Source: Bacteroidales bacterium
Lineage (GTDB): Bacteria > Bacteroidota > Bacteroidia > Bacteroidales > UBA932
Direction: 5' to 3'
NCBI GenBank assembly: GCA_017412645.1
Contig: JAFPWX010000017.1
Span: 62,001 to 126,000, forward strand
DNA length: 64,000 bases
Within the stretch, counting starts at the first letter, position 1. Every line of letters begins with the position of its first letter. This document shows positions 1 through 64,000 of this stretch, piece by piece. A program made the position numbers and the translations under genes. The notes beneath the pieces were generated by a model. The model made no database searches and had not been told where the DNA came from. It saw nothing but the letters and a program-made list of their open reading frames with translations.

Positions 1-1023
1 ACGCTTCACCCATTCGGTGAGTTCGTCGGTCTGCTTGCGCGACCAGCCGGCCGCTCCGGGAACGGCTATTGCGCCCACGTATTTAGAGCCGTCGAACACG
101 CTGAATCCGTGGCCCTGAGCCTGCCCGGTGACCTCGTGCAGGAGCATGCCGTAGCGGATGTCGGGTTTGTCGGAACCATATTTGTCCATGCCGTCGAACC
201 AGCTCATGCGCGGAATCGGGTTGGGGATGTCCACGCCCAGCACGGTTTTGAAGAGGTGGCGCATCATGCCTTCGAACATGTTCAGCACGTCTTCCTGCTC
301 CACGAAGGACATCTCGCAGTCGATCTGGGTGAATTCCGGCTGACGGTCGGCGCGGAGGTCTTCGTCGCGGAAGCACTTCACGATCTGGAAGTAGCGGTCC
401 ATGCCGGCGACCATCAGGCTCTGCTTGAGCGTCTGGGGGCTCTGCGGGAGGGCGTAGAAGGTGCCGGGGTTCATGCGGGATGGGACGACGAAGTCGCGCG
501 CGCCTTCAGGCGTGGAGTTGATAAGGAAGGGGGTCTCGATTTCGAGGAAGCCCTTGCTGTCGAGGTATTCGCGAGTCTCGTGACAGATTCGATGACGCAG
601 CTGGAGGGCCTTCTGGAGGGGGTTCCTGCGAAGGTCGAGGTAGCGGTACTTGGCACGGAGATCTTCGCCGCCGTCGGAGTTATCCTCGATGGTGAAGGGA
701 GGAGTGAGGCTGGCGTTGAGAACTTTGATGGTGTCCAGCTTTATCTCTATATCGCCGGTGGGCATCTTGGGGTTCTTGCTGGCGCGCTCCACCACGGTGC
801 CGACCGCCTGAATCACGAACTCGCGTCCGAGGCCGTTTGCCGCGTCTACGAGCTCTGCCGGAGCATCTGCCTCCACCACCAGCTGGGTGATACCGTAGCG
901 GTCACGGAGGTCGATGAAGGTCATACCCCCCAGCTTGCGGGAGCGCTGCACCCAACCTGCCAATGTAACTTTCTTTCCTGCGTCTGAAATGCGGAGTTCC
1001 CCGCAAGTATGGTCACGATACAT
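1..1023 (-). CDS. aspS: Aspartate--tRNA ligase, N-terminal part (cut by window edge)
   Basis: Charges tRNA-Asp with aspartate in the cytoplasm. The first 341 codons are present and the remaining 3' part lies left of the window; bacterial AspRS is usually about 590 residues. The protein begins [12 protein letters not shown] and runs straight into the OB-fold anticodon-binding domain ([20 protein letters not shown]), then into class II catalytic sequence. The last visible residues ([19 protein letters not shown]) belong to the bacterial GAD insertion domain. The start ATG is at 1021-1023, and a TAAATTTG -7 box 21 bases upstream supports it. The gene lies just downstream of the GNAT gene on the same strand, with a 37-base gap. 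Function is secure. Confidence 0.95.
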
Positions 1024-1044
1024 ATTCTAGATTTTTTGCGACTA

Positions 1045-1052
1045 CAAATTTA
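1045..1052 (-). promoter_or_regulatory. TAAATTTG -7 box upstream of aspS
   Basis: Matches the Bacteroidota -7 consensus TAnnTTTG on the minus strand, 21 bases before the aspS ATG. I see no convincing -33 TTTG at the expected distance, so this rests on one element and its position. Confidence 0.45.
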
Positions 1053-1060
1053 ACAAAAAA

Positions 1061-1531
1061 TCACATCAACTGTTTTAGCATTGGAATGATCTCTTTCTGA
1101 TCTCCAACAATGGCGTTTCGCTCAAAACCACATTTGAGGTAAAACCCTTCTGCTGAATATCGCTTATTGTAATAGGCATCGACGGTCAAAAAGGGGAACA
1201 TGTTTTGTCGCGCATGTTTTTCAATAGTATTAAGTATTATTCTTCCTATTCCCTTATTACGATAGTCTTTACGCACCGCTATGAAGTCTATTTCGATGGA
1301 AGGAATCTCATCATCATAGACGATTATGGAAGAATTACTATAAACAACGACAGCTACTGCTTCGTTCTGATAATAGATGATGTACATCTTGCAGCTTTGC
1401 TCCGCAATAAACGAAGCCAATCCTCCTTCCTTTTTGTGGATAAGGATATCTATTCCGCGTTCTCCGCAGAAAAAAGAAGAGAGGGCGCCGACATCGGACG
1501 CCCTCTCGAAATATAGCAAGTTGTCTGTCAT
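1061..1531 (-). CDS. GNAT-family N-acetyltransferase
   Basis: A 156-residue single-domain GCN5-related acetyltransferase, likely cytosolic. Motif A is clear: an IEIDFIAVRKDYRNKGIGR strand-turn-helix holding the R/Q-x-x-G-x-G/A pyrophosphate-binding loop as RNKGIG, followed by a helix. The later GFYLKCGFE motif is the usual motif B. The acceptor substrate cannot be read from sequence. Its ATG overlaps the stop of the upstream 47-residue ORF in an ATGA arrangement (1528-1531), so the two are probably translationally coupled. The gene is clearly richer in A/T and in Ile, Asn and Lys codons than its neighbours, which suggests recent acquisition. GNATs in two-gene cassettes can act as toxins; that is only a possibility here. 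Confidence 0.85.
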   Translation of the reverse strand: MTDNLLYFERASDVGALSSFFCGERGIDILIHKKEGGLASFIAEQSCKMYIIYYQNEAVAVVVYSNSSIIVYDDEIPSIEIDFIAVRKDYRNKGIGRIILNTIEKHARQNMFPFLTVDAYYNKRYSAEGFYLKCGFERNAIVGDQKEIIPMLKQLM

Positions 1532-1671
1532 TTCCAGACAACGCTGAATTTCTCAGGCATCTTTACGGCGTCACCAGTGTTTTTTCTGGTTTTGTCAAGG
1601 GTGAGTTTTTTTGAGACTTTTGCAGCTTGCTCGCCCTTGCACTCCTGTTTTGTTCTTTTATACCCAATCAT
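1528..1671 (-). CDS. Small basic protein (47 aa) coupled to the GNAT gene
   Basis: I do not recognise the family. The protein starts MIGYKRTKQECKGEQAAK and ends EKFSVVWK; it is rich in Lys/Arg with no membrane segment. I chose the ATG at 1669-1671 because an AGGAG sequence lies nine bases upstream, which is unusual in this genome, and because the longer alternative start at 1767 would put a 27-bp palindrome inside the coding region. Its TGA overlaps the GNAT ATG by four bases, so translation of the two is probably linked. Like the GNAT gene it is AT-rich. An antitoxin or accessory role is conceivable but not shown by any motif. Confidence 0.6.
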   Translation of the reverse strand: MIGYKRTKQECKGEQAAKVSKKLTLDKTRKNTGDAVKMPEKFSVVWK

Positions 1672-1735
1672 ATTGAGTTCTCCTTTTGCGCAAAAGTAGG
1701 AATAGTTTTCTTGAAAAGCAAGGCCAAATCTAATT

Positions 1736-1762
1736 CTTGAAGTCGCAATTTGCGACATCAAG
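1736..1762. promoter_or_regulatory. 27-bp palindrome upstream of the GNAT cassette
   Basis: The arms CTTGAAGTCGCAA and TTGCGACATCAAG flank one central base and match at 12 of 13 positions. The palindrome lies 65 bases upstream of the chosen ATG of the 47-aa ORF. Size, symmetry and position fit a dimeric-regulator operator. The regulator is unknown. Confidence 0.4.
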
Positions 1763-1916
1763 TCCATAACCCTCAGATAAACAGTTCAAGGTCTTGAAAG
1801 AAAAGGAATTGCGTGATTTGCGGTGCAAAATTTCCTCCACAAACGTATCGTTGATGTTCCACAATCACACCAAGATCTTTTCGAAGGTTACAATCTGACT
1901 ATTAATGTGTTACACG

Positions 1917-1945
1917 ATTTGCGGTCAAAATTTTTGACCGCAAAT
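1917..1945. promoter_or_regulatory. Perfect 29-bp palindrome
   Basis: The arms ATTTGCGGTCAAAA and TTTTGACCGCAAAT are perfect 14-bp reverse complements around a single T. It lies 32 bases after the stop of the Ig-like lipoprotein gene (minus strand). A one-base centre argues against a good RNA hairpin and for a protein-binding site, though cruciform or terminator use is possible. Partial copies of the half-site (ATTTGCGGT or ACCGCAAAT) occur near 1814 and 1960. Confidence 0.4.
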
Positions 1946-1976
1946 GTAGTGCTTATGAACCGCAAATTAAGGCCTG

Positions 1977-3557
1977 CTACTCCGCTGCCACGGGACGGAC
2001 GTTGTAGCCTTCGTAGCGGTAAGCTGCGTTGCCCACAGTGCAGTCGCGAACCTGTTTCTGCAAGACAAGAGACCCAGCCTGCTGGGCACTGTTGACATTG
2101 ACCGATGCTGTCCAATACTGTCCGTAGACGCCTGTCTTCACAGCTCCTGAGCCGGTGCCGCTACGATATCCTCCGGCAGGGAAGAACAGGACGGCGTTGC
2201 TGTAGCCTTCGATCTTGCTGGTCATAACTATGCCGTAAACCCCCTTGTAGCGGGTCCACTTCATATCCACAGAATTGTAAAGGGCCAGCATTTCCTGATA
2301 AGTGGGCATGCGCCATGATGATCCGAGATTCTGGGTAGCGGCATCGTCTACACTCTCCAGGTCCACCTTGCCGTCCGAAAAGCCGGAGGGATAGCCTTCC
2401 TTCGGATTGCTGACATATTTTGTCATCGTGTTGTAACTCCGCCGGAATTTGTAAGTCTCCCAGGAGTACTCGTCCTTCGTGTTGGTTTCTCCCCATGCAT
2501 AATAGTTGCCGTAGTCCTCCGCTTTGCTCGCTCCCACGTTCCAGCCGCGCCACTTGGGACCGAAGCCCATGTCTACCGTTTCGGGTATTGCCGGCAGATC
2601 GGCGGTGGTGAAGCTCTGAACCTCTCCAAAAACAAACTCGCCAGTCACACTCAGTCTGACCGCCGAGACATAACAGTAGCGGGTATTCACCGCCAGATTT
2701 GAAACCTTGGCGGTAAAGGTCTTGGACAACGCCTGATTGTCCGGGATTTCTATTTTTGTCTCGGTTGACTTAAAGCCGTTCTCCTTGATTTCATCAGCAG
2801 TGGGATTGCCGTCGGATTCCATGTAGTAGAATATAGCGTCGGCGTATTGGAAAGTAAACCCACTCACATTCAGTTTACCACTCAGGGTGACGGTGGAGAA
2901 GGCGACGTCGGCCGTGGCAACATCGGAGAATGCTATTTGCTTCGCTGCGTTTACAGTAACGTTGCACACCACGCCAATGCCACCTGCCTGGACATCAATC
3001 TTGGTTTCTCCGGCGGCAACACCGGTAACCACTCCCGCCTCATTCACGGTTGCAATTGCAGTATTTCTGCTGGAGTAGTAAACGGGGTTGTCTGCCCGGG
3101 CCTCTTCCGGCATAACAGTGGCAACGATCGTGATCTGCTCGCCCTCCGTAACCTCCATCCTGTTGGATTCGAGCACTATGCTTTCCACCGGAACAATCGG
3201 CTTCGGGACCGAGATATAGCAAACGTCGGAAGCCTGTCCCGAGCGCGCCTCAACCTCGGCATTACCGGGCTTCAGAGCGGTTACAAGGCCGTTTGCATCG
3301 ACCGAAACTACTCCTTCCTCCGAAGAGGCCGACACTAGCGCCAACCAAGAAACCTCCCCTTCGGCGCCATCGGGCCGCAAAACCGCTTCAAGCTGCTGGG
3401 TCTGCCCCACTTCCAGCTCAATTTGCCCTGGCGTTACAGCCAAAGATTCAACGGCAACGGTATCGTCCCCTGGGTTGTCAGTTTGATTCTCAGATGAAGC
3501 GTCGCAAGCTGCGAAGAGAAGCGCCAGCGGCGCAAGCAGAAGGAGAAGTTTTTTCAT
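1977..3557 (-). CDS. Surface lipoprotein with Ig-like (Big_2) repeats and a C-terminal FISUMP-like domain
   Basis: A 526-residue predicted lipoprotein: the signal MKKLLLLLAPLALLFAAC ends in a lipobox Cys at residue 18. A short acidic linker is followed by two bacterial Ig-like (Big_2) domains at about residues 35-120 and 122-205; both carry the typical ending of the type GLVTALKPGNAEVEA and GVVTGVAAGETKIDV. A fibronectin-type domain follows (about 208-318). The C-terminal 200 residues, with WAMGE-like YYAWGETNTK, SSWRMPTYQEM and YWTAS motifs, resemble the Fibrobacter-type paralogous (FISUMP) domain. No catalytic residues are evident; an adhesion or surface-binding role is inferred. A TATATTTG box lies 22 bases upstream. 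Confidence 0.8.
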   Translation of the reverse strand: MKKLLLLLAPLALLFAACDASSENQTDNPGDDTVAVESLAVTPGQIELEVGQTQQLEAVLRPDGAEGEVSWLALVSASSEEGVVSVDANGLVTALKPGNAEVEARSGQASDVCYISVPKPIVPVESIVLESNRMEVTEGEQITIVATVMPEEARADNPVYYSSRNTAIATVNEAGVVTGVAAGETKIDVQAGGIGVVCNVTVNAAKQIAFSDVATADVAFSTVTLSGKLNVSGFTFQYADAIFYYMESDGNPTADEIKENGFKSTETKIEIPDNQALSKTFTAKVSNLAVNTRYCYVSAVRLSVTGEFVFGEVQSFTTADLPAIPETVDMGFGPKWRGWNVGASKAEDYGNYYAWGETNTKDEYSWETYKFRRSYNTMTKYVSNPKEGYPSGFSDGKVDLESVDDAATQNLGSSWRMPTYQEMLALYNSVDMKWTRYKGVYGIVMTSKIEGYSNAVLFFPAGGYRSGTGSGAVKTGVYGQYWTASVNVNSAQQAGSLVLQKQVRDCTVGNAAYRYEGYNVRPVAAE

Positions 3558-3578
3558 TTTAGCGTAAATAATTACCTA

Positions 3579-3586
3579 CAAATATA
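3579..3586 (-). promoter_or_regulatory. TATATTTG -7 box upstream of the Ig-like lipoprotein gene
   Basis: Matches TAnnTTTG on the minus strand within the 34-base gap after the deformylase gene, so the lipoprotein gene may have its own promoter. No clear -33 element is visible. Confidence 0.4.
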
Positions 3587-3591
3587 GCGAA

Positions 3592-4212
3592 TTATTCCTC
3601 CACTTCCCAGATTTCACCGGTTCGGTCGGTGTAGAGGATGCCGGCGAGATGGTCGACTTCGTGCTGGAAGATACGGGCCACGTAGCCGGAGACGACCTCG
3701 CTGCGGACTGTAAAGTCAGACGGGTCCGCGTAGCTAATGGCAGCGAACTCTTTCCGGGCGACGTTGCCGCGCAGCCCCGGAATCGACAGGCAGCCTTCAC
3801 GGCCGACAAGGTCTTCGCCCCAGAGGGAGTCGATCTGCACGTTGGCGAAGGCTTCGAAGGGCTCGCCCGGCAGGTCGAGACGGCAGACGACGATAAGGCG
3901 ACGGTTAAGGCCTACCTGCGGGGCAGCGATGCCCACTCCGTCCTGCGACGGATCCTGAACGGTATATTTCATCTTCGCAACAAGAGCGGCGAACTCGGGG
4001 CTCTGCAGGTCGGCTGCCGTAAAATCAACGCTCTCGGCCCGCAGCACGTCCAGGTCGGCCGAATCGGCCACGGTGAGCACCCGCATCAGCGAGTCGCTGC
4101 CGGAGATCAGGGCCTTCTCGGCGCGGGTAAGGCCTCCTCCGTTCGAGCCGCAACCGAGCAGAAGAGCCGTCAGCATCGGCAGTACGCCTATTATGAAGAA
4201 TCGCGTTTTCAT
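3592..4212 (-). CDS. Exported lipoprotein peptide deformylase homologue
   Basis: A 206-residue peptide deformylase domain behind a lipoprotein signal. All three metal-enzyme motifs are intact: motif 1 GVGIAAPQVG, motif 2 EGCLS (Cys metal ligand) and motif 3 HEVDHL (two His ligands and the catalytic Glu). Cytosolic deformylases remove N-formyl groups from nascent chains; this one begins MKTRFFIIGVLPMLTALLLG followed by the lipobox Cys, so it should sit outside the inner membrane. I chose the ATG at 4210-4212, four bases after the queF stop; the longer start at 4257 would overlap queF and hide the signal peptide. It lies downstream of yhhQ and queF in one operon. The periplasmic or surface substrate is unknown. 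The domain call is firm, the exported role is inference. Confidence 0.85.
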   Translation of the reverse strand: MKTRFFIIGVLPMLTALLLGCGSNGGGLTRAEKALISGSDSLMRVLTVADSADLDVLRAESVDFTAADLQSPEFAALVAKMKYTVQDPSQDGVGIAAPQVGLNRRLIVVCRLDLPGEPFEAFANVQIDSLWGEDLVGREGCLSIPGLRGNVARKEFAAISYADPSDFTVRSEVVSGYVARIFQHEVDHLAGILYTDRTGEIWEVEE

Positions 4213-4216
4213 CGTC

Positions 4217-4672
4217 CTACTCCCTCTCCGACAGACGCTTCCATGCAAGCTCTTCATACTTTGTTCCCGGACGGCCGTAATTGGCGTACGGATGTATGCT
4301 GATGCCTCCGCGCGGGGTGAAGAAGCCAGTGACCTCTATGTAGCGCGGATCCATGAGCGCGATGAGGTCCTTCATGATGGTGTTCACGCAGTCCTCATGG
4401 AAGTCGCCGTGATTGCGGAAACTCAGTATGTAGAGTTTGAGGCTCTTGCTCTCCACCATACGTTTGTCGGGAATGTAACTGATGCGTATCTCCGCGAAGT
4501 CCGGCTGTCCGGTGATGGGGCAGAGGGAGGTGAACTCCGGGCAGTTGAAGCGTACCCAATAGTCGTTTCCAGGGTGACGATTCTCAAACGCCTCCAACAC
4601 TTCGGGAGCGTAATCCATGCGGTTGGCGGTCTTGGCGCCGAGCGCTTTCAGACCTTCTTCCTTGCGTTCCAT
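4217..4672 (-). CDS. queF: NADPH-dependent 7-cyano-7-deazaguanine reductase
   Basis: Reduces preQ0 to preQ1 with NADPH in queuosine biosynthesis. The 151-residue protein is the short, single-domain QueF type. The catalytic Cys is in [14 protein letters not shown], which also contains the conserved Asp; the substrate-binding ESKSLKLY motif and FHEDCVN follow, all in the order expected for the tunnelling-fold reductase. Its ATG is one base after the stop of the transporter gene, so the two are certainly cotranscribed. The pairing with a queuosine-precursor transporter suggests that the cell both salvages and reduces precursors. Confidence 0.95.
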
Positions 4673-4673
4673 A

Positions 4674-5363
4674 TTATTCTATGTCTTTAATTTTAAAGGG
4701 ATTATATGATATACCGCGGTCGAACACGTCGATTCCTTCGGCGGTCTTGAGCTTACGCACCACCATGGCGGTTACCGGCAGGACAACCACCTCGTACAGC
4801 ACTTTGAAACTTACCTGCACCAGCATCATGCCGGCCAGCACCTTCAGCGGGGTACCGAAAAAGGCGATGGGCATGAAAATGAGAGAGTCGCAGAGTTCGC
4901 CTGCTATCGAGCTGAGGATGGCTCTCCACCCGAAGCCCTTGCCGGCCGAAGCCGTCTTCATCTTACTGAGTACCAGCGCATTGAGGGTACTGCCAACGAG
5001 GAAGGCCAGGAGCGAGGCAAAGGCCACGCGGGGAGCCATGCTGAAGACGAAGTTGAAGTGTTCGCCCCCCTGCCAGAAGCCGGCTGCCGGGAGCCACACC
5101 GCAATCTGCCCGAAAACGACCACGAAGAAGTTCATCAGGAAGGCCATCCAAATGACCATGCGGGCCTTGCGGTAGCCGTATACCTCGGTGAAACAGTCGT
5201 TGAGTATATACGAAATGGGGAAGATAAGCACCGCGCACGGAAGAACTATCTTCGTGCCGATGGCGAAAATCTTGGTAGCCAGGAGGTTGCTGGTGATTAA
5301 ACAGACCGTGAAGAGCACGGCGAGCAACACGAAGGTTGCGGAAAACTGGGCTTTTGCTTTCAT
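4674..5363 (-). CDS. Queuosine precursor transporter (YhhQ family)
   Basis: A 229-residue integral inner-membrane protein of the VUT/YhhQ family, which imports preQ0 or preQ1. About six hydrophobic segments are visible, starting with [19 protein letters not shown]. The family hallmarks [16 protein letters not shown] and a GELCDSLIF motif are present. I used the ATG at 5361-5363 and not the upstream in-frame start at 5453, because the extra residues are hydrophilic and unlike the family, and because the riboswitch-like element would otherwise be translated. It is the first gene of the yhhQ-queF-deformylase operon. Confidence 0.88.
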
Positions 5364-5367
5364 CTTT

Positions 5368-5396
5368 GCAGTTTTTATAGTGGTACCTGTTACACT
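5368..5396 (-). promoter_or_regulatory. Candidate class-I preQ1 riboswitch
   Basis: On the minus strand, directly before the transporter ATG, the sequence can be read as an H-type pseudoknot: P1 AGTG (5396-5393) pairs with CACT (5382-5379), the loop segment CAG (5389-5387) pairs with CTG (5371-5369), a C (5383) lies just before P1 3', and an A-rich strand ATAAAAA joins the stems. This order resembles known small preQ1-I aptamers, and the downstream genes handle preQ1 precursors. P1 is only four base pairs and the match is by eye, so this is a candidate only. Confidence 0.35.
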
Positions 5397-5441
5397 TGAT
5401 TCGGGTGGCCGCACGGAGCGGTCCTGCGCCGAATCTCGCCG

Positions 5442-5449
5442 CAAAGATA
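5442..5449 (-). promoter_or_regulatory. TATCTTTG -7 box of the queuosine operon
   Basis: Fits TAnnTTTG on the minus strand in the gap after the GH144 gene. Transcription from here would give a leader of about 70 bases, long enough to hold the riboswitch-like element. No clear -33 element is seen. Confidence 0.45.
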
Positions 5450-5473
5450 GCAAAAGTTCTCAAAAAGATGCTC

Positions 5474-7060
5474 CTACTCCCTGCTGAAGCCCAGCGTGGA
5501 TAGGCCTGCGGCTACATCGGGATCCTTCATGAAGGCATTCCACACAGCGCCGGAGCGGTAGTTCTCGATCATCACTACTATCGGCCCCTGGTCGATGGCG
5601 ATGTAGGAGTCGGCGAACCAGCGGTCGTCCATAGAGAAGGCGTCGTGGAAGCCGTATTCGTCAAACAAGCGGTCGCCTATGGTATAGTAGAAATATTCCA
5701 TGGCGGCGATGCTCTCTTCCGGAGTGTAAGGCATGGAGGCCAGGGCGGCAGTGGGCGCGATCACGCCAAGGTCATTCGTCGGCGAACTGGCGCTGTAGCC
5801 GCTGGGGATATCGCTGGAGGTAAGACCCCAGCACTTGTCGGAATAACCTGCATGACCCTTCGGATTCGCCGCGCAATAGGCGTGGTTGATGCGGGCATGA
5901 GCGACATTCTGATCCCAGTAGTTGGCATACTGGTCGGACAGGCCGCGCGGGTCGAGTCCAAGGAAGCTGTAGTGCGCGAAGAAGAGCGGACCACAATAGT
6001 CCGAACCCAGCGGAAGCGTTATGCCGTAAAAAGACTTTCCGTTGCGTATCTTGCCGTTCTTCGCCCAGCCGGACTCGTAGTCGGCCTTGGTTATCGGGTG
6101 GGTTGGGGAAGACGCCGCCAGCACGTAGATGATGAGGGCCTCGTTCCATCCGTTGATGGGCATATTCATCTTCCAGTCGTAGTTGGGTGACCAGTGCCAG
6201 TAAAGGGCCCCATTACGCAGGAACCAGTCCCATTCAACCGCCTCCCAGAGCTCGGTAATTGTGTTCCTGAGCTCCGCCTCGCCGGCCGCGGAGAAGTAGT
6301 TCCTGCAGGCCAGCAGGCCCTCCATCAGGAAGCCGGTTTCCACCAGGTCGCCCCCGTTGTCATAGGTACTGAAGGGATAGACGGCACCTGTACTACCGTT
6401 CAGCCAGTGGGAGAAGGCCCCATGGAAACGGTCGGCCTTTACGGAGAGGAAGTTGGCGATTTTGAGCACCCGCGCGTAGGCGTCTGCCCGAGAAATAAAA
6501 CCACGCTCCACTGCCGCTATGATGGCCATCAGGCCGAAGCCGCTGCCGCCGATGGTAACGATATCGCCGCTGCCATACCTCTCGCGCGCCAGTCCGCTGT
6601 CCGGATGCGCATAGTCCCAGAAATATTTGAACGTGCGCTTCTGTACGAGAGTCATCAGCTCGTCCGTGGTGATGCGGGGAAACTTGTCGGAAGTGTCGTA
6701 GGGCGTGGTGAATGTGAAAGAATACTGCCTGATTATACGCAAGCCCAAAGCTTCTCCTTTGGAAATAATGAGAGTATAAGTCTTGAAATTGCCCAGTTGT
6801 TCAGAGAAGGAAAGCAACACCTTTTCAGCAGAGGAACCGGCAGATACGGTATAGGAGACTCGGGGACTGAAGAAAAAGGCCTCTTCGTAATCTGCTGAGA
6901 GATCCACATTGTCCGAGAACTCCACTTCAATGCCCCTATAATCCGGCATTACTTTGCAGCCCATCACAACGGCTCCGGGAAGTTCTTTTTCCGGTTCGAC
7001 CTTCTCCCCACAGGATGCGAGAAGACCGACCGCAATCAGTATTAATAGTATCTTTTTCAT
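5474..7060 (-). CDS. GH144 family lipoprotein (endo-beta-1,2-glucanase type)
   Basis: A predicted 528-residue lipoprotein (MKKILLILIAVGLLASC). Residues of about 30-125 form an Ig-like domain of the Big_5 type with VEFSDNVDLS and YSFTFTTPYD; the rest is an (alpha/alpha)6 glucoamylase-like domain (PF10091). Conserved blocks include GGSGFGLMAIIAAVERGF, FHGAFSHWLNG, HWSPNYDWKMNMPI, GPLFFAHYSFLGLDPRG and AIDQGPIVVMIENYRSG. Characterised GH144 members are endo-beta-1,2-glucanases releasing sophoro-oligosaccharides; the specificity here is inferred from family and from the GH3, SusC/D and second GH144 nearby. I chose the ATG at 7058-7060 because it starts directly at the signal peptide. It is the last gene of the PUL operon. 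Confidence 0.85.
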   Translation of the reverse strand: MKKILLILIAVGLLASCGEKVEPEKELPGAVVMGCKVMPDYRGIEVEFSDNVDLSADYEEAFFFSPRVSYTVSAGSSAEKVLLSFSEQLGNFKTYTLIISKGEALGLRIIRQYSFTFTTPYDTSDKFPRITTDELMTLVQKRTFKYFWDYAHPDSGLARERYGSGDIVTIGGSGFGLMAIIAAVERGFISRADAYARVLKIANFLSVKADRFHGAFSHWLNGSTGAVYPFSTYDNGGDLVETGFLMEGLLACRNYFSAAGEAELRNTITELWEAVEWDWFLRNGALYWHWSPNYDWKMNMPINGWNEALIIYVLAASSPTHPITKADYESGWAKNGKIRNGKSFYGITLPLGSDYCGPLFFAHYSFLGLDPRGLSDQYANYWDQNVAHARINHAYCAANPKGHAGYSDKCWGLTSSDIPSGYSASSPTNDLGVIAPTAALASMPYTPEESIAAMEYFYYTIGDRLFDEYGFHDAFSMDDRWFADSYIAIDQGPIVVMIENYRSGAVWNAFMKDPDVAAGLSTLGFSRE

Positions 7061-7068
7061 CGGAGCAA

Positions 7069-7088
7069 AGGAGGGTTTCATCCCTCCT
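7069..7088 (-). other. Intercistronic hairpin
   Basis: A perfect 7-bp stem (AGGAGGG with CCCTCCT) and a six-base loop lie between the LamG and GH144 genes. Only TTT follows it on the minus strand, so it is a poor terminator; it may stabilise upstream mRNA or dampen read-through. Confidence 0.4.
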
Positions 7089-7099
7089 CTGCCAATAGT

Positions 7100-7999
7100 T
7101 TAGTCGAGATCGGAAACCTTGACTTCTGCTTTATAAAGCTCGAGCATCTCTTCTTCACTGAGAGCTTTGTTAAATACGCGAATCTCATCGATCTTACCGG
7201 CGAAGTAGCTAAGCCAGCTTTCGCTGGACTTTCCAGTCTCACGAGAAGCAAATGCGCCGATGTACATGCAGGTAACGTCGGGTTGAACAACCTTGCCAAC
7301 CTTGGCCTGATTGCCCTCGGCATCAGCCGGACCGGCCCAGCAGAGGTTAGTACCAAGAATCTTCTGAGCTTCTTCGTCAACAGGGCCGACAAGAACGCCA
7401 TTGACCCAGAGGTTTGCATAGGAAGTGTTCTCGTCGTAACTGAAACCGACCTGAATCCACTGGTTTGCTACGATGGCTTCGGATTTGAAGTTCGGGAAGA
7501 ATCCACCCCATTCGGTCTTGGTGCTGAACATGTAACCCTTGAAAGTGGTTCCCTTGTCGTCGCCACCGTCATAGAACATATCCCAACCGCCCCAGTTGGC
7601 ATCAGCTCCACCGTCAAAGGTGATGATACCGCCACGCTGGGTAGGAGAATTTACCCATGCGGTTACGGTGAAACTGCTCAGCTTGGAAAGGAAGTCCTTC
7701 GGGACATTCAACTTAAGATAGGCCTGAGTTTCGTGGTCTGCGCTCTTGTTGTTGTAGGCGCCGCCACGGAAGCCCTTTTCGTTGAATTCGGCCTGACCGC
7801 CAAGAGTAGCAACGGAGACACCCTCTCCGAGAGTAATAACATCCTCTGCCGAGTTGAGGGGGAAGTAGGCAACCAGATTCTCGGATGCTACGCTAACCCC
7901 ACCGGTAGTGTCGGGAGTTTTTTTGTCTCCGTCCTTTTTGCAGGAGACGATTGCGAGGGCTGCTACAGCCGCTGCAATGAGAAGAAAATACTTTTTCAT
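7100..7999 (-). CDS. LamG-domain lipoprotein, probable surface glycan-binding protein
   Basis: A 299-residue lipoprotein (MKKYFLLIAAAVAALAIVSC) with one concanavalin-A-like/LamG jelly roll. Typical strands are ENLVAYFPLNSAEDV near the start, SSFTVTAWVNSPTQRGGI in the middle and AGKIDEIRVFNKALSEEEM near the end. It lies nine bases downstream of susD and takes the position that SusE/SGBP-type surface glycan-binding proteins usually occupy. No catalytic machinery is apparent. It probably helps SusD hold the glucan at the cell surface; the ligand is inferred from the locus. Confidence 0.82.
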   Translation of the reverse strand: MKKYFLLIAAAVAALAIVSCKKDGDKKTPDTTGGVSVASENLVAYFPLNSAEDVITLGEGVSVATLGGQAEFNEKGFRGGAYNNKSADHETQAYLKLNVPKDFLSKLSSFTVTAWVNSPTQRGGIITFDGGADANWGGWDMFYDGGDDKGTTFKGYMFSTKTEWGGFFPNFKSEAIVANQWIQVGFSYDENTSYANLWVNGVLVGPVDEEAQKILGTNLCWAGPADAEGNQAKVGKVVQPDVTCMYIGAFASRETGKSSESWLSYFAGKIDEIRVFNKALSEEEMLELYKAEVKVSDLD

Positions 8000-8008
8000 A
8001 ATGAATGA

Positions 8009-9487
8009 TTAATAGTTTGGATTTTGATTGAGGTTTTCGTTTAGCTGTAATTGGGTTGATGGTATTGGGAAGAGATTGTGTTTTCCTTCCACATAGCCAA
8101 GGTCGGCAAGCACAGTAGCGGCACGGCCTGTACGAACCAGGTCGAGGAAGCGGTCTTCTTCAAGAGCGAGCTCTGCGCGACGCTCGTCAAGTATCTTTGC
8201 TGTGGTGGCTTCCGTTTCCGGAGTTAGTCCGGCACGGGCACGCACTTCGTTGAGAGCTTCGAGAGCGGTCTTGCCGCTCAGCGCTCCTACTGTTGCGCCT
8301 CGAGAGATCGCTTCGGCGTAGATGAGAAGAACTTCGGCATAACGGATTACGCGTAAATTATGGTCGTAGCCGTAACCATTGCCGCTCCAGTCGTTATAGG
8401 ACTTTGGAGTGTACACCTTGCCGTTGTAAACCGGATTCGGGCACTGGTCGCTGATATAGTCTCCTTCTGGGGTAGTAGTACCACGATAAAGCAACGTGGT
8501 TGCCGGACGGACCGTTTCGCCACGGTCGGCGTAGAACTGGATCAGCGCATCGCTAGGCACCCCGAATCCCCACCCCTGCATGTTGTTAGGGGTATTGTTT
8601 CGAGGACCCTGAACGTAAGCGTAAGTGGAGTAAGCTGCATCACCATTCGACTTCCCAAGGTCAGTGCTTTCTATTTCAAACAGAGACTCCTTGCAATATT
8701 CGCCATCTACAGAGAAAAGTTCGCGGAAGTTTTCCAGCAGACCATAGCGGTTACTGGCAATCACCTGGTCGCAGTATTCGGCGGCCTTCGCCCAATTACC
8801 GCGGTACAAGTACACCTTGGCGAGAAGAGCCATGGCAGAATACTTAGTGACTCGGCCAGTATAAGCCTTTGCCCATTTTTCCGGCAGGCGGACGATGGCG
8901 TCTTCCAGATCACTGACAATCAAGGCGTAAACCTGATCCGGAGTGCTTTGCGGCACTGCGGCCAGTTCTTCTGATGTCATTATCTTATCGATGATTGGTA
9001 CGTTGCCCCACATGGTCACAATGCGGAAGTAAGCAAATGCGCGAATGAATTTCGCGTCACCTATTCCCTGTTCCGCCTCCGCCTTCAGGTCGTCGCTTGA
9101 TAACTGCTCCTTGAACAGGCCCATTTGAGAGATGGCGTTGTTGGCCGCAGAAACGATATTATAGTAGCCTGTCCACTGGGCGGATATAAGCTCGTTGGCA
9201 GCGTCGTACTTGAATTCGTCCATCTCTTTGGTGGAGGCGCCGTCTTCGGGAGTAGAACCCTTGTCTTGGTCGTCGGAAGTGACGCCAAGGCAACCGAGCA
9301 GCGGGAATGACGAGGAGTCATAACTGCGAAGCTCTGCGTAAGCAGCGCTGATAGGCTTGATAATATTCTCGCCCTTGGTATAATCGAGACCCTCCGAAGT
9401 GGTTGTGCCTTCGGGACGGATATTCAGGAAATCCGAGCATCCTGCCAGCAGCAGGACGGCCGATACTGTTATGATTATCCTTTTCAT
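8009..9487 (-). CDS. SusD-like outer-membrane glycan-binding lipoprotein
   Basis: A 492-residue SusD/RagB protein (SusD-like_3 N-terminal TPR part plus C-terminal RagB part). The signal MKRIIITVSAVLLLAGC gives the lipobox Cys, followed by SDFLNIRPEG, the standard SusD opening. TPR-type AKFIRAFAYFRIVTMWGNVP and ALLAKVYLYRGNWAKAAEYC segments follow; the C-terminal block RAELALEEDRFLDLVRTGRA and the end NEWLNQNPNY-like NENLNQNPNY are diagnostic. It forms the lid of the SusC transporter encoded just upstream, three bases away. Substrate is inferred to be beta-1,2-glucan oligosaccharides. Confidence 0.93.
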   Translation of the reverse strand: MKRIIITVSAVLLLAGCSDFLNIRPEGTTTSEGLDYTKGENIIKPISAAYAELRSYDSSSFPLLGCLGVTSDDQDKGSTPEDGASTKEMDEFKYDAANELISAQWTGYYNIVSAANNAISQMGLFKEQLSSDDLKAEAEQGIGDAKFIRAFAYFRIVTMWGNVPIIDKIMTSEELAAVPQSTPDQVYALIVSDLEDAIVRLPEKWAKAYTGRVTKYSAMALLAKVYLYRGNWAKAAEYCDQVIASNRYGLLENFRELFSVDGEYCKESLFEIESTDLGKSNGDAAYSTYAYVQGPRNNTPNNMQGWGFGVPSDALIQFYADRGETVRPATTLLYRGTTTPEGDYISDQCPNPVYNGKVYTPKSYNDWSGNGYGYDHNLRVIRYAEVLLIYAEAISRGATVGALSGKTALEALNEVRARAGLTPETEATTAKILDERRAELALEEDRFLDLVRTGRAATVLADLGYVEGKHNLFPIPSTQLQLNENLNQNPNY

Positions 9488-9490
9488 GGC

Positions 9491-12400
9491 CTATTTGAAG
9501 TTAAGTTTAACACCGAGAGTATAAATAGCCTGGAGCGGATGCGTTGCCGTATCGATGCCAGAGGCGATTGGGGAACCACCTATCTCTGTGGTAAAACCAT
9601 TATAGGTGAAGTAGCTGAACGGCCGCTGGGCTGCAATGTACACGCGGGCTGAGTTTACAAAGTCAAGTTTGCTGAACTTGGTGAAAGTGTAACCTGCCTG
9701 GATGTTCTGTATACGAATGAACCAGCCTGGCTCCACAAAGAAATCGTTAGCCCTTTGAGTATAGGACTGACCATAAGCCGCGGAGGAAGGATATTTGTCA
9801 GATGGGTTCTCCTTGGTCCAGCGATTCTTATAGAAGTCGAGATCGTAGTTACCATCGGAGAAGGTACCACGGTTCATACGTTTTGCATTGAGTATCTTAT
9901 TGCCAAACTGACCGTAGAAGGAAAGGGAGAAGTCGATGTTCTTCCAGTTCAGGCCAAAGTCGAGACCTGTCTGCAGCCACGGAATTGGGCTACCGAGATA
10001 AGTAAGATCCTTATCGTCGATCTTCTGGTTGCCGTCCTGATCCTTGTATTTGAAGTATCCGGCACCCTTTACCGTCTGCTGCTGATCGTCGAGCATAGCA
10101 TCCTTATTGGAAGCCCAAACACCATCGATCTCGTATCCCCAGAAAGATCCAATAGGATAGCCGACAACGGTGCGTGTGCTGTAGTTGCCGCGCACCACGG
10201 CTCCGGGGATGTAGTCGCGACCCTCGAGTGCTACCACCTTATTGCGGACGGTAGTAACATTAAGGCCGATGTTATAGCCAAGATCCTCTGAAATCTTATC
10301 ATTCCAGTGAAGATCAAGCTCAAAGCCAGAGTTGCGAACCGTGCCGTTGTTTGCAAGGAGCTCGGTTGTACCGCCGCCGGTAGCAATAGGAACGTAGAAC
10401 ACTACATTATGAGTGGTTCGGTTGTAGTAGTCAAGTGTTCCGGACAGACGGCTCTGAAGGAAGGCGAAGTCCAAACCGAGATCCCATTCGCTCACCACCT
10501 CCCATTTGAGGTAGTTCTGGTAGACCGTTTGAGCGCCGACACCGTCGACCAACACTCCGTTGAACACCGCCGAGGCGCTGTAACCGCTGCTTCCCACGAT
10601 GCTGGCGGAGTTGGCTGGCACATTGTCGTTACCGAGCAGTCCCCACGAGGCTCGGAGTTTCAGGTATTCAAAAGCCGGCTTGTCTTTCATAAACTCTTCT
10701 TCAGTGATTACCCAGCCTGCACCAACTGAAGGGAAGAAGCCCCATTTTTGCTGGTACTTGCTGGATGCGTCGGCACGGAAGGTTGCGGTGGCAAGAAAGC
10801 GATCGGCATAATTCCAAGTGCCTCTGGTGAAGAATGAAAGGCCATGATAGGTATATGGGCCCGGGGTGAGGTCGGTTACAGCAATATTCTTTGTGCTGCC
10901 AAGGCCGAGATAGCGACTCTGTGCATCCACGTCGGGGACGTCGGTTGCCGAGCCCCAGAGGCCGGTGAGATTCTCAATACGGGTACTCTGGCCTAACAGC
11001 GCGCTGAAACTGTGTTTACCGCGGCTATCGGCATAAGTAAGGGTATTGTCGAGTATCTGCTTGCGGCGGAGGCCGAAGGTCTTGCTCATGCTAGATGTAC
11101 TGAGCGCCTGGGTGCCGTAGACACAGAACTCAGGAGTATAACTCTCGCTCTTGTAGCCTTCGTAGTCGAAATTGTATGCTGTCTTGAATTTGAGTTTGTC
11201 GCGCAGCATTTTTATCTCAGCATATGTGGAGAATACCAGGTTGAGGCCCTTTGTGCGGTTGTCAGAATAATAAACTGCCGCAAAGGGATTGCCGTATGAA
11301 CCGCCGAAGCCATAACGCTGCGGAGAATCGAAGTTCACTGGATACGCGTCTGTGTTGGCATCGTTGTAAACCGGATAGACGGGAGGATTCACGAATGCCT
11401 GTTCAAAAGCTCCCGAGTTAGGATCCTTGCGGTTGTAATCACTCACCAGGACATTCATGCCCATAGTGAGCCAGTCTTTAACTTTCTGGTCCACGCGACC
11501 GCGGAGGTTCACACGATCATAACCGTTATCCACATTCATGATACCGTCCTGATAGAAGTAGTTAAGACCAAAACTATAATTGGTCTTCTCCGTGGCTCCG
11601 GAAACATCAAGAGAGTGGCTATGGGTGAGAGCCTTGCGGAGCAGCGTGGCATACCAGTCGGTACTAGCCGGATAATCGGCAGCATTCTTCTGAGTATATG
11701 AAGCATCGTCTGCGAAGGCCTCATTGAGGATTTCCACATACTGCTCACGGTTCGCCAGCTTCATCACATTCACCGGTACCTGAAGGCCCACGTAACCATC
11801 ATAACTAATGTCGGTATGGTCCATGGTTCCCTTCTTGGTGGTTATAAGGATGACACCATTGGCGGCGCGGACACCATAGATGGCCGCGGCGGATGCATCC
11901 TTGAGCACCGTCATCTCTTCAATATCGGATGTGGCGATGAAGGAGATGTTGTCCACAAATACACCATCAACAACATAGAGTGGCGTTGCGTATGAGCCGA
12001 TGGAGCCGGTACCGCGGATGGTCACCGACGGGGCCGCTCCCGGCGCGCCGCTCTGGATCACGCGCACGCCACTGGCCTTACCCTGAAGGGCAGACAGGGC
12101 GTTACCGGAAATCTGTTTGTTAAGCTCATCGCCCTTCACGTTCACGATGGGCGCAGTAAGGTCCTTGGCTTTCTGGGTGCCATAACCGACCACCACCGCC
12201 TCCTCCATCATTAGGGCATCAGTAGCGAGGGTGAAGTCGTAGCGATTGGATGCTCCGACCGTTACCTGCTGTTCGAGGAATCCCATGCAGGAGACTACCA
12301 GAACAGCCCCCTCCGGGACCTTGATCTCGTAGACACCGTCGATGTCGGTCATTGCTCCATTACTCGTGCCCTGCTGCAAGATGAACGCGCCTGGCATAGG

Positions 12401-12499
12401 ATAGCCGGAGTCGTCGTTCACCACGCCTGTCACGGTCTTGTTCTGACCGTAGAGCGAGGCTCCGATGCAAAGGAAGAAAAGAAAGATTAATCTCTTCAT
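9491..12499 (-). CDS. SusC-like TonB-dependent outer-membrane transporter
   Basis: A 1002-residue SusC/RagA transporter. The signal peptide (residues 1-19, ending SLYGQ) is followed by a carboxypeptidase-regulatory-like beta-sandwich (about 22-95, TGVVNDDSGYPMPGAFI), a TonB box at 99-107 (EEAVVVGYG), the plug (about 115-225, with VTIRGTGSIG, PLYVVDGV and SAAAIYGVRAANGVILITTK) and a 22-strand barrel ending TLGVKLNFK. It has no STN domain, so it does not signal to an anti-sigma factor directly. It imports oligosaccharides together with the downstream SusD. No dedicated regulator lies next to this PUL. Confidence 0.95.
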   Translation of the reverse strand: MKRLIFLFFLCIGASLYGQNKTVTGVVNDDSGYPMPGAFILQQGTSNGAMTDIDGVYEIKVPEGAVLVVSCMGFLEQQVTVGASNRYDFTLATDALMMEEAVVVGYGTQKAKDLTAPIVNVKGDELNKQISGNALSALQGKASGVRVIQSGAPGAAPSVTIRGTGSIGSYATPLYVVDGVFVDNISFIATSDIEEMTVLKDASAAAIYGVRAANGVILITTKKGTMDHTDISYDGYVGLQVPVNVMKLANREQYVEILNEAFADDASYTQKNAADYPASTDWYATLLRKALTHSHSLDVSGATEKTNYSFGLNYFYQDGIMNVDNGYDRVNLRGRVDQKVKDWLTMGMNVLVSDYNRKDPNSGAFEQAFVNPPVYPVYNDANTDAYPVNFDSPQRYGFGGSYGNPFAAVYYSDNRTKGLNLVFSTYAEIKMLRDKLKFKTAYNFDYEGYKSESYTPEFCVYGTQALSTSSMSKTFGLRRKQILDNTLTYADSRGKHSFSALLGQSTRIENLTGLWGSATDVPDVDAQSRYLGLGSTKNIAVTDLTPGPYTYHGLSFFTRGTWNYADRFLATATFRADASSKYQQKWGFFPSVGAGWVITEEEFMKDKPAFEYLKLRASWGLLGNDNVPANSASIVGSSGYSASAVFNGVLVDGVGAQTVYQNYLKWEVVSEWDLGLDFAFLQSRLSGTLDYYNRTTHNVVFYVPIATGGGTTELLANNGTVRNSGFELDLHWNDKISEDLGYNIGLNVTTVRNKVVALEGRDYIPGAVVRGNYSTRTVVGYPIGSFWGYEIDGVWASNKDAMLDDQQQTVKGAGYFKYKDQDGNQKIDDKDLTYLGSPIPWLQTGLDFGLNWKNIDFSLSFYGQFGNKILNAKRMNRGTFSDGNYDLDFYKNRWTKENPSDKYPSSAAYGQSYTQRANDFFVEPGWFIRIQNIQAGYTFTKFSKLDFVNSARVYIAAQRPFSYFTYNGFTTEIGGSPIASGIDTATHPLQAIYTLGVKLNFK

Positions 12500-12502
12500 A
12501 AA

Positions 12503-13777
12503 TTATTGGTTGTTAGTATAGTAAAATCCAAGTTTTTCGAGACCCGGGCCGATTTCCGGAGCGCTCATGAAGAGCCTCCAGAGCAGGCCGCTGCGGGCAT
12601 TTTCAATCATCACCACCTGGGGTCCCTGGTCGATGGCAAGGTAGTGCTGCACGACCTGACGGGGTTCGTCGAGGCTGTAGTTCACCGCATCATAGAAGCC
12701 GCATGGCCCCCAGACCCGACGGTCCCGCAGAAGGCTCCGCATGATTTTCAGGCTCTCCTTCGGCACATAGGCGATGGACGACACCGCCGCCGTGGGGCTA
12801 ATCGTGCCGTTCTCATCGGGCGTGCCGGGATAGTGGCCGGAGTAGCCCACCAGGGCATCGTCGCTGGAGGTGAAGCCCCAGAGGCCGCGTGGCTGGCCCT
12901 TCTCGCGCGCGTACGCCATTTGAATAAGGGCGTGATTCCGGCCCTGCTCGAAGTAATCGGCATAGCCGTCGCAGAGGCCTCGCGGATCCAGCCCAAGCCA
13001 GGAATAGTGAGTGAAGAATAGCGGCCCTCCATACAGTTCCATTCCCAGCTTCAGCGGGATACCATAATAGGAACGGCCGTTATAGTAGTAAGAAGATGTC
13101 TTGTAGGAGGCTTCATAGCACTGCCGGCTTATCGGATGGGTGGGCGACGAGGCCGCCAGCACATAGGTGATCAGCGTTTCGTCGTAGCCGCGGATGGCGT
13201 GGTTCATCTTCCACTCATGGACGGGCGACCAGTGCCAATAGAGGGTGTCGGTGCCGCGGGTGTACCAGTCCCATTCGACCTCCCGATAAAGACGGTCGCA
13301 GAGCTCGCGGAGTACCTTGCTGGAGGTCCACTGCCTGGCGGCGAGCAGGCCCTGTACCAGGAAGGCTGTTTCCACGAGGTCGCCGCCGTCGTCGTACTCG
13401 CTGAACGAGAAGGCCTGCCCGGTGTCGCCGTCGTACCAGTGCGCCCAGGCCCCGTGGAAGCGGGGCAGGAACTCCAGGTTGCGGGCAATCTTGCCTATAC
13501 GCTGGGTGGCGTCTTCCCGGCTGAGCCAGCCGCGCTCGGCCCCGACGATGATGGCCATGATGCCGAAGCCCGTACCGCCGGTGGTGACGATGTTGCCGTT
13601 CGCGTCCTCCGCCCTTTCGCGCGCCATGCCGGTGTTGGGCTCAGCGAGGGTGGTGAAGTATTCGAGGGTTTGCCGCTGCACCTTGTCGAGCAGGGCTTCG
13701 TCTCTCCGGGAAAAGCCACCCGGGGCAGTGCAGGCCGCAAACAGCAGACCCGCCGCCAGTAAGGCCTTAATCCTCAT
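12503..13777 (-). CDS. GH144 family lipoprotein, second copy
   Basis: A 424-residue paralogue of the GH144 protein at the end of the operon, without its Ig-like domain. The signal MRIKALLAAGLLFAAC is a lipoprotein type. Conserved blocks match the paralogue: TGGTGFGIMAIIVGAERGW, FHGAWAHWYDG, HWSPVHEWKMNHAI, GPLFFTHYSWLGLDPRGL and AIDQGPQVVMIENARSG. GH144 members cut beta-1,2-glucan endo-wise, though some family enzymes differ in specificity; two diverged copies in one operon suggest division of labour by chain length. Its ATG overlaps the GH3 stop by 11 bases. Confidence 0.87.
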   Translation of the reverse strand: MRIKALLAAGLLFAACTAPGGFSRRDEALLDKVQRQTLEYFTTLAEPNTGMARERAEDANGNIVTTGGTGFGIMAIIVGAERGWLSREDATQRIGKIARNLEFLPRFHGAWAHWYDGDTGQAFSFSEYDDGGDLVETAFLVQGLLAARQWTSSKVLRELCDRLYREVEWDWYTRGTDTLYWHWSPVHEWKMNHAIRGYDETLITYVLAASSPTHPISRQCYEASYKTSSYYYNGRSYYGIPLKLGMELYGGPLFFTHYSWLGLDPRGLCDGYADYFEQGRNHALIQMAYAREKGQPRGLWGFTSSDDALVGYSGHYPGTPDENGTISPTAAVSSIAYVPKESLKIMRSLLRDRRVWGPCGFYDAVNYSLDEPRQVVQHYLAIDQGPQVVMIENARSGLLWRLFMSAPEIGPGLEKLGFYYTNNQ

Positions 13778-15953
13778 AACTGAAAGATGCGGCTTTGGTG
13801 TCGTTCGATGCGTGGCCGATGTAGAGGTCGAACTCGCCGGCCTCCGGGCCGTAAGTCATGTCGCGGCGCCAGAATGAGATGGTTTCCGGGTCGATGGTGA
13901 AGCTTACCGTGCGGGCCTCTCCGGCCTGCAGGCTTATCTGCTCGAAGCCCTTGAGCTGCCGGACCGGACGGGTAACGGAGGCGAGGCGGTCGTGTATGTA
14001 CATCTGCACCGTCTCTACCCCGGCGCGATCGCCGGTATTGCGCACTTCGATGCTGGCGGTGATGCTGCCCTTCGCGCCGAAGGAGTCGGCGCTGAGGGAA
14101 ACCTCACCGTATTCAAAGCTGGTGTAGCTCAGCCCTTCGCCGAAGGCGTAGAGCGGCTCGTTGGGGATATCCAGATAATGGCTTTCGTATTTGAAACCGG
14201 GATGAAGATATGGACGGCCGGTATTCTTCATATAGTGGTAGACCGGGACCTGTCCCAGACATAGCGGGAAGGTTACCGGCAGACGTCCCTGCGGATTGGC
14301 TTCGCCGAAGAGCAGGTTCGTAACCGCCTTTCCTCCCATGGTTCCGGGGTACCAGGCTTCGAGGATTGCGCCGGCAGCCTTGCTCTCGCGTTCAAGGGCG
14401 AGGGGACGGCCGCTGAGCAGCACAACCGCCACCGGCTTGCCAAGCGCCGCTATCTTCTCGAGCAGTTCGGTCTGCACTCCGGGAACGTCGATGTTGCTGC
14501 GGCTGGCGGCTTCTCCACTCCAGGAATAGTCCTCTCCTATCACCATCACAACCATTTCGGCGCTGCGGGCAGCCCTCAGGGCCTCGGCAAAACCGCTGCG
14601 GTCTTCCCCGAACTGACGGCATCCCTTTGCGTAGACCACATTCTTTTCTCCGTTGTAATCCATTATGGCGTAAAGGATGCTCTGAGGATATGAACCGTCT
14701 CCCGCAGCTCTCCACGAGCCCAGATACTGGTTGGGGTCGTCGGCAAGGGTTCCTATCACCGCCACTTTAGTCCCTTTCTTTATAGGCAGAACGCCCTCGT
14801 TCTTGAGCAGCACGGCGCTTTCTTCCGCCATCTTGAGAGCGGTGGCAAGATGCTCCGGAGTCATCGTCTGCGAAGCTTCGCGCTGCTCGTCACAATAGCG
14901 GTAGGGATCGTCGAACAGACCCAGTTCCTCTTTCACGCGGAGTATCCTGCGGACGGCTTCATCCACCGTTTTCATCTTGATTTCTCCCCTCTCGATGGAG
15001 CCTTTGAGGTAGTTGTAGAAGGCTGCGCTCATCATATCCATGTCGAGTCCTGCCTCCAGGGCCTGAACCCCGGCCTGGCAGGTGTCGCGCGCCGTGCCGT
15101 GGAAGGTCATTTCCATGATGCCCGTATAGTCGCTCACCACAAGGCCGTCGAAGCCCCATTCGTCGCGGAGGATTTCCGTGAGCAGGTGGTGGCTGGCCGT
15201 TGCAGGCACGCCGTCAAGCTCGTTGAAGGAGGCCATCACCGTGCGGGCGCCGGCCTTGACCGCCGCCTCATAGGGAGGCATATAGAATTCGCGGAGCCAG
15301 CGTTCGCTCATATCCACGGTATTGTATTCGCGGCCGGCCTGGGGTGCGCCGTAAGCCGCGAAGTGCTTCACGCAGGCAGCGATGGTGGCGGGGTCGGCCA
15401 AATCGTCGCCCTGATAGCCGCGCGTCATTGCTTCCGCGATACGGGAACCAAGGAAGGGGTCTTCGCCGGAACCTTCGGAAACGCGTCCCCAGCGGGGCTC
15501 GACACTGACGTCGCACATCGGCGAGAACGTCCAGTGAATGCCGGCTGCCGATGCTTCCACTGCAGCCACGCGGGCGGTTTCCTGTATGAGTTCCGTATCC
15601 CAAGAAGCGGCCATTCCCAGATTGATGGGGAAAATGGTGCGGAAGCCATGGATAACGTCGTATCCAAACAGCAGAGGAATTCCGAGGCGGGTTTCGTTTA
15701 CGGCAATCTCCTGCAGTTTACGGTTATAAGAGGCGGTATAGGCATTGAGCAGATTGCCGCAGCGGCCTTCGCGGATGTCCTTTTCAAATCCGGGACGCAT
15801 AGACGGACCGGTTACGCTCCAATCGGAGGTGAACATCGTAAGCTGGCCTATCTTCTCGTCTACCGTCATCTGCCGCACAAGCTTCTCCACCCTGGACTGG
15901 GTGCAGGCGACGGCAAGTATTGTAGTGGTTATCAGCAGTAGTGTTTTTTTCAT
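13767..15953 (-). CDS. GH3 beta-glucosidase lipoprotein
   Basis: A 728-residue three-domain GH3 enzyme: TIM-barrel (about 20-370), alpha/beta sandwich (about 385-610) and C-terminal fibronectin-III-like domain (about 635-715). The nucleophile Asp lies in GLVVSDYTGI near residue 274; KHFAAYGAPQAGREYNTVD is the conserved substrate-binding region. The N-terminus MKKTLLLITTTILAVAC indicates a lipoprotein. In Bacteroides thetaiotaomicron a GH3 next to a GH144 gene acts on beta-1,2-gluco-oligosaccharides; the same pairing here supports that role, as inference. It follows the SDR gene by three bases and overlaps the GH144 gene. Confidence 0.9.
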   Translation of the reverse strand: MKKTLLLITTTILAVACTQSRVEKLVRQMTVDEKIGQLTMFTSDWSVTGPSMRPGFEKDIREGRCGNLLNAYTASYNRKLQEIAVNETRLGIPLLFGYDVIHGFRTIFPINLGMAASWDTELIQETARVAAVEASAAGIHWTFSPMCDVSVEPRWGRVSEGSGEDPFLGSRIAEAMTRGYQGDDLADPATIAACVKHFAAYGAPQAGREYNTVDMSERWLREFYMPPYEAAVKAGARTVMASFNELDGVPATASHHLLTEILRDEWGFDGLVVSDYTGIMEMTFHGTARDTCQAGVQALEAGLDMDMMSAAFYNYLKGSIERGEIKMKTVDEAVRRILRVKEELGLFDDPYRYCDEQREASQTMTPEHLATALKMAEESAVLLKNEGVLPIKKGTKVAVIGTLADDPNQYLGSWRAAGDGSYPQSILYAIMDYNGEKNVVYAKGCRQFGEDRSGFAEALRAARSAEMVVMVIGEDYSWSGEAASRSNIDVPGVQTELLEKIAALGKPVAVVLLSGRPLALERESKAAGAILEAWYPGTMGGKAVTNLLFGEANPQGRLPVTFPLCLGQVPVYHYMKNTGRPYLHPGFKYESHYLDIPNEPLYAFGEGLSYTSFEYGEVSLSADSFGAKGSITASIEVRNTGDRAGVETVQMYIHDRLASVTRPVRQLKGFEQISLQAGEARTVSFTIDPETISFWRRDMTYGPEAGEFDLYIGHASNDTKAASFSYED

Positions 15954-15956
15954 ATT

Positions 15957-16751
15957 CTAGAGTTTATAGTAAAGACTGAGTATCCATGCGAAAGTGCGTC
16001 TGGGGACGATGTGCTTCACGAAGACCGACAGCTTCTGAAGAGGGCTGGCGATGATCTTTTTATATGGAGGCCGTTTGGTCTTGACGATTTTTGCGATTTT
16101 AGCGGCCAGGTATTCGGGCTTGAGGCCGTTATTCTCGTCGTGCTCGATACTGGCGAGGCTCCTGGCGTATGTGGGGTATGCAGCAGCCACTTCGGGACCG
16201 GCCACGCTTTTGCGCTGGGCGGTGAAGTTTGTGGAGAAGTCGCCGGGCTCGATGACGGTTACGGAGATGCCGGTGCCGCGAAGCTCGAGCCTCAGGGCCT
16301 CGCAGTAGCCTTCGATGGCATATTTGCTGGCCGAGTAGAGGCCCTGGTAGGGCAGACCCATGAGTCCTCCGATGGAGCTGAAGGTGATGATGCGCCCCGA
16401 GCCCTGTTTGCGCATTGCGGGAACCACCCAGTGAAGGAAGCGCACCATACCCATCCAGTTCACGTCCATCTGGCGCTTGGCGTCTTCAAGGGAGCTGAAC
16501 TCCAGCGGGCCGCCTATGCCCATGCCGGCGTTGTTGATGAAAACGTCAATGCGGCCCTCGGCGTCGAGGACCTGTTTCACCGCCGCTTCCGCCTGGGCGT
16601 CGTCGGTAACTTCGCATTTAATGTAAGTCACGCCCTCGAGAGGTTCGGAATCTTTGCGGTAAGTGCCGTAGACCTTATGGCCCTCCTGTGCGAGTTTTTT
16701 TGCCATGGCCCTTCCGAAACCGGAAGTGATGCCGGTGATTAGAATTATCAT
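15957..16751 (-). CDS. Short-chain dehydrogenase/reductase
   Basis: A 264-residue classical SDR. The N-terminal Rossmann motif TGITSGFGRAMA binds the cofactor, NNAGMG is the structural motif, and YSASKYAIEG supplies the catalytic Tyr and Lys, with a Ser in ITFSSIGG. The basic residues YRKDSE after the second strand favour NADP(H). The C-terminal basic extension (KRPPYKKIIASPLQKLSVF) occurs in several bacterial SDRs of unknown substrate. It overlaps the Mrp gene by four bases and precedes the GH3 by three, so it is cotranscribed with the PUL, but a role in glucan use is not evident. Confidence 0.88.
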   Translation of the reverse strand: MIILITGITSGFGRAMAKKLAQEGHKVYGTYRKDSEPLEGVTYIKCEVTDDAQAEAAVKQVLDAEGRIDVFINNAGMGIGGPLEFSSLEDAKRQMDVNWMGMVRFLHWVVPAMRKQGSGRIITFSSIGGLMGLPYQGLYSASKYAIEGYCEALRLELRGTGISVTVIEPGDFSTNFTAQRKSVAGPEVAAAYPTYARSLASIEHDENNGLKPEYLAAKIAKIVKTKRPPYKKIIASPLQKLSVFVKHIVPRRTFAWILSLYYKL

Positions 16752-17794
16752 ATCTGAGCGATTTTTTCTGCGAGTTCGATGAATGCCAGGGAGTCGGGAC
16801 CGGTGCCCAGGGCGGCCGGTTCGCCGGAGTCTCCGCTTTCACGTATGCCCTGCACCAGGGGAATCTGAGCGAGCAGTTTGAGGCCGAGTTCCTTGGCCAT
16901 GCGGGCGCCGCCGTCGCGTCCGAAGATGTAATACTTTTCGTCCGGATGCTCTGCGGGAGTGAACCAGGCCATGTTCTCCACCAGGCCGAATATGGGCTTG
17001 TTTATGGATTCGTTCTTGAACATGTCCACACATTTTTCCACGTCTGCGAGAGCTACATTTTGCGGGGTGGTTACCATAATCGCTCCCTCGATGCCTATCT
17101 CCTGGATTAGCGAGATGTGGATGTCGCCGGTTCCGGGAGGCATGTCCACCAGAAGGAAGTCGAGCGGACCCCATTCCACCTGAAGCACCAGTTGCTTGAG
17201 AGCGGTGGAGGCCATGGGTCCCCTCCATATGAGAGCCTGGCCGCGCTTGGCGAAATAACCAATGCTCATCCACTTCACTCCGTACTTTTCCAGCGGAATC
17301 ATGATGTCCTTGCCGTCGCGGTTTTCCGCCAGCGGCATACGACCTTCCGTGCCGGTCATGGTGGGGACGGACGGACCGTACACGTCGGCATCGACCAGGC
17401 CCACTTTGTAGCCCAGTCGTGCCAGCGCCACCGCCAGATTCACCGCCACTGTGCTCTTGCCGACACCGCCCTTTCCGGAGGCGATGCCGATAATGTGCTT
17501 AATCTCAGCTAGGCCTTCCTTGCCCAGTTCGAGCGGCTTCTTGGCCGGCTGTTCGTCCACCACTACCGTGCGCACTTCGGGCCCGGGGCAGCCGAGGCGG
17601 ACAAGGGCCGCGCGAGAAGCACCGATAAGATACTCCGCAAGCGGGTCGCGCCTGCGGCCGAAGGCAAGGGTGACAATGGTGCTGCCTTCCAGGATCTCGA
17701 CACTCTGGACCATCCCGAGCTCCACGATGGACTTCTCTCCCTTTGCAGGATGCTTTACTTCCTGCAGGGCTTCAAGAATCTCCTGCTGTGTCAT
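16748..17794 (-). CDS. Mrp/NBP35-type P-loop ATPase, iron-sulfur carrier
   Basis: A 348-residue Mrp/ApbC protein that binds and transfers Fe-S clusters. An N-terminal DUF59/MIP18-like domain (about 1-90) precedes the ParA-like ATPase with the deviant Walker A GIASGKGGVGKST, the VDADVYGPSVPTMTG segment, Walker B-like FLLVDMPPGTGDIH and VENMAWFTP. The region after VENMAWF lacks the CxxC pair found in many Mrp proteins, a variation I believe is common in this phylum. It overlaps the S46 peptidase stop and the SDR start by four bases each. Confidence 0.92.
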   Translation of the reverse strand: MTQQEILEALQEVKHPAKGEKSIVELGMVQSVEILEGSTIVTLAFGRRRDPLAEYLIGASRAALVRLGCPGPEVRTVVVDEQPAKKPLELGKEGLAEIKHIIGIASGKGGVGKSTVAVNLAVALARLGYKVGLVDADVYGPSVPTMTGTEGRMPLAENRDGKDIMIPLEKYGVKWMSIGYFAKRGQALIWRGPMASTALKQLVLQVEWGPLDFLLVDMPPGTGDIHISLIQEIGIEGAIMVTTPQNVALADVEKCVDMFKNESINKPIFGLVENMAWFTPAEHPDEKYYIFGRDGGARMAKELGLKLLAQIPLVQGIRESGDSGEPAALGTGPDSLAFIELAEKIAQI

Positions 17795-19725
17795 TTTACG
17801 TACGTGAGTTCATTAATTATGTTGCTTGCTCCGCCAAGTTTCTCAACCGTCCAGAGGACATAACGGATGTCCACGCAGATACAGCGCTGGAGGTCGGGCT
17901 CGAACATGACGTCGGAGCTCATGCTCTCCCAGTTGCCGTCGAAAGCCAGGCCGATGAGGTTGCCGTCCGCGTCGAGCACCGGGCTTCCGGAGTTGCCGCC
18001 GGTGATGTCGTTGTTGGTGAGGAAGCAGGTGTGAAGGGTGCCGTCGTCGTCGGCCCAGGCACCATAATCCTTTGCCAGGATCGCCTGCTTTGCCGCGGCG
18101 GGAAGACGGAACTCATAGTTGGCCGGATCTTCCTTTTGGATGAGGCCAGCGGCAGTGGTATAGTACCAGTAGTCGATGCCGTCTTTCGGGGAGTACGGAA
18201 GCACGTTTCCGTAGGTGAGACGCATGGTGAAATTCGCATCCGGATAAGAGGGTTTTCCCTTCTCCCATTCGAGCAGTCCTGCGGTAAATTTCTGAGAAGC
18301 GACAGCCAGCTCCTCGTAGCCGGAACGCATGGCCGGGAACCACAGCGAACGCTTCTCATCAATGGCCTTGCGAAGGGCTTCGCGGGTGGCCGGATCTTCC
18401 CCGTAAAGGAGGTCGAGATACTCCTCGCTGTCGGATACTTCCAGCCTGTCTTCGGGCTTGACGTTAGCCAGATAATGAGCGATTACGGCCTTTGCGATCT
18501 TGCGGTCGACGGTAGGGTCAAAATCCTTTTCTACTCTGCGTGAGTTAATGATTTCGATTCTACCTACAGTTTCGTTAAGTAGGGTGAAAGAGAGCATGAG
18601 TGGGGAGATTGTTTCCACCTTTTTCTCTATCTCGGCTATCGCTCCGCCATAGGCTTTCTGCCTCTTGGACTTCGCTGCGATCCAGGCCTCGTACTGAGCT
18701 TCGCGAGTCTCCTCACGCTCGATGATTCCAAGCTTTTCGAAGGCCAGTTCTTCACCCTGCCACTTCTTCCAACCGTTGGCGCTGCCGGCATATTTGTTCG
18801 CATACTTGAGACGCACTTCCGGGTCCTTCTCCATCTCCTCCCACATGGCGTTCTGACGGACGGTGCGGGCGTCGATGCTGATGCGGTTCTGAGCCAACAT
18901 CTGACGGAGCTGCGCGGCGGTCTGGAAACGCTGGGTGCGACCGGGGTAACCGAGGATCATGGTGTAGTCCCCTTTCTTCACACCTGCAAGGGAGACCTTG
19001 AGGCTGCGCGCCGGTTTGAGAGGCTGGTTGTCCGGAGAGTAGTCGGCCGGCTCGTTGTCGGCTCCGGCATAGACCCGGAACATGCTGAAGTCACAGGTGT
19101 GACGCGGCCACATCCAGTTGTCGGTCTCTCCCCCGAACTTGCCCATGGATGCGGGCGGCGCTCCCACGAAGCGGACGTCTTTATAGATCTTGTAGATTAT
19201 GAGATAGTAGACATTGCTGTTGTAGAAGGAGGTGACCGATGCCTCGCAGTTCGGGTTGTCGGTTTTCGCCGCCTTTTCGAGTTCGGCCTTCTTGGCCTCC
19301 ACTTCCTTGCTGTCCTTCAGACCACGGAAGACCGGGGTTACGTCCTGCATGCTGCGCATGAAAGTGACGGAGAGCCCTGGGACCGGCAGCTCGTCGGCCT
19401 TCGAGAGGGCCCAGAAGCCGTCTTCCAGATAGTTGTGCTCCGGGGTGGAGAGGCGCTGGATGCTGGAGTAACCGCAGTGATGGTTGGTCACAAGCAGGCC
19501 TTCGTCTGAAATGATTTCTCCGGTACAGCCCCCGCCGAACTGAACTATCGCGTCCTTGAGGGAGGTCTTATTAATTGCGTAGATGTCCTCGGCGGTGAGA
19601 CGGCAACCGATGTTGCGCATCGCGTCGGAATTGAATTTCTGGAGGAGGGGCAGCAGCCACATCCCCTCGTCGGCACTCGCCACCATGCATACGGTGAGAG
19701 CGAGGGCAGTGAGAATTTTCTTCAT
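17791..19725 (-). CDS. S46-family dipeptidyl-peptidase (DPP7/DPP11 type)
   Basis: A 644-residue periplasmic serine exopeptidase that removes dipeptides from oligopeptide N-termini. After a signal peptide (MKKILTALALTVCMVASA) the mature end DEGMWLL is typical. The catalytic His is in LVTNHHCGYSSIQ, the Asp probably in WPRHTCDFSMFR and the Ser in TGGNSGSPVLD. Known S46 enzymes run about 710-720 residues, so this one seems about 70 shorter, probably in the helical cap. The FDGNWE sequence after the catalytic Ser may carry the Gly seen at the S1 pocket in DPP7 rather than the Arg of DPP11, but I have not aligned it. Start ATG at 19723-19725; an in-frame upstream start at 19770 would run through the terminator. 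Confidence 0.88.
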   Translation of the reverse strand: MKKILTALALTVCMVASADEGMWLLPLLQKFNSDAMRNIGCRLTAEDIYAINKTSLKDAIVQFGGGCTGEIISDEGLLVTNHHCGYSSIQRLSTPEHNYLEDGFWALSKADELPVPGLSVTFMRSMQDVTPVFRGLKDSKEVEAKKAELEKAAKTDNPNCEASVTSFYNSNVYYLIIYKIYKDVRFVGAPPASMGKFGGETDNWMWPRHTCDFSMFRVYAGADNEPADYSPDNQPLKPARSLKVSLAGVKKGDYTMILGYPGRTQRFQTAAQLRQMLAQNRISIDARTVRQNAMWEEMEKDPEVRLKYANKYAGSANGWKKWQGEELAFEKLGIIEREETREAQYEAWIAAKSKRQKAYGGAIAEIEKKVETISPLMLSFTLLNETVGRIEIINSRRVEKDFDPTVDRKIAKAVIAHYLANVKPEDRLEVSDSEEYLDLLYGEDPATREALRKAIDEKRSLWFPAMRSGYEELAVASQKFTAGLLEWEKGKPSYPDANFTMRLTYGNVLPYSPKDGIDYWYYTTAAGLIQKEDPANYEFRLPAAAKQAILAKDYGAWADDDGTLHTCFLTNNDITGGNSGSPVLDADGNLIGLAFDGNWESMSSDVMFEPDLQRCICVDIRYVLWTVEKLGGASNIINELTYVK

Positions 19726-19731
19726 AACCCA

Positions 19732-19765
19732 CAAATATACTAAAAAAACGCTCTCCTGACCAAAA
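19732..19765 (-). promoter_or_regulatory. Promoter of the S46-Mrp-SDR-PUL run
   Basis: On the minus strand TTTTG (19765-19761) is followed after 21 bases by TATATTTG (19739-19732), a good fit to the Bacteroidota -33/-7 promoter. The -7 box ends seven bases before the ATG, so the transcript would be nearly leaderless. The -33 element sits in the loop of the upstream terminator. Confidence 0.6.
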
Positions 19766-19779
19766 GCCAACAGGAGAGC
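19742..19779 (-). terminator. Intrinsic terminator of the XRE regulator gene
   Basis: A perfect 9-bp stem (GCTCTCCTG at 19779-19771 with CAGGAGAGC at 19758-19750 on the minus strand) is followed by G and seven T. It begins right after the XRE stop codon. Confidence 0.85.
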
Positions 19780-20124
19780 CTATTTTTGAAGGGATTCGAT
19801 GAGACGGTTGAGATTTGCTATGGTTGCGTCCCGCTCCGCCAGCTTTTGCTCATAGTACTCGCGCTGGCTATCCAGTTTCTCCCGCAGGCCTTCCGATTCT
19901 TCCAGGATTCTTTCCACGTCGCGCCCGGCGACCAGATCGGCAACGGTCATCTTTGCATGCTCTGCTATCTTGTAGAGATACTGGGAAATCAGGCGGGTCT
20001 TGCCATCTTCCAGCCTCCAGTAGGTGCTGGTATCGATTCCGAGTTCCATGGCGAACTCTTCCTGGGTCAGACCCAGGTCTTCCCGAACACGGCGGATATG
20101 GTTCTTGAGAATGCGCTCGTCCAT
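19780..20124 (-). CDS. XRE-family helix-turn-helix regulator with coiled-coil tail
   Basis: A 114-residue DNA-binding protein. The HTH spans about residues 8-65, with LGLTQEEFAMELGIDTSTYW and RLEDGKTRL matching the lambda-Cro-type fold. The C-terminal 45 residues (ILEESEGLREKLDSQ and onwards) are charged heptad-like helix, probably a dimerisation coiled coil. I chose the ATG at 20122-20124, since the longer upstream start adds residues unrelated to the fold. The gene is followed directly by a strong terminator. An ATGCA-N5-TGCAT inverted repeat upstream may be its own operator. The target genes are unknown. Confidence 0.85.
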   Translation of the reverse strand: MDERILKNHIRRVREDLGLTQEEFAMELGIDTSTYWRLEDGKTRLISQYLYKIAEHAKMTVADLVAGRDVERILEESEGLREKLDSQREYYEQKLAERDATIANLNRLIESLQK

Positions 20125-20181
20125 GCTGCAAAAATAAGAAGCAATAAGGGATTCTATGTAAGCGAATCCGGCCTTACAACT

Positions 20182-20196
20182 ATGCAGAATTTGCAT
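20182..20196. promoter_or_regulatory. Inverted repeat, possible XRE operator
   Basis: ATGCA and TGCAT arms flank five bases, 58 bases upstream of the XRE ATG and in the divergent region with the 64-aa gene. A second inverted repeat (ACGAAAA at 20206-20212, TTTTCGT at 20221-20227) lies close by. Operator function is inferred from position and symmetry. Confidence 0.3.
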
Positions 20197-20306
20197 TGTT
20201 TACCTACGAAAACAGAAAAATTTTCGTTTTACTCCACCTTTTACCCCCAAAAAGTCTTTATTGTTTGCAATATTCGCAGTGGTAACTTTTAAAAATCGCA
20301 GTAAAA

Positions 20307-20501
20307 ATGAAAACACTTTTCAAATCTTACGAGACCTTTTGCTCGATGCTGGACAATCCGGCAAACCTTTCCTTCTCCTTCGAAGAACTCTGCTCCCGCG
20401 TGCGCGTTTCTCCCCTGGACCTCAACGAAATCCTTCGCGAGGAACTGGGGCTCTCCGGCATGGAACTTCTTGCCGCTTTGCAGGCGCCCGGGCGTGTGTA
20501 A
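20307..20501 (+). CDS. Small conserved-looking protein (64 aa), helical
   Basis: I do not recognise a named family. The protein begins MKTLFKSYETFCSMLDNP and contains FEELCSRVRVSPLDLNEIL followed by REELGLSGMELL, a helix-turn-helix-like pattern that recalls one half of an AraC-type DNA-binding domain, but too short to be a full one. The ATG is preceded by an A-rich stretch. It lies on the plus strand 85 bases upstream of the EF-G paralogue, which has its own promoter, and diverges from the XRE gene. An antisense ORF of 80 codons covers the same stretch and looks less protein-like. Confidence 0.6.
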   Translation: MKTLFKSYETFCSMLDNPANLSFSFEELCSRVRVSPLDLNEILREELGLSGMELLAALQAPGRV

Positions 20502-20515
20502 TACGGGAAATATTG

Positions 20516-20545
20516 TTGGATTATTATTCAAAAGTGTTAACTTTG
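20516..20545 (+). promoter_or_regulatory. Promoter of the EF-G paralogue
   Basis: TTG (20516-20518) is followed after 19 bases by TAACTTTG (20538-20545), matching the Bacteroidota consensus. The leader would be about 35 bases. Downstream, AACTTTGCAAGCTAATA and AACTTTCGCAAGTAATA form an imperfect tandem repeat within about 20539-20572. Confidence 0.65.
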
Positions 20546-20586
20546 CAAGCTAATAACTTTCGCAAGTAATAATATCCAACATAGTT

Positions 20587-22686
20587 ATGAAAGAATACGC
20601 AACCAAAGACATCCGCAATGTGGTTCTCATCGGAGCAACCCATTCCGGTAAAACCACCCTCTCCGAAGCCATGCTCTTCGAAGGCAAGGTAATCGACCGT
20701 CGCGGCTCCGTGGAAGACAAGAACACGGTTTCCGACAACACCGATTACGAGCAGGCCAACCAGAAGTCCATCAGCGCAACTCCGCTTTACGCCGAGTTCG
20801 GAGGCACCAAGATCAACATCATCGACGCCCCCGGTTCCGACGACTTCTGCGGCGGCGCCCTCACTGCCTTCAAGGTCTGCGAGGCTGCAATCCTCACCGT
20901 GAACGCCCAGCAGGGTGTTGAGGTGGGCACCGAGATCTACGGCCGCTATGCCAAGCAGTATGGCGTTCCCATGATCGTCGCCGTGAACCAGCTGGACCAC
21001 GAAAAGGCCAACTGGGAGCACGCCCTCGAAACCCTTAAGGAGAGCTTCGGCAGCAAGATCATCCCCGTTCAGTTCCCCATCAATCCCGGCACCTCCTTCA
21101 ATAGCTTCGTAGACGTTCTCACCATGAAGTGCTACGACGCCAAGGGCGCTGCTTCCGACATCCCGGCACAGTATGCCGACGAGGCCGAAAGCCTGCACCA
21201 GGAACTGGTAGAGAAGGCCGCCGAAGGTGACGACGCCCTCATGGAGAAGTTCTTCGACACCATGGAGCTCAGCACCGAGGAAATCATGCAGGGTCTGTCC
21301 GCAGGTCTTGCCAAGGGAGAGGTCATGCCCGTCTTCTGCACTTCCGCAAAGAACGACGTGGGCGTCGCCCGTCTTCTCGAATTCATCGCCGGTGCGGTTC
21401 CCGCCCCCAAGTGCGATGCCAGCAAGCCCGTCAGCCTCTTCATCTTCAAGACCGATGTCGAGCAGCACGTGGGTGAAGTTTCCTACTTCAAGGTCATGAG
21501 CGGCACCCTCAATGAAGGCGCCGACCTCACCAACCCCGAAAACGGCAACGGCGAGCGTCTTTCCGCCATCTACGCAGTGGCAGGCGCAAAGAAGGATAAG
21601 GTTGCGAAGATAAACGCAGGCGACATCGGCTGCGCCATGAAGCTCAAGAACGGCAAGACAGACGTCACCCTCGCCGCATCCGGCGTGGAGGCCATCCCGC
21701 ACATGGTGTTCCCGGACTTCAAGTACACCTGCGCAGTCCGCGCCCTCGACAAGAACGACGAGGTGAAGGTCGGCGAGGCCCTGAGCAAGATCACCGCACA
21801 GGATCCCACCCTCAAGAGCTACTTCTCCAACGAGCTCCGTCAGACCATCCTCCAGGGTATGGGCGAGCAGCATATCAACTATGCCATGTGGCGCGTGAAG
21901 AACGAGTTCAAGCTCGAGGCCGAAACCTATGCACCCAAGATCCCGTACCGCGAGACCATCACCAAGACCGCAACCGCCCGCTATCGTCACAAGAAGCAGT
22001 CCGGCGGTGCCGGTCAGTTCGGTGAGGTGGCCCTGCTCATCACCCCGTACGTAGAGGGTCAGGAGCAGCCGCGCAACTTCAAGATCGACGGCAAGGACAC
22101 ACTGCTCAACATCAAGGGCAGCGAAACCCAGACCCTTCAGTGGGGTGGTAAGCTGGAATTCAACAACTGCGTCGTCGGTGGTGCCATCGACCTCAGCTTC
22201 ATGCCCGCAATCCTCAAGGGTATCAACCAGAAGATGACCGAAGGTCCTCTCACCGGTTCCTACGCCCGCGACATCCGCGTGTATGTTTATGATGGTAAGA
22301 TGCACCCGGTGGACTCCAAGGAAATCGCCTTCATCATCGCCGGTCGTAACGCCTTCAGCGAGGCATTCCGCAACGCCGGTCCGAAGATCCTCGAGCCCAT
22401 CTACGATGTAGACATCACCACTCCGAGCGAGTATGTGGGCCCCTGCATGTCCGACCTCAACACCCGTCGCGGCATGATCTCCAACCAGGAGATGGACGGT
22501 GCATTCACCATCCTCCACGCTCGCGTTCCTCTCGCAGAGCTCTACCGCTACAGCACCGTGCTGAGCTCCCTCAGCGCCGGTAGCGCCACCTTCAGCATGA
22601 AGTTCGCCGAGTACCAGCAGGTTCCCGCCGACGTGCAGAAGAAGCTCCTCGACGAGTACGCCGCCCAGGCTCAGGAAGAAGAGTAA
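20587..22686 (+). CDS. EF-G paralogue (EF-G2 type) with altered GTPase motifs
   Basis: A 699-residue translation elongation factor G-like protein with all five EF-G domains. The P-loop is present (GATHSGKT, 16-23), but the G3 motif DTPGH is DAPGS (80-84), so the catalytic His is replaced by Ser; G4 NKMD is NQLD; and the switch I RGITI sequence is not recognisable (QKSISAT). Domain IV (GAGQFGEVAL, GGAIDLSFMP) and domain V (ILEPIYDVDI) look complete. A second Bacteroides EF-G that does not hydrolyse GTP and supports growth under starvation in the gut has been described; these changes fit that class. Codons are strongly biased to C- and G-ending forms, as in highly expressed genes. The canonical fusA is not in the window. 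Confidence 0.9.
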   Translation: MKEYATKDIRNVVLIGATHSGKTTLSEAMLFEGKVIDRRGSVEDKNTVSDNTDYEQANQKSISATPLYAEFGGTKINIIDAPGSDDFCGGALTAFKVCEAAILTVNAQQGVEVGTEIYGRYAKQYGVPMIVAVNQLDHEKANWEHALETLKESFGSKIIPVQFPINPGTSFNSFVDVLTMKCYDAKGAASDIPAQYADEAESLHQELVEKAAEGDDALMEKFFDTMELSTEEIMQGLSAGLAKGEVMPVFCTSAKNDVGVARLLEFIAGAVPAPKCDASKPVSLFIFKTDVEQHVGEVSYFKVMSGTLNEGADLTNPENGNGERLSAIYAVAGAKKDKVAKINAGDIGCAMKLKNGKTDVTLAASGVEAIPHMVFPDFKYTCAVRALDKNDEVKVGEALSKITAQDPTLKSYFSNELRQTILQGMGEQHINYAMWRVKNEFKLEAETYAPKIPYRETITKTATARYRHKKQSGGAGQFGEVALLITPYVEGQEQPRNFKIDGKDTLLNIKGSETQTLQWGGKLEFNNCVVGGAIDLSFMPAILKGINQKMTEGPLTGSYARDIRVYVYDGKMHPVDSKEIAFIIAGRNAFSEAFRNAGPKILEPIYDVDITTPSEYVGPCMSDLNTRRGMISNQEMDGAFTILHARVPLAELYRYSTVLSSLSAGSATFSMKFAEYQQVPADVQKKLLDEYAAQAQEEE

Positions 22687-22695
22687 TCGGGGTTT

Positions 22696-23493
22696 CTATT
22701 CGGCCAGAATCCTGGCCGGACCAGTCAGGAAGACGTCTGAAAAGGCGTCTTTCTTTTTTTGAATAAAGTCCACGGAAAGGGTGGCTTCGCGCGCCTGAAT
22801 GCGGTAGGCGATGCGTCCGTCGGCAGATTCCGACGCGGGTGCGATGCCTTTGTAACGACAGGCGATGGCGGAAGCGGTGATGCCGGTGCCGCAGGCTGCG
22901 GTTTCTCCCTCAACACCTTTTTCGAAAGTTCGGATCTTGACGATGGGGCCTGCCTGCACGAAGTTCACATTGGTCCCTTCCGGGGCGAAGCGGGCGTCGT
23001 GCCTGATTGGCAGGGCCTCTGCCTCGATATCCAGGGCCTCAACGTCGGGCACGAACTTCACAAAATGCCGTGTGCCGGTGTTCAGGAACAGCCCGTCGGG
23101 GTATTCGGTAATGCCGTTCACGTCTATCATCCCAAGCCGCACTGTCCATTCTCCCGTCTCCGTGTTCGCAGGCCGCTGAAGGATCTCCGCCGTATGCACG
23201 CCATCGGGCGCGTCGAAGCGGAAGACGCCGCCGTCTGCCGGCTTCAAACCAAGCATATCAGCGAAGGCCGCGATGCACCTGCCGCCATTGCCGCACATCA
23301 TGCCGGACGAGCCGTCGGGATTATAGAACTCCATGGCGAAGTCGCGCCCGGAGGCGGATTCCCGCAGAACCATCAGGCCGTCTGTGCCGTGCTCACGGCA
23401 GAGTCGCTGAATATCGGAAACGGAGCCTCCGTCCCGCCCGTCAATCACAACGAACAGGTTCCCGGCGCCGGACCATTTCCAAAGCTTTGTCAT
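22696..23493 (-). CDS. dapF: Diaminopimelate epimerase
   Basis: Interconverts LL- and meso-diaminopimelate for lysine and peptidoglycan synthesis. The 265-residue protein has the two-Cys active site: C in MMCGNGGRCIAAFAD and C in GETAACGTGITASAIACRY. The N-terminal KWSGAGNLFVVIDGRDG holds the conserved substrate-contacting Asn. Its start overlaps the dnaE stop by four bases (ATGA), so it is cotranscribed with dnaE. It ends nine bases from the end of the convergent EF-G paralogue gene. Confidence 0.95.
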   Translation of the reverse strand: MTKLWKWSGAGNLFVVIDGRDGGSVSDIQRLCREHGTDGLMVLRESASGRDFAMEFYNPDGSSGMMCGNGGRCIAAFADMLGLKPADGGVFRFDAPDGVHTAEILQRPANTETGEWTVRLGMIDVNGITEYPDGLFLNTGTRHFVKFVPDVEALDIEAEALPIRHDARFAPEGTNVNFVQAGPIVKIRTFEKGVEGETAACGTGITASAIACRYKGIAPASESADGRIAYRIQAREATLSVDFIQKKKDAFSDVFLTGPARILAE

Positions 23494-26400
23494 TTGAGCA
23501 CGGAATAACTTACCCCCAGGTGTTCAAGGGCCAGAAGCAGTCCTTCGCAGACGTTGATGCTGTACTTCTTGCTCTTCATCTCGATGCGATAGCCGGTGGC
23601 TGCGTCGTAGAGATTCACAGCGAGCGGGGTTGCGCCGGGGAATTCGGCAAGGGCCTTTTCGAGACGAGCGCGGAAGGCCTTCGAGAGAGATGAGGTGTCG
23701 AGGTTGATCGCGAAACTCTTCACCAGCTGCTCGGAGATGTTGCCGAGCATGCTTATCTTCTTGATTTTGAAGTTGAAAGGCGCGGTTTTGCCGGCTGCAA
23801 TCTCTTCCCGTTTAAGGTGGTAACGGGGAGCAATTTCGCCTTCTATGAAGAGCTGCGAATGGAGGCTCATGAAGGGCAGGTAGCTCTCATATTCGGTACC
23901 AAACAACGCCAATTCGAACGGGCCGCTGTAGTCTTCCAGTAGCACACGGGCTCCCGGCTTGCCGGTCTTGGTGACCAGTTTCTTCACATCCGTGACGATG
24001 CCGGCGATGGCCGCCCTGGAGGTCTGCTGTTTCTGGGTAGCCTCGTCGATGGCGGCCTGGAGCTCCACCAGCTTATGGGTGGTGAAGTTCTCTATCTCGA
24101 AGGAGTATTTGTCGAGCGGATGGGCGGAGAGGTACATCCCCACGAATTCCTTCTCCTTCTGGAGTATCTCCAGCACGTCTTCCTCGCCTACCGCGGCCGG
24201 CATCTGGGGCCGCTGGGGCTTCATCTCCTCCATGTCGCCGAAGAGCGAAGATGCGGCCGAGACAGTGTCGTTCCTGTAAAGCTCCGCGTAGCGGATTAGC
24301 TCGTCGATGAAGAGTTCGCCGGAGGCGCAGGGAGTGAAGAACTGGCTGCGCCTGTAGCCGAAGGAGTCGAAGGCGCCGGCGCAGACGAGGGTCTCGAGAG
24401 CCTTGCGGTTCACGGTGCCGGAGAGGCGCTCCATGAAGTCGAACACGTCAGCGAAGGTGCCGCTGGACTCGCGCTCGGCGATGATGGCGTCGGTTATGTT
24501 GCTGCCGAAACCCTTGAGGCCGCTGAAGCCGAAGCGGATGTCGCCGCTGGAGTTCACGGAGAAGTCGCGGTCTGACTCGTTCACATCGGGGTTCAGCACC
24601 TTGATGCCGGCCTTCTTGCAGTCGGCCATTATCTCCTTCAGCTCGTCCATGTCGGAGGCCTGCTGGGTGAGGTTCGACGCCTGGAATTCCGAAGGATAGT
24701 GGGCCTTGAGCCAGGCCGTCTGATAGCTAACCCATGCGTAGCAGGCCGCGTGGCTCTTGTTAAAGGCGTACTTTGCAAACGCCTCCCAGTCGGTCCAGAT
24801 CTTCTCGAGCGTCTTCTCGTCGTGCCCGCGCTCGAGGGCGCCCTTCATGAAGTCGTTCTTCAGGCCGTCGAGCACGTCTTTCTTCTTCTTGCCCATGGCC
24901 TTGCGGAGCTTGTCCGCTTTGCCGCGGGAGAAGCCGGCCACCTCGCGGGAGATCTGCATCACCTGCTCCTGATACACGGTAACACCGTAGGTCTCCTGGA
25001 GGATGTCGGCCATTTCCGGAAGGTCGAAGCGAATCTTGGACGGGTCGTTTTTGCGCTCCACGAAGTCGGGGATGTAGTCCATCGGGCCCGGACGGTAAAG
25101 GGCGTTCATAGCGATGAGATCCTCGAAACGCTGCGGACGGAGCTTCATGAGCCATTCCTTCATGCCGCCGGATTCGAACTGGAACACGCTCTTAGTGTCT
25201 CCGCGGCCGTAAAGTGCGTATACTTCCGGATCGTCGATGGGGATGGCTTCTATGTCGATGTCTTTGCCGAAACGCTTTTTCACGAGGGCCAGGCAGCGGT
25301 TGATAATACTCAGGGTTTTGAGGCCCAGGAAGTCCATCTTGAGCATACCCACGTCCTCGATCTGCGAGCCTTCGTACTGGCTCACCCAGACCTCCTGTCC
25401 GGTACCTTTGTCGACGCCGGTGGAGATGGGGATATAGTCGGTGAGGTTGCCGCGTCCGATGATCATGGCGCAGGCGTGAATGCCCGTCTGACGCACGCAG
25501 CCCTCGAGCTTGAGGGCGTATTCCAGCACGTCGCGCACCTCGGGCGTACCCTCTTCGTATTCCTTTTTGAGTTCGGGAAGATACTTTACGCAGTTGGCCA
25601 GGGTGGGCTTTTTCTCCACCTCCATCCCGTTTTCCTTCACGTTGAACGTGCGGTCGGGAATCATCTTGGTGAGGCGGTCAGATTCGCTTAGCGGCAGACC
25701 GCTGATTCGGGCGACGTCCTTCACGGAACCCTTGGCCGCCATGGTGCCGAAGGTGATTACATGGGAGATGTGGTCGGTGCCATAGCGCTCCTGCACATAC
25801 TGGATTACGCGGTAGCGGCCTTCGTCGTCGAAGTCCACGTCGATATCCGGCATGCTCACGCGCTCAGGATTAAGGAAGCGCTCGAAGAGGAGGACGTATT
25901 TGAGCGGGTCAAGGTTGGTGATGCGCAGACAGTAGGCCACAACGCTTCCGGCAGCGGAGCCTCGTCCGGGCCCTACCGAAACGCCGTGGGTCTTGGCCCA
26001 GTTGATGAAGTCCTGCACGATGAGGAAGTAGTCCGGGAAGCCCATGCGGGAGATGGTCTTGAGCTCGAAGTCAAGCTTTTCGGCCACGTCTTCCCGAAGC
26101 GGCGAGCCGTAGCGTTTTTCGGCACCCTGGTACACCAGATGGCAGAGGTAGGCCACGGACTGACAGAACTCTGCGCCCCGCTCTTCCCTGGCCACCACGT
26201 TCCCGTCGTGGTCCCGCACTTCTTCGTAGCGACCCTCTTCGATTACGGCCGCATACTTGGCCAGATAGCTGTCGATGTCTGCAAGGAACTCCTTCGGAAG
26301 CTCGAATCGCGGCAGCACGTGGCCGCGGTTGATCTCTATCGGTTCCACCTTTTCCAGCACCTCCATTGTGTTGGCCAGGGCCTCGGGATGGGTGGGGAAA

Positions 26401-27212
26401 AGGGTCGCCATCTCGTCTTCACTCTTGAGGTACTCCTGCTGGGTGTAGCGGAGACGGTCCACGTCGGACACGTTGGCGTTAGTGGTGAGGCAGATGAGAC
26501 GGTCGTGCGCGGGGCCGTCTTCCCGACGGATGAAGTGCACGTCGTTGGTGGCGATCACCTTCACTCCATGCTTTGCCGCCAGTTCGAAGATGGCTTCGTT
26601 GTAGGTCTTCTGACGCTCGTAGAGGGTTTCCATCTCGGCCTGGGCCTTAGGCGGCAGGCCTTCCACGGTGCTGTGGTGGAGCATCACCTCCAGGTAGTAG
26701 TCTTCCCCGAAGATGCCCTTGAACCATTCGATGGCCTTTTCGGCGTCTTCCGGCGTGCCGTCGATCCCAAGGATATCCTGGGGGATCTCGCCGGCTATGC
26801 AGGCACTGCTGCAGATGAGCCCTTCGTGGTATTTTTCCAGCAGGGCGTGGTCGATACGCGGCTTGTAGTAGAAACCCTCTATGTGGCCCAGCGAGACTAG
26901 CTTCATGAGATTGTGATAGCCAGTTTCGTTCTTGGCCAGAAGGATGAGATGGTAGTATTTGCGGTGCTGGGGGTCTTTGAGCTTATGGTCGTAATGCCGC
27001 GTCACATAGACCTCGCAGCCGAAAATCGGTTTTACCAGCGGGTGTTTTTTGGCGGTGTCGTAGAACTCCTTTACTCCGTACATGTTGCCGTGGTCGGTGA
27101 TAGCCAGGCCAGGCATGCCGAGTTCCTCCGCCCTCTTGAAGAGCTTTTCGATGTTGGAAAGCCCGTCGAGGATGGAGTACTGGGTGTGGACGTGGAGATG
27201 TACGAACGCCAT
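23490..27212 (-). CDS. dnaE: DNA polymerase III alpha subunit
   Basis: Replicative polymerase, 1240 residues, of the DnaE (not PolC) type. The N-terminal PHP domain starts FVHLHVHTQYSILDG and has intact metal-binding His/Asp motifs such as AITDHGNMYG. The palm domain has PGRGSAAGS and the catalytic aspartates in MPDIDVDFDDEGR (near residue 455) and further on QMKMDFLGLKT-like MLKMDFLGLKTLSI. The fingers, FNKSHAACYAWVSYQTAWLK, a helix-hairpin-helix (LKGFGSNI) and an OB-fold region (IAGIVTDVKKLVTKTGKPG) follow. A TATCTTTG box lies eight bases before the ATG. Confidence 0.96.
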   Translation of the reverse strand: MAFVHLHVHTQYSILDGLSNIEKLFKRAEELGMPGLAITDHGNMYGVKEFYDTAKKHPLVKPIFGCEVYVTRHYDHKLKDPQHRKYYHLILLAKNETGYHNLMKLVSLGHIEGFYYKPRIDHALLEKYHEGLICSSACIAGEIPQDILGIDGTPEDAEKAIEWFKGIFGEDYYLEVMLHHSTVEGLPPKAQAEMETLYERQKTYNEAIFELAAKHGVKVIATNDVHFIRREDGPAHDRLICLTTNANVSDVDRLRYTQQEYLKSEDEMATLFPTHPEALANTMEVLEKVEPIEINRGHVLPRFELPKEFLADIDSYLAKYAAVIEEGRYEEVRDHDGNVVAREERGAEFCQSVAYLCHLVYQGAEKRYGSPLREDVAEKLDFELKTISRMGFPDYFLIVQDFINWAKTHGVSVGPGRGSAAGSVVAYCLRITNLDPLKYVLLFERFLNPERVSMPDIDVDFDDEGRYRVIQYVQERYGTDHISHVITFGTMAAKGSVKDVARISGLPLSESDRLTKMIPDRTFNVKENGMEVEKKPTLANCVKYLPELKKEYEEGTPEVRDVLEYALKLEGCVRQTGIHACAMIIGRGNLTDYIPISTGVDKGTGQEVWVSQYEGSQIEDVGMLKMDFLGLKTLSIINRCLALVKKRFGKDIDIEAIPIDDPEVYALYGRGDTKSVFQFESGGMKEWLMKLRPQRFEDLIAMNALYRPGPMDYIPDFVERKNDPSKIRFDLPEMADILQETYGVTVYQEQVMQISREVAGFSRGKADKLRKAMGKKKKDVLDGLKNDFMKGALERGHDEKTLEKIWTDWEAFAKYAFNKSHAACYAWVSYQTAWLKAHYPSEFQASNLTQQASDMDELKEIMADCKKAGIKVLNPDVNESDRDFSVNSSGDIRFGFSGLKGFGSNITDAIIAERESSGTFADVFDFMERLSGTVNRKALETLVCAGAFDSFGYRRSQFFTPCASGELFIDELIRYAELYRNDTVSAASSLFGDMEEMKPQRPQMPAAVGEEDVLEILQKEKEFVGMYLSAHPLDKYSFEIENFTTHKLVELQAAIDEATQKQQTSRAAIAGIVTDVKKLVTKTGKPGARVLLEDYSGPFELALFGTEYESYLPFMSLHSQLFIEGEIAPRYHLKREEIAAGKTAPFNFKIKKISMLGNISEQLVKSFAINLDTSSLSKAFRARLEKALAEFPGATPLAVNLYDAATGYRIEMKSKKYSINVCEGLLLALEHLGVSYSVLK

Positions 27213-27219
27213 GGTTCTG

Positions 27220-27227
27220 CAAAGATA
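27220..27227 (-). promoter_or_regulatory. TATCTTTG -7 box of dnaE
   Basis: TAnnTTTG on the minus strand, seven bases between it and the dnaE ATG, which predicts a nearly leaderless mRNA. No clear -33 element. Confidence 0.5.
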
Positions 27228-27248
27228 ATCAAAAGAACTGTTCGCTGC

Positions 27249-29234
27249 TTACTGCAGTTCCACCTTGGCTCGGCTTCGTATATCCATAGCCGACGCACCG
27301 GCTTCCAGCACAAACGTGCCGGGATTTACTTTCCAGCCGTGAACGTCTGTATCGTAGTAGGCGAACGCCTCACGCGTAAGATGCAGGCAGACTGTCTCGG
27401 TCTTGCCTTTTCCGATTTGAACCTTCCTAAACGCTTTCAACTCTCGTTCCGGACGCGGCACTGAAGGATTGCTCTCGCAGACATAGAGCTGCACCGTTTC
27501 TGCTCCGGCGCGTTTGCCGGTATTGGTGACGGAAAGAGTAACGTCATATCCGTCTCCCGCCGGCACGACGCTCAACGGACCGTAAGAGAAGGAAGTGTAT
27601 CCCAAGCCATAACCGAACGGGTATAATGGCTTATTCGGGCCATATCCGCGGTATCCTACGAAGACACCTTCGCCATATACAGAAGGTTTGACGCTGTGCC
27701 CGCGCTTCGAATAGGGTTCCGGCGGATAATAGAAGGCCTGTGACGGGTTGTCTTCGAGAGCAGCGGGGAAGCTCACCGGCAGACGGCCGGAAGGATTCAC
27801 CTTCCCGTAGATGATTTCGGCAAGCGCCTTGCCTCCCTCCTGCCCGGGATACCAGGCCCAGAGAATGGCATTCACCTTATACTCCAGACGGCTTAGGTCA
27901 ACAGCTCCGCCTGCGTTGACCACCAGCACCACCTTGTGGCCTCGTGCGACGGCGGCGTCGACCAAAGCTTCCTGCCCTTCCGGAAGGGCGAAGGTTCTGT
28001 CGGAGTTCTCGTACTCGGTTGTTTTGTCAAAACCAAGAGCGATTATTTCCACTGGAGCGGAGCCGGAGAGTTTTGCTCCAAGCTGCACCAGCCCCTCTTT
28101 CAGCGAAACGGCATAGAGCGGCTCCACCGAGCCGCTGCCGCCGCCACACGGCACAACATCTGCCGCCGGGCCGGAGACACTCACTTTCTGGCGCTTTCCG
28201 AGAGGCAGTATCCCATCGTTTTTCAGAAGGACAACGCTCTCGCATGCAAGTTTATAGGCGACTTCCCTCGAATAGGGATTATCTTCGGGAATTGACGTGT
28301 CCAGCTGTGGCCTGTCGAGAAAACCGAATGCGATGCAGGTCTGAAGAATACGCTGAATCTTGGCGTCCAACTGGGATTCCGTAACGACTCCGCGTTCCAG
28401 AAGAGGCTTGAGGGTTTCTGCGTTCAAGCAGTAACCGCGCGGCATCTCCAGATCCACGCCGTCCTGCATAAGCAATACTGGAGAATAGGTGGATGTCCAG
28501 TCGCTCATGGTGAAGCCGCTGAAATTCCATTTCCCGCGCAGGTTCTCCTCGATAAGGTATGCGTTTTCGCTGCTGTGAACCCCGTTCACAAGATTGTAGC
28601 TTGTCATAACCGAACCCACTCCGGCCTTCTCGACTGCCGCCCTAAAAGCGGGGAAGTAGATTTCGTTGATGGTACGCTCGTCGGCAATGGAATTCACGTG
28701 GTGACGGTCGTACTCCTCATTGTTGAGGGCGAAATGCTTGACTGTGGCCATAACACCCTGCGACTGCACGCCTTCGATGTAGGCAACGGCCGTTTCCGAA
28801 GCCAGGAACGGGTCTTCGCCGAAATACTCGAAATTGCGGCCGCAAAGCGGACTGCGGCATATATTTACGCCGGGGCCGAGCAGTATATGAACCCCGCGCG
28901 CCCTGGAGTCTTGCCCAAGAGCGACTCCCATTTCATGGACCAGCCCTGGATTCCAGCTCGCCGCTGCAGCGACTCCGCATGCAAAGAGAGTGCTTCTGGT
29001 GTTGTTTCTTACTCCCTGTGGGCCATCGGCCATGCGGATGGACGGTATGCCAAGCCTCTCTACAGGGGCTATGTGGAAACCGTCTTCATAACCGGCCACG
29101 AAAGTGATCTTTTCGTCCAGAGTCATCTGGTTTACGAGGTTTGCCGCCCGCTCCACATGTTCGGGAGTAATCTGTTGCGCCCAGAGTCCTGCGCCAGCAA
29201 ACAAAACAGCGATGGAAACTAAGAGTCTTTTCAT
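27249..29234 (-). CDS. GH3 glycoside hydrolase, secreted
   Basis: A 661-residue GH3 enzyme with a type I signal peptide (MKRLLVSIAVLFAGAGLWAQ), thus periplasmic. The nucleophile Asp is in GFTMSDWTSTYSP near residue 245; KHFALNNEEYDRHHV and DERTINEIYFPAF are conserved substrate-binding segments. The alpha/beta-sandwich domain and a C-terminal fibronectin-III-like domain (GAETVQLYVCESNP) follow. Beta-glucosidase or beta-xylosidase specificity cannot be told apart by eye. It overlaps the SGNH gene by four bases and ends the co-directional array. A hairpin upstream of the SGNH gene may separate this pair from the EEP/NHL genes. Confidence 0.88.
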   Translation of the reverse strand: MKRLLVSIAVLFAGAGLWAQQITPEHVERAANLVNQMTLDEKITFVAGYEDGFHIAPVERLGIPSIRMADGPQGVRNNTRSTLFACGVAAAASWNPGLVHEMGVALGQDSRARGVHILLGPGVNICRSPLCGRNFEYFGEDPFLASETAVAYIEGVQSQGVMATVKHFALNNEEYDRHHVNSIADERTINEIYFPAFRAAVEKAGVGSVMTSYNLVNGVHSSENAYLIEENLRGKWNFSGFTMSDWTSTYSPVLLMQDGVDLEMPRGYCLNAETLKPLLERGVVTESQLDAKIQRILQTCIAFGFLDRPQLDTSIPEDNPYSREVAYKLACESVVLLKNDGILPLGKRQKVSVSGPAADVVPCGGGSGSVEPLYAVSLKEGLVQLGAKLSGSAPVEIIALGFDKTTEYENSDRTFALPEGQEALVDAAVARGHKVVLVVNAGGAVDLSRLEYKVNAILWAWYPGQEGGKALAEIIYGKVNPSGRLPVSFPAALEDNPSQAFYYPPEPYSKRGHSVKPSVYGEGVFVGYRGYGPNKPLYPFGYGLGYTSFSYGPLSVVPAGDGYDVTLSVTNTGKRAGAETVQLYVCESNPSVPRPERELKAFRKVQIGKGKTETVCLHLTREAFAYYDTDVHGWKVNPGTFVLEAGASAMDIRSRAKVELQ

Positions 29235-30331
29235 CGGATTCCGTATTTTTTCAGGATTTTCAATACCGGTTTACGAATACTGCGGGCCCACAGAGTGTAG
29301 CCGTAGTCGCCGGGGTGAGTGCCGTCCACGGAAGTATAATGATCCGGAGACGTTGCGTTAGTTGTGGTGATGTAGTAAACGTCTTTATACTTTCTGCAGG
29401 CTTCTTTCATAAGCAAGGCGACCGTTTCAATCCTCTCCCGCTCATATTTGTCTGCTTCCAGATTGAAATTGCGCCGCTCGCGGTAGATGGTTTTCTGGAA
29501 TATCAGAGGTTTGCCCGGATGCGCGGCCCGCATGGCCTCGATGAAAGGGAAGAGCCTCTCCTGAATCTCTTCGGGTGTGGGATTTGAGAAGGTGTCGAAA
29601 AGGAAAGCGTCCACATCGGGCGCCTGGGCGAGAGCTGCGGCAAAGTAGTCCTGCAGGCGGCACCGGCCGCTGACCCCCAAATTAAGGAACTGGATTCCCG
29701 TTTCCCTTGTGAGGATTGACGGATAAGCCATTCCCGACTTTGAGGTGGAGGCTCCGTGGGTAAAACTGGAGCCGAACACCGCCACCCGGTGGCGGAATGG
29801 ATTCTCCAGCGGTTCCAGGATACGCCCCTTTTCCACGCCGATTCTCACAGAATCCATCACGCTTCGGACGGGCAGGTACAAAAGGCACTCCTTCACGGAA
29901 TCGTCCATGTCCTTTATCATGTTAACCGGCTTGTTCAGGGAATTGTCGTTCTGCAGGCCAGATGCCGCCCAGAGCCACTTCCCGTCTTTCTTGATGTAGA
30001 GGTCGAATCCGCGGCCGGCAAAACCGGTTGTGCCGCCTCCGAAATAGGTCTTTGAATATTTGGGCCACACACGGATGGATGGAGAGTCGGTTTTGAACGC
30101 CACGGCTATGCCGGCGGACTCGGTGACAAGCCTCAACTCTTCTTTGGTGAATCCGTGAAAGCGAGCCGTGTCGATGCGGTGGTAGGGGTTAGGCGTGTCC
30201 GGGAAGACCTTGCCGGTGAGAGTAAGTTCCGAAGCCTCTGCATATATGTATTCCGGTGCCTTGTCCTGTGCCGCGACGGCAATGGACAGGCAAAAGGCGA
30301 GGACCATGGAAACTGTTAAACGTATTCGCAT
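29231..30331 (-). CDS. SGNH/GDSL-type hydrolase with GxDLY N-terminal domain
   Basis: A 366-residue secreted esterase (signal MRIRLTVSMVLAFCLSIAVA followed by AQ). Residues of about 25-175 form the beta-sandwich found before SGNH domains, with the GFDLYIKKDGKWLW motif. The SGNH part has block I FGSSFTHGAS (nucleophile Ser), block II GVSGRCRLQ and block V VDGTHPGDYGY with the catalytic Asp and His. Such enzymes remove acyl groups from glycans or other esters. Its stop overlaps the GH3 start, so the two probably act on one acylated glycoside. Confidence 0.87.
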   Translation of the reverse strand: MRIRLTVSMVLAFCLSIAVAAQDKAPEYIYAEASELTLTGKVFPDTPNPYHRIDTARFHGFTKEELRLVTESAGIAVAFKTDSPSIRVWPKYSKTYFGGGTTGFAGRGFDLYIKKDGKWLWAASGLQNDNSLNKPVNMIKDMDDSVKECLLYLPVRSVMDSVRIGVEKGRILEPLENPFRHRVAVFGSSFTHGASTSKSGMAYPSILTRETGIQFLNLGVSGRCRLQDYFAAALAQAPDVDAFLFDTFSNPTPEEIQERLFPFIEAMRAAHPGKPLIFQKTIYRERRNFNLEADKYERERIETVALLMKEACRKYKDVYYITTTNATSPDHYTSVDGTHPGDYGYTLWARSIRKPVLKILKKYGIR

Positions 30332-30356
30332 TTTCTTGTTTTCTTTGTCTTACAAA

Positions 30357-30377
30357 GCCCGGATTTGGAATCCGGGC
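30357..30377 (-). terminator. Hairpin between NHL lipoprotein and SGNH genes
   Basis: A perfect 9-bp stem (GCCCGGATT and AATCCGGGC) with a three-base loop lies in the 78-base gap, followed on the minus strand by TTTGT. It is a weak candidate terminator or an mRNA stability element. Confidence 0.45.
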
Positions 30378-30409
30378 GCAAGGAAGTGTATTCAACTGTG
30401 TTAATGAAG

Positions 30410-32281
30410 TTAGTCGATGGTGACGACGTATACTTTTCCAGCGTTTTGATCCGTTATATAGAGTTTAGAATAATCGCTGTTAAAGACCATACTTCCGACA
30501 GTATTCAATGCGGCATCAGCACCTGATCCATCCTTGGGGGTTGTAGAGCCATTGGTTATTATCGTTGTGATTACGGCGTCCGACCACCCGCCAGGGCCAA
30601 AAGTAATCTTTCTGATTGCAAATTGGTCGCCAATATAAAGATTGCCAACACCATCAAATGCCAAACCATAAAGATTACCGGTAAATGTTGCACTTGATAC
30701 CGGGCCGTCCACCATTGAGGCGAAGTCGGTTGCTTTTGTCCCCGTTCCGGCAACGGCAACAGGAGCGCCTCCTGCATTCGGAACCTTAAACAACTTGAAT
30801 CCGTTATCCGCAGTTGCAACTATAAAGTCTCCATTGCTGTCCGTCGTGAAACTGATGGGTTTCACTTTGCTGAGGCTTCCGGAATTGAAATCACCGTGCT
30901 TGGTTTTAGTCCCGGTTATTCCTTCGGAATACTTAAATAATCCATATGCATCACGTATAACCACAAAGGCATCTGAACCGTTGAATGTAATCATCATTGG
31001 GCTGTAGTTTCCGGTAGAGATTCCGGAATAGGTAATCTCTTTCGTCGAAAGATTATCACAGGTATACAAACGACCCTGACTCTTGTCTACGATATACAAC
31101 GTACCATTATGATAGCAACCTCCCCATGGAACGGCCTCTGTTGAAATAGTGTTATATGTTTGCTTCTCAACAGTTTTTCCTTTCAAATCAACAAACATAA
31201 CAGCATCTGATTGGTCGAAAACAACCGCGTCGTCATCTGATATCATAACCATGCCTCGAGGTGCAAACAACTTCGTCTCCACAAATGAACCCGTAACATG
31301 AGATGTCTTGTTTGATGCTCTTCCAGCAGAGCCAATCAATGTCGTCAAAGTGTACTTCGTCAGCGATATCGCCTCCATAGGCTTTATGTGGGCGCGCTCG
31401 ATTTGAACATTAGATGCCGAACGGAGGGAGCCTGGGACTTCTGTGCCATCGGCAAAGGTCAGGCATATTTTCAGGGTAGGATAAACATTCTTTTCGCTTA
31501 CCACAGTCGGTCCTACAGGAAGAGGCACATAGGCTGTGATTCCATCATCAGAAGCACGCTGAGCAGCCGTAGCAGAATTAATGTCTATCTTTACACTGTA
31601 TTCATTGGTCTTACCATTGTTATACGCCTTAAAATATGGCTTTTCCAATGTGAAGCCTGCACCGTCTTCCCAACCATAAATACCTCCGGGCCCCATGGTC
31701 TGGCTGATTTTGTAATAGTGGGTGGCATCTATGGGCGCGGTTACTTTAATATATCTCGCTTTTGGCGGCACATTCTTGTAGGTAACCTTGAGCAATCCTC
31801 CCATGTGTGTAAACTGAAGATCCTGACCGGAAACCACTTTGGCAATCATCGGAGCCTGGACGGTTCCTTCGCTCCACGTATATGTGGTTTTGAGGCATAG
31901 TTTCAGTATTCCTTCATCAATCTTGGGACACCCGTCCGAAACGTAATTCGGATAGACCGCATACGACTCGTCTCCGTAGGTGATATTGTCTTCTGTCTCA
32001 GCCTCGAAAGTAACAGAAGCCGAGCTGGCGCCCGTAACATTATTAAACACGGTATAACCGGATGAATTGTCGCTGCGGACAAGAATGGCATCATCCGCAT
32101 CCCATTCAAAGGTGCTTCCGTCGAAGAAAGTCCTGGTTTCGCCGGGAGCGAAGCAGGCGGTGAGGGTCTGGACGTTGCCGGCAGCATTATCGGAACCGGC
32201 GGGAGCATAGTCTTCCCTGGCGCAGGAGGCGAGCAGGGAGAGGGCGGCAACTGCCGCGAAGAACAATAATGTCTTTTTCAT
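30410..32281 (-). CDS. Fimbrillin-like/NHL-propeller lipoprotein
   Basis: A 623-residue predicted lipoprotein (MKKTLLFFAAVAALSLLASC). The N-terminal third (about 25-310) looks fimbrillin-like, with GETRTFFDGSTFEWDADDAI and SYAVYPNYVSDG. The C-terminal part (about 315-620) is an NHL-repeat beta-propeller, shown by repeated blades such as VGNLYIGDQFAIRKI and YSKLYITDQNAGKVYVVTI. No enzyme motif is visible. It has the same layout as the 899-residue NHL-EEP protein encoded upstream but lacks the EEP part. I chose the ATG at 32279-32281 because it starts the lipoprotein signal; a 46-aa gene precedes it by 14 bases. Confidence 0.78.
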   Translation of the reverse strand: MKKTLLFFAAVAALSLLASCAREDYAPAGSDNAAGNVQTLTACFAPGETRTFFDGSTFEWDADDAILVRSDNSSGYTVFNNVTGASSASVTFEAETEDNITYGDESYAVYPNYVSDGCPKIDEGILKLCLKTTYTWSEGTVQAPMIAKVVSGQDLQFTHMGGLLKVTYKNVPPKARYIKVTAPIDATHYYKISQTMGPGGIYGWEDGAGFTLEKPYFKAYNNGKTNEYSVKIDINSATAAQRASDDGITAYVPLPVGPTVVSEKNVYPTLKICLTFADGTEVPGSLRSASNVQIERAHIKPMEAISLTKYTLTTLIGSAGRASNKTSHVTGSFVETKLFAPRGMVMISDDDAVVFDQSDAVMFVDLKGKTVEKQTYNTISTEAVPWGGCYHNGTLYIVDKSQGRLYTCDNLSTKEITYSGISTGNYSPMMITFNGSDAFVVIRDAYGLFKYSEGITGTKTKHGDFNSGSLSKVKPISFTTDSNGDFIVATADNGFKLFKVPNAGGAPVAVAGTGTKATDFASMVDGPVSSATFTGNLYGLAFDGVGNLYIGDQFAIRKITFGPGGWSDAVITTIITNGSTTPKDGSGADAALNTVGSMVFNSDYSKLYITDQNAGKVYVVTID

Positions 32282-32295
32282 AACCTTACCCTTCA

Positions 32296-32436
32296 TTAAT
32301 CCCATGAACCCTCTGAATCGGTTGTCCATTCTTCAAGTCCCTGAGAAGAATCTGTCGGCAGGTCCGACGCACAAAACACCCCTCCCGTCAGAAGTACCTC
32401 TTCCACGGCAGGAGCGAGATAAATTGTTTTTTTCAT
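32296..32436 (-). CDS. Small protein (46 aa) in the EEP/NHL locus
   Basis: A short ORF with ATG at 32434-32436 and TAA at 32296-32298. The product begins MKKTIYLAPAVEEVLLTGGV and ends EEWTTDSEGSWD: a basic start, a short hydrophobic stretch with one Cys, and an acidic tail. Small proteins with this MKK-x-Y-x-x-P-x-x-E pattern are common in Bacteroidales genomes next to fimbrillin and surface-protein genes; I know no function. It fits the operon: 27 bases after the NHL-EEP gene and 14 before the next lipoprotein gene. Confidence 0.65.
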   Translation of the reverse strand: MKKTIYLAPAVEEVLLTGGVFCASDLPTDSSQGLEEWTTDSEGSWD

Positions 32437-32463
32437 AGTGATAATAAATTGATTATTAGATGA

Positions 32464-35163
32464 TTAGTTCACAATAAATTCTATAGTTACCGGCCAGTGG
32501 TCGGAGGGCATAACATCGTCGTAATTGCGACGTATCACCCGGTAGGACGCCGGAACAAGGCCCCATTTGAAATAGATGTCATCCATGCGATGATACCACT
32601 TGGCCGCCTGTTCATCGGTATCGGTCCAGGCGTTATAAGTGGCTACGGGACCATATTTCCAGCCAGTGTCAACAAGAAGGTCGTCGTAGTATGCGTCGGA
32701 GAAGAAAGCCTTGAATCTTTCGTTTCCGGCTTCAGTGGTAGCGCTGTTCATATCACCGACCAGGATTGTCGGAATGCTGCCACCGCTGAGAGAGCCGGCC
32801 CTTGCAATTATGAGTTCGGCCGATTTGTCCCTCACGGTCACACAGCGCTCCTCGAGCTCATCCTGAGTAAGGCCGCCGGTTCCGGCAATGCCGGACGAGT
32901 ACACCTCGAGGTGCGTATTCATAAACAGCAGGGTGTTGCCTGTCTGAGTGTCGCGCAGCTTGACCCAGATGCAGATACGGCTGCGCGGAATGGTAACGTC
33001 TATCCACGGCGAGCCAGGTTTCGAATTCGGAGTGTCCGGATTCGGACTCAGCCAGAACTGGCCCCAGTCGAGTTTGGTAAAACGGGAACTCTTCCATGCG
33101 ATGCACGGTTCTTCGTATCCTGATTCCTGGAAAGAGTAAGCGGACAACTGAGACTTGAGATAAGTTCTCTGGTCTGAAGTGGATTCCTGGAAGCCGATCA
33201 CATCGAAACCATAGTCCTGAATCAAACGCGCGACCTTGGTCTTGCGGACCTCCCATGCCCTGTCGCCGGTATCATTACCCGTAATGAAGCGGATATTGAA
33301 AGTTGCCGCCTTCATGCGCGCCTTGGGCGTGATGCCGGCATCGGCGTTTCCGAGGAAAACCTCACGCACCAATCCGCTCTCTTGCTCTGTCACATAGAGT
33401 ATCGATTCGTCGGTGTTCAGCATAAGTCCGCCGATGTTACGGAATGTGGCGGAAGTGCCCACCGCATCGGTTTCGGAACGGGCGGTCGCCTGGGAAGAGC
33501 CGGCAACCGTGGATACTACGGCATCGACATATCCGGTCGGGCCGGGAACAATCTTGCGGACACGATAATGGTCGGCCACGTAAATTGCGCCGCCCGAAGT
33601 GATGGCGATTGCGTTGAGGTTGTTGGTAAACTTGGCGGTGCGAGGCCGGCCTGAAGTGCCGTCGGACATGGTGTTGGCCCCGAGCGTTCCCGCTATCACC
33701 TCCTGTTCGCCGGAGACGGTATTCACCCTTATGACCTGCCCGCCATTTGTAGTGACAATCATGTCGCCATATGGGTCGAAGGCTATGCCCATCGGCCTCT
33801 TGCCGGAGAAACTGTAGGTTGCCGAGGGCTCTGCGGAGAAATCGCCTCCGTCGAAACGGTAAATCGCATAATTGTCCCAGACGGCCAGATAGGCGTTGCC
33901 CTCCGGATCGAACTTCACATCCACCGGGCTCTTGCCCGAATAGCCGCTCCTGACGCTGGTAGCAGTGTGGGATGATACGTCAAATGTGTAAACAGAGCCT
34001 GATGCCTTGTCCGCAAAATAAATCAGTCCGTCTTTATATGCTCCCTTCCAAGGCACGGAAGAGGTACTTCCAAATGTATATGGAGCTGAAACTGTTTTGG
34101 AATCCAAATCCCAGATGCGGACGCTCTGATTCTGGTCCAGAATGAATGCAGTGTGGCCTGGATCGATCCAGCCCATACCACGCGGGCAGCCCATGATAAC
34201 CTCTGAATAGCTGCCTCCGGCCTTCGACGCTGCAGTCGTGGCGCGATTCTTCTTGCCCATAATTGTGGTCACCGAGTACTGGCTTGGGACCCCTACGGTT
34301 GGCATAGGCTTGATTTTGCTCCGTTCTATGTTGAGATTGGTCGCCGTGCGTATCGAACCGGGGATGACAGTGCCCGCGGAATTGGCGAGGCAGACGTAAA
34401 CGGATGGGTAAAGATGATCCGCCCCGGGGCCAACAGGAAGCGGGACGTAGAATTCTTTTTCCGACGAAGATCCAGGGGTGAATTCCACCTTCATGAGGCC
34501 GTTCGACCCCGAACGGGCCTGAAGATAAGGTTTATCAGAGCTGAAGGATCCGTCCCATCCGGTGACGGGTATGGCTGAAGTTGTTTCATAGCCGGGAGTC
34601 ATCACCTTCAGCTGGGCCGCATCGTCCGGGATGTTGGTGTATTCCACGTAAAGCAGGCCGCACATATTTGAGAAACGGAGCGGCTCGCCTGGAAGGACTT
34701 TCGCAATCATCGGAGCCTCGATATTGCCTTCGGACCAGTCGTAACGGTTTTTGAGGTTCAGCGTCATCGTGCCTGCCTCAACCACGCAGTTCTCCTCGGC
34801 AAGCGAAGGATACACTGCGAAACCCCCGGCGCCAAACAGGACTGTTTTCGCAGTTTCCTCGTTCTTTACGAAGGTGACCTCACCGGCCGACGGGAGACCG
34901 GAGTACTTGAAGTCAATGGTACCTCCTTCGGCAGCGGCAACCCGGATACGGTCGTTCGTCATCCAGGAATATACCGAAGACACAAAGGCTGTCTTGTTAA
35001 CGGGTTCGGCAAATAACGCTTTCAGACTGTCGACAGAGACATCAGCGACTTCCTGCTGACTGTCGTCCTGGGTGATTACCGGCTCCTGCTTCGAGCAGGA
35101 AGCCCCAAGTAAAGCAGCGGCAATCAAGATCGCGGCTTGTTTTGCGAATCTGAGTTTTATCAT
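32464..35163 (-). CDS. NHL-propeller lipoprotein fused to an EEP phosphoesterase domain
   Basis: An 899-residue lipoprotein (MIKLRFAKQAAILIAAALLG before the ASC lipobox). An N-terminal fimbrillin-like region (about 30-300) and an NHL propeller (about 305-610, blades such as IYVADHYRVRKIVPG and ESILYVTEQESGLVREV) are followed by a complete endonuclease/exonuclease/phosphatase domain (about 617-899). EEP residues are intact: Asn in ATFNIRF, Glu in VIGFQES, His in FMNTHLEV, Asp and Asn in VGDMNS, and Asp-His in PSDHWPV. The family cleaves phosphodiesters or phosphomonoesters with Mg ions. The three-part architecture is unusual; the propeller may bind substrate. Its stop-start region overlaps the standalone EEP gene by four bases. 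Confidence 0.85.
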   Translation of the reverse strand: MIKLRFAKQAAILIAAALLGASCSKQEPVITQDDSQQEVADVSVDSLKALFAEPVNKTAFVSSVYSWMTNDRIRVAAAEGGTIDFKYSGLPSAGEVTFVKNEETAKTVLFGAGGFAVYPSLAEENCVVEAGTMTLNLKNRYDWSEGNIEAPMIAKVLPGEPLRFSNMCGLLYVEYTNIPDDAAQLKVMTPGYETTSAIPVTGWDGSFSSDKPYLQARSGSNGLMKVEFTPGSSSEKEFYVPLPVGPGADHLYPSVYVCLANSAGTVIPGSIRTATNLNIERSKIKPMPTVGVPSQYSVTTIMGKKNRATTAASKAGGSYSEVIMGCPRGMGWIDPGHTAFILDQNQSVRIWDLDSKTVSAPYTFGSTSSVPWKGAYKDGLIYFADKASGSVYTFDVSSHTATSVRSGYSGKSPVDVKFDPEGNAYLAVWDNYAIYRFDGGDFSAEPSATYSFSGKRPMGIAFDPYGDMIVTTNGGQVIRVNTVSGEQEVIAGTLGANTMSDGTSGRPRTAKFTNNLNAIAITSGGAIYVADHYRVRKIVPGPTGYVDAVVSTVAGSSQATARSETDAVGTSATFRNIGGLMLNTDESILYVTEQESGLVREVFLGNADAGITPKARMKAATFNIRFITGNDTGDRAWEVRKTKVARLIQDYGFDVIGFQESTSDQRTYLKSQLSAYSFQESGYEEPCIAWKSSRFTKLDWGQFWLSPNPDTPNSKPGSPWIDVTIPRSRICIWVKLRDTQTGNTLLFMNTHLEVYSSGIAGTGGLTQDELEERCVTVRDKSAELIIARAGSLSGGSIPTILVGDMNSATTEAGNERFKAFFSDAYYDDLLVDTGWKYGPVATYNAWTDTDEQAAKWYHRMDDIYFKWGLVPASYRVIRRNYDDVMPSDHWPVTIEFIVN

Positions 35164-36122
35164 AGAGAGAAATCTATAAGGATAGGCAGGTGGTCCGACG
35201 GGTGGAAGAAGCTATGGACTTCGATGCTGCGCACCGGAGTGGTATAATCGTCTTCAATTATGTCAGCGCCTGTCACCTTGTTCATCAACGCCGGGGTGGC
35301 GTAAACGAAATCGATGCGGGTGTTGCTCTGGGCCGACCTGAAGAAGCCGTCCGGATGCTTTTCTTTCACCACATCGATGTATGGCGTGTTATCGAGGATG
35401 TAGTCGTGGGTAAGGAAACGGGGGTCGTCTGTCGGGTAACAATAATATGCGTTGTCCTTTCGTGAGACGGAGTTGAAGTCGCCCATCATCAGCCATAAGC
35501 CATCAGAGGCCTTCGGATCGGTAAGAATTGTGTTCCGACATATCAATTCCATCTCTTTCCTGCGGTATTTGTCGCCGCCGTGATTCGCAGCATCGGCTTT
35601 CTGCGCTTCCTTGGAAGCAGTTTTAAGCCGAAAGTCGCAGGACATGGGGCTGGAGTGAAGAGTCACTATGTTCAGGGTTTTACCCCTTACCCTGAGTTTA
35701 GCCCAAGCGGCACCGTGAACGATAATCGAATCGGGTGCCGAGCCCGTTATACGGGAAATGTTTTTGATTGGATAGCGCGATGTTATCACCTGTGGATAAC
35801 TGTCGCGGTGCGCCCCCACGTAAATGTACCGGTGACCGTAACGGCGGGCGAGCTTCTTCCACCCGCCCACCAGATAACGGTCTTCCGCCGACAGTTTATT
35901 GTCGGTGCCTGTCTTGTAGATGGTTTCGGCTTCGCACCAGACGCAGATGTCCGGCCTGCGCTCCTTCACCCAAGAGACAAAGGCATTGTAGTTGTCCTCC
36001 TGCCCCGACCACATTCCGTTCTGGATATTCCAGTACAGGAGCCGGAGCGGCTTTTCGCCGCCCCAACTCACAGCACTGAAACACAGCACTAAAAACGTGC
36101 AGAGTGTCAGGATTCTTTTCAT
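35160..36122 (-). CDS. Secreted endonuclease/exonuclease/phosphatase (EEP) family protein
   Basis: A 320-residue single-domain EEP enzyme with a cleavable signal peptide (MKRILTLCTFLVLCFSAVSW). Catalytic motifs are intact: LYWNIQNGMWSG (Asn), CVWCEAETIY (Glu), TLHSSP (His), MMGDFNS (Asp/Asn), RIDFVYATP and HPSDHLPILI (Asp, His). The family includes DNase I, sphingomyelinases and inositol phosphatases, so the substrate is not fixed by fold. The NIQxGMWSxQ block also occurs in the 820-residue protein of the same locus, marking the two as close paralogues. It lies three bases after the IPT/NHL gene. Confidence 0.88.
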   Translation of the reverse strand: MKRILTLCTFLVLCFSAVSWGGEKPLRLLYWNIQNGMWSGQEDNYNAFVSWVKERRPDICVWCEAETIYKTGTDNKLSAEDRYLVGGWKKLARRYGHRYIYVGAHRDSYPQVITSRYPIKNISRITGSAPDSIIVHGAAWAKLRVRGKTLNIVTLHSSPMSCDFRLKTASKEAQKADAANHGGDKYRRKEMELICRNTILTDPKASDGLWLMMGDFNSVSRKDNAYYCYPTDDPRFLTHDYILDNTPYIDVVKEKHPDGFFRSAQSNTRIDFVYATPALMNKVTGADIIEDDYTTPVRSIEVHSFFHPSDHLPILIDFSL

Positions 36123-36125
36123 AGT

Positions 36126-38000
36126 TTATTCTGCAACGACAGAAATCTTGCGGATGCGATGCTTGTTGCCGTCAGCAACATAGATGTTTCCGGTCTTCGG
36201 ATCCTTCACAAGTTGGCCAAGCTGACCGAACTTTGCTTCCGCCCCTGCTCCGTCAGCAAGACCAGACTGCATAGGAATACCCGCGAGGGTCTTTATAATA
36301 CCCTTGGTGTAGTCATTTCCAACACCGGGGATAAGAACTCGGACTGTATAGGAATGCCAGTCGTTGAAATAGATGCAACCATCTTTGTCCCAGTATAAAC
36401 CGGTAACATTCCCTATAGGAGTTTCAAGAGGTGCACCATCTACAAAGGTTGCTGTCGTCGGGTTGGCGGTACCATTACCAGCAACAGTAGTAATGTCTCC
36501 ACTGGCAAGGTCCATGACAAGAATCTTCTTTCCTCCGTTAGTACCGACTACAATCTTTGTCTTGTCCGGATTGAAAGCTATTGTGTAAGGCTGAATACCA
36601 TTAAGGTCATATTCCTTATCAAAACCAACAATCTTTCCCTCGTTAATCTTATCTTCCGTCACATAGATTTTAATAATCGATTTCGTATCGCGACTTGCGA
36701 TGTACATATTGTCGGAGTCATCAAATATTACATTCATCGGGCTCTTGATCGCAGTTGCCGTGTTGTCGGCATTGAAGATTGAGAATTCAGACCAAGTGCT
36801 ATTCACATAGCGGCCAATCAGATTCTTTCCCTTCAGCGCCACATAATAATCTCCCTTCGAATTGAAGTCACCACCCCACGGGAATTTGTCATTACCGATT
36901 GTTTTCTGATCAACTACGATATGCATCTCGTAATTCGAAAGACTTACCCTGTGAACACCGTGCTGACCAGTCGCACCGGAACCTCCACGGCTGGTGATCC
37001 AAAGTTCAGTTCCTTCTGGATTGATAACAATTCCTTCGGGAATAGGGATATTTGCCAAAAGGCCGATTCCTTCTTCAATTTTGGAAGTGCCGGAGGTAAA
37101 GTTACCTACAACGCAATCAACACGATATTTCGCAACCTGATAGAAACGGACGAGACCTGCGGTAACCGGCGCTGCACCCGCTACCTTGATTGTGATCTCG
37201 TAATCCTTGAGGCTCTCAAGACCGGCGGGGACGTCGAACTTGATGCCGTCTTCACCGGAAACGGTTACGGTGGCCTCGGTTTCTCCCACAAGCACGGTGA
37301 CGTCAGCCACGTCATCCGTAAAGCCTGTGCCTTCCACTGTAATCTCGTCGCCCTTGGTCACCATTACGGGTGAAACGGCGCTGACGACAACCTCGCGGTC
37401 GAATACATAAGTGAACATCTGAGGATCGGATGTCTCGTCGCCCTTAAGCACCAGAACGGCCACATCGCCATTCCCTTCGGGAACGATGACGGTGATAGCG
37501 GTTTCGGTGATGGTCTTGATCTCTGCTACAGCCTCTCCGAAGAGAACGGTGACAGCGCTGGGATCGGTGCCGAAATTCTCACCGGAAATAACGACCTCGT
37601 CGCCGATCTTCGCCTCCGTAGGATCGATTCCACTCACTGTCATCGGAAGAACGCGCTTCAGATAGGTGAACGAGATGTCTTCCTTGGAGCTCTTTCCACC
37701 TACGGTAACGGTAATCTTTGCCGCGCCTTCGGGGTTCTCGGGAAGGACGATCTTGAGGGTGGTAGCGGTAGCTTCCTTCACCTCTGCTTCGGCAGTGCCG
37801 ACGACAACCTTGTTGTCAGCAGCGGTGGCGGAGAAGTTCTCACCAGTAATGATCGCCACGTCTCCGGCGTAGCCGCTTGAAGGCTGAATCTTTGTCAGAA
37901 CGGGAGCCTTAGCTTCCTGTTTGCCGGTATCTTCCGGGTCTTTCTGACAGGCGGCGAAAGCCACGATGGCTGCTGCCGCAATCAATAATAACTTTTTCAT
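36126..38000 (-). CDS. IPT/TIG and NHL-propeller lipoprotein
   Basis: A 624-residue lipoprotein (MKKLLLIAAAAIVAFAAC). Three IPT/TIG domains are visible at about 30-110, 115-200 and 205-290, each with the marker type of GYAGDVAIITGENFS, AKIGDEVVISGENFG and VTKGDEITVEGTGF. An NHL-repeat propeller follows (about 300-620), with NIYVADGNKHRIRKISVV at the end. Proteins with this order sit next to SusC/D pairs in many PULs and are taken to be surface glycan-binding proteins (SGBPs). Here it lies within the run of EEP genes and probably binds their substrate at the surface. Confidence 0.85.
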   Translation of the reverse strand: MKKLLLIAAAAIVAFAACQKDPEDTGKQEAKAPVLTKIQPSSGYAGDVAIITGENFSATAADNKVVVGTAEAEVKEATATTLKIVLPENPEGAAKITVTVGGKSSKEDISFTYLKRVLPMTVSGIDPTEAKIGDEVVISGENFGTDPSAVTVLFGEAVAEIKTITETAITVIVPEGNGDVAVLVLKGDETSDPQMFTYVFDREVVVSAVSPVMVTKGDEITVEGTGFTDDVADVTVLVGETEATVTVSGEDGIKFDVPAGLESLKDYEITIKVAGAAPVTAGLVRFYQVAKYRVDCVVGNFTSGTSKIEEGIGLLANIPIPEGIVINPEGTELWITSRGGSGATGQHGVHRVSLSNYEMHIVVDQKTIGNDKFPWGGDFNSKGDYYVALKGKNLIGRYVNSTWSEFSIFNADNTATAIKSPMNVIFDDSDNMYIASRDTKSIIKIYVTEDKINEGKIVGFDKEYDLNGIQPYTIAFNPDKTKIVVGTNGGKKILVMDLASGDITTVAGNGTANPTTATFVDGAPLETPIGNVTGLYWDKDGCIYFNDWHSYTVRVLIPGVGNDYTKGIIKTLAGIPMQSGLADGAGAEAKFGQLGQLVKDPKTGNIYVADGNKHRIRKISVVAE

Positions 38001-38020
38001 TGTTTTGTGTTTTAATAGGG

Positions 38021-40399
38021 TTATTTGTTATAACGTATTGCTATATACTCTATAGTGTTGTCGTGATAGCCGCTGCCCGTTTCGGTCCCCATCACGGCAT
38101 CCGCATAGTCGCCGCCGTCGGAACAGACGTCGGACGTGGGCATCAGACGGATGTAAACATTGGGCTTTCCAAGCATTTCAAGCGGGAGGGGGAAGTCCAT
38201 CGACTTGAATCCGACAATCGAACTGTACAGAGTGTTCGACCACTGTGAAATGTCGGGAACAGTGTATTCGGCGATGAGATGCCACTTATCGTCATCGGCC
38301 GGATTCATCGAATCCACTTCACTCCATTCGGCTTTCCAATAACGCGGAGCATAGAACTTCTGTGCGGTATTGAGCTGGGAAATCTGAAGGGAGAGATGGT
38401 CTGTGACTATGCCTTCAGTGGAGAAATTCAGTATCCAGGCGTAGCCTCGGCCGAGGTCGTAGTCCCACCAGTTCTGCGAACGGAAGGTGCAATAGGTGTC
38501 GGAGGCGCACCAGGTACGGCCAAACATGTTACCGCCATTGGCGATGCGTATCTTGTTCTCCTCGTCCGTCACGGAGCCTTCCATCCATTCCGGGTTGCCG
38601 TCCTTGTTCACGGCCACCCAATCGTCCATCTCGGCATTCCAGTGTTCCTTTTCCGGATCCAGCACGATACCCAGGCCGTTCACATTCCCCACATGATAGC
38701 CGAACAGATAATTGGCGTTCATGCCCATGGGGCCGAGATAGCTGAAACAAACCTCGGACTGAAGATGCTGTCCGCGCCTGAAATCTTCTCCATCAACAGT
38801 GTAATCCTTGAGTTCGGAGCCGGTGTACTTCTTCTGATATGTGTGAGTGAACCAGCCGTTGGTGCCATAGGTCGGACGCATCACGGAGTCGGCCGGATCC
38901 GGATTCCAGAAACGGTACTCGGTGAGCAGGGCGGAGAAGCTGTCTTCCACGCTGTCATTCATTTCTCCCCAGATGTCATCCTTGTCCTGATGACGGATCT
39001 GGTAGCGTCCGATGTTTCCGAGTTCCAGGTCCATATCGATGTCCAGAAGGTCGGCCCCCTGCTTCCAGGTGAAACGGGAGTAGCGCTCGTGCACTATCAC
39101 GCCCGAGACATTGCCGCTGCCGTATGGAAGGCGGGTTCCGTCGTTACGGTAAAGACACACGGAATTGGTGTACATATAGAAGCTGTTCCCATCCTTGTCG
39201 CGAAGAAGACGCGGATACTTGCTTATGCGGTTCACGTTGCTGGCGATGGAGTAGCCCTCATTGATCGGCATGATGGCTCCCTTGCGCAGCGGGAACTCCA
39301 CGTCTTTCAGGGTAACGTACGTGAAGATGTCGTCGTCGGTAAGGTCTTTGAATGCCTTTACCTTTACCGGGACGTCGCTCTTGCTGCCGGCCGTCTGGGA
39401 GACAATCATCGATGATGCGACGCCTTTGACGCAGAAACGGGTCGGTTCCTCGTTTTTCTCCAGTTCGGTTCCCTTGAGACGGACGCTCACGTGATCGTAA
39501 CGGTTGAAGATGTTGTCTTCGGGAGTGGCCGTAAGGAGCATCACCCCGCAGCTGCCGTCGTAAGCTTCCAGGTAAACGGTGCTCTTGCTGCCGCTGTAAT
39601 CGATGGAAGACGTTGTCTTCTGCTCGTTCTCTCCGGCGTTGCCGCCCGGAGTATTGCTCACCACTATGCCTTCCACGAGGATGTCTTCGTTGATGACCCC
39701 GTCCTCATAGAAGCTCTTGAGGTCTGCCAGGGAGATGAGCTCGCCAAGGATCTCATTGGCGTTTTTCTGGGAGAAGTTAAGCTGCAGCTCGAACAGTTCG
39801 CCCCAACCGTCCACGAAAGACAGGACAATCGCGGCGGTGCGCACCTTTACCGGGTCTTCGTTGGGAAGCGTAGTAATCTTTATGTTCCCGCCTTCGATGG
39901 TCACTCCGGTAATCCAGTCGCTGTCTTCCAGATAGTTGACGACAACCTGCATCTCGCTGAAGTCGATATTGGTATTGATCGGGGCCTCTGTTGTCCCGCC
40001 CTTACCCGCTCCGACTATTGAGGTGTTGGCGATGGAAAGGGTGGTTTCCATCATACCTTTCTGCTTTATCAGCACGGTGTCGCGACGCGTGTCGAGTTCC
40101 GAGCAGAGCACCAGGCCGGCCATGCGGCGAAAGCCTTCGTTGAGGGATGCGGTAACGGATATGACACCGTCTCCCTTGCCTTCGGTCGCACCAAGGGTAA
40201 GCCAGGATGCTTCCCTGTCGAGCTTTACGGTATAGTCGCTGTTGGAGTAGATCTGAAGGTCTATCTTTCCTCCGTCCGCTTCGAGCAGATAAGACGCCTC
40301 CGGAGTGCCCAGTTCCACCAGGGGAACGAAGGCGGAGTCGTCCACCTTGCAGGCTGCAAGCAGGAGAAGTGATGCCAGTATAAATATTGTCTTTTTCAT
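38021..40399 (-). CDS. BACON and DUF5689-domain lipoprotein
   Basis: A 792-residue lipoprotein (MKKTIFILASLLLLAAC). Residues of about 30-115 form a BACON domain (SNSDYTVKLDREASWLTL), a second BACON-like unit runs to about 205, and about 215-440 match DUF5689 (ISLADLKSFYEDGVINEDI, VKGVASSMIVS). The C-terminal 340 residues hold no family I can name; the segments FRSQNWWDYDLGRGYAWIL and NPADDDKWHLIAEYTVPDIS suggest a beta-sandwich. DUF5689 is OB-like and is often found in secreted proteins with nuclease domains. No catalytic residues are evident. Confidence 0.75.
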   Translation of the reverse strand: MKKTIFILASLLLLAACKVDDSAFVPLVELGTPEASYLLEADGGKIDLQIYSNSDYTVKLDREASWLTLGATEGKGDGVISVTASLNEGFRRMAGLVLCSELDTRRDTVLIKQKGMMETTLSIANTSIVGAGKGGTTEAPINTNIDFSEMQVVVNYLEDSDWITGVTIEGGNIKITTLPNEDPVKVRTAAIVLSFVDGWGELFELQLNFSQKNANEILGELISLADLKSFYEDGVINEDILVEGIVVSNTPGGNAGENEQKTTSSIDYSGSKSTVYLEAYDGSCGVMLLTATPEDNIFNRYDHVSVRLKGTELEKNEEPTRFCVKGVASSMIVSQTAGSKSDVPVKVKAFKDLTDDDIFTYVTLKDVEFPLRKGAIMPINEGYSIASNVNRISKYPRLLRDKDGNSFYMYTNSVCLYRNDGTRLPYGSGNVSGVIVHERYSRFTWKQGADLLDIDMDLELGNIGRYQIRHQDKDDIWGEMNDSVEDSFSALLTEYRFWNPDPADSVMRPTYGTNGWFTHTYQKKYTGSELKDYTVDGEDFRRGQHLQSEVCFSYLGPMGMNANYLFGYHVGNVNGLGIVLDPEKEHWNAEMDDWVAVNKDGNPEWMEGSVTDEENKIRIANGGNMFGRTWCASDTYCTFRSQNWWDYDLGRGYAWILNFSTEGIVTDHLSLQISQLNTAQKFYAPRYWKAEWSEVDSMNPADDDKWHLIAEYTVPDISQWSNTLYSSIVGFKSMDFPLPLEMLGKPNVYIRLMPTSDVCSDGGDYADAVMGTETGSGYHDNTIEYIAIRYNK

Positions 40400-40402
40400 A
40401 TA

Positions 40403-41371
40403 CTAACCCTTTTGCATGACGGTAAATGATGCCTTTACGTTAGCTCCGGAATCATCGGTGAAATCGATGCTGATCTTAGCCGAACGCAACTTTCCGGAAG
40501 CGTTTTCCGACAGATTGAACTGGAGGCTCTGGGAAGTGAGCTGCAAGCCGCTTATCCAGTCACAGGTCTCCGGTACCGCAATGGTAACGCTGTATGGATA
40601 GATGTTGTTGAGAGTTGTCTCGGCTGTCACGGTCGCAGACTCTTTTTCGTAGGTTCCGCTCAGGCTTTTGAGAGTGAATTTTGGACCGTCCATGGTCTGG
40701 TTCACGGTTATCAGACTCTTGAGCGTACGCCCGGTGGGATCGTTGATATTCATAAGGATCTGGGCGTTGCGCAGGCTGCCGGAAGCATTGTCCGCAACCG
40801 TAAAAGCAAGCCCGTTCCAAGCCGGTGTGGCAGAGAGGATCCAGTGCGACGAATCGGTGTCGTTGCCGGTGATGACAACAGTATCCTTAACGTTTTCCGG
40901 AGTGGTGTAGATGGCCTTCGCCACCAGTGCGTCCGCACTGTAGTAAAGGTTGCTGGTCGCCGATACACGCACCTCTCCGCCAACCCTCAGGATTGGAACG
41001 GAAGCGTCGGTGAAACGGAACGACGGGGTGGTGACGGGACCGTTCTGCAACATAAAGACAGTATCGCGCACAGAGCCGCTCTCCAGCACAATCCCAACCT
41101 GGCGGGCGATGCCATAGTTGGCGCCGAACGAGAAGACGAGTTCGGAGTTGCCGTGGCCGGAAGTGCGGTCGATTGCCGCCCAGCGCACGCTGTGATCGAA
41201 ATGCGCCGTCCAGTCTCCGGTGGAATATACCAGCACGTGGGTGGAGCCGCCGTCTTTCGACAGTGTGATGTGGCGTCCGTCCACCGAAAGCGGAAGATCC
41301 ATTTCATATGGCTTGTCGCAGGCGGCAACCATAGCCGCCAGGACGAGTATCTTACATACCGTATTGCGCAT
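40403..41371 (-). CDS. BACON-domain lipoprotein
   Basis: A 322-residue predicted lipoprotein (MRNTVCKILVLAAMVAAC). It has an N-terminal BACON unit (VYSTGDWTAHFDHSVRWAAI) and two further similar beta-sandwich units, each ending in hydrophobic strands of the type SLITVNQTM and KASFTVMQKG. BACON domains occur in surface proteins of Bacteroidota as spacers or binders. I chose the ATG at 41369-41371, which starts the signal peptide; it overlaps the susD stop by 20 bases. It probably serves as the SGBP of the SusC/D pair just upstream. Confidence 0.75.
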   Translation of the reverse strand: MRNTVCKILVLAAMVAACDKPYEMDLPLSVDGRHITLSKDGGSTHVLVYSTGDWTAHFDHSVRWAAIDRTSGHGNSELVFSFGANYGIARQVGIVLESGSVRDTVFMLQNGPVTTPSFRFTDASVPILRVGGEVRVSATSNLYYSADALVAKAIYTTPENVKDTVVITGNDTDSSHWILSATPAWNGLAFTVADNASGSLRNAQILMNINDPTGRTLKSLITVNQTMDGPKFTLKSLSGTYEKESATVTAETTLNNIYPYSVTIAVPETCDWISGLQLTSQSLQFNLSENASGKLRSAKISIDFTDDSGANVKASFTVMQKG

Positions 41372-42839
41372 ATTCTTTGTTGTCAAGGTTATACTTTGAA
41401 TAAACCACCTGGGTGTCGGGGATGGGATAATAGCGGTGGCACGGAAGGACATTGCCCAGCAGAGTGCTGTAGTCGTTGTATTCTACCACGCTCTTATACC
41501 AGATGTCCCAGCGGACGAGGTCGAACTTGCGCTGGAACTCGCCGAAGAGTTCGCGGGCGCGCTCGAGACGTATCTCTTCCTGCAGGCGTACATCGGTGCG
41601 GAAGACGTAGTCGGAAAGGCCCGCACGGTTACGTGTCATATTGAGATACCGGACGCTTTCCGCACTGCTGCCAGTTTCGCACAGGGCTTCCGCCTTGAGG
41701 AGAAGGGCTCCGGCATAGCGGAACACCTTGTAGTTGTTGTGGTCGGCCGAGGCCTTCATTCCCGGGCACCAGAACTTGGGTCCCATCCACGGACGGGTCG
41801 CGTTCTTCAGGCTGGTGAAAATCTCGCCTTCGTAAGCCCAGGCATAATTGATGTCCTTGCGCAGGTCTTTACCCATTCTCGGCTGCAGGCCCTGGCTGAA
41901 AAACACACAGGGCTGCGCGCTCTGCCAGGTGGTCGCCTCGTTGCCGAGTTCGGGAATATGAATTCCGTCGTAGATATCGTCCTTGTTGCGCTTGGGAGTG
42001 GTTACGCAGGCCACGTTGGAGGTGTAGTTGAGTCCGCCTTCGACGTAGGTGTGCTGAACTTCGAATATGGATTCCGGCGTATTCTTGTTGCGCCAGAGCG
42101 TATTCTCGGTGAGATCGTATTTCGAGAGGTCGCCGTAGATGTCTTCCAGATGGCCGACCGCTTCGATGACCGCGTCCCAGTCCTTGTTCCATGCGGCCAT
42201 CTCGGCTATGAGCATATAGGCCATGGATGCTCCCAGGCGGGCGCCTTCATTATCCGACGTACGTGTCTGGGCGGCCAGCGGAGCAATCTCCTGAAGGTCG
42301 CGTACGAGCGCCGCCCTGGTGGAATCGGCCGACATCCTGGGAAGGACTGCGATCCGCTCGAGGGCGGCATTGTCGAGAATCGGTTCCAGGTAGAACGGGA
42401 CATCCCCGAAGAAGGACGTGAGCAACCAGTAGTACAGGCCGCGCAGCGCCTTGGCTTCGCAGAGGAGAGACATCCTCTGTTCTTCAGTGACGGCATCGGT
42501 CTTTTCTATTCCGTAAACTGCGAAATTGCAGCGGCGTATGCCCTGGTAACACTGGTCCCACACGGTGGCGCCGAAACGCGGCTTTACCGGAGAGATGTCC
42601 AACTGCGCATCCAGGGTGCCGGACGCTATCCACATTATGTCGGTAGCACATTCTGTCGCCATAAAGAAAGGAGCGGTATAGATGCTCTTTATCGGCTGGT
42701 AGCAGCCGTTCACTACGCTCTGGCATTCGGAATACTTGCGGAAGAAGTTGTCCGGGGAGGAAAGGGCGTCGGTGTTCTCGTCGAGGGAACAGGACGTTAC
42801 AGCCAGGGCCATTATCAGAATCTTATATAATTTTTTCAT
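41352..42839 (-). CDS. SusD-like outer-membrane lipoprotein (second pair)
   Basis: A 495-residue SusD/RagB protein. MKKLYKILIMALAVTSC gives the lipobox, followed by SLDENTDALSSPDNFF. TPR-like ALRGLYYWLLTSFFGDVPFY and the C-terminal IRLERARELFGEFQRKFDLV block are typical. It pairs with the SusC encoded five bases upstream. The sequence around the ligand-binding face cannot be used to name the substrate. The locus holds phosphoesterases rather than glycosidases, so the ligand may carry phosphate. Confidence 0.92.
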   Translation of the reverse strand: MKKLYKILIMALAVTSCSLDENTDALSSPDNFFRKYSECQSVVNGCYQPIKSIYTAPFFMATECATDIMWIASGTLDAQLDISPVKPRFGATVWDQCYQGIRRCNFAVYGIEKTDAVTEEQRMSLLCEAKALRGLYYWLLTSFFGDVPFYLEPILDNAALERIAVLPRMSADSTRAALVRDLQEIAPLAAQTRTSDNEGARLGASMAYMLIAEMAAWNKDWDAVIEAVGHLEDIYGDLSKYDLTENTLWRNKNTPESIFEVQHTYVEGGLNYTSNVACVTTPKRNKDDIYDGIHIPELGNEATTWQSAQPCVFFSQGLQPRMGKDLRKDINYAWAYEGEIFTSLKNATRPWMGPKFWCPGMKASADHNNYKVFRYAGALLLKAEALCETGSSAESVRYLNMTRNRAGLSDYVFRTDVRLQEEIRLERARELFGEFQRKFDLVRWDIWYKSVVEYNDYSTLLGNVLPCHRYYPIPDTQVVYSKYNLDNKEYAQYGM

Positions 42840-42844
42840 GGCTA

Positions 42845-45800
42845 TTAGTATCTGACTTGAACCGAGAATGTGATGGTACGGGCTTTCGGGTATGCCCCGA
42901 TATCCGCACGACGCAAGGTAGAGGATGATCCCTCCGAACTCACGTCCGGATCGAAGCCGTTGTAGTTCTTCCAGAGATACAGGTTGTCTCCGGAAAGCGT
43001 GAAGGTAATATCCCTGAGATAACGCTTCTTGAGATTGAGGGTGTAGCCGAGGCTGACGGTCTTGATCCTCAGGTAGGAAGCGTCGTGGATAAGGAAGTCG
43101 GAAGGAATGGCGACGTCGGTGTAGCCGGCACGGGGGATATTGCTTTCCGGATTCCTCTCGGGATGCCAGGAATTGAGCATATACCGGTACTGGTTGGTGT
43201 ACATACCGCCCGACATATAGAATTCGCCGTAGTTGTAAATCTTTCCTCCCAGCGAATACGAGAGGTAAACACCCAGCTTCCAGTTGTTCCAGTAGAAGGA
43301 GTTCTGGAGACCGCCGTAGATGAACGGATCGGCATTGCCCTGATAGATAAGGTCGAGCTGGTTGAGTACCCCGTCGTGGTTGATATCATAGTAGCGCGGC
43401 GTTCCGTCTTCCCACTTGGAGGTGAGGCTCACATAGGAATTGGTCACCTCGTTGCGGGCACGCTCTTCGTCGTTCTTCCATACGCCGGCGTACTTGAATC
43501 CCCAGAGGGAGTTGAGGGGATAGCCTGCGACATAGCCGTACATGCGGTACGGATTGTTTCCCGGAGAATCCAGGGCGGAGACGAAATCTTCGGAGCCGAT
43601 GTCGAGCACCATCTGATCGTTGTGAGAAATCGTGAAGGTGGTGGTCCACTGGAACTTCTTGGTTTCAATGTTACGAGTGTCAAGGGTAAACTCGACGCCC
43701 TGGTTGGAAACCTTGCCGAGGTTCATCATATGGTTGTGGAAGCCCGTCTGCTGGGCCACCTGAACCTGGAGCAGAAGGTCGGAAGTGTATGACTTGTATG
43801 CCTCTGCCGTGAAGATGATCCTGTCTTTCAGGAAGGAGCCTTCGATTGCCAGGTTATAGGAATCTGTCTTTTCCCAGGTGAGTTCCGGCTGATTGAGTCT
43901 GCTCTGATAGAACGATACCGGCTGGGTGCCGTCGAAGATGTATCCTCCGGTGGTGGAGGACAGGGCGGCCAGGGAATAATAGGCGCTGATGGCATCGTTT
44001 CCGGTACGGCCGGCGGAGAACCTCACGGATAGGTTGTTCACCCACGGCAGGGCCTTCATGAAGCGCTCGTTAGAGATATTCCACCTGATTGCCGCCGACG
44101 GGAAAGGCGCCCATTTGTGGTTGGACGCGAAGTTCGACGCACCGTCGTAACGCATGGTCGCAGTGATGTAATAACGGGAATCGTAGTTCCAGTCGAGACG
44201 GCCGAAGAAAGACATCTTCTTGCGTTCGCTCATGGAGGTTCCCGCGGAATAGGTCTGCTTGTCGAGCACGGCGTTCATATTATTCCATTTCACCTCGTCG
44301 TCCATATATCCCTTTCCCGAAAGGGAGAAGTTGCGGGTGTTGAAATTATATGTGGAGAAACCTACCAGCGGCACGAGGGTGTGTTTGCCGAAAGAGCCGT
44401 GATACATCGCCGTGGTTTCGGTGGACATTGAGTTCTCGTGGTATTCCGCCCTCTGGGCGTCGCCGCCCTGGTTCTGCGTACGGTTGGGCAGGTTGCCGGG
44501 ATCGTAACGGAATGTTGAACGGAAATAGTTATAGTACGAGAACAGGCTCTTGATGTGCAGGTCCTTTATGGGATTCAGTTCCGCATTGAAGGAGTGGTTG
44601 CTGGAATGACGCTCGGTCTGGTAGTCGATGAGGTCTATCTTGGAGCGCGGGGTGTTGATCTTGGAGCCCAGGTTATACAGGGGGTTCTCGGAATCGGTCA
44701 CCTTGATCATCGGCGAGAGGTACTGGGCCGCTCCCCACCACTCCTTACCGCCGATGGACGTGGTGTTCTCGTCGGTGATACGGTAGGTATAGGAGCCATT
44801 GTATCCCACCTTGAGCCAGGGGAACAGATTGCGGTCAACCTTTATTCGGCCGGTGAAACGCCTCTGGCCCGTTCCGTCCACGATACCCTCCGTGTCGTTG
44901 TAAGAGAGGGAGGTGAAGTAGGAATGGCTCTTGTCGCCTCCGGTAACGGAAAGACCGTAGTTCTGGTTTACGGCCCTGCGGGTAATCTCCTTTATCCAGT
45001 CGGTTCCTTCGCCGAGGCTGAGCGGGTCGGGATAGACGGTGCCGCTCAGAGGAGTCGAGGCACCAACCGCGGAATGGCTGGCGTCTTTGCCGAAATAGGC
45101 GTAGTCGTTACGATACTGGGCGAACTCGGATGCGTTCATTATATCGAGGCTTCTCGGCAGTTCCGCTATACCCAGGTCGGCCTTGAAGGAGATGCGCGGA
45201 TGGTCGCTTCCCATACCCGCCTTGGTGGTGACGATAATAACGCCGTTCGCGCCCCTGGAACCGTATATTGCGGTGGAGGAAGCGTCCTTCAGGACAGAGA
45301 TGGAAGCGATATCGTCCGAGTTGATATCGTTCAGGTCGTGGATGGCATCGGTGATTCCGTCCACGATGATGAGCGGCTCGTTGGAAGCAGTGATGGAACG
45401 TGTTCCGCGGATACGGATGGTGGTGGTGGAGCCGGGAGCTCCGTCGGTGGACATGAAGTCCGCACCGGCGATACGGCCCTGAAGGGCGTTGTCCACAGAA
45501 AGCACCGGAGCATCCTTGATATCGGTCATCTTGACGGAAGCTACCGAACCGGTCAGGTCGGTTTTCTTGGACGTACCGTAACCGATGACAACCAGATCCT
45601 CTATCACATTGGCCTCTTCGCGCAGGGAAAAGTCGATGGTCTTGCGGCCGTCCACCTTTTCCGAAACACTCTCATATCCAAGACACTCCACAGAAAGGGT
45701 CGCGTCGGCCGCGGCTTTGATGGAATATCTGCCGTCCAGGTCGGTGGTAACACCGTTCCTGGTGCCTTTCACCAGTACCGCCGCACCGGGGAGAGGCTCT

Positions 45801-45910
45801 CCGGTAGCGTCGCTCACAACACCGGTGACGGTGATGGTCTGCGCCCATGCGGCTGTGCCGATTATCAGCGTAAGCACTGCCAGAATTGTCTTTTTAATAA
45901 TTCCGTTCAT
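42845..45910 (-). CDS. SusC-like TonB-dependent transporter (second pair)
   Basis: A 1021-residue SusC/RagA transporter. Signal peptide (1-24, ending AAWAQ), carboxypeptidase-regulatory-like domain (about 27-98, TGVVSDATGEPLPGAAVLV), TonB box at 103-112 (IEDLVVIGYG), plug (about 115-230, with IRIRGTRSI, EPLIIVDGI and TAIYGSRGANGVIIVTTK) and barrel ending RTITFSVQVRY. It has no STN domain. It follows a lipoprotein gene by four bases and precedes its SusD by five, within the ECF-regulated array. Confidence 0.95.
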   Translation of the reverse strand: MNGIIKKTILAVLTLIIGTAAWAQTITVTGVVSDATGEPLPGAAVLVKGTRNGVTTDLDGRYSIKAAADATLSVECLGYESVSEKVDGRKTIDFSLREEANVIEDLVVIGYGTSKKTDLTGSVASVKMTDIKDAPVLSVDNALQGRIAGADFMSTDGAPGSTTTIRIRGTRSITASNEPLIIVDGITDAIHDLNDINSDDIASISVLKDASSTAIYGSRGANGVIIVTTKAGMGSDHPRISFKADLGIAELPRSLDIMNASEFAQYRNDYAYFGKDASHSAVGASTPLSGTVYPDPLSLGEGTDWIKEITRRAVNQNYGLSVTGGDKSHSYFTSLSYNDTEGIVDGTGQRRFTGRIKVDRNLFPWLKVGYNGSYTYRITDENTTSIGGKEWWGAAQYLSPMIKVTDSENPLYNLGSKINTPRSKIDLIDYQTERHSSNHSFNAELNPIKDLHIKSLFSYYNYFRSTFRYDPGNLPNRTQNQGGDAQRAEYHENSMSTETTAMYHGSFGKHTLVPLVGFSTYNFNTRNFSLSGKGYMDDEVKWNNMNAVLDKQTYSAGTSMSERKKMSFFGRLDWNYDSRYYITATMRYDGASNFASNHKWAPFPSAAIRWNISNERFMKALPWVNNLSVRFSAGRTGNDAISAYYSLAALSSTTGGYIFDGTQPVSFYQSRLNQPELTWEKTDSYNLAIEGSFLKDRIIFTAEAYKSYTSDLLLQVQVAQQTGFHNHMMNLGKVSNQGVEFTLDTRNIETKKFQWTTTFTISHNDQMVLDIGSEDFVSALDSPGNNPYRMYGYVAGYPLNSLWGFKYAGVWKNDEERARNEVTNSYVSLTSKWEDGTPRYYDINHDGVLNQLDLIYQGNADPFIYGGLQNSFYWNNWKLGVYLSYSLGGKIYNYGEFYMSGGMYTNQYRYMLNSWHPERNPESNIPRAGYTDVAIPSDFLIHDASYLRIKTVSLGYTLNLKKRYLRDITFTLSGDNLYLWKNYNGFDPDVSSEGSSSTLRRADIGAYPKARTITFSVQVRY

Positions 45911-45914
45911 AGGC

Positions 45915-46979
45915 TTATTCAGTATTGATGGTAGTCATGATTTTATCTTTCCCGCTGCCTTCGTTCTCAGCATAGAAGTCCTCGTCCACATCGGGAACGA
46001 GCCTGGTTATGCTGATGTCGTCAAGGAAGAGTCGGGAGCAACCCTCGGAAGTGTCGGTGCCGGAGGTGATCTTGATTCGCGTGGTGGCGGTCATCTGGTT
46101 TGAGTCGCTGTCGGCAATGAAAACAAGGAACCAGCTGTCTGATCCGAAGAAATCCTCCTTGTTCTGGATGTATGGTGCCTCAAGGTCTATCCACGTCTGT
46201 TCCGTCTCAGCATAATCCCTGATGAATCCTCCCCCGGTGACTTCGACGCGGAAGTGGTTGTCGTCCTTTGAACCGACCTTTTCTTTGAAGGCGGCGGCAC
46301 GGAACGAAACCATAAGGAGAGTGTCGAAACGGAAGCTGTCGTTCCTCGGGGTGAGCACGCTGCCACGGTGGGCCTCCTTATCGCCGAGACGGATGTAGCC
46401 TACACGGCCGTAACAGCGGCCAAGGGTGTCCGAGCCTACGGGTTCAGATGAGAATCCCCTGTCCTTGAGGGCAGCGGTCCAATTGTCCAGCGGCGTATCG
46501 GAGATATCCGACCACGGATCGGCGCTGCCGTAGGTCCAGGCCGAAAAATCTTCGACAACACGGTCGGTCGCACCCTGCCTTACAGGAAGGAATACTCCGA
46601 AATCTTCACCTGGCACCACCGCTGACAGGGTGCCGACCCTTCTGGCATACCAGACTCCAGGATAACGGTCGGGATAACTGAGCGTAATTCTGTACACGCC
46701 CTTTGTCCCTGTGGGTTCGAATTCCTCGATCTTCGCCCACGGATACGTTGCGGCATCCTGCCAGAACAGGTCTATCTCCTTGTCGAAGGAACTCTTGAGA
46801 TAGAGCGTCCTGGTTCCTGCAAGAACACTGACAGCCGCTTCCTTCATCGGTTCATCGGAACAGTCCGCCTGGGCGTGAAAACTCAGCTTGTCTTCACGCG
46901 TCTGGCCGGTCTGCTCCTTGGAACAGGAAAGCACGACAGCAGCGATGCCGATTGCAATAAGCAGTTTCTTTAAATACAT
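45915..46979 (-). CDS. Lipoprotein of unknown function
   Basis: A 354-residue lipoprotein (MYLKKLLIAIGIAAVVLSC). I recognise no named domain. The N-terminal 130 residues look like one Ig-like unit (RTLYLKSSFDKEIDLFWQD); the rest has features of a carbohydrate-binding jelly roll (SFRAAAFKEKVGSKDDNHF, SWFLVFIADSDS, RLFLDDISITRL). The last motif, LDDISI, is common at the end of CBM-like domains and also appears in the neighbouring 820-residue EEP protein (LDNVSI). It sits between the first EEP gene and the second SusC gene and probably has a surface binding role. Confidence 0.65.
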   Translation of the reverse strand: MYLKKLLIAIGIAAVVLSCSKEQTGQTREDKLSFHAQADCSDEPMKEAAVSVLAGTRTLYLKSSFDKEIDLFWQDAATYPWAKIEEFEPTGTKGVYRITLSYPDRYPGVWYARRVGTLSAVVPGEDFGVFLPVRQGATDRVVEDFSAWTYGSADPWSDISDTPLDNWTAALKDRGFSSEPVGSDTLGRCYGRVGYIRLGDKEAHRGSVLTPRNDSFRFDTLLMVSFRAAAFKEKVGSKDDNHFRVEVTGGGFIRDYAETEQTWIDLEAPYIQNKEDFFGSDSWFLVFIADSDSNQMTATTRIKITSGTDTSEGCSRLFLDDISITRLVPDVDEDFYAENEGSGKDKIMTTINTE

Positions 46980-46990
46980 TTTATTGATTG

Positions 46991-49453
46991 TTAGTACTTT
47001 ACATCAACCAAAACAGGCCTGTGGTCGGAGGGACGGCAGAAGTAGCCGCTGACGGTATTGTCCTGATACAGCAGGGTCCAGTCGTCAACAATTATCATTG
47101 CGTTCTGCACGCCCTCGTATGCCTTCGGCGTGGCATAAAACATATCCATTCTCTCGAAATCCTTATTTACGGAACTCAGCCAGTTGCCCCGCCAGTACTC
47201 GCCGATTACGTCTATCAGGTTGGAGTTGTTCCTTAGGTAATTCTGGGCGAGATAGTCCGTGTGAGAGGCGCCTTTGTTATAATACCACTCGTCCACGGAA
47301 CTGGGGCAGTTGAAGTCTCCCATCATAAAGAGGTAGTCCACTCCGCTGTAGTCCGAGAGTAGGTTGTTCACAATATTCTTCATCTCGTTCTCGCGTTCTA
47401 TATCACCTTCACGGGCAGCCTGCGACGCCGGGCGCTCGGATTCCGCTATGCCCCTTGCGTAATCTGCCGGCCACAGATGCGTGGACAGGAAATGAAGGTC
47501 CTTGCCGCCGATGGTAACCCGAACCACAGCTGCTCCGTGGGCCACTTCCGATGTCTCCAGCTCCTTCAATTTGGTTATCGGATATTTGGAAGTTATCATC
47601 TCGGGATAGTTGTCTTTCTGACAAGACATGGTATAGTTGTGGCCATAGCGCTTTGCAAGGGCTGGCCATCCGCTTTCGAGGGTACGGGCGCTGCTTTTGA
47701 GCCATTCGCCTTTTTCGTCGTATAAAGAACGGGCCTCGCAGAACACGCAGACATCGGGTTTGTATTTATTGAGCCAGGCGACGAAGTTGTTGTAGTTATT
47801 GGCCTGGTCAGACCACATTCCGCACTGGATATTCCAGTAGAGTATGCGGATTCCGTTCACCGGCGTGCGGCGGTATTTGGCTATAGAGATGCTGACATTG
47901 TCGAGATAGAAACCATGGTAGCCGCCTTCCTCAAGAGCCGTGGTGAGACGGATCTGAGTTGCGTTGTTGACATTCTCCACATACATCACAACATGGCGCC
48001 ACTGCTTTGCGGCGGGAGTGCTGGTGGGAACGGGAACGCTGGCCGCGGAGATGGCCCATCTTCCTCCGCATCCTTCGTACCGGCAGAGTTTGTTGTCAAG
48101 CACGGCCTGCTCCCCGTCAACGGTGACGCTTGAAACGATTCCGCTGTTGTATGTCTCCAGACAGACCTGGTCTTTGAAACCGACACGCGGACAATAGTCG
48201 AAAGAAATCTCCAGATCGCAGAGTTCGCTGATTCCAAGGTCCGGGGCCTGGAAGATGCCCCTCGTGGCGTCAGCGGTTCCAACTCCAAGGTAACCCTGGT
48301 ATTCCTGACAGTGATGCAACAGAAGATAGTCGCCAAGGTTACGGCTTCGGACGTAAGAGCCGCTCATTGAATGATAACCCTCAACTGTCTTTCCGGAAGC
48401 CTGGGACAGGGAGCCGCCCTGAATATATCCGCTGCCTGCCCAGGTATATTCGGCATTCTTGAATGCGTGCTCATAACCGGTCAGGGAGGAGCCGTAACTC
48501 GAAGAAGTCTCAACTCCATCCGGAGAGAATCCGAAGGTAGAGTATCCGCCAACGTAGTCTCCTCCCCACGCGAAATTGTCAAAGCCCTCGTAGAAAAGAA
48601 GGTTTTTGCTTGGAGACCAGTTGGCCTTCGCCTCATATACTTCGCCTGCCTTGAGGCTGGTGACGTTGAGGTCGAGAGTGATTCTCTTATGGGACATGTC
48701 GCATATGTTCAGCTTGAGACCGTCCGGGTATTCGCCGGGGGCGAGGAGAAGGACAAACTGCCCGCCGGAAGAAAGACTTACTCCGGTCCCCCTGTTGGTG
48801 CAGTTAAGCACCGTGAAAGGAAGGGCCTTTGTGATGGAAAGCGTTTTCTTGGACGCCTGGTAGCTGCCAATACCGGAGATTGGCACTCCCGCGTCTATCT
48901 TGATCGAAGAGATTTTTGCGTCTCCGCTCAAGGTCAGCTTTACTGCCGCTACGAGCGGGGTCATCTTAAGCACATTGCCGTCCTCGGAGGAATAGCTGCC
49001 ATAGAGGGGCAGTGCGTCAATGTCCTTAGTGAGACAATGATAGAAGGACATCGGAGGAATCACCACGTTCACGTAGCGCGACAATCCGTAGTACATCGCA
49101 GATTCCTCCCTGTAAAGAACGGCATTGTACGATGCGGCCGCGTCTGCCTCGATGTACGGTTCGCCGTTTTCCGTGAGCAGGATCGGATAATCCACACCGC
49201 TTATGCTCACCCTGAAAGCAGACCAGTCGAAAGTAGAGATTCCTGCGGCTTGGCGCACAGAGTTATCGCTTTCTGCCAGGTAGAAACGCACTTTTCCGTC
49301 CACTACCGTTATCGGATCTCCGGGACGGATGGATTCTTCTGTCTTGTCGTTGATGTCTTCTTTGTTGTTTTTCCCGTTATCCGAAGGTTCCCCTTCGCAG
49401 GCAGCGAAGAGCAGCCCCAGGATAAGAAACGCATATAATCTGTTGTTTTTCAT
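46991..49453 (-). CDS. Multidomain lipoprotein with C-terminal EEP phosphoesterase
   Basis: An 820-residue lipoprotein (MKNNRLYAFLILGLLFAAC). A fimbrillin-like region (about 45-290) is followed by a jelly-roll, CBM-like domain (about 290-525, from NLLFYEGFDNFAWGG to YHGFYLDNVSISI) and an EEP domain (about 533-820). EEP residues are intact: LYWNIQCGMWSD (Asn), CVFCEARS (Glu), FLSTHLWP (His), MMGDFNCP (Asp/Asn), RMDMFYATP and RPSDHRPVLV (Asp, His). It is a paralogue of the 320-residue EEP enzyme, here tethered and joined to binding modules. It directly follows the SusD of the first pair, one base apart. Confidence 0.85.
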   Translation of the reverse strand: MKNNRLYAFLILGLLFAACEGEPSDNGKNNKEDINDKTEESIRPGDPITVVDGKVRFYLAESDNSVRQAAGISTFDWSAFRVSISGVDYPILLTENGEPYIEADAAASYNAVLYREESAMYYGLSRYVNVVIPPMSFYHCLTKDIDALPLYGSYSSEDGNVLKMTPLVAAVKLTLSGDAKISSIKIDAGVPISGIGSYQASKKTLSITKALPFTVLNCTNRGTGVSLSSGGQFVLLLAPGEYPDGLKLNICDMSHKRITLDLNVTSLKAGEVYEAKANWSPSKNLLFYEGFDNFAWGGDYVGGYSTFGFSPDGVETSSSYGSSLTGYEHAFKNAEYTWAGSGYIQGGSLSQASGKTVEGYHSMSGSYVRSRNLGDYLLLHHCQEYQGYLGVGTADATRGIFQAPDLGISELCDLEISFDYCPRVGFKDQVCLETYNSGIVSSVTVDGEQAVLDNKLCRYEGCGGRWAISAASVPVPTSTPAAKQWRHVVMYVENVNNATQIRLTTALEEGGYHGFYLDNVSISIAKYRRTPVNGIRILYWNIQCGMWSDQANNYNNFVAWLNKYKPDVCVFCEARSLYDEKGEWLKSSARTLESGWPALAKRYGHNYTMSCQKDNYPEMITSKYPITKLKELETSEVAHGAAVVRVTIGGKDLHFLSTHLWPADYARGIAESERPASQAAREGDIERENEMKNIVNNLLSDYSGVDYLFMMGDFNCPSSVDEWYYNKGASHTDYLAQNYLRNNSNLIDVIGEYWRGNWLSSVNKDFERMDMFYATPKAYEGVQNAMIIVDDWTLLYQDNTVSGYFCRPSDHRPVLVDVKY

Positions 49454-49454
49454 A

Positions 49455-51182
49455 TCATTCCCAATTGGGGTTTTGAACTACGGCACCGCCGGTCAGAACA
49501 ATGTCGTCAGTGGGTATGGGGAAGAGATAATCCCTGTCTTCCCTCCAGTTGCGCGGGACGTTTGAGAAACGCACGATATTTCCGCTCGTCCCCTCGGTAA
49601 GCGAAAGGTCGTCTATGTTGGAATAAGCCATTCCGCTTTCAACGGCTGGGGCTTCTCCGGAATAGATACAGAAGTCGTCGGTGCCACTACCGTCGAGGTC
49701 GTAGGAGCCGGGGCCTGGGAAATACATTCCCCTGAACGGGCGGTCGAAGCGTTTACCTTCTTTCCATCGCATAATATCCCAGTAGCGGAAGCCCTCACAG
49801 ATGAGCTCGATGGTCCTTTCCCTGCGTATCTCCAGTATCACGCCTTTGTGGGCTCCGGTAACGTTCTTGTATCCGGTAAGGGGATTGGAAAGGAACGGGT
49901 CCGGATCGGAATCGGCCGCAGCAAGAATCAGCGGTGGCATTCCGGCACGGGCGCGAAGCAGGCAAACCGTAGCATCGAGGTCGTCCTGGGTGATGGTTCC
50001 AAGCTCCGCCTTCGCCTCCGCATAGTTCAGATAAGTTTCTGCTATACGGAAAAGAGGAAGGTCATTTTCGGATGTGTTGGAGATATCGTACTTCGGCTCT
50101 CCCACATACTTCACGATCTGGTATCCGGTGAGGGTGGCGTTCATATCTGGAGCAACCCAAACCTTGCTGCCCACGCGTGTATACCCCGGAGTGCGTATGG
50201 TCTGAGAAAGGCGCGGGTCTCTGTTCTGGCATTCCTGTATGAAGCTCATCGTGCCAAAACCGGGGATATCGGTAAAGCGGCTTCCGTCTGCATTGAGGTA
50301 GCTGTCCACAATATCTTTCAATACCCCGGAACGCCCCATTGTAGTGGATGTAAAATAGTCGTTCACGTTGTGGGTGATACACATTGAAAGGCCGTAAGCC
50401 TGGGAGAGTATCACTTCCTGCCTGATGGTTTTCAAACTGCGGAAAAGGTCTCCGTAGGGAGTGTCTCCCGCGGTGTACAGGGAATAACCGCCGTTTTCCA
50501 TGAGTTCCCTGCTGGCATTCACACACTCCGCCAGACAGTCTTCCCACCCGGAAATGCCGTGGTACTTGCGGAAGGTGCCTTCGAAAAGGAAGATGCGGCT
50601 TTTCAACGCAAGCGCCGTCCAGCGGGTCACCCTGTAGTCTTCGTGCCTGTCGGGAAGGACAGATGCGGCCTCGTCGATATCGGACAGTACGTGCTGCATG
50701 ATGAGGACCCTGGAATCCCTTCCTTTGTACAGGTTGGCGTCGTTCGTTCCGAGAGTATGCTCGAACCACGGCACGTCGCCGAATCGCCGCACTTTGTCGT
50801 AGTAGAACCACGCCCGGAAGAACTTCGCGAGTCCAACGTATTCCCTGCGAGCTGAAGTGTCGCTGCACTGGTCGGCGCGCTCGAGGAAGAAATTGATGTC
50901 GCGCAGGTCGCCCCATGTCCAGTGACTGTCTTTTGACGATACGAAACGGGAACCGCGGACCTCGGGGGCGAGAGTGCTCTTGATGATGATGTCGGCCCCT
51001 TCGTTGAAGATGTCCATGCCCGACGGCAGCATGCGGTAGAACTGGTTTGTGTAGAGCCGGCACTGCTCCTCGTCCTTAAAGAACTCTCCGACCGGCAGGG
51101 CATCTTCGGGTTCCCTGGTAAGGAAATCCGAGCAGGCGGTGAGAGCCAGGAGGCTTGCGATTATGAGAAGTCGTCTTGCCAT
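49455..51182 (-). CDS. SusD-like outer-membrane lipoprotein (first pair of the ECF locus)
   Basis: A 575-residue SusD/RagB protein. The signal MARRLLIIASLLALTAC is followed by SDFLTREPEDALPVGEFF, the usual SusD opening. The conserved AKFFRAWFYYDKVRRFGDVP and LALKSRIFLFEGTFRKYHG TPR segments and the C-terminal RERTIELICEGFRYWDIMRW block are present; it ends VVQNPNWE. It pairs with the STN-bearing SusC encoded four bases upstream. It is longer than the other SusD proteins in the window. Confidence 0.93.
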   Translation of the reverse strand: MARRLLIIASLLALTACSDFLTREPEDALPVGEFFKDEEQCRLYTNQFYRMLPSGMDIFNEGADIIIKSTLAPEVRGSRFVSSKDSHWTWGDLRDINFFLERADQCSDTSARREYVGLAKFFRAWFYYDKVRRFGDVPWFEHTLGTNDANLYKGRDSRVLIMQHVLSDIDEAASVLPDRHEDYRVTRWTALALKSRIFLFEGTFRKYHGISGWEDCLAECVNASRELMENGGYSLYTAGDTPYGDLFRSLKTIRQEVILSQAYGLSMCITHNVNDYFTSTTMGRSGVLKDIVDSYLNADGSRFTDIPGFGTMSFIQECQNRDPRLSQTIRTPGYTRVGSKVWVAPDMNATLTGYQIVKYVGEPKYDISNTSENDLPLFRIAETYLNYAEAKAELGTITQDDLDATVCLLRARAGMPPLILAAADSDPDPFLSNPLTGYKNVTGAHKGVILEIRRERTIELICEGFRYWDIMRWKEGKRFDRPFRGMYFPGPGSYDLDGSGTDDFCIYSGEAPAVESGMAYSNIDDLSLTEGTSGNIVRFSNVPRNWREDRDYLFPIPTDDIVLTGGAVVQNPNWE

Positions 51183-51186
51183 GTCG

Positions 51187-54100
51187 TCAGAAAGTAAGTG
51201 TTATGCCGAGCGAGAACACCCTGTACCAAGGATAGGTGTTGCCGTTGCGGTCGCCGTCGGCCGAAATCTGCTCGGGGTCGATATAGTCGCCGTGCACGGC
51301 GCTCCAGGTGAGGAGGTTTTCGCCGCTCAGGCAGATTCGGGCGTTGGATATGCCGGTTCGGGACAGGCTCTTTGCGGGCAACGTATAGCCGACCGACAGA
51401 TTCTTCAACCGCAGGTATGCCAGGTTCTGCAGGTAGCGGGAATTGGTGTAATAGAGGGAGCCGCCTGTTGCATTGAGGGCCGCGTATCCTCTTGGACGCG
51501 GGAAGTAGGCATCCGGATTTTCCTCCGACCATACGTCATCCATGAAGCCTTTGGGAACGAACGAGGCATAAGGCCGGCAGTATGGACCCCAGAAACGCAT
51601 GTTTTCGTGGCCCGGATACCAGTCCATGTGGCCTATTCCCTGGAAAAATGCCTGTGCGTCCCATCCGTTCCAGGCCACATGGAAACGGAAACCGTAACTC
51701 CAGCGGGGAAGGCTGTTGCCTATAACCTCCAGGTCTCCGTGGTCGTCCAGGGTGTTCTTCCCGGCATCGATAACCCCGTCTTTCTTAAGGTCCACGTATT
51801 TCATGTCTCCTCCTCGCACTCCTCGTGATGCCTCGTTGAAGGAGTAGTAATAGCCGGGGCTCACCTGCGACATGTCAACCTCCGCAGCATAAGCCGCCGC
51901 TTCCGCATCGTCTGCAAAAAGACCGTCCACCCTGTATCCCCAGATTTCCCCGAGTCGGCGGCCTGGATAGGGTTCCGACAGAAGGCCTGACGGGTTGTCG
52001 CAACGCGTATAGGTGGAAATATAGTCGGACAGAGTGGCGCTGGCCCCATAGGAAAATGGCTTTCCGAGAAGCTGCGCCGAGTTGTTCCACTCTATAGAGA
52101 ATTCGCACCCGCGCGTGCGTATGTCGTGGGCATTCACCATCGGCTCGGAGGCTCCGTAGAACGATGGCAACAGCGGCCCGGAAGTGAGGATACCAAGCGC
52201 GTCCCGAATATAGAAATCCCCGGTGAGTCGCAGCCTTCCTCCGAAGAATCCGAGATCGGCCCCCAGGTTCCTGGTCTGTATTGTCTCCCATGTTCCGGTG
52301 GACACGGGGTCGTCGGCCTCAGCGTAACGGCTGCGCGTTTCGCCGTCGAAGGAATAATTCATGGTTCCTCCTGTCCGGATTGTCTGCCAGTAGGCATATT
52401 CGTTTATGGACTGATTCCCGAGAGAACCCACTGAAGCACGCAGTTTGGCCTGGGCAATCACCGGGAGCAGCGGAGCCCAGAACGGCTCTCCGCTGAGCTG
52501 CCATCCGAGCGAAACTGACGGGAACAGGCCCCACTTCTTGCCTTCCGGGAAACGGGAGGAGCCGTCCAGACGGCCGTTCGTCTCCACCAGATAACGGCCC
52601 TTCCAATCGTAGGATAAACGGTAGAATACGCCCATCAGACTGTATTCCCGCACTCCGCCGTTAAGGCGCTTGAGTTCTCCGGTGGCAAGGTTAAAGTCGG
52701 ACATGGTTTCCGAAAGCAGGTCTTTGCGCTGCACCGTAAGCGCGGTCCTGCGCCAGTCTTCGTAGTTTACGCCGGCTACGGCCGTGAGATGATGCCCTTT
52801 CCGGAAATGACCTTCGTAGGTAAGGAATGCATCCACGGAGTTCCTGCGCAGGCGGTTGTCCCTTTCTGAGAGATAGTCTTCGTAGGCGTTCTCCGGCTCA
52901 TACGCGGTTTCGCCCGGATACATCGAATAGGAGGCCGGGGCGCTGCGGAACAGTTTCTGGACGGTGGAGGAATGGTAGGTCCAGGATGTCTTGAACACCA
53001 ACCCCGGGAGGATGTCCGCAGTAAGGTCCAGGGTGTTGTAACTCTGTTCGTCGGAATTGCTCCCGCCCGTGTTTCCGCTGCGTATCATGGAATTGTAGCC
53101 CGACATAATGTAGTGGGCCGAAGAATTGGTGAGGACGGTGTGTGACACGGTGGTTCCGTCGGGATTCTCCGGGACAAAGGAAGGTAGGGCGTGGATGGTT
53201 GGCCGGTAGAAATTGATATACTGCGACTCGAGCCCAAGGTAGGAGTAGTCTGACTGGTAGAAGCGCACGCTGTAGCCCAGCGCGAGCCAACTGCGAAGCT
53301 GCATCTGAACCCTGCTGGACAGGGTGTAGGAACGGAAACGGTCTGGCCCGTGGCGCTGGATGCCCCGCTGGTCGTAATAGCGGCCGCTGAGCTTGTAGGA
53401 AATGCGGCGCGAGCCTCCGGTTATGTCGATGTTGTAGTCCTGCGTGGGGCGGGATTCGTCGTACAGGTAACGATACCAGTCGTAGTTGGCAAGATAGGTA
53501 TAGGAAGGAATGCCATCCCTGGTTTCCCGAACAACCCACGGCCTTTCCGCAACTTCCTTTTTGTCGCCCCGACGTTCATAAAGCCGCTGGTAATCATAGT
53601 CGGTGTATTTTGTGTACGGAATGCCCGAAACCGAGGTGAGCATGAAGGTGTCCGCCAGTTTGGCGGCATCATAGCCCCTTGTTTCGTAGTCGGTGGAAAC
53701 GGTGTTGGCCGAAAGGGAATACCGGGCGTTGAAAACGACCTTGGACGCCATATCCTTCTCCCCGCCGCGAGTTGTGATGAGTATCACTCCGAAGGCTCCG
53801 CGTATTCCGTAGATGGCCGAGGACGAAGCGTCCTTCAGCACTGAGATGGATTCTATATCGGACGGGTTGACGCTCATCGGATCGGTCTCCACCCCGTCTA
53901 CAAGAATCAGCGGATCCCCGCCGTTGAGGGAGGTCTTTCCCCTGATGTTGTACAGTGATATCGCTCCCGGCTGACCGGACTCCTGAAGGATGTTGAGGTT
54001 GCCCACCATTCCCTGCATAACCTGGCCCACTCCGGAAACCGGACGGTCTTTGAGTTCCTTTCCGGCAAGCACGGAGACTGCCCCTGTGACATTGGCCTTC

Positions 54101-54534
54101 TGCTGCACGCCATAGCCCACGACCACCGACTCTTTTAACCAGTTAACCATGGGCAGAAGCGGATGCAGCTGCAACGAATCCGCTTTGTCCGGAACGTCCG
54201 GACTGTCGTCAGATGTGGGGGGTAACTCGGCTCTCTTGCGCTCGGGCACAAGGATTATCCGCTCTTCGAGGATGATGCAGCGTATGCCCGGAAGCACGCT
54301 TCGCAGCACTTCTTCGAGCTGAACCCCTTTCACGTGGACGGACACCTTGGCCTCCACGTCGATTTCGTTGTTGCTGTAGAAGAATGCAAGTCCCGTCTCC
54401 TCTTCGATGTTGTAGAGCAACTCCCGAATGCTCACGTTGTCCAGATCGAGCGAGAGCTTCTGAGCCGACAGGCCGGTCCAGAAGGCTCCGGCCAGCAGCA
54501 GGAAGAAGGAGAGTATGACGGTCTTGCGGAGCAT
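51187..54534 (-). CDS. SusC-like TonB-dependent transporter with STN signalling domain
   Basis: A 1115-residue transporter and signal transducer. After the signal peptide (1-25, ending GLSAQ) a secretin/TonB short N-terminal (STN) domain spans 26-97 (LDLDNVSIRELLYNIEEET); it would contact the FecR protein encoded directly upstream. A linker of only about 35 residues leads to the TonB box KESVVVGYG (134-142), plug (LYNIRGKTSLNGGDPLILV, SSAIYGIRGAFGVILITTR) and barrel ending FSLGITLTF. The carboxypeptidase-regulatory-like domain normally placed between STN and TonB box is missing. Its ATG shares the last base of the FecR stop region (54534). Confidence 0.93.
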   Translation of the reverse strand: MLRKTVILSFFLLLAGAFWTGLSAQKLSLDLDNVSIRELLYNIEEETGLAFFYSNNEIDVEAKVSVHVKGVQLEEVLRSVLPGIRCIILEERIILVPERKRAELPPTSDDSPDVPDKADSLQLHPLLPMVNWLKESVVVGYGVQQKANVTGAVSVLAGKELKDRPVSGVGQVMQGMVGNLNILQESGQPGAISLYNIRGKTSLNGGDPLILVDGVETDPMSVNPSDIESISVLKDASSSAIYGIRGAFGVILITTRGGEKDMASKVVFNARYSLSANTVSTDYETRGYDAAKLADTFMLTSVSGIPYTKYTDYDYQRLYERRGDKKEVAERPWVVRETRDGIPSYTYLANYDWYRYLYDESRPTQDYNIDITGGSRRISYKLSGRYYDQRGIQRHGPDRFRSYTLSSRVQMQLRSWLALGYSVRFYQSDYSYLGLESQYINFYRPTIHALPSFVPENPDGTTVSHTVLTNSSAHYIMSGYNSMIRSGNTGGSNSDEQSYNTLDLTADILPGLVFKTSWTYHSSTVQKLFRSAPASYSMYPGETAYEPENAYEDYLSERDNRLRRNSVDAFLTYEGHFRKGHHLTAVAGVNYEDWRRTALTVQRKDLLSETMSDFNLATGELKRLNGGVREYSLMGVFYRLSYDWKGRYLVETNGRLDGSSRFPEGKKWGLFPSVSLGWQLSGEPFWAPLLPVIAQAKLRASVGSLGNQSINEYAYWQTIRTGGTMNYSFDGETRSRYAEADDPVSTGTWETIQTRNLGADLGFFGGRLRLTGDFYIRDALGILTSGPLLPSFYGASEPMVNAHDIRTRGCEFSIEWNNSAQLLGKPFSYGASATLSDYISTYTRCDNPSGLLSEPYPGRRLGEIWGYRVDGLFADDAEAAAYAAEVDMSQVSPGYYYSFNEASRGVRGGDMKYVDLKKDGVIDAGKNTLDDHGDLEVIGNSLPRWSYGFRFHVAWNGWDAQAFFQGIGHMDWYPGHENMRFWGPYCRPYASFVPKGFMDDVWSEENPDAYFPRPRGYAALNATGGSLYYTNSRYLQNLAYLRLKNLSVGYTLPAKSLSRTGISNARICLSGENLLTWSAVHGDYIDPEQISADGDRNGNTYPWYRVFSLGITLTF

Positions 54535-55334
54535 TACCTGCTTACCTGTACAACCGAAAGAAGGTTTATGGCTTCCAGTATGGCATCAAGCTCTTCGCTC
54601 CTTACGGTAAGGGACAGGAAGATGCCTTTTGCTTCTTCCGGGTCGCTTACAGTGAGGCCAGTGCCGTACCAATGCTCCAGCGCGGAGACAATCTCCGACA
54701 GGGAGCGGTTTTCCAGCACAAGCCTGTCGTTTATCCACGAAGTGTGGCAGGATGCGGGTTCTTCAGAAACTGTCCATTCTCCCCCCTCATAGCACACCTT
54801 CTGGTCGGGAGAAAGCGTGGTTTCAGAAAGGCCGTGGCCCTTTACTGAGATTGACCCTTCTTCGAGCCATGCAGACTGTTCTCCGTCCCCGTAGGCCGAT
54901 ACTGTGAACCTGGTGCCGTGGACGGTTATGTCCATCCGGCCGGTTTCAACCACGAAGGCCCGGGAGTCTTTGGCGACATCGAAAAAGGCCTCGCCTGTGA
55001 GCTTCACCCGGCGCTCCGACTTTCCGAACGATGATTTGTAACTAAGGGAAGAACTGCGGTTGAGCCAGATGGAAGAACCGTCGGGCAGTTCGTAGTGCTG
55101 CTTTTGCCCTTCAGCCACAAGGCGCACAGGGGCATTGTTTTTCACATAAATACCTGTGCCGAGCGCCACAACCATCAGGGCCATGACGGAAGAGATCCAC
55201 GCTCTCCGCGCTTTTCTTACGGCATTTTCCTTCGCTTCCGCCTTTTCCAGTACACTACCGGCAGAGTGCAGCATAGTTGCGTCCATGGGAGTGGAACTAT
55301 TCCACACGTCCATTATATCTTTGTTCTTGTTCAT
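54534..55334 (-). CDS. FecR-type anti-sigma factor
   Basis: A 266-residue inner-membrane regulator. The N-terminal cytoplasmic part (1-45) would hold the sigma factor; a membrane segment follows at about 46-64 (ISSVMALMVVALGTGIYV); the periplasmic part contains the FecR domain (about 75-170, LPDGSSIWLNRSSSLSYKS, RVKLTGEAFFDV, VHGTRFTVSAYGD) and a C-terminal DUF4974 domain (about 195-266), which would contact the STN domain of the neighbouring SusC. It is transcribed divergently from the ECF sigma gene across a 109-base gap. Confidence 0.93.
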   Translation of the reverse strand: MNKNKDIMDVWNSSTPMDATMLHSAGSVLEKAEAKENAVRKARRAWISSVMALMVVALGTGIYVKNNAPVRLVAEGQKQHYELPDGSSIWLNRSSSLSYKSSFGKSERRVKLTGEAFFDVAKDSRAFVVETGRMDITVHGTRFTVSAYGDGEQSAWLEEGSISVKGHGLSETTLSPDQKVCYEGGEWTVSEEPASCHTSWINDRLVLENRSLSEIVSALEHWYGTGLTVSDPEEAKGIFLSLTVRSEELDAILEAINLLSVVQVSR

Positions 55335-55413
55335 ATGCTTGATGGTATTATGTCTCTTTTATATTATGACGGTTTTCTGCGTCCGGATACTTAACCATTT
55401 TGTAAAATAATCT

Positions 55414-55421
55414 TACCTTTG
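55414..55421 (+). promoter_or_regulatory. TACCTTTG -7 box before the ECF sigma gene
   Basis: TAnnTTTG on the plus strand, 22 bases before the TTG start. No TTTG at the usual -33 distance. The divergent FecR-SusC transcript must start elsewhere in the 109-base gap; I see no clear ECF-type promoter for it. Confidence 0.4.
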
Positions 55422-55443
55422 TTTCCGCTAAACGATAACCGAC

Positions 55444-55977
55444 TTGTCTCCGGATAATAATATATTGCTGTCCTGTGCCCACGGGGACAGGCAAGCGTTC
55501 GCCCTGCTGTACGAACGCTATGCTCCCAAGTGCGCAGGTTTCGTCAGGAGTCTGCTGAAAGATCCCGAGGAGGCTGCGGATATCACGCAGGATATCTTCG
55601 TCAGGCTCTGGGTATACCGTTCCCGGCTGCTTCGCATTAATTCTTTCGAGCCCTATCTGATGAATATCGCAAAGAATGCGGTGCTTGACAGATGTGACCA
55701 TATACAGGTAACCCGGAAATTCGCGGAGAACTTCCGGGTTACATTCGATGAGGTATCGGAGGAAACAGCCCGCAGATACGAAGCCGACGAATTTCTTCGG
55801 AGAGTGCAGAAGGCCGTTTCCTGGATGCCGCCTGCAAGAAGGAAGGTGTTCCTGTTAAGCCGTTTTTACGGAATGGACAACAAAAGCATCGCCTCCCTCT
55901 GCGAGCTTTCCGTGAGAACTGTCGAGACACATCTTTTCCACGCCACGCAGTATCTCCGGAAAAAGCTTCTTCCCTAA
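55444..55977 (+). CDS. ECF sigma factor (RNA polymerase sigma-70 family)
   Basis: A 177-residue ECF sigma factor of the Bacteroidales type. Region 2 (about 18-90) has FALLYERYAPKCAGFVRSLL and ADITQDIFVRLWVYR; region 4 (about 115-175) has PPARRKVFLLSRFYGMDNKS and a helix-turn-helix SIASLCELSVRTVETHLFHA. The first usable start is a TTG at 55444, with a stop shortly before it in frame and no ATG until deep in region 2. It diverges from the FecR gene and would turn on the SusC/D-EEP array. Its last four bases overlap the end of the convergent DUF4923 gene. A perfect 11-bp inverted repeat lies inside the coding region at 55708-55742. Confidence 0.92.
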   Translation: MSPDNNILLSCAHGDRQAFALLYERYAPKCAGFVRSLLKDPEEAADITQDIFVRLWVYRSRLLRINSFEPYLMNIAKNAVLDRCDHIQVTRKFAENFRVTFDEVSEETARRYEADEFLRRVQKAVSWMPPARRKVFLLSRFYGMDNKSIASLCELSVRTVETHLFHATQYLRKKLLP

Positions 55978-56669
55978 TTCTGCTTCGTGAGTTTGAAACC
56001 GAGCTGCAGGCCGTTGGCGTCTGCGAGCAGGGTGCTGACGGCGCTGGTGTCGACGAACTTGCCGGCCACAGTTATAGCCCTCTTTATGAACTCAAGGAAC
56101 TTGTCGGCGTTGCACAGGATCTGGCAGCCTCCGGGAGTCACGGCTACGGTTCCCTCCATGGTGAGGTAGTTGTAGACCTTGCCGAACTTGAGCACCACTG
56201 CGTTGGTCTTGGTGTCGAGGGTGTAGGTGCCGCTGGTGATGACCTTGGTTCCGTTGGAGATGGAGAACTGACCGTCTTCGGTGAAAGTGAAGATAGCGCT
56301 ACCCTGCTTGATGCCGACCTTAGCCAGATAGCTGTTGAGTTTGTTCTCGAGCTTGGTCTTGTAGGCGGAAGACGCCAGCGTGACGAGGGTATTTTCGCTG
56401 CTGATGGCAGTGGCAACTCCGTTGTAGGTCCAGGTTCCGGTGAGGGAAACGGTGGTGTAGGTGTTCAGCAGGTCGCCGAGAAGGCCGCCGAGGATGCTTC
56501 CGAGCTCCTCGGAACCGGTGGCGTTGGTAACGGTTGTGGTTGCGTCGTTAGCGGCGTTGCCGAGTGCAGTGGTGGCTGCATCCTTGAGGGCTCCGAGGAG
56601 GCCGCCCTGTGCGAGTGCTGCGCTTGCGCTGATGGTCAGCGCGGCGATGATAGTGATGATCTTTTTCAT
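55974..56669 (-). CDS. DUF4923 family exported protein
   Basis: A 231-residue secreted protein (MKKIITIIAALTISASAALA signal, then QGG). A low-complexity Gly/Ala/Thr-rich segment (TTALGNAANDATTTVTNATG) leads into the DUF4923 domain, a lipocalin-like beta-barrel with LTGTWTYNGVATAISSENTL and QFSISNGTKVITSGTYTLD. The family is frequent in Bacteroidales and has no known function. It follows the ThiL-like gene by three bases. The end overlaps that of the ECF sigma gene. Confidence 0.82.
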   Translation of the reverse strand: MKKIITIIAALTISASAALAQGGLLGALKDAATTALGNAANDATTTVTNATGSEELGSILGGLLGDLLNTYTTVSLTGTWTYNGVATAISSENTLVTLASSAYKTKLENKLNSYLAKVGIKQGSAIFTFTEDGQFSISNGTKVITSGTYTLDTKTNAVVLKFGKVYNYLTMEGTVAVTPGGCQILCNADKFLEFIKRAITVAGKFVDTSAVSTLLADANGLQLGFKLTKQN

Positions 56670-56672
56670 AAC

Positions 56673-57644
56673 TTATTGATTATCTGTTTCTTCTATCCAA
56701 CCCTGGGCACGAAGCGGGAGTTCCGCTCCTCCAGGGGTTACAAGCACGGTTCCCACCTCCGGCAGGGCCAGATGCCCCACGATATCGAAGGTCTGGAAGT
56801 CCCTGCGGAATTTTTCCGCCTGGAGGATGGGGATGGCGAGCAGCAGCTGGCAGTCGTCGCCCCCGTTCATTGCAGCCGACACCGGGTCGATATCGAGTTC
56901 TTTCCCCAGCTGGAAGGAGTTGCCTTCGAAGGGGATGCGCTCGGCGTACACCTTGGCGCCCAGCCCCGTCTGCCTTGCGAGCCTTTTCACGGCGTCGGCG
57001 AGGCCGTGCCTTATGAAGACGGCGCCGCTTGGGACGATGCCGGCGTCTGCCAGATTGCCAAGCACTCCTACCGGCAATTCGGGGTGCAGATAAGCCCCCA
57101 CAAGCATGCGGTTTTTCTCCATCTCTTCGGAGGCGGCGGTGGTGCCGGCTTCGAAGCGGACGCGCTCGCGCTCGAGCACCTGCAGGCCGAGATAGGCCGC
57201 TCCGAGACGGCCGCTCACGCAGAGAAGGTCTTTGCTCTGCGGGGCGGGAATCTCCTTTTCGAAGGGAGTTCCGCTGGCCGCAACGCTGATGCAGAGGCCG
57301 TTCTGCGAGGGCTTGAGGTCGAGTGAAAGGTCCTGATATCCAAACTCTTTCGCCGCCGCAACCACGCCTTCCCAGAGTTCGCTGATTTGCGGGAAATCGA
57401 GCTTAGCGCTGACGCTCAGCACTACCGAGAGGGCCTGCGGATGACGCAGCCCAGCCAGTAGTTCGCCGGTGGCCTCTACCACAGCCTTGTAGCCGAGATG
57501 CCTGAGGGGGAAGTAGACCAGATTGAAGTCTACCCCTTCCTGCAGGGCGATGTGAGCCGCCGGAACGAAGGGCTTGAAGGGCGTGCCGTCGTAAAGCCGC
57601 CTGAGGGCCTCCTGAAGGCCGAGGTCTGCGAATTTCTCTTCCAC
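56673..57644 (-). CDS. ThiL-like protein lacking metal-binding motifs
   Basis: A 323-residue protein homologous to thiamine-monophosphate kinase (AIR-synthase-related fold): GVDFNLVYFPLRHLGYKAVV, LLCVSGRLGAAYLGLQVLER, AMNGGDDCQLLLAIP and the C-terminal LRAQGW match. But every acidic Mg-ATP motif is changed: the N-terminal GDDAAV is absent, SDIYAM is TGELLA, GGDTT is replaced by SLDLK, and DISDGL is FIRHGL. It is probably not an active kinase and might bind a nucleotide or thiamine ligand or have another role. It starts with GTG, two bases after the glyS stop. Confidence 0.75.
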   Translation of the reverse strand: MEEKFADLGLQEALRRLYDGTPFKPFVPAAHIALQEGVDFNLVYFPLRHLGYKAVVEATGELLAGLRHPQALSVVLSVSAKLDFPQISELWEGVVAAAKEFGYQDLSLDLKPSQNGLCISVAASGTPFEKEIPAPQSKDLLCVSGRLGAAYLGLQVLERERVRFEAGTTAASEEMEKNRMLVGAYLHPELPVGVLGNLADAGIVPSGAVFIRHGLADAVKRLARQTGLGAKVYAERIPFEGNSFQLGKELDIDPVSAAMNGGDDCQLLLAIPILQAEKFRRDFQTFDIVGHLALPEVGTVLVTPGGAELPLRAQGWIEETDNQ

Positions 57645-57646
57645 GG

Positions 57647-59188
57647 TTAGAGCTTGCGAAGGAGGTTGGTGAGGTTGACTTTTGCGTCGATGCGGGCGCG
57701 GAGCTCGGCAACCGGCACGCGCTCCTGGGCCATCGTGTCACGGTCGCGCAGGGTCACGCAACCGTCTTCCAGAGAATCGTGGTCCACAGTGACGCAGAAC
57801 GGAGTGCCGATGGCATCCTGCCTGCGGTAGCGGCGGCCGATGGTGTCTTTCTCTTCGTACTGGCAGGCGAAGTCGTAACGGAGGTCTTTCATGATCTCCT
57901 GGGCCATGCCGGTAAGACGCTCGTCGTTCTTGAGGAGCGGCAGCACTGCGACCTTCACGGGAGCCAGTGCGGCGGGGATCCTGAGCACTACGCGGCTCTC
58001 GCCGTTTTCGAGCTCTTCCTGGGTGTAGGCGTGCGAAAGCACGGTGAGGAACATACGGTCCACGCCGATACTCGTCTCAACGCAATAGGGAGTGTATTTC
58101 TCGCCCGTTTCGGGATCGAAGTACTGGAGATTGCGGCCGCTGAGCTTCTGGTGGTTGCCCAGGTCGAAATCGGTGCGGGAATGGATGCCTTCGAGCTCCT
58201 TGAATCCGAAGGGGAAGCGGAACTCGATGTCGGTGGCGGCGTTAGCGTAATGGGCCAGCTTCTCGTGATCGTGGAAGCGGTAGTTGTCGTCCCCGAAGCC
58301 GAGGGCCTTGTGCCACTTCATGCGCTCCTCTTTCCAGTAGGCGAACCACTCCATTTCGGTGCCGGGCTTGCAGAAGAATTCCATCTCCATCTGCTCGAAT
58401 TCGCGCATGCGGAAGATGAACTGACGGGCCACCACCTCGTTGCGGAAGGCCTTACCTATCTGGGAGATACCGAAGGGGATCTTCATACGGCCGGTCTTCT
58501 GTACGTTGATATAGTCCACGAAGATGCACTGGGCGGTTTCCGGACGGAGATAGACCTTGTCGGCTCCCTCGCCGGTGCTGCCGAACTGTGTGCTGAACAT
58601 GAGGTTGAACTGGCGCACGTCGGTCCAGTTCTTGGTGCCGGAGATGGAGCAGACTATGCCGCAGTCGAGGATAATCTGCTTATATTCATCGAAATTGTTG
58701 GTCTCTTCCGCCTTCTTGTAACGCTCGTGGATCTCGTCGTAACGGGCCTTTTCACGCAGCACGTTGGGGTTGGTCTCGCGGAACTTGGCCTCGTCGAAGG
58801 ACTCGCCGAAGCGCTTGCGGCCTTTCTCGACCTCTTTCTCGATCTTCTCCTCAATCTTGCCAAGATAGTCCTCGATGAGGTTGTCGGCGCGATAGCGCTT
58901 CTTGCTGTCGCGGTTGTCGATGAGAGGGTCGTTGAAGGCCGCCACGTGGCCGCTCGCAACCCAGGTGTTGGGGTGCATGAACACGGCCGCGTCGATACCG
59001 ACGATGTTCTCGTGGAGACGATTCATGGCATCCCACCAGTATTTCTTTATGTTATTCTTGAGCTCGACGCCCATCTGGCCGTAGTCGTACACGGCGGCCA
59101 GGCCGTCATAGATTTCGCTCGAAGGGAAAATGAATCCGTACTCTTTGCAATGGGCTACGAGTACCTTGAAAAGTTCGTCCTGTGTCAT
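57647..59188 (-). CDS. glyS: Glycine--tRNA ligase (homodimeric type)
   Basis: Charges tRNA-Gly. The 513-residue protein is the eukaryote/archaea-like single-chain class II enzyme. Motifs: SEIYDGLAAVYDYGQMGVEL at the N-terminus, motif 2 FRNEVVARQFIFRMREFEQM, and motif 3 in ETSIGVDRMFLTVLSHAY, followed by an anticodon-binding domain (LAPVKVAVLPLLKNDE). I chose the ATG at 59186-59188 because a TATCTTTG box lies just before it and the upstream in-frame start belongs to the SPFH gene end. Confidence 0.95.
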   Translation of the reverse strand: MTQDELFKVLVAHCKEYGFIFPSSEIYDGLAAVYDYGQMGVELKNNIKKYWWDAMNRLHENIVGIDAAVFMHPNTWVASGHVAAFNDPLIDNRDSKKRYRADNLIEDYLGKIEEKIEKEVEKGRKRFGESFDEAKFRETNPNVLREKARYDEIHERYKKAEETNNFDEYKQIILDCGIVCSISGTKNWTDVRQFNLMFSTQFGSTGEGADKVYLRPETAQCIFVDYINVQKTGRMKIPFGISQIGKAFRNEVVARQFIFRMREFEQMEMEFFCKPGTEMEWFAYWKEERMKWHKALGFGDDNYRFHDHEKLAHYANAATDIEFRFPFGFKELEGIHSRTDFDLGNHQKLSGRNLQYFDPETGEKYTPYCVETSIGVDRMFLTVLSHAYTQEELENGESRVVLRIPAALAPVKVAVLPLLKNDERLTGMAQEIMKDLRYDFACQYEEKDTIGRRYRRQDAIGTPFCVTVDHDSLEDGCVTLRDRDTMAQERVPVAELRARIDAKVNLTNLLRKL

Positions 59189-59192
59189 GTTA

Positions 59193-59200
59193 CAAAGATA
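59193..59200 (-). promoter_or_regulatory. TATCTTTG -7 box of glyS
   Basis: TAnnTTTG on the minus strand with only four bases before the ATG, in the 17-base gap after the SPFH gene. No clear -33 element. Confidence 0.45.
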
Positions 59201-59205
59201 GTTTT

Positions 59206-60003
59206 TTACTTCGGAATGTCGATAAACGGAACGGCATTTCCGAGCATGTACTGCGGGAGTTTTCCATCCCACTTCTGAACCGCCTCATACTGAGTGAGTT
59301 TGGGGTTGGCGGTAAGGGCCGACGCCTTGATCTGCATTGCCTTTGCTTCGGCTTCGGCGGTGATGATCTTCTGGTTGGCCTCTTCCTGGATGCGGATGGT
59401 GTTGTTCTTGGCGGTGAGAGCCTTCTGCTCTGCCACCTGCTTGTCCACGATGCTCTGTTCGAAAGCGTCGTCGTACTCGATGTTCACCATCTGGAAGTGT
59501 ACGTTGCGCACATAATCGCCGGGCAGCTGGGCGTCCAGTTCGCGCTCGACCGATTTACGCACCTCGTCGCGGTTACCCACAATATCAGCCGCATTATAGC
59601 CGCCGATTACATCCTTGAGCACGCCCTCAATCACCGGGGTAATGATCTTTGCGATGTAGTTGTTACCCACATTGCTGTAGAGCAGAGCCATGTTTTCCGG
59701 AACCGGGTCGAAGTTGAGCACGTAGCGCACATCGGCGGTCTGGATGTCCTTGGTGTAGGACGGGGCGTTCTCTTCGAGCTTGACGGTCTGGATGCTCATT
59801 TTGTGGATCGTCTGCACAAAGGGGATCTTGATGTGCAGGCCGGCCTCGACTACTTCAGGCTTGATCTTTCCGAAAGTTGCGATAACTCCCCTCTGGGTAG
59901 AGGAGACGCTGTAGAATCCGGAAAGGATGAAGATGACGACGGCGGCGATGATGAGAGTCGCGGCCACGGCCTTTTTCTGATTAGCGGGATTTGTGTGTTG
60001 CAT
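59206..60003 (-). CDS. SPFH/prohibitin-family membrane protein
   Basis: A 265-residue band-7 protein. A short polar N-terminus is followed by one membrane segment (VAATLIIAAVVIFILSGFYS) and the SPFH domain (about 38-195, TQRGVIATFGKIKPEVVEAG, VRYVLNFDPVPENM). The C-terminal helix is rich in Ala, Glu and Gln (EEANQKIITAEAEAKAMQI), typical for oligomer formation. These proteins form membrane scaffolds. The ATG at 60001-60003 is preferred over a TTG at 60030; the gene still overlaps the folK end by 23 bases. Confidence 0.88.
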   Translation of the reverse strand: MQHTNPANQKKAVAATLIIAAVVIFILSGFYSVSSTQRGVIATFGKIKPEVVEAGLHIKIPFVQTIHKMSIQTVKLEENAPSYTKDIQTADVRYVLNFDPVPENMALLYSNVGNNYIAKIITPVIEGVLKDVIGGYNAADIVGNRDEVRKSVERELDAQLPGDYVRNVHFQMVNIEYDDAFEQSIVDKQVAEQKALTAKNNTIRIQEEANQKIITAEAEAKAMQIKASALTANPKLTQYEAVQKWDGKLPQYMLGNAVPFIDIPK

Positions 60004-60463
60004 ATTGCTTTGTTTTTGTTGTTTGTTCAATTGCTGCGTCCAGGAGCGGCCGCACGAACGGGCGGCTCTCTACCTGGGGATGCGGGACGACGAGGGCGGG
60101 AGAGCTGATTTCCAGCGACTTATCCGGATCCGCCGCCGTCCTGTATTCGAGTATGTCGATATCGATGACGCGATTGTGGTAGACCCGGCTGCCGTCTTCC
60201 CGGTACTGCGGAGCGTCGGTGCGGCCCATTCTGCGTTCTATTCCTTTGCAGGCGGCCAGAACGGCGGCGGGTTTGCGGCGGGTGCGGTAGGCCTCCACCC
60301 GGTTCAGGAAAGCCGGACCGACAAAGCCGAGAGCCTCCGTCTCCACGGTGGGAGAGGCTCCTTCGTTCGGGCCGAAAGCCTCTTCCAGGAAGCCCCGTGC
60401 GGCCGTCAGGTTGGCCGTACGGTCTCCAAGATTGGTCCCCAGAAGAAGATATACCAGCGCCAT
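59981..60463 (-). CDS. folK: 2-amino-4-hydroxy-6-hydroxymethyldihydropteridine pyrophosphokinase
   Basis: Transfers pyrophosphate from ATP to hydroxymethyl-dihydropterin in folate synthesis. The 160-residue protein starts ALVYLLLGTNLGDR, the conserved HPPK opening, and includes NRVIDIDILEYR (metal-binding Asp pair) and VVPHPQVESRPFVRPLL (the conserved PHPRMHERxFVLxPL region). I used the ATG at 60461-60463. It lies between a SufT-like gene (five-base gap) and the SPFH gene, which it overlaps. Confidence 0.93.
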   Translation of the reverse strand: MALVYLLLGTNLGDRTANLTAARGFLEEAFGPNEGASPTVETEALGFVGPAFLNRVEAYRTRRKPAAVLAACKGIERRMGRTDAPQYREDGSRVYHNRVIDIDILEYRTAADPDKSLEISSPALVVPHPQVESRPFVRPLLDAAIEQTTKTKQYATHKSR

Positions 60464-60468
60464 ATCGT

Positions 60469-60810
60469 CTAGTCCATACCAAGTGTCACCCTGGCTTCGT
60501 CCGAGAGCAGGCTGGTATCCCACACCGGTTCGAAAACCAGTTCTATTTCACAGCTCTTCACGCCGGGAGTGAGCTCTACGCTCCGTTTTACTTCCGCTAT
60601 CACTTCGTCCGCCATAGGACAGTTGGGCGCAGTGAAGGTCATTTTTATGTAGACTTCGTGCTCTTTGTTGATGTTCAGCTCGTAGATGAGCCCCAGGTCA
60701 TAGACGTTTACCGGAATTTCCGGGTCGTACACCTGTTTGAGCGCAAGAACCACGGCGTCGTAGAGGGGCGCCAGTTCGCGTACGTCTTCTGCGGTGAGAA
60801 CGTCAGACAT
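60469..60810 (-). CDS. SufT-like DUF59/MIP18-family iron-sulfur assembly protein
   Basis: A 113-residue single-domain protein of the DUF59 (MIP18) family, which helps mature Fe-S proteins. Typical segments are VYDPEIPVNVYDLGLIYEL, FTAPNCPMADEVIAEVKRSV (with the conserved Cys) and VELVFEPVWD-like ELVFEPVWDTSLLSDEAR. It overlaps the sufE stop by eight bases, and together with sufS and sufE forms a Suf gene group. No SufBCD genes are in the window. Confidence 0.9.
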   Translation of the reverse strand: MSDVLTAEDVRELAPLYDAVVLALKQVYDPEIPVNVYDLGLIYELNINKEHEVYIKMTFTAPNCPMADEVIAEVKRSVELTPGVKSCEIELVFEPVWDTSLLSDEARVTLGMD

Positions 60811-61216
60811 ATTGCTGTGCCTCCCTTTTTATTGTTTCTACCATCGAGACAAGCCCGTTCGCCCTGGTGGGCGAGAGGTTTTCCCGAAGTCCGATTTTAT
60901 CGAGGAAAGAAAAGTCGTCAGCCGCGATCTCTGCCGCCGTACGGCCATTGTAAACGCTTATCAACAAGGAGATTATACCCTTTGTGATGATGGCGTCGGA
61001 GTCTGCCCGGAAGGTGATGACGCCGGCATCGCTGCGGCAATCCAGCCAAACACGGGACTGGCAGCCTTTGATGAGGCGGTCGTCGGTTTTGAGTTCCTCC
61101 GGGAAGGGTTCGAGGTTCTTTCCGAGGTCGATGAGATATTCGTATTTATCCAGCCACTCTTCCATCATGGAGAAGTCCCCCACGACTGCGGCTTTCGCTT
61201 CTTCCAAACTCGTCAT
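60803..61216 (-). CDS. sufE: SufE-like sulfur acceptor
   Basis: Accepts persulfide sulfur from SufS and passes it on for Fe-S cluster assembly. The 137-residue protein has the active Cys in LIKGCQSRVWL, preceded by YEYLIDLGKNLEPFPEEL and followed by GIISLLISVYNGRTAAEIA and the C-terminal helices NLSPTRANGLVSMVETIK. The ATG at 61214-61216 overlaps the sufS stop in an ATGA arrangement. Confidence 0.93.
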   Translation of the reverse strand: MTSLEEAKAAVVGDFSMMEEWLDKYEYLIDLGKNLEPFPEELKTDDRLIKGCQSRVWLDCRSDAGVITFRADSDAIITKGIISLLISVYNGRTAAEIAADDFSFLDKIGLRENLSPTRANGLVSMVETIKREAQQYV

Positions 61217-62436
61217 TTCAACATTTTTATTGCCTTCTTCAGGCTTTTGATAAAGTATTCCGCCTCTTCCTGGGTATTGTACGGAGCGAATGACGCCCGC
61301 ACCATGCCGGTAACTCCATAGCGGTCCATCAGAGGCTCCGCGCACATCTGCCCGGAACGTACGGCTATGCCCATTTTGTCAAGGATAAGCGCCAGATCTT
61401 CATGGTGGGCCCCTTCAACTGTGAAGGAGAATACTGGTATCTTCTCTTCTGGGGCCTCCGGCACGCCGAAAAGACGCAGTCCGGGAATATCCTGAAGAGC
61501 CTCTAGCATATAGCGTTTCACCCCCTCCAGTTCAGGATAATTGCGGAATTTATAAACCCACGCAATGGCATGACCGAAGGTTGGAACGCCGGCCAGATTC
61601 TGTGTTCCCGCCTCGAACTTGTGCGGCACCGAGGCGTAGGTGCTCTTTTCCCACTTTACCGTTCCTACCATCTCTCCTCCTCCCATGTATGGCGGAAGCG
61701 AATCGAGAAGCGCCTTTTTCCCCCAGAGAACACCCGTCCCCGGAGCAGCGTAGAGCTTATGCCCGGAGAAGGCATAGAAGTCCGCGCCCATCGCCTGAAC
61801 GTCAGTCTTGCAATGAACCACGCCCTGCGCTCCGTCCACCACGAGAAGGACTCCTCGGGAGTGACAATAATCCGCAATCTGCCTTACGGGATTCACCAGA
61901 CCAAGCACGTTGGATACCTGGGCGACGGCGCAGATCCGGGTGCGGTCGCTTATCAGACGAGGAAGCTCCTCGAGCCGGAGAGCGCCCCTTTCATCCACAG
62001 GCAACACCTTAATTTTCAGGTTTTTACGCTCTGCCAGGAATTGCCAGGGAAGGATATTGGAGTGGTGCTCTTCTTCTCCTATAAGAATCTCGTCGCCTAC
62101 GTTCAGGAAGCCTTTTCGCTCGCCAAGACAGAATGCAAGCAGGTTTATCGCCTGCGTGGTTCCGCTGGTGAAGACTACCTCCTTCGGAGAATTTGCGTTT
62201 ATGAAGTCCGCTACTTCTTCGCGGGCAGCCTCAAATTCCTCGGTAGCCTTGGCCGAGGTGAAATGAACGGCGCGGTGGAGGTTTGCGCTGTAGCGCGCAG
62301 ACATCCAGTCCCACTTTTCTATCACGCTTCGAGGACGCAGCGAAGTGGCCGCATTGTCCAGATAGACAAGCGGTTTGCCGTAGACTTTTGTGGAAAGCTG
62401 CGGGAATTGTTCGCGCAATTCTTCAATCGATGACAT
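61213..62436 (-). CDS. sufS: Cysteine desulfurase SufS
   Basis: A 407-residue PLP enzyme that takes sulfur from cysteine. YLDNAATSLRP opens the fold, VLVVDGAQGVVH contains the PLP-contacting Asp, and FSGHKLYAAPGTGVLWG holds the PLP Lys. The active Cys is in VRSGQMCAEPLMDRYG, with the short loop characteristic of the SufS (group II) type. It is the first gene of the sufS-sufE-sufT-like-folK-SPFH run and has a TAAATTTG box just before the start, divergent from ruvA. Confidence 0.95.
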   Translation of the reverse strand: MSSIEELREQFPQLSTKVYGKPLVYLDNAATSLRPRSVIEKWDWMSARYSANLHRAVHFTSAKATEEFEAAREEVADFINANSPKEVVFTSGTTQAINLLAFCLGERKGFLNVGDEILIGEEEHHSNILPWQFLAERKNLKIKVLPVDERGALRLEELPRLISDRTRICAVAQVSNVLGLVNPVRQIADYCHSRGVLLVVDGAQGVVHCKTDVQAMGADFYAFSGHKLYAAPGTGVLWGKKALLDSLPPYMGGGEMVGTVKWEKSTYASVPHKFEAGTQNLAGVPTFGHAIAWVYKFRNYPELEGVKRYMLEALQDIPGLRLFGVPEAPEEKIPVFSFTVEGAHHEDLALILDKMGIAVRSGQMCAEPLMDRYGVTGMVRASFAPYNTQEEAEYFIKSLKKAIKMLK

Positions 62437-62443
62437 AAGAGCA

Positions 62444-62451
62444 CAAATTTA
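62444..62451 (-). promoter_or_regulatory. TAAATTTG -7 box of sufS
   Basis: TAnnTTTG on the minus strand, seven bases before the sufS ATG, in the 41-base divergent gap to ruvA. Confidence 0.5.
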
Positions 62452-62464
62452 ACATTTATTTCGC

Positions 62465-62472
62465 TATTTTTG
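62465..62472 (+). promoter_or_regulatory. TATTTTTG -7 box of ruvA
   Basis: TAnnTTTG on the plus strand, five bases before the ruvA ATG. The two divergent -7 boxes are only 13 bases apart, so the promoters must overlap. Confidence 0.5.
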
Positions 62473-62477
62473 CAGAT

Positions 62478-63074
62478 ATGATCGACTATATAAAAGGAAA
62501 AATTTCGGAGCTTACTCCCACTCGCATCGTGCTCGAAAACGCCGGTATCGGCTATGCTATGGAAATCTCGCTGCAGACCTACAGCGCAATGGAAAATAAG
62601 GGTGAAGGAACCATCTATATTCAGAAACAGGTCAACCCCCGCGACGGAAGCGACGTGGACTATGGCTTTGCTACTCAGGACGAACGCTCTCTGTTTCAAT
62701 TAATTACGGGCGTTTCAGGGATGGGTGCAGCCTCTGCTCGAATGGTTCTCAGCTCCATGAGCTCGGAGGAGTTCCAGAAAGCAATCCTGGCGGAGGACAT
62801 CAACCGTATCAAGTCGGTCAAGGGCATAGGTCTCAAGACGGCCCAGCGCCTGATCCTTGAACTAAAGGATAAAATCACTAAGGGCGAAGGGGACTCTGCT
62901 CCCACCGAACTCTTCCGCACCGTGGACAATCAGGCCGTGGAAGAAGCAACGCAGGCTCTGGTCATGCTTGGCTTCAATAAGCCGGCGGTCGCAAAAGCCA
63001 TTCAGAAAATTCTAGAGAAAAAACCCGACTCAAAGGTCGAAGAAATCATCAAGGCAGCATTACAGATGCTGTAG
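62478..63074 (+). CDS. ruvA: Holliday junction branch migration protein RuvA
   Basis: Binds four-way junctions and loads RuvB. The 198-residue protein has the N-terminal OB-fold (MIDYIKGKISELTPTRIVLE, ending near residue 62), two helix-hairpin-helix motifs (LITGVSGMGAASARMVL and IKSVKGIGLKTAQRLILEL) and a C-terminal three-helix RuvB-binding domain (ATQALVMLGFNKPAVAKAI). Length is normal. It is convergent with mnmG, three bases between stops. Confidence 0.95.
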   Translation: MIDYIKGKISELTPTRIVLENAGIGYAMEISLQTYSAMENKGEGTIYIQKQVNPRDGSDVDYGFATQDERSLFQLITGVSGMGAASARMVLSSMSSEEFQKAILAEDINRIKSVKGIGLKTAQRLILELKDKITKGEGDSAPTELFRTVDNQAVEEATQALVMLGFNKPAVAKAIQKILEKKPDSKVEEIIKAALQML

Positions 63075-63077
63075 TTT

Positions 63078-64000
63078 CTACCTACCAAAATACACCAGGA
63101 GAACAGAGATGTCGGCAGGAGAAACCCCCGATATTCTCGCTGCCTGAGCCAGCGTAACAGGCTGATATCGAGCCAGTTTTTGTCTTGCCTCGATTGTCAG
63201 CCCATTGAGTTTTGAGTAGTCGAAACCTTCCGGGATCGTCAGGTTTTCCAGGCGTCTGATCTTCTCTGCCTGTAGTCTTTCTTTCTCAATATAACCGCTA
63301 TACTTGAGCGAGATTTCTACCGAATCCACTATCTCTTCTGGAAGACTATCAAACGTTCCACGTGGAACTCTTTTCAACATTTCGCTCAATTTCACCTCCG
63401 GGCGAAGGGCGATATCTGCGATTCTTTTGCTTTCTGAAATCACGGCTGAGCCAACGGAAGAAAGGAACGCATTGATTTCTTCAGGAGTGTAATTGTTTGA
63501 TTTACAGTAGGAGGCCAAGTCGCCTATGGCTTTGTACTTTGCCTCGCAGATATCCATCCTCTGCCTAGAAGCCAAACCGATTTCATAGCCCTTACCAGTA
63601 AGGCGTTCGTCAGCATTATCCTGACGGAGAAGGATTCGATACTCGGCTCTTGAAGTAAACATGCGGTAGGGTTCATCAACTCCTTTGGAGAGAAGATCAT
63701 CTATCAAAACCCCAATGTAAGACTCTTCACGCCCCAGGATAAAAGTCTCTTTTTCAGAGAGTTTCAAGTGAGCGTTGATACCGGCTATCAAACCCTGGGC
63801 CGCAGCCTCCTCGTAGCCGGTAGTACCGTTTACCTGGCCAGCCAGATAAAGGTTTTCTACGAACTTACTCTCAAGTGTGGGACGAAGACCGGTAGGGTCA
63901 AAATAGTCATATTCAACAGCATAAGCCGGCTTGAAAATCTTAGCCTGCTCGAGACCTTCGATCGCATGAAGGGCTTCAATCTGAATCTCAAGAGGAAGAG
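63078..64000 (-). CDS. mnmG: tRNA uridine-5-carboxymethylaminomethyl modification enzyme MnmG, C-terminal part
   Basis: The last 306 or so codons are present and the FAD-binding N-terminal half lies right of the window; MnmG is usually about 620 residues. With MnmE it adds the carboxymethylaminomethyl group to U34 of some tRNAs. Recognisable are [20 protein letters not shown] (end of the FAD domain), [40 protein letters not shown] and the GidA-associated C-terminal helical domain ([36 protein letters not shown]). Confidence 0.96.

Follow-up and report, generated by a model that had tools for sequence, protein, structure and literature searches.

In the yeast alpha-mannan PUL of Bacteroides thetaiotaomicron, which was reportedly described by Cuskin et al. 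2015, a SusC/SusD locus carries a secreted EEP enzyme as one accessory among many mannan enzymes, and we take the mannosyl-6-phosphatase structure 4c1r to be the BT3783 protein of this PUL. With this system the locus analysed here shares SusC/SusD genes and a secreted EEP (the NHLEEP protein described below and the EEP of the related locus L103 match 4c1r); however, the EEP is an accessory there, whereas here it is the shared enzyme, and a GH3 is the sole GH found. SusC/SusD loci with phosphoesterases and ECF or FecR genes have already been described in Flavobacterium (PusCD, PUSI–PUSIV; PMC8115612, as excerpted). In gene content, our locus resembles PusCD in that SusC/SusD genes with ECF or FecR genes lie beside phosphoesterase-family genes (in PusCD, phosphodiesterase/phosphomonoesterase genes replacing CAZymes), but PUSI and PUSII carry PF00149, PF16670 and PF00245 in the excerpted text, in contrast to the EEP enzymes, DUF5689, TIG/NHL lipoproteins, GH3 and SGNH found here. 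In Riemerella natural transformation, a DUF5689 protein is encoded beside a CarboxypepD_reg outer-membrane protein (PMC8459023, as excerpted), and a similar DUF5689/CarboxypepD pair lies elsewhere in the genome studied here (C6, L168). Our locus differs in that SusD2 and BACON genes intervene between SusC2 and DUF5689, which therefore do not directly adjoin, and in that EEP genes flank this group; none is named for the Riemerella pair in the excerpt. In the open-licence PMC literature, we found no description of an EEP- or DUF5689-based SusC/SusD locus.

The locus is real and conserved. It spans positions 27249-55977 of the window (that is, the whole 64,000-nucleotide stretch of DNA that was analysed) and, on the basis of a Pfam scan and reading of the translations, contains two SusC/SusD pairs, a FecR gene, a divergent ECF gene, a DUF5689 lipoprotein and three EEP enzymes. 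The putative ECF sigma factor (55444-55977; 177 aa, TTG start) was labelled outside the Pfam scan, from its translation and from ECF-like relatives that adjoin FecR at other loci; the earlier note had recognized the gene, and its strand is here corrected to plus, divergent from the FecR anti-sigma factor (54534-55334; PF04773, E 3e-17; PF16344), which, like all of the following genes, is on the minus strand. SusC1 (51187-54534; TIGR04056), the STN-bearing SusC of the earlier note, has a Plug domain (E 6e-15) and an STN-like N-terminus whose match (E 8e-4) is below the Pfam cut-off. It is followed by the lipoprotein SusD1 (49455-51182; PF07980, E 2e-44), the lipoprotein EEP820 (46991-49453; lipobox FAAC), with a C-terminal EEP domain at residues 538-776 (PF03372, E 1e-6), and the conserved lipoprotein LP354 (45915-46979), for which no Pfam family was found and which is upstream in 42/48 related loci. 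The second importer consists of SusC2, of the CarboxypepD_reg type (42845-45910; PF13715, Plug; TIGR04056, E 3e-246), and the lipoprotein SusD2 (41352-42839; PF07980, E 2e-22). Next are a BACON lipoprotein (40403-41371; PF13004, E 1.5e-9), the DUF5689 lipoprotein (38021-40399; 792 aa; PF18942, E 2.5e-12) and TIGNHL, a lipoprotein with three TIG domains (36126-38000; PF01833, E 9e-38) and a weak NHL match (E 5e-4). EEP320 (35160-36122; PF03372 above cut-off) has no lipobox; NHLEEP (32464-35163) is a propeller-like lipoprotein (SGL, E 0.005) whose C-terminal EEP (PF03372, E 5e-9) belongs to the mannosyl-6-phosphatase (4c1r) type; and NHL639 (30410-32329), a lipoprotein with no Pfam match, is homologous to the N-terminal part of NHLEEP. 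An SGNH (GxDLY/GDSL) esterase (29231-30331; PF14606, E 6e-33; PF14607; 4lhs, E 4e-68) and a beta-glucosidase-like GH3 glycosidase (27249-29234; PF01915, PF00933; 7ms2, E 1.8e-131), both without a lipobox, adjoin this series.

Pfam thus confirms the FecR gene, both SusC/SusD pairs, the three EEP genes (PF03372, each above cut-off), BACON and the IPT domains (that is, the three TIG domains) named in the earlier note. Its 'CBM-like' lipoproteins were not confirmed, and its three NHL propellers are partly supported, given that NHL639 lacks a Pfam match and the SGL match in NHLEEP is weak. Most intergenic gaps measure between -4 and 20 bases, in line with the spacing below 30 bases claimed for nearly all genes, except for gaps of 134 and 78 bases flanking NHL639; the apparent 101-base overlap of SusD2 and BACON falls to about 20 when BACON starts at the second ATG rather than at the ORF start (41452). 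As previously stated, no GH or PL was found by Pfam among the ORFs scanned between 30410 and 55334. Of the features of a PUL-like uptake locus, adjacent SusC and SusD genes are present twice and glycan-active enzymes are provided by the adjoining GH3 and SGNH. The description of the locus as built around enzymes other than glycosidases is not supported: many related loci also have GH3 and SGNH, and GH31, GH89 or the phosphodiester glycosidase NAGPA occurs in further ones.

Using the DUF5689 protein as query, we collected 53 related loci. The order EEP, lipoprotein, SusC2, SusD2, BACON and DUF5689 is found again in Bacteroidales that are mostly from the ruminant gut. The earlier note had made its reading depend on the EEP genes being conserved beside these SusC/SusD pairs, and an EEP lies upstream of SusC2/SusD2/DUF5689 in 46/48 testable loci (in 5/6 testable clusters when loci are grouped at 60% DUF5689 identity), while a PF03372 gene is present in 6/6 fetched relatives of SusC1/SusD1 (L103-L108; 53-59% SusD1 identity), with DUF5689 in 5/5 of those scanned. 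The EEP is the sole recognised enzyme common to nearly all SusC2/SusD2 core loci; gene labels in the related loci rest on similarity to a small set of query proteins, and additional enzymes may therefore be present among the unlabelled ORFs. GH3 and SGNH, previously taken for a downstream pair, look like members of the locus, as both are downstream in 16/43 related loci and in the sister loci L115 and L141. A paralogous module occurs at another place in the same genome (L043). No phosphoesterase was found with the profiles used (outside the Pfam scan; three stretches were short) in 8/15 further SusC2/SusD2-like loci, nor was any phosphoester enzyme found in L109, a 51% SusD1 relative.

Other phosphoester enzymes accompany some of these importers. 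Among distant SusC2/SusD2/DUF5689 loci, L214 and L215 carry NAGPA and others a mannosyl-phosphatase-type EEP, in one case (L225) together with GH89, and the L103 EEP matches 4c1r at E 1.3e-44. NAGPA is absent from the window locus; in L115 and L141 a NAGPA gene precedes TIGNHL, EEP320, NHLEEP, NHL639, SGNH and GH3, and in L114 a NAGPA gene (human NAGPA 6pki, E 7e-6) is followed by the same genes up to NHL639, where the stretch ends. NAGPA was located within 10 kb of 21/133 SusD1-like places (124 NAGPA rows above cut-off, with one below dropped; first 63 of 81 EEP rows; 133 SusD1-like rows). In a separate count among the matches listed, neither EEP type was located within 10 kb of 99/133 SusD1-like places. 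This count, in which co-occurrences are lower bounds, covered 133 SusD1-like rows (most genomes of other families dropped), 42 hand-picked DUF5689 places (short rows of the pair type and, again, most genomes of other families dropped), 34 SusD2 places (second fragments dropped) and 64 EEP entries selected by hand, one of them a duplicate.

Both the fold of the EEP superfamily and its residues of catalytic type (N, E, H, D, N, D, D and H) are present in the window enzymes. These eight positions, to which we assign a presumed catalytic role, are invariant in 31/31 aligned EEP820-type and 15/15 EEP320-type rows, in agreement with the intact catalytic residues reported earlier. In a PDB sequence search, the NHLEEP EEP domain matches 4c1r (E 4.3e-15, residues 618-881) and 3mpr (E 2.8e-15), whereas with the EEP820 profile 4c1r appears at no better than E 0.14, and sequence and profile searches do not list 4c1r for EEP320. 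EEP320 and EEP820 thus do not appear close to the mannosyl-6-phosphatase group, and the solved structures most similar to them in sequence and fold belong for the most part to DNA enzymes. Fold neighbours did not separate nucleases from other EEPs for EEP320; neither a sphingomyelinase nor 4c1r is among its best 50, which excludes nothing. NCBIfam likewise gave no usable name, the sole match being a weak one of EEP320 to exonuclease III, below cut-off, and at E 0.01 none of the three EEPs was matched to the ExeM/NucH endonuclease family NF033681. EEP320-like genes elsewhere adjoin a type I phosphodiesterase (L122), a histidine phosphatase (L126), GH31 (L125) or GH2 (L137).

Given that an EEP is conserved beside both importers and is the near-universal recognised enzyme of the SusC2/SusD2 core, the best general reading is still the one proposed in the earlier note, in which the system would capture a polymer or conjugate that contains phosphorus. 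We further suggest, at somewhat less than an even chance, that the locus encodes substrate-sensing SusC/SusD uptake of a phosphate-ester polymer. The likeliest such polymer would be a glycan that is phosphorylated or phosphodiester-linked, such as a teichoic-acid-like polymer or a sugar-1-phosphate glycoconjugate. Among the candidate substrates named earlier, such a glycan is favoured because importer relatives occur with mannosyl-6-phosphatase-type EEPs or NAGPA, together with GH3, SGNH, GH31 or GH89; nucleic acid ranks next, and this preference is unproven.

Nucleic acid is a serious rival, as EEP320 and EEP820 are nearest to nucleases and DUF5689 is elsewhere often fused to nuclease-like enzymes: of 60 DUF5689 places picked non-randomly across Bacteroidota, 30 have it in one ORF with an EEP and 10 in one ORF with a PLD-like domain (PLD profile built on one sequence). 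Of four fused proteins scanned, L150 and L152 are nearest to the ExeM/NucH endonuclease, L156 has only a weak exonuclease III match and the PLD fusion L158 is nearest to the nuclease NucT, all below NCBIfam cut-offs. A DUF5689-containing protein is reported to be essential for Riemerella natural transformation (PMC8459023, as excerpted), and one DUF5689 protein matches the OB family PF01336 (E 0.0076); the DUF5689 profile retrieved nothing from the PDB below E 0.17. The sequence charge of DUF5689 and SusD2 is not discriminating as a test of nucleic-acid binding, since DUF5689 domains are acidic and those fused to EEP or PLD are likewise. On this reading, EEP820 would act as a nuclease at the cell surface, DUF5689, which may have an OB fold, would bind DNA or RNA, SusC2/SusD2 would import oligonucleotides and EEP320, the model of which is close to LINE-1 EN, ExoIII and APE1 in a fold search, would finish in the periplasm. 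However, APE1 entries are abundant in the PDB, and Nocturnin equals the nucleases in Z; related DUF5689-bearing importers also accompany mannosyl-phosphatase-type EEPs, NAGPA, GH3, SGNH or GH89; and, except for EEP, no nuclease or nucleosidase is among the best 25 of 95 families in the 83 of 119 neighbouring ORFs scanned (near-duplicates and some others dropped; ORFs surrounding EEP, SusC/SusD, DUF5689 or NAGPA genes). In addition, long, fully supported branches separate EEP320 and EEP820, which form one group, from 12 DUF5689-fused EEPs in a domain tree that omits NHLEEP domains and other EEPs of the same genome, which the two profiles missed. We regard nucleic-acid scavenging as unlikely, although it is the strongest competitor. 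Scavenging of mixed organic phosphorus by a PusCD-type system is less probable still: SusCD complexes that are encoded next to phosphodiesterases or phosphomonoesterases and accompanied by ECF or FecR genes are induced by phosphate depletion in Flavobacterium johnsoniae (PMC8115612, as excerpted), but the enzyme families of PUSI and PUSII differ from those found here, PF03372 does not appear in the main text as excerpted (an orphan 'Endo/exonuclease/phosphatase', Fjoh_0074, is listed), and the conserved GH3 and SGNH are better suited to carbon use. Uptake of phospholipid or lipid head groups, in which an EEP would work like a sphingomyelinase or phospholipase C and SGNH would be a lipase, is very improbable; lipid hydrolases do occur within the EEP and SGNH families, but the NAGPA, GH89 and GH31 of related loci do not fit.

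For a phosphorylated glycan, we infer the following route from lipobox pattern and gene content. The surface lipoproteins SusD1, SusD2, LP354, BACON, DUF5689 and the TIG/NHL proteins would bind the polymer, and the lipoproteins EEP820 and NHLEEP would cut or trim its phosphoesters outside the cell. The pieces would be imported via SusC1/SusD1 and SusC2/SusD2, and EEP320 (probably periplasmic, as it has no lipobox), SGNH and GH3 would act in the periplasm to strip off the phosphate, acyl and sugar groups that are left. Occupancy would be signalled from the STN-like SusC1 through FecR to the divergent ECF factor. A wider proposal, possible but one we would bet against, is that a DUF5689-marked class of Bacteroidales SusC/SusD importers swaps its phosphoester enzymes (that is, the EEP320/EEP820 subfamily, mannosyl-phosphatase-type EEPs and NAGPA) and forms a dedicated ruminant-gut route for phosphodiester-linked glycans. 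DUF5689 would in that case be a module that recognises phosphodiester chains and that, in other members of the phylum, is also used by secreted nucleases and in DNA uptake.

The usual way to interpret a PUL is by its glycosidases or lyases; in this case, a phosphoesterase is the recognised enzyme common to nearly all SusC2/SusD2 core loci, and in some related loci other phosphoester enzymes lie beside a related importer. If true, the phosphorylated-glycan reading would caution against the default naming of such enzymes as nucleases, point to a function both for DUF5689 and for an EEP subfamily that is so far uncharacterised, and offer a way into the use of phosphorylated polymers as a food source in the rumen and hindgut. 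The locus suggests that its host bacterium, a relative of ruminant-gut species, feeds on a phosphate-containing polymer.

The locus (27249–55977) reads on the minus strand as FecR, STN-like SusC1, SusD1, EEP820 (46991–49453), LP354 (a lipoprotein without a Pfam family; 45915–46979), SusC2, SusD2, BACON, a DUF5689 lipoprotein, the TIG/NHL lipoprotein TIGNHL (36126–38000), EEP320 (35160–36122), NHLEEP (32464–35163, with a C-terminal EEP domain), NHL639 (30410–32329), SGNH and GH3, followed by a DNA polymerase III alpha gene. Neighbouring genes mostly overlap by up to 4 bases or lie up to 20 bases apart, whereas NHL639 is set off by 134 and 78 bases. Pfam scans confirmed the gene calls of the earlier note with corrections. 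One correction concerns the ECF gene, which lies on the plus strand, has a TTG start and diverges from fecR; this divergence is also present in the closest relative (G045, L111; 75% at SusC1/D1), which has the same arrangement as the window. A lipocalin-like DUF4923 gene (55974–56669) adjoins the ECF gene and has a relative beyond GH3 in L058 and L112, and the window also holds further long minus-strand ORFs within 1–23493 (for example, 9491–12499 and 13767–15953). The genome comprises 1.80 Mb in 26 contigs.

The DUF5689 protein, used as a query, led to 53 related loci, whose named records are MAGs of Bacteroidales or Bacteroidia, one of them under the name Alistipes; many titles name a ruminant gut site and some are silent on site. 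SusC2 lay upstream in all 48 loci with at least 8 kb upstream, SusD2 in 47 and LP354 in 42; an upstream EEP was missing only from L094 and L101, the latter having an NHLEEP-like gene downstream. Clustering at 60% identity gave seven clusters, and five of the six that were testable (that is, with a member having enough upstream sequence) contained an EEP. Where 5 kb or more of downstream sequence was available (43 loci), GH3 and SGNH both followed in 16 and SGNH alone in one more. Relatives of EEP820 (E 0.001) occurred in 34 of 101 genomes. Of these, 33 belong to the genus, counting the own genome; the other is G078, from a different family, which groups a weaker EEP relative with SusC2, SusD2 and DUF5689 (L140). 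With SusD2 as query, the 20 places at 44% identity or more had DUF5689 within 9 kb in at least 16, an EEP of either type within 10 kb in at least 16 and both in at least 14; for all 34 places the figures were at least 22, 19 and 14. In the own genome the core recurs on contig C15 (L043:1172–18282), as a paralogous EEP/LP354/SusC2/SusD2/DUF5689 module that adjoins GDSL and GLUG proteins.

SusD1 relatives at 53–59% identity occurred at seven places, of which six were fetched (L103–L108; G032:C13, equal in score to G032:C5, was left out). The expected co-occurrence of EEP with SusC/D genes in related genomes was borne out, at 46 of 48 SusC2/D2 cores and all six of these SusC1/D1 relatives. DUF5689 was found in all five scanned (L103, L104 and L106–L108), and L105, outside that scan, has a gene 79% identical to the DUF5689 gene of L103. 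The L103 EEP matched mannosyl-6-phosphatase 4c1r (E 1.3e-44), and those of L104–L107 share 46–86% identity with it. The EEP of L108 differs, and this locus also has GH3 and SGNH. Directly 3′ of the L103 locus (L103:12125–16358) are an H+-pyrophosphatase and a glucosamine-6-phosphate isomerase/PIG-L protein. The SusC1/D1–EEP association weakens at greater distance: no phosphoester enzyme was found in L109 (SusD1 51%), and L110 (50%) has NAGPA, a phosphodiester glycosidase, in place of EEP. Across 133 SusD1-like places, a mannosyl-phosphatase-type EEP lay within 10 kb of at least 25 and an EEP820-like EEP of at least 9, with neither at 99 among the matches listed.

NAGPA (PF09992) was within 10 kb of 21 of these 133 places, among the matches listed, and of 13 of the best 63 of 81 EEP820-like places, for a chance expectation of roughly 1% (a hand estimate from NAGPA density). 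Pfam confirmed it in all four SusD1-like loci scanned (L039, L040, L041 and L044). Three sister loci (L114, L115 and L141) carry FecR, another SusC/D and full-length NAGPA, after which come TIGNHL, EEP320, NHLEEP and NHL639 as in the window; ECF is seen in L114 and L115 (the L141 stretch stops at FecR), and SGNH and GH3 in L115 and L141 (L114 stops at NHL639). Fifteen further SusC2/D2-like loci included NAGPA in L214 and L215 (also by PF09992), a mannosyl-phosphatase-type EEP in L220 (weak, about 40 bits), L221, L224 and L225, and an EEP320-type EEP in L228; eight showed no phosphoester enzyme with the profiles used. GH89 is present in L080 and, by similarity, in L225 (G032:C16:384001–404000), where a 1007-aa ORF matching both a DUF5689 protein and a mannosyl-phosphatase-type EEP adjoins a second EEP and the GH89-like gene. 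Families among 83 ORFs neighbouring such loci (first 25 of 95) included GH31 (4), histidine phosphatase (3), GH2, GH10 and type I phosphodiesterase (2 each) and GH20 (1), and EEP320-like genes neighbour a phosphodiesterase (L122), GH31 and WbsX (L125), histidine phosphatase (L126) and GH2 (L137).

Nucleic acid is a possible though distinctly less probable substrate, which keeps its share because of the DUF5689 fusions, a report on Riemerella and the best matches of EEP320 and EEP820 among solved EEPs, both to LINE-1 endonuclease. Of 296 Bacteroidota genomes sampled, 135 have DUF5689. Among 60 hand-chosen, non-random places, the ORF also encodes an EEP at 30 and a PLD-like domain at 10, and neither at the remaining 20. 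Such fusions, mostly with a type IX secretion tail, were seen across Bacteroidota (L150–L209; for example, L150:4086–6668 and L158:3530–6601). The four scanned were nearest, below cut-off, to ExeM/NucH (L150 and L152), NucT (L158) and, weakly, exonuclease III (L156). In Riemerella, a DUF5689 protein is described as essential for transformation in an excerpt of PMC8459023; the layout reported there for the transformation genes is shared by a pair in the own genome (G000:C6, L168:4915–9256), in which a CarboxypepD outer-membrane protein (983 aa) adjoins a DUF5689 protein (461 aa) with a weak OB-fold match (E 0.0076).

The closest known systems are the PusCD complexes. As excerpted from PMC8115612, these SusC/D complexes have phosphoesterases and ECF or FecR genes and are induced when phosphate is depleted. 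The window locus probably works like such a system or a PUL; its enzyme set differs from that described there. Phosphate scavenging of the PusCD type seems improbable as its role, and lipids as the substrate are far less probable still.

The earlier proposal of a phosphorus-containing polymer stands in part, as does the description of the locus as a whole. Ranked ahead of nucleic acid, phosphate scavenging and lipids, and somewhat short of an even chance, the best reading is that the locus may serve the uptake of a phosphorylated or phosphodiester-linked glycan.
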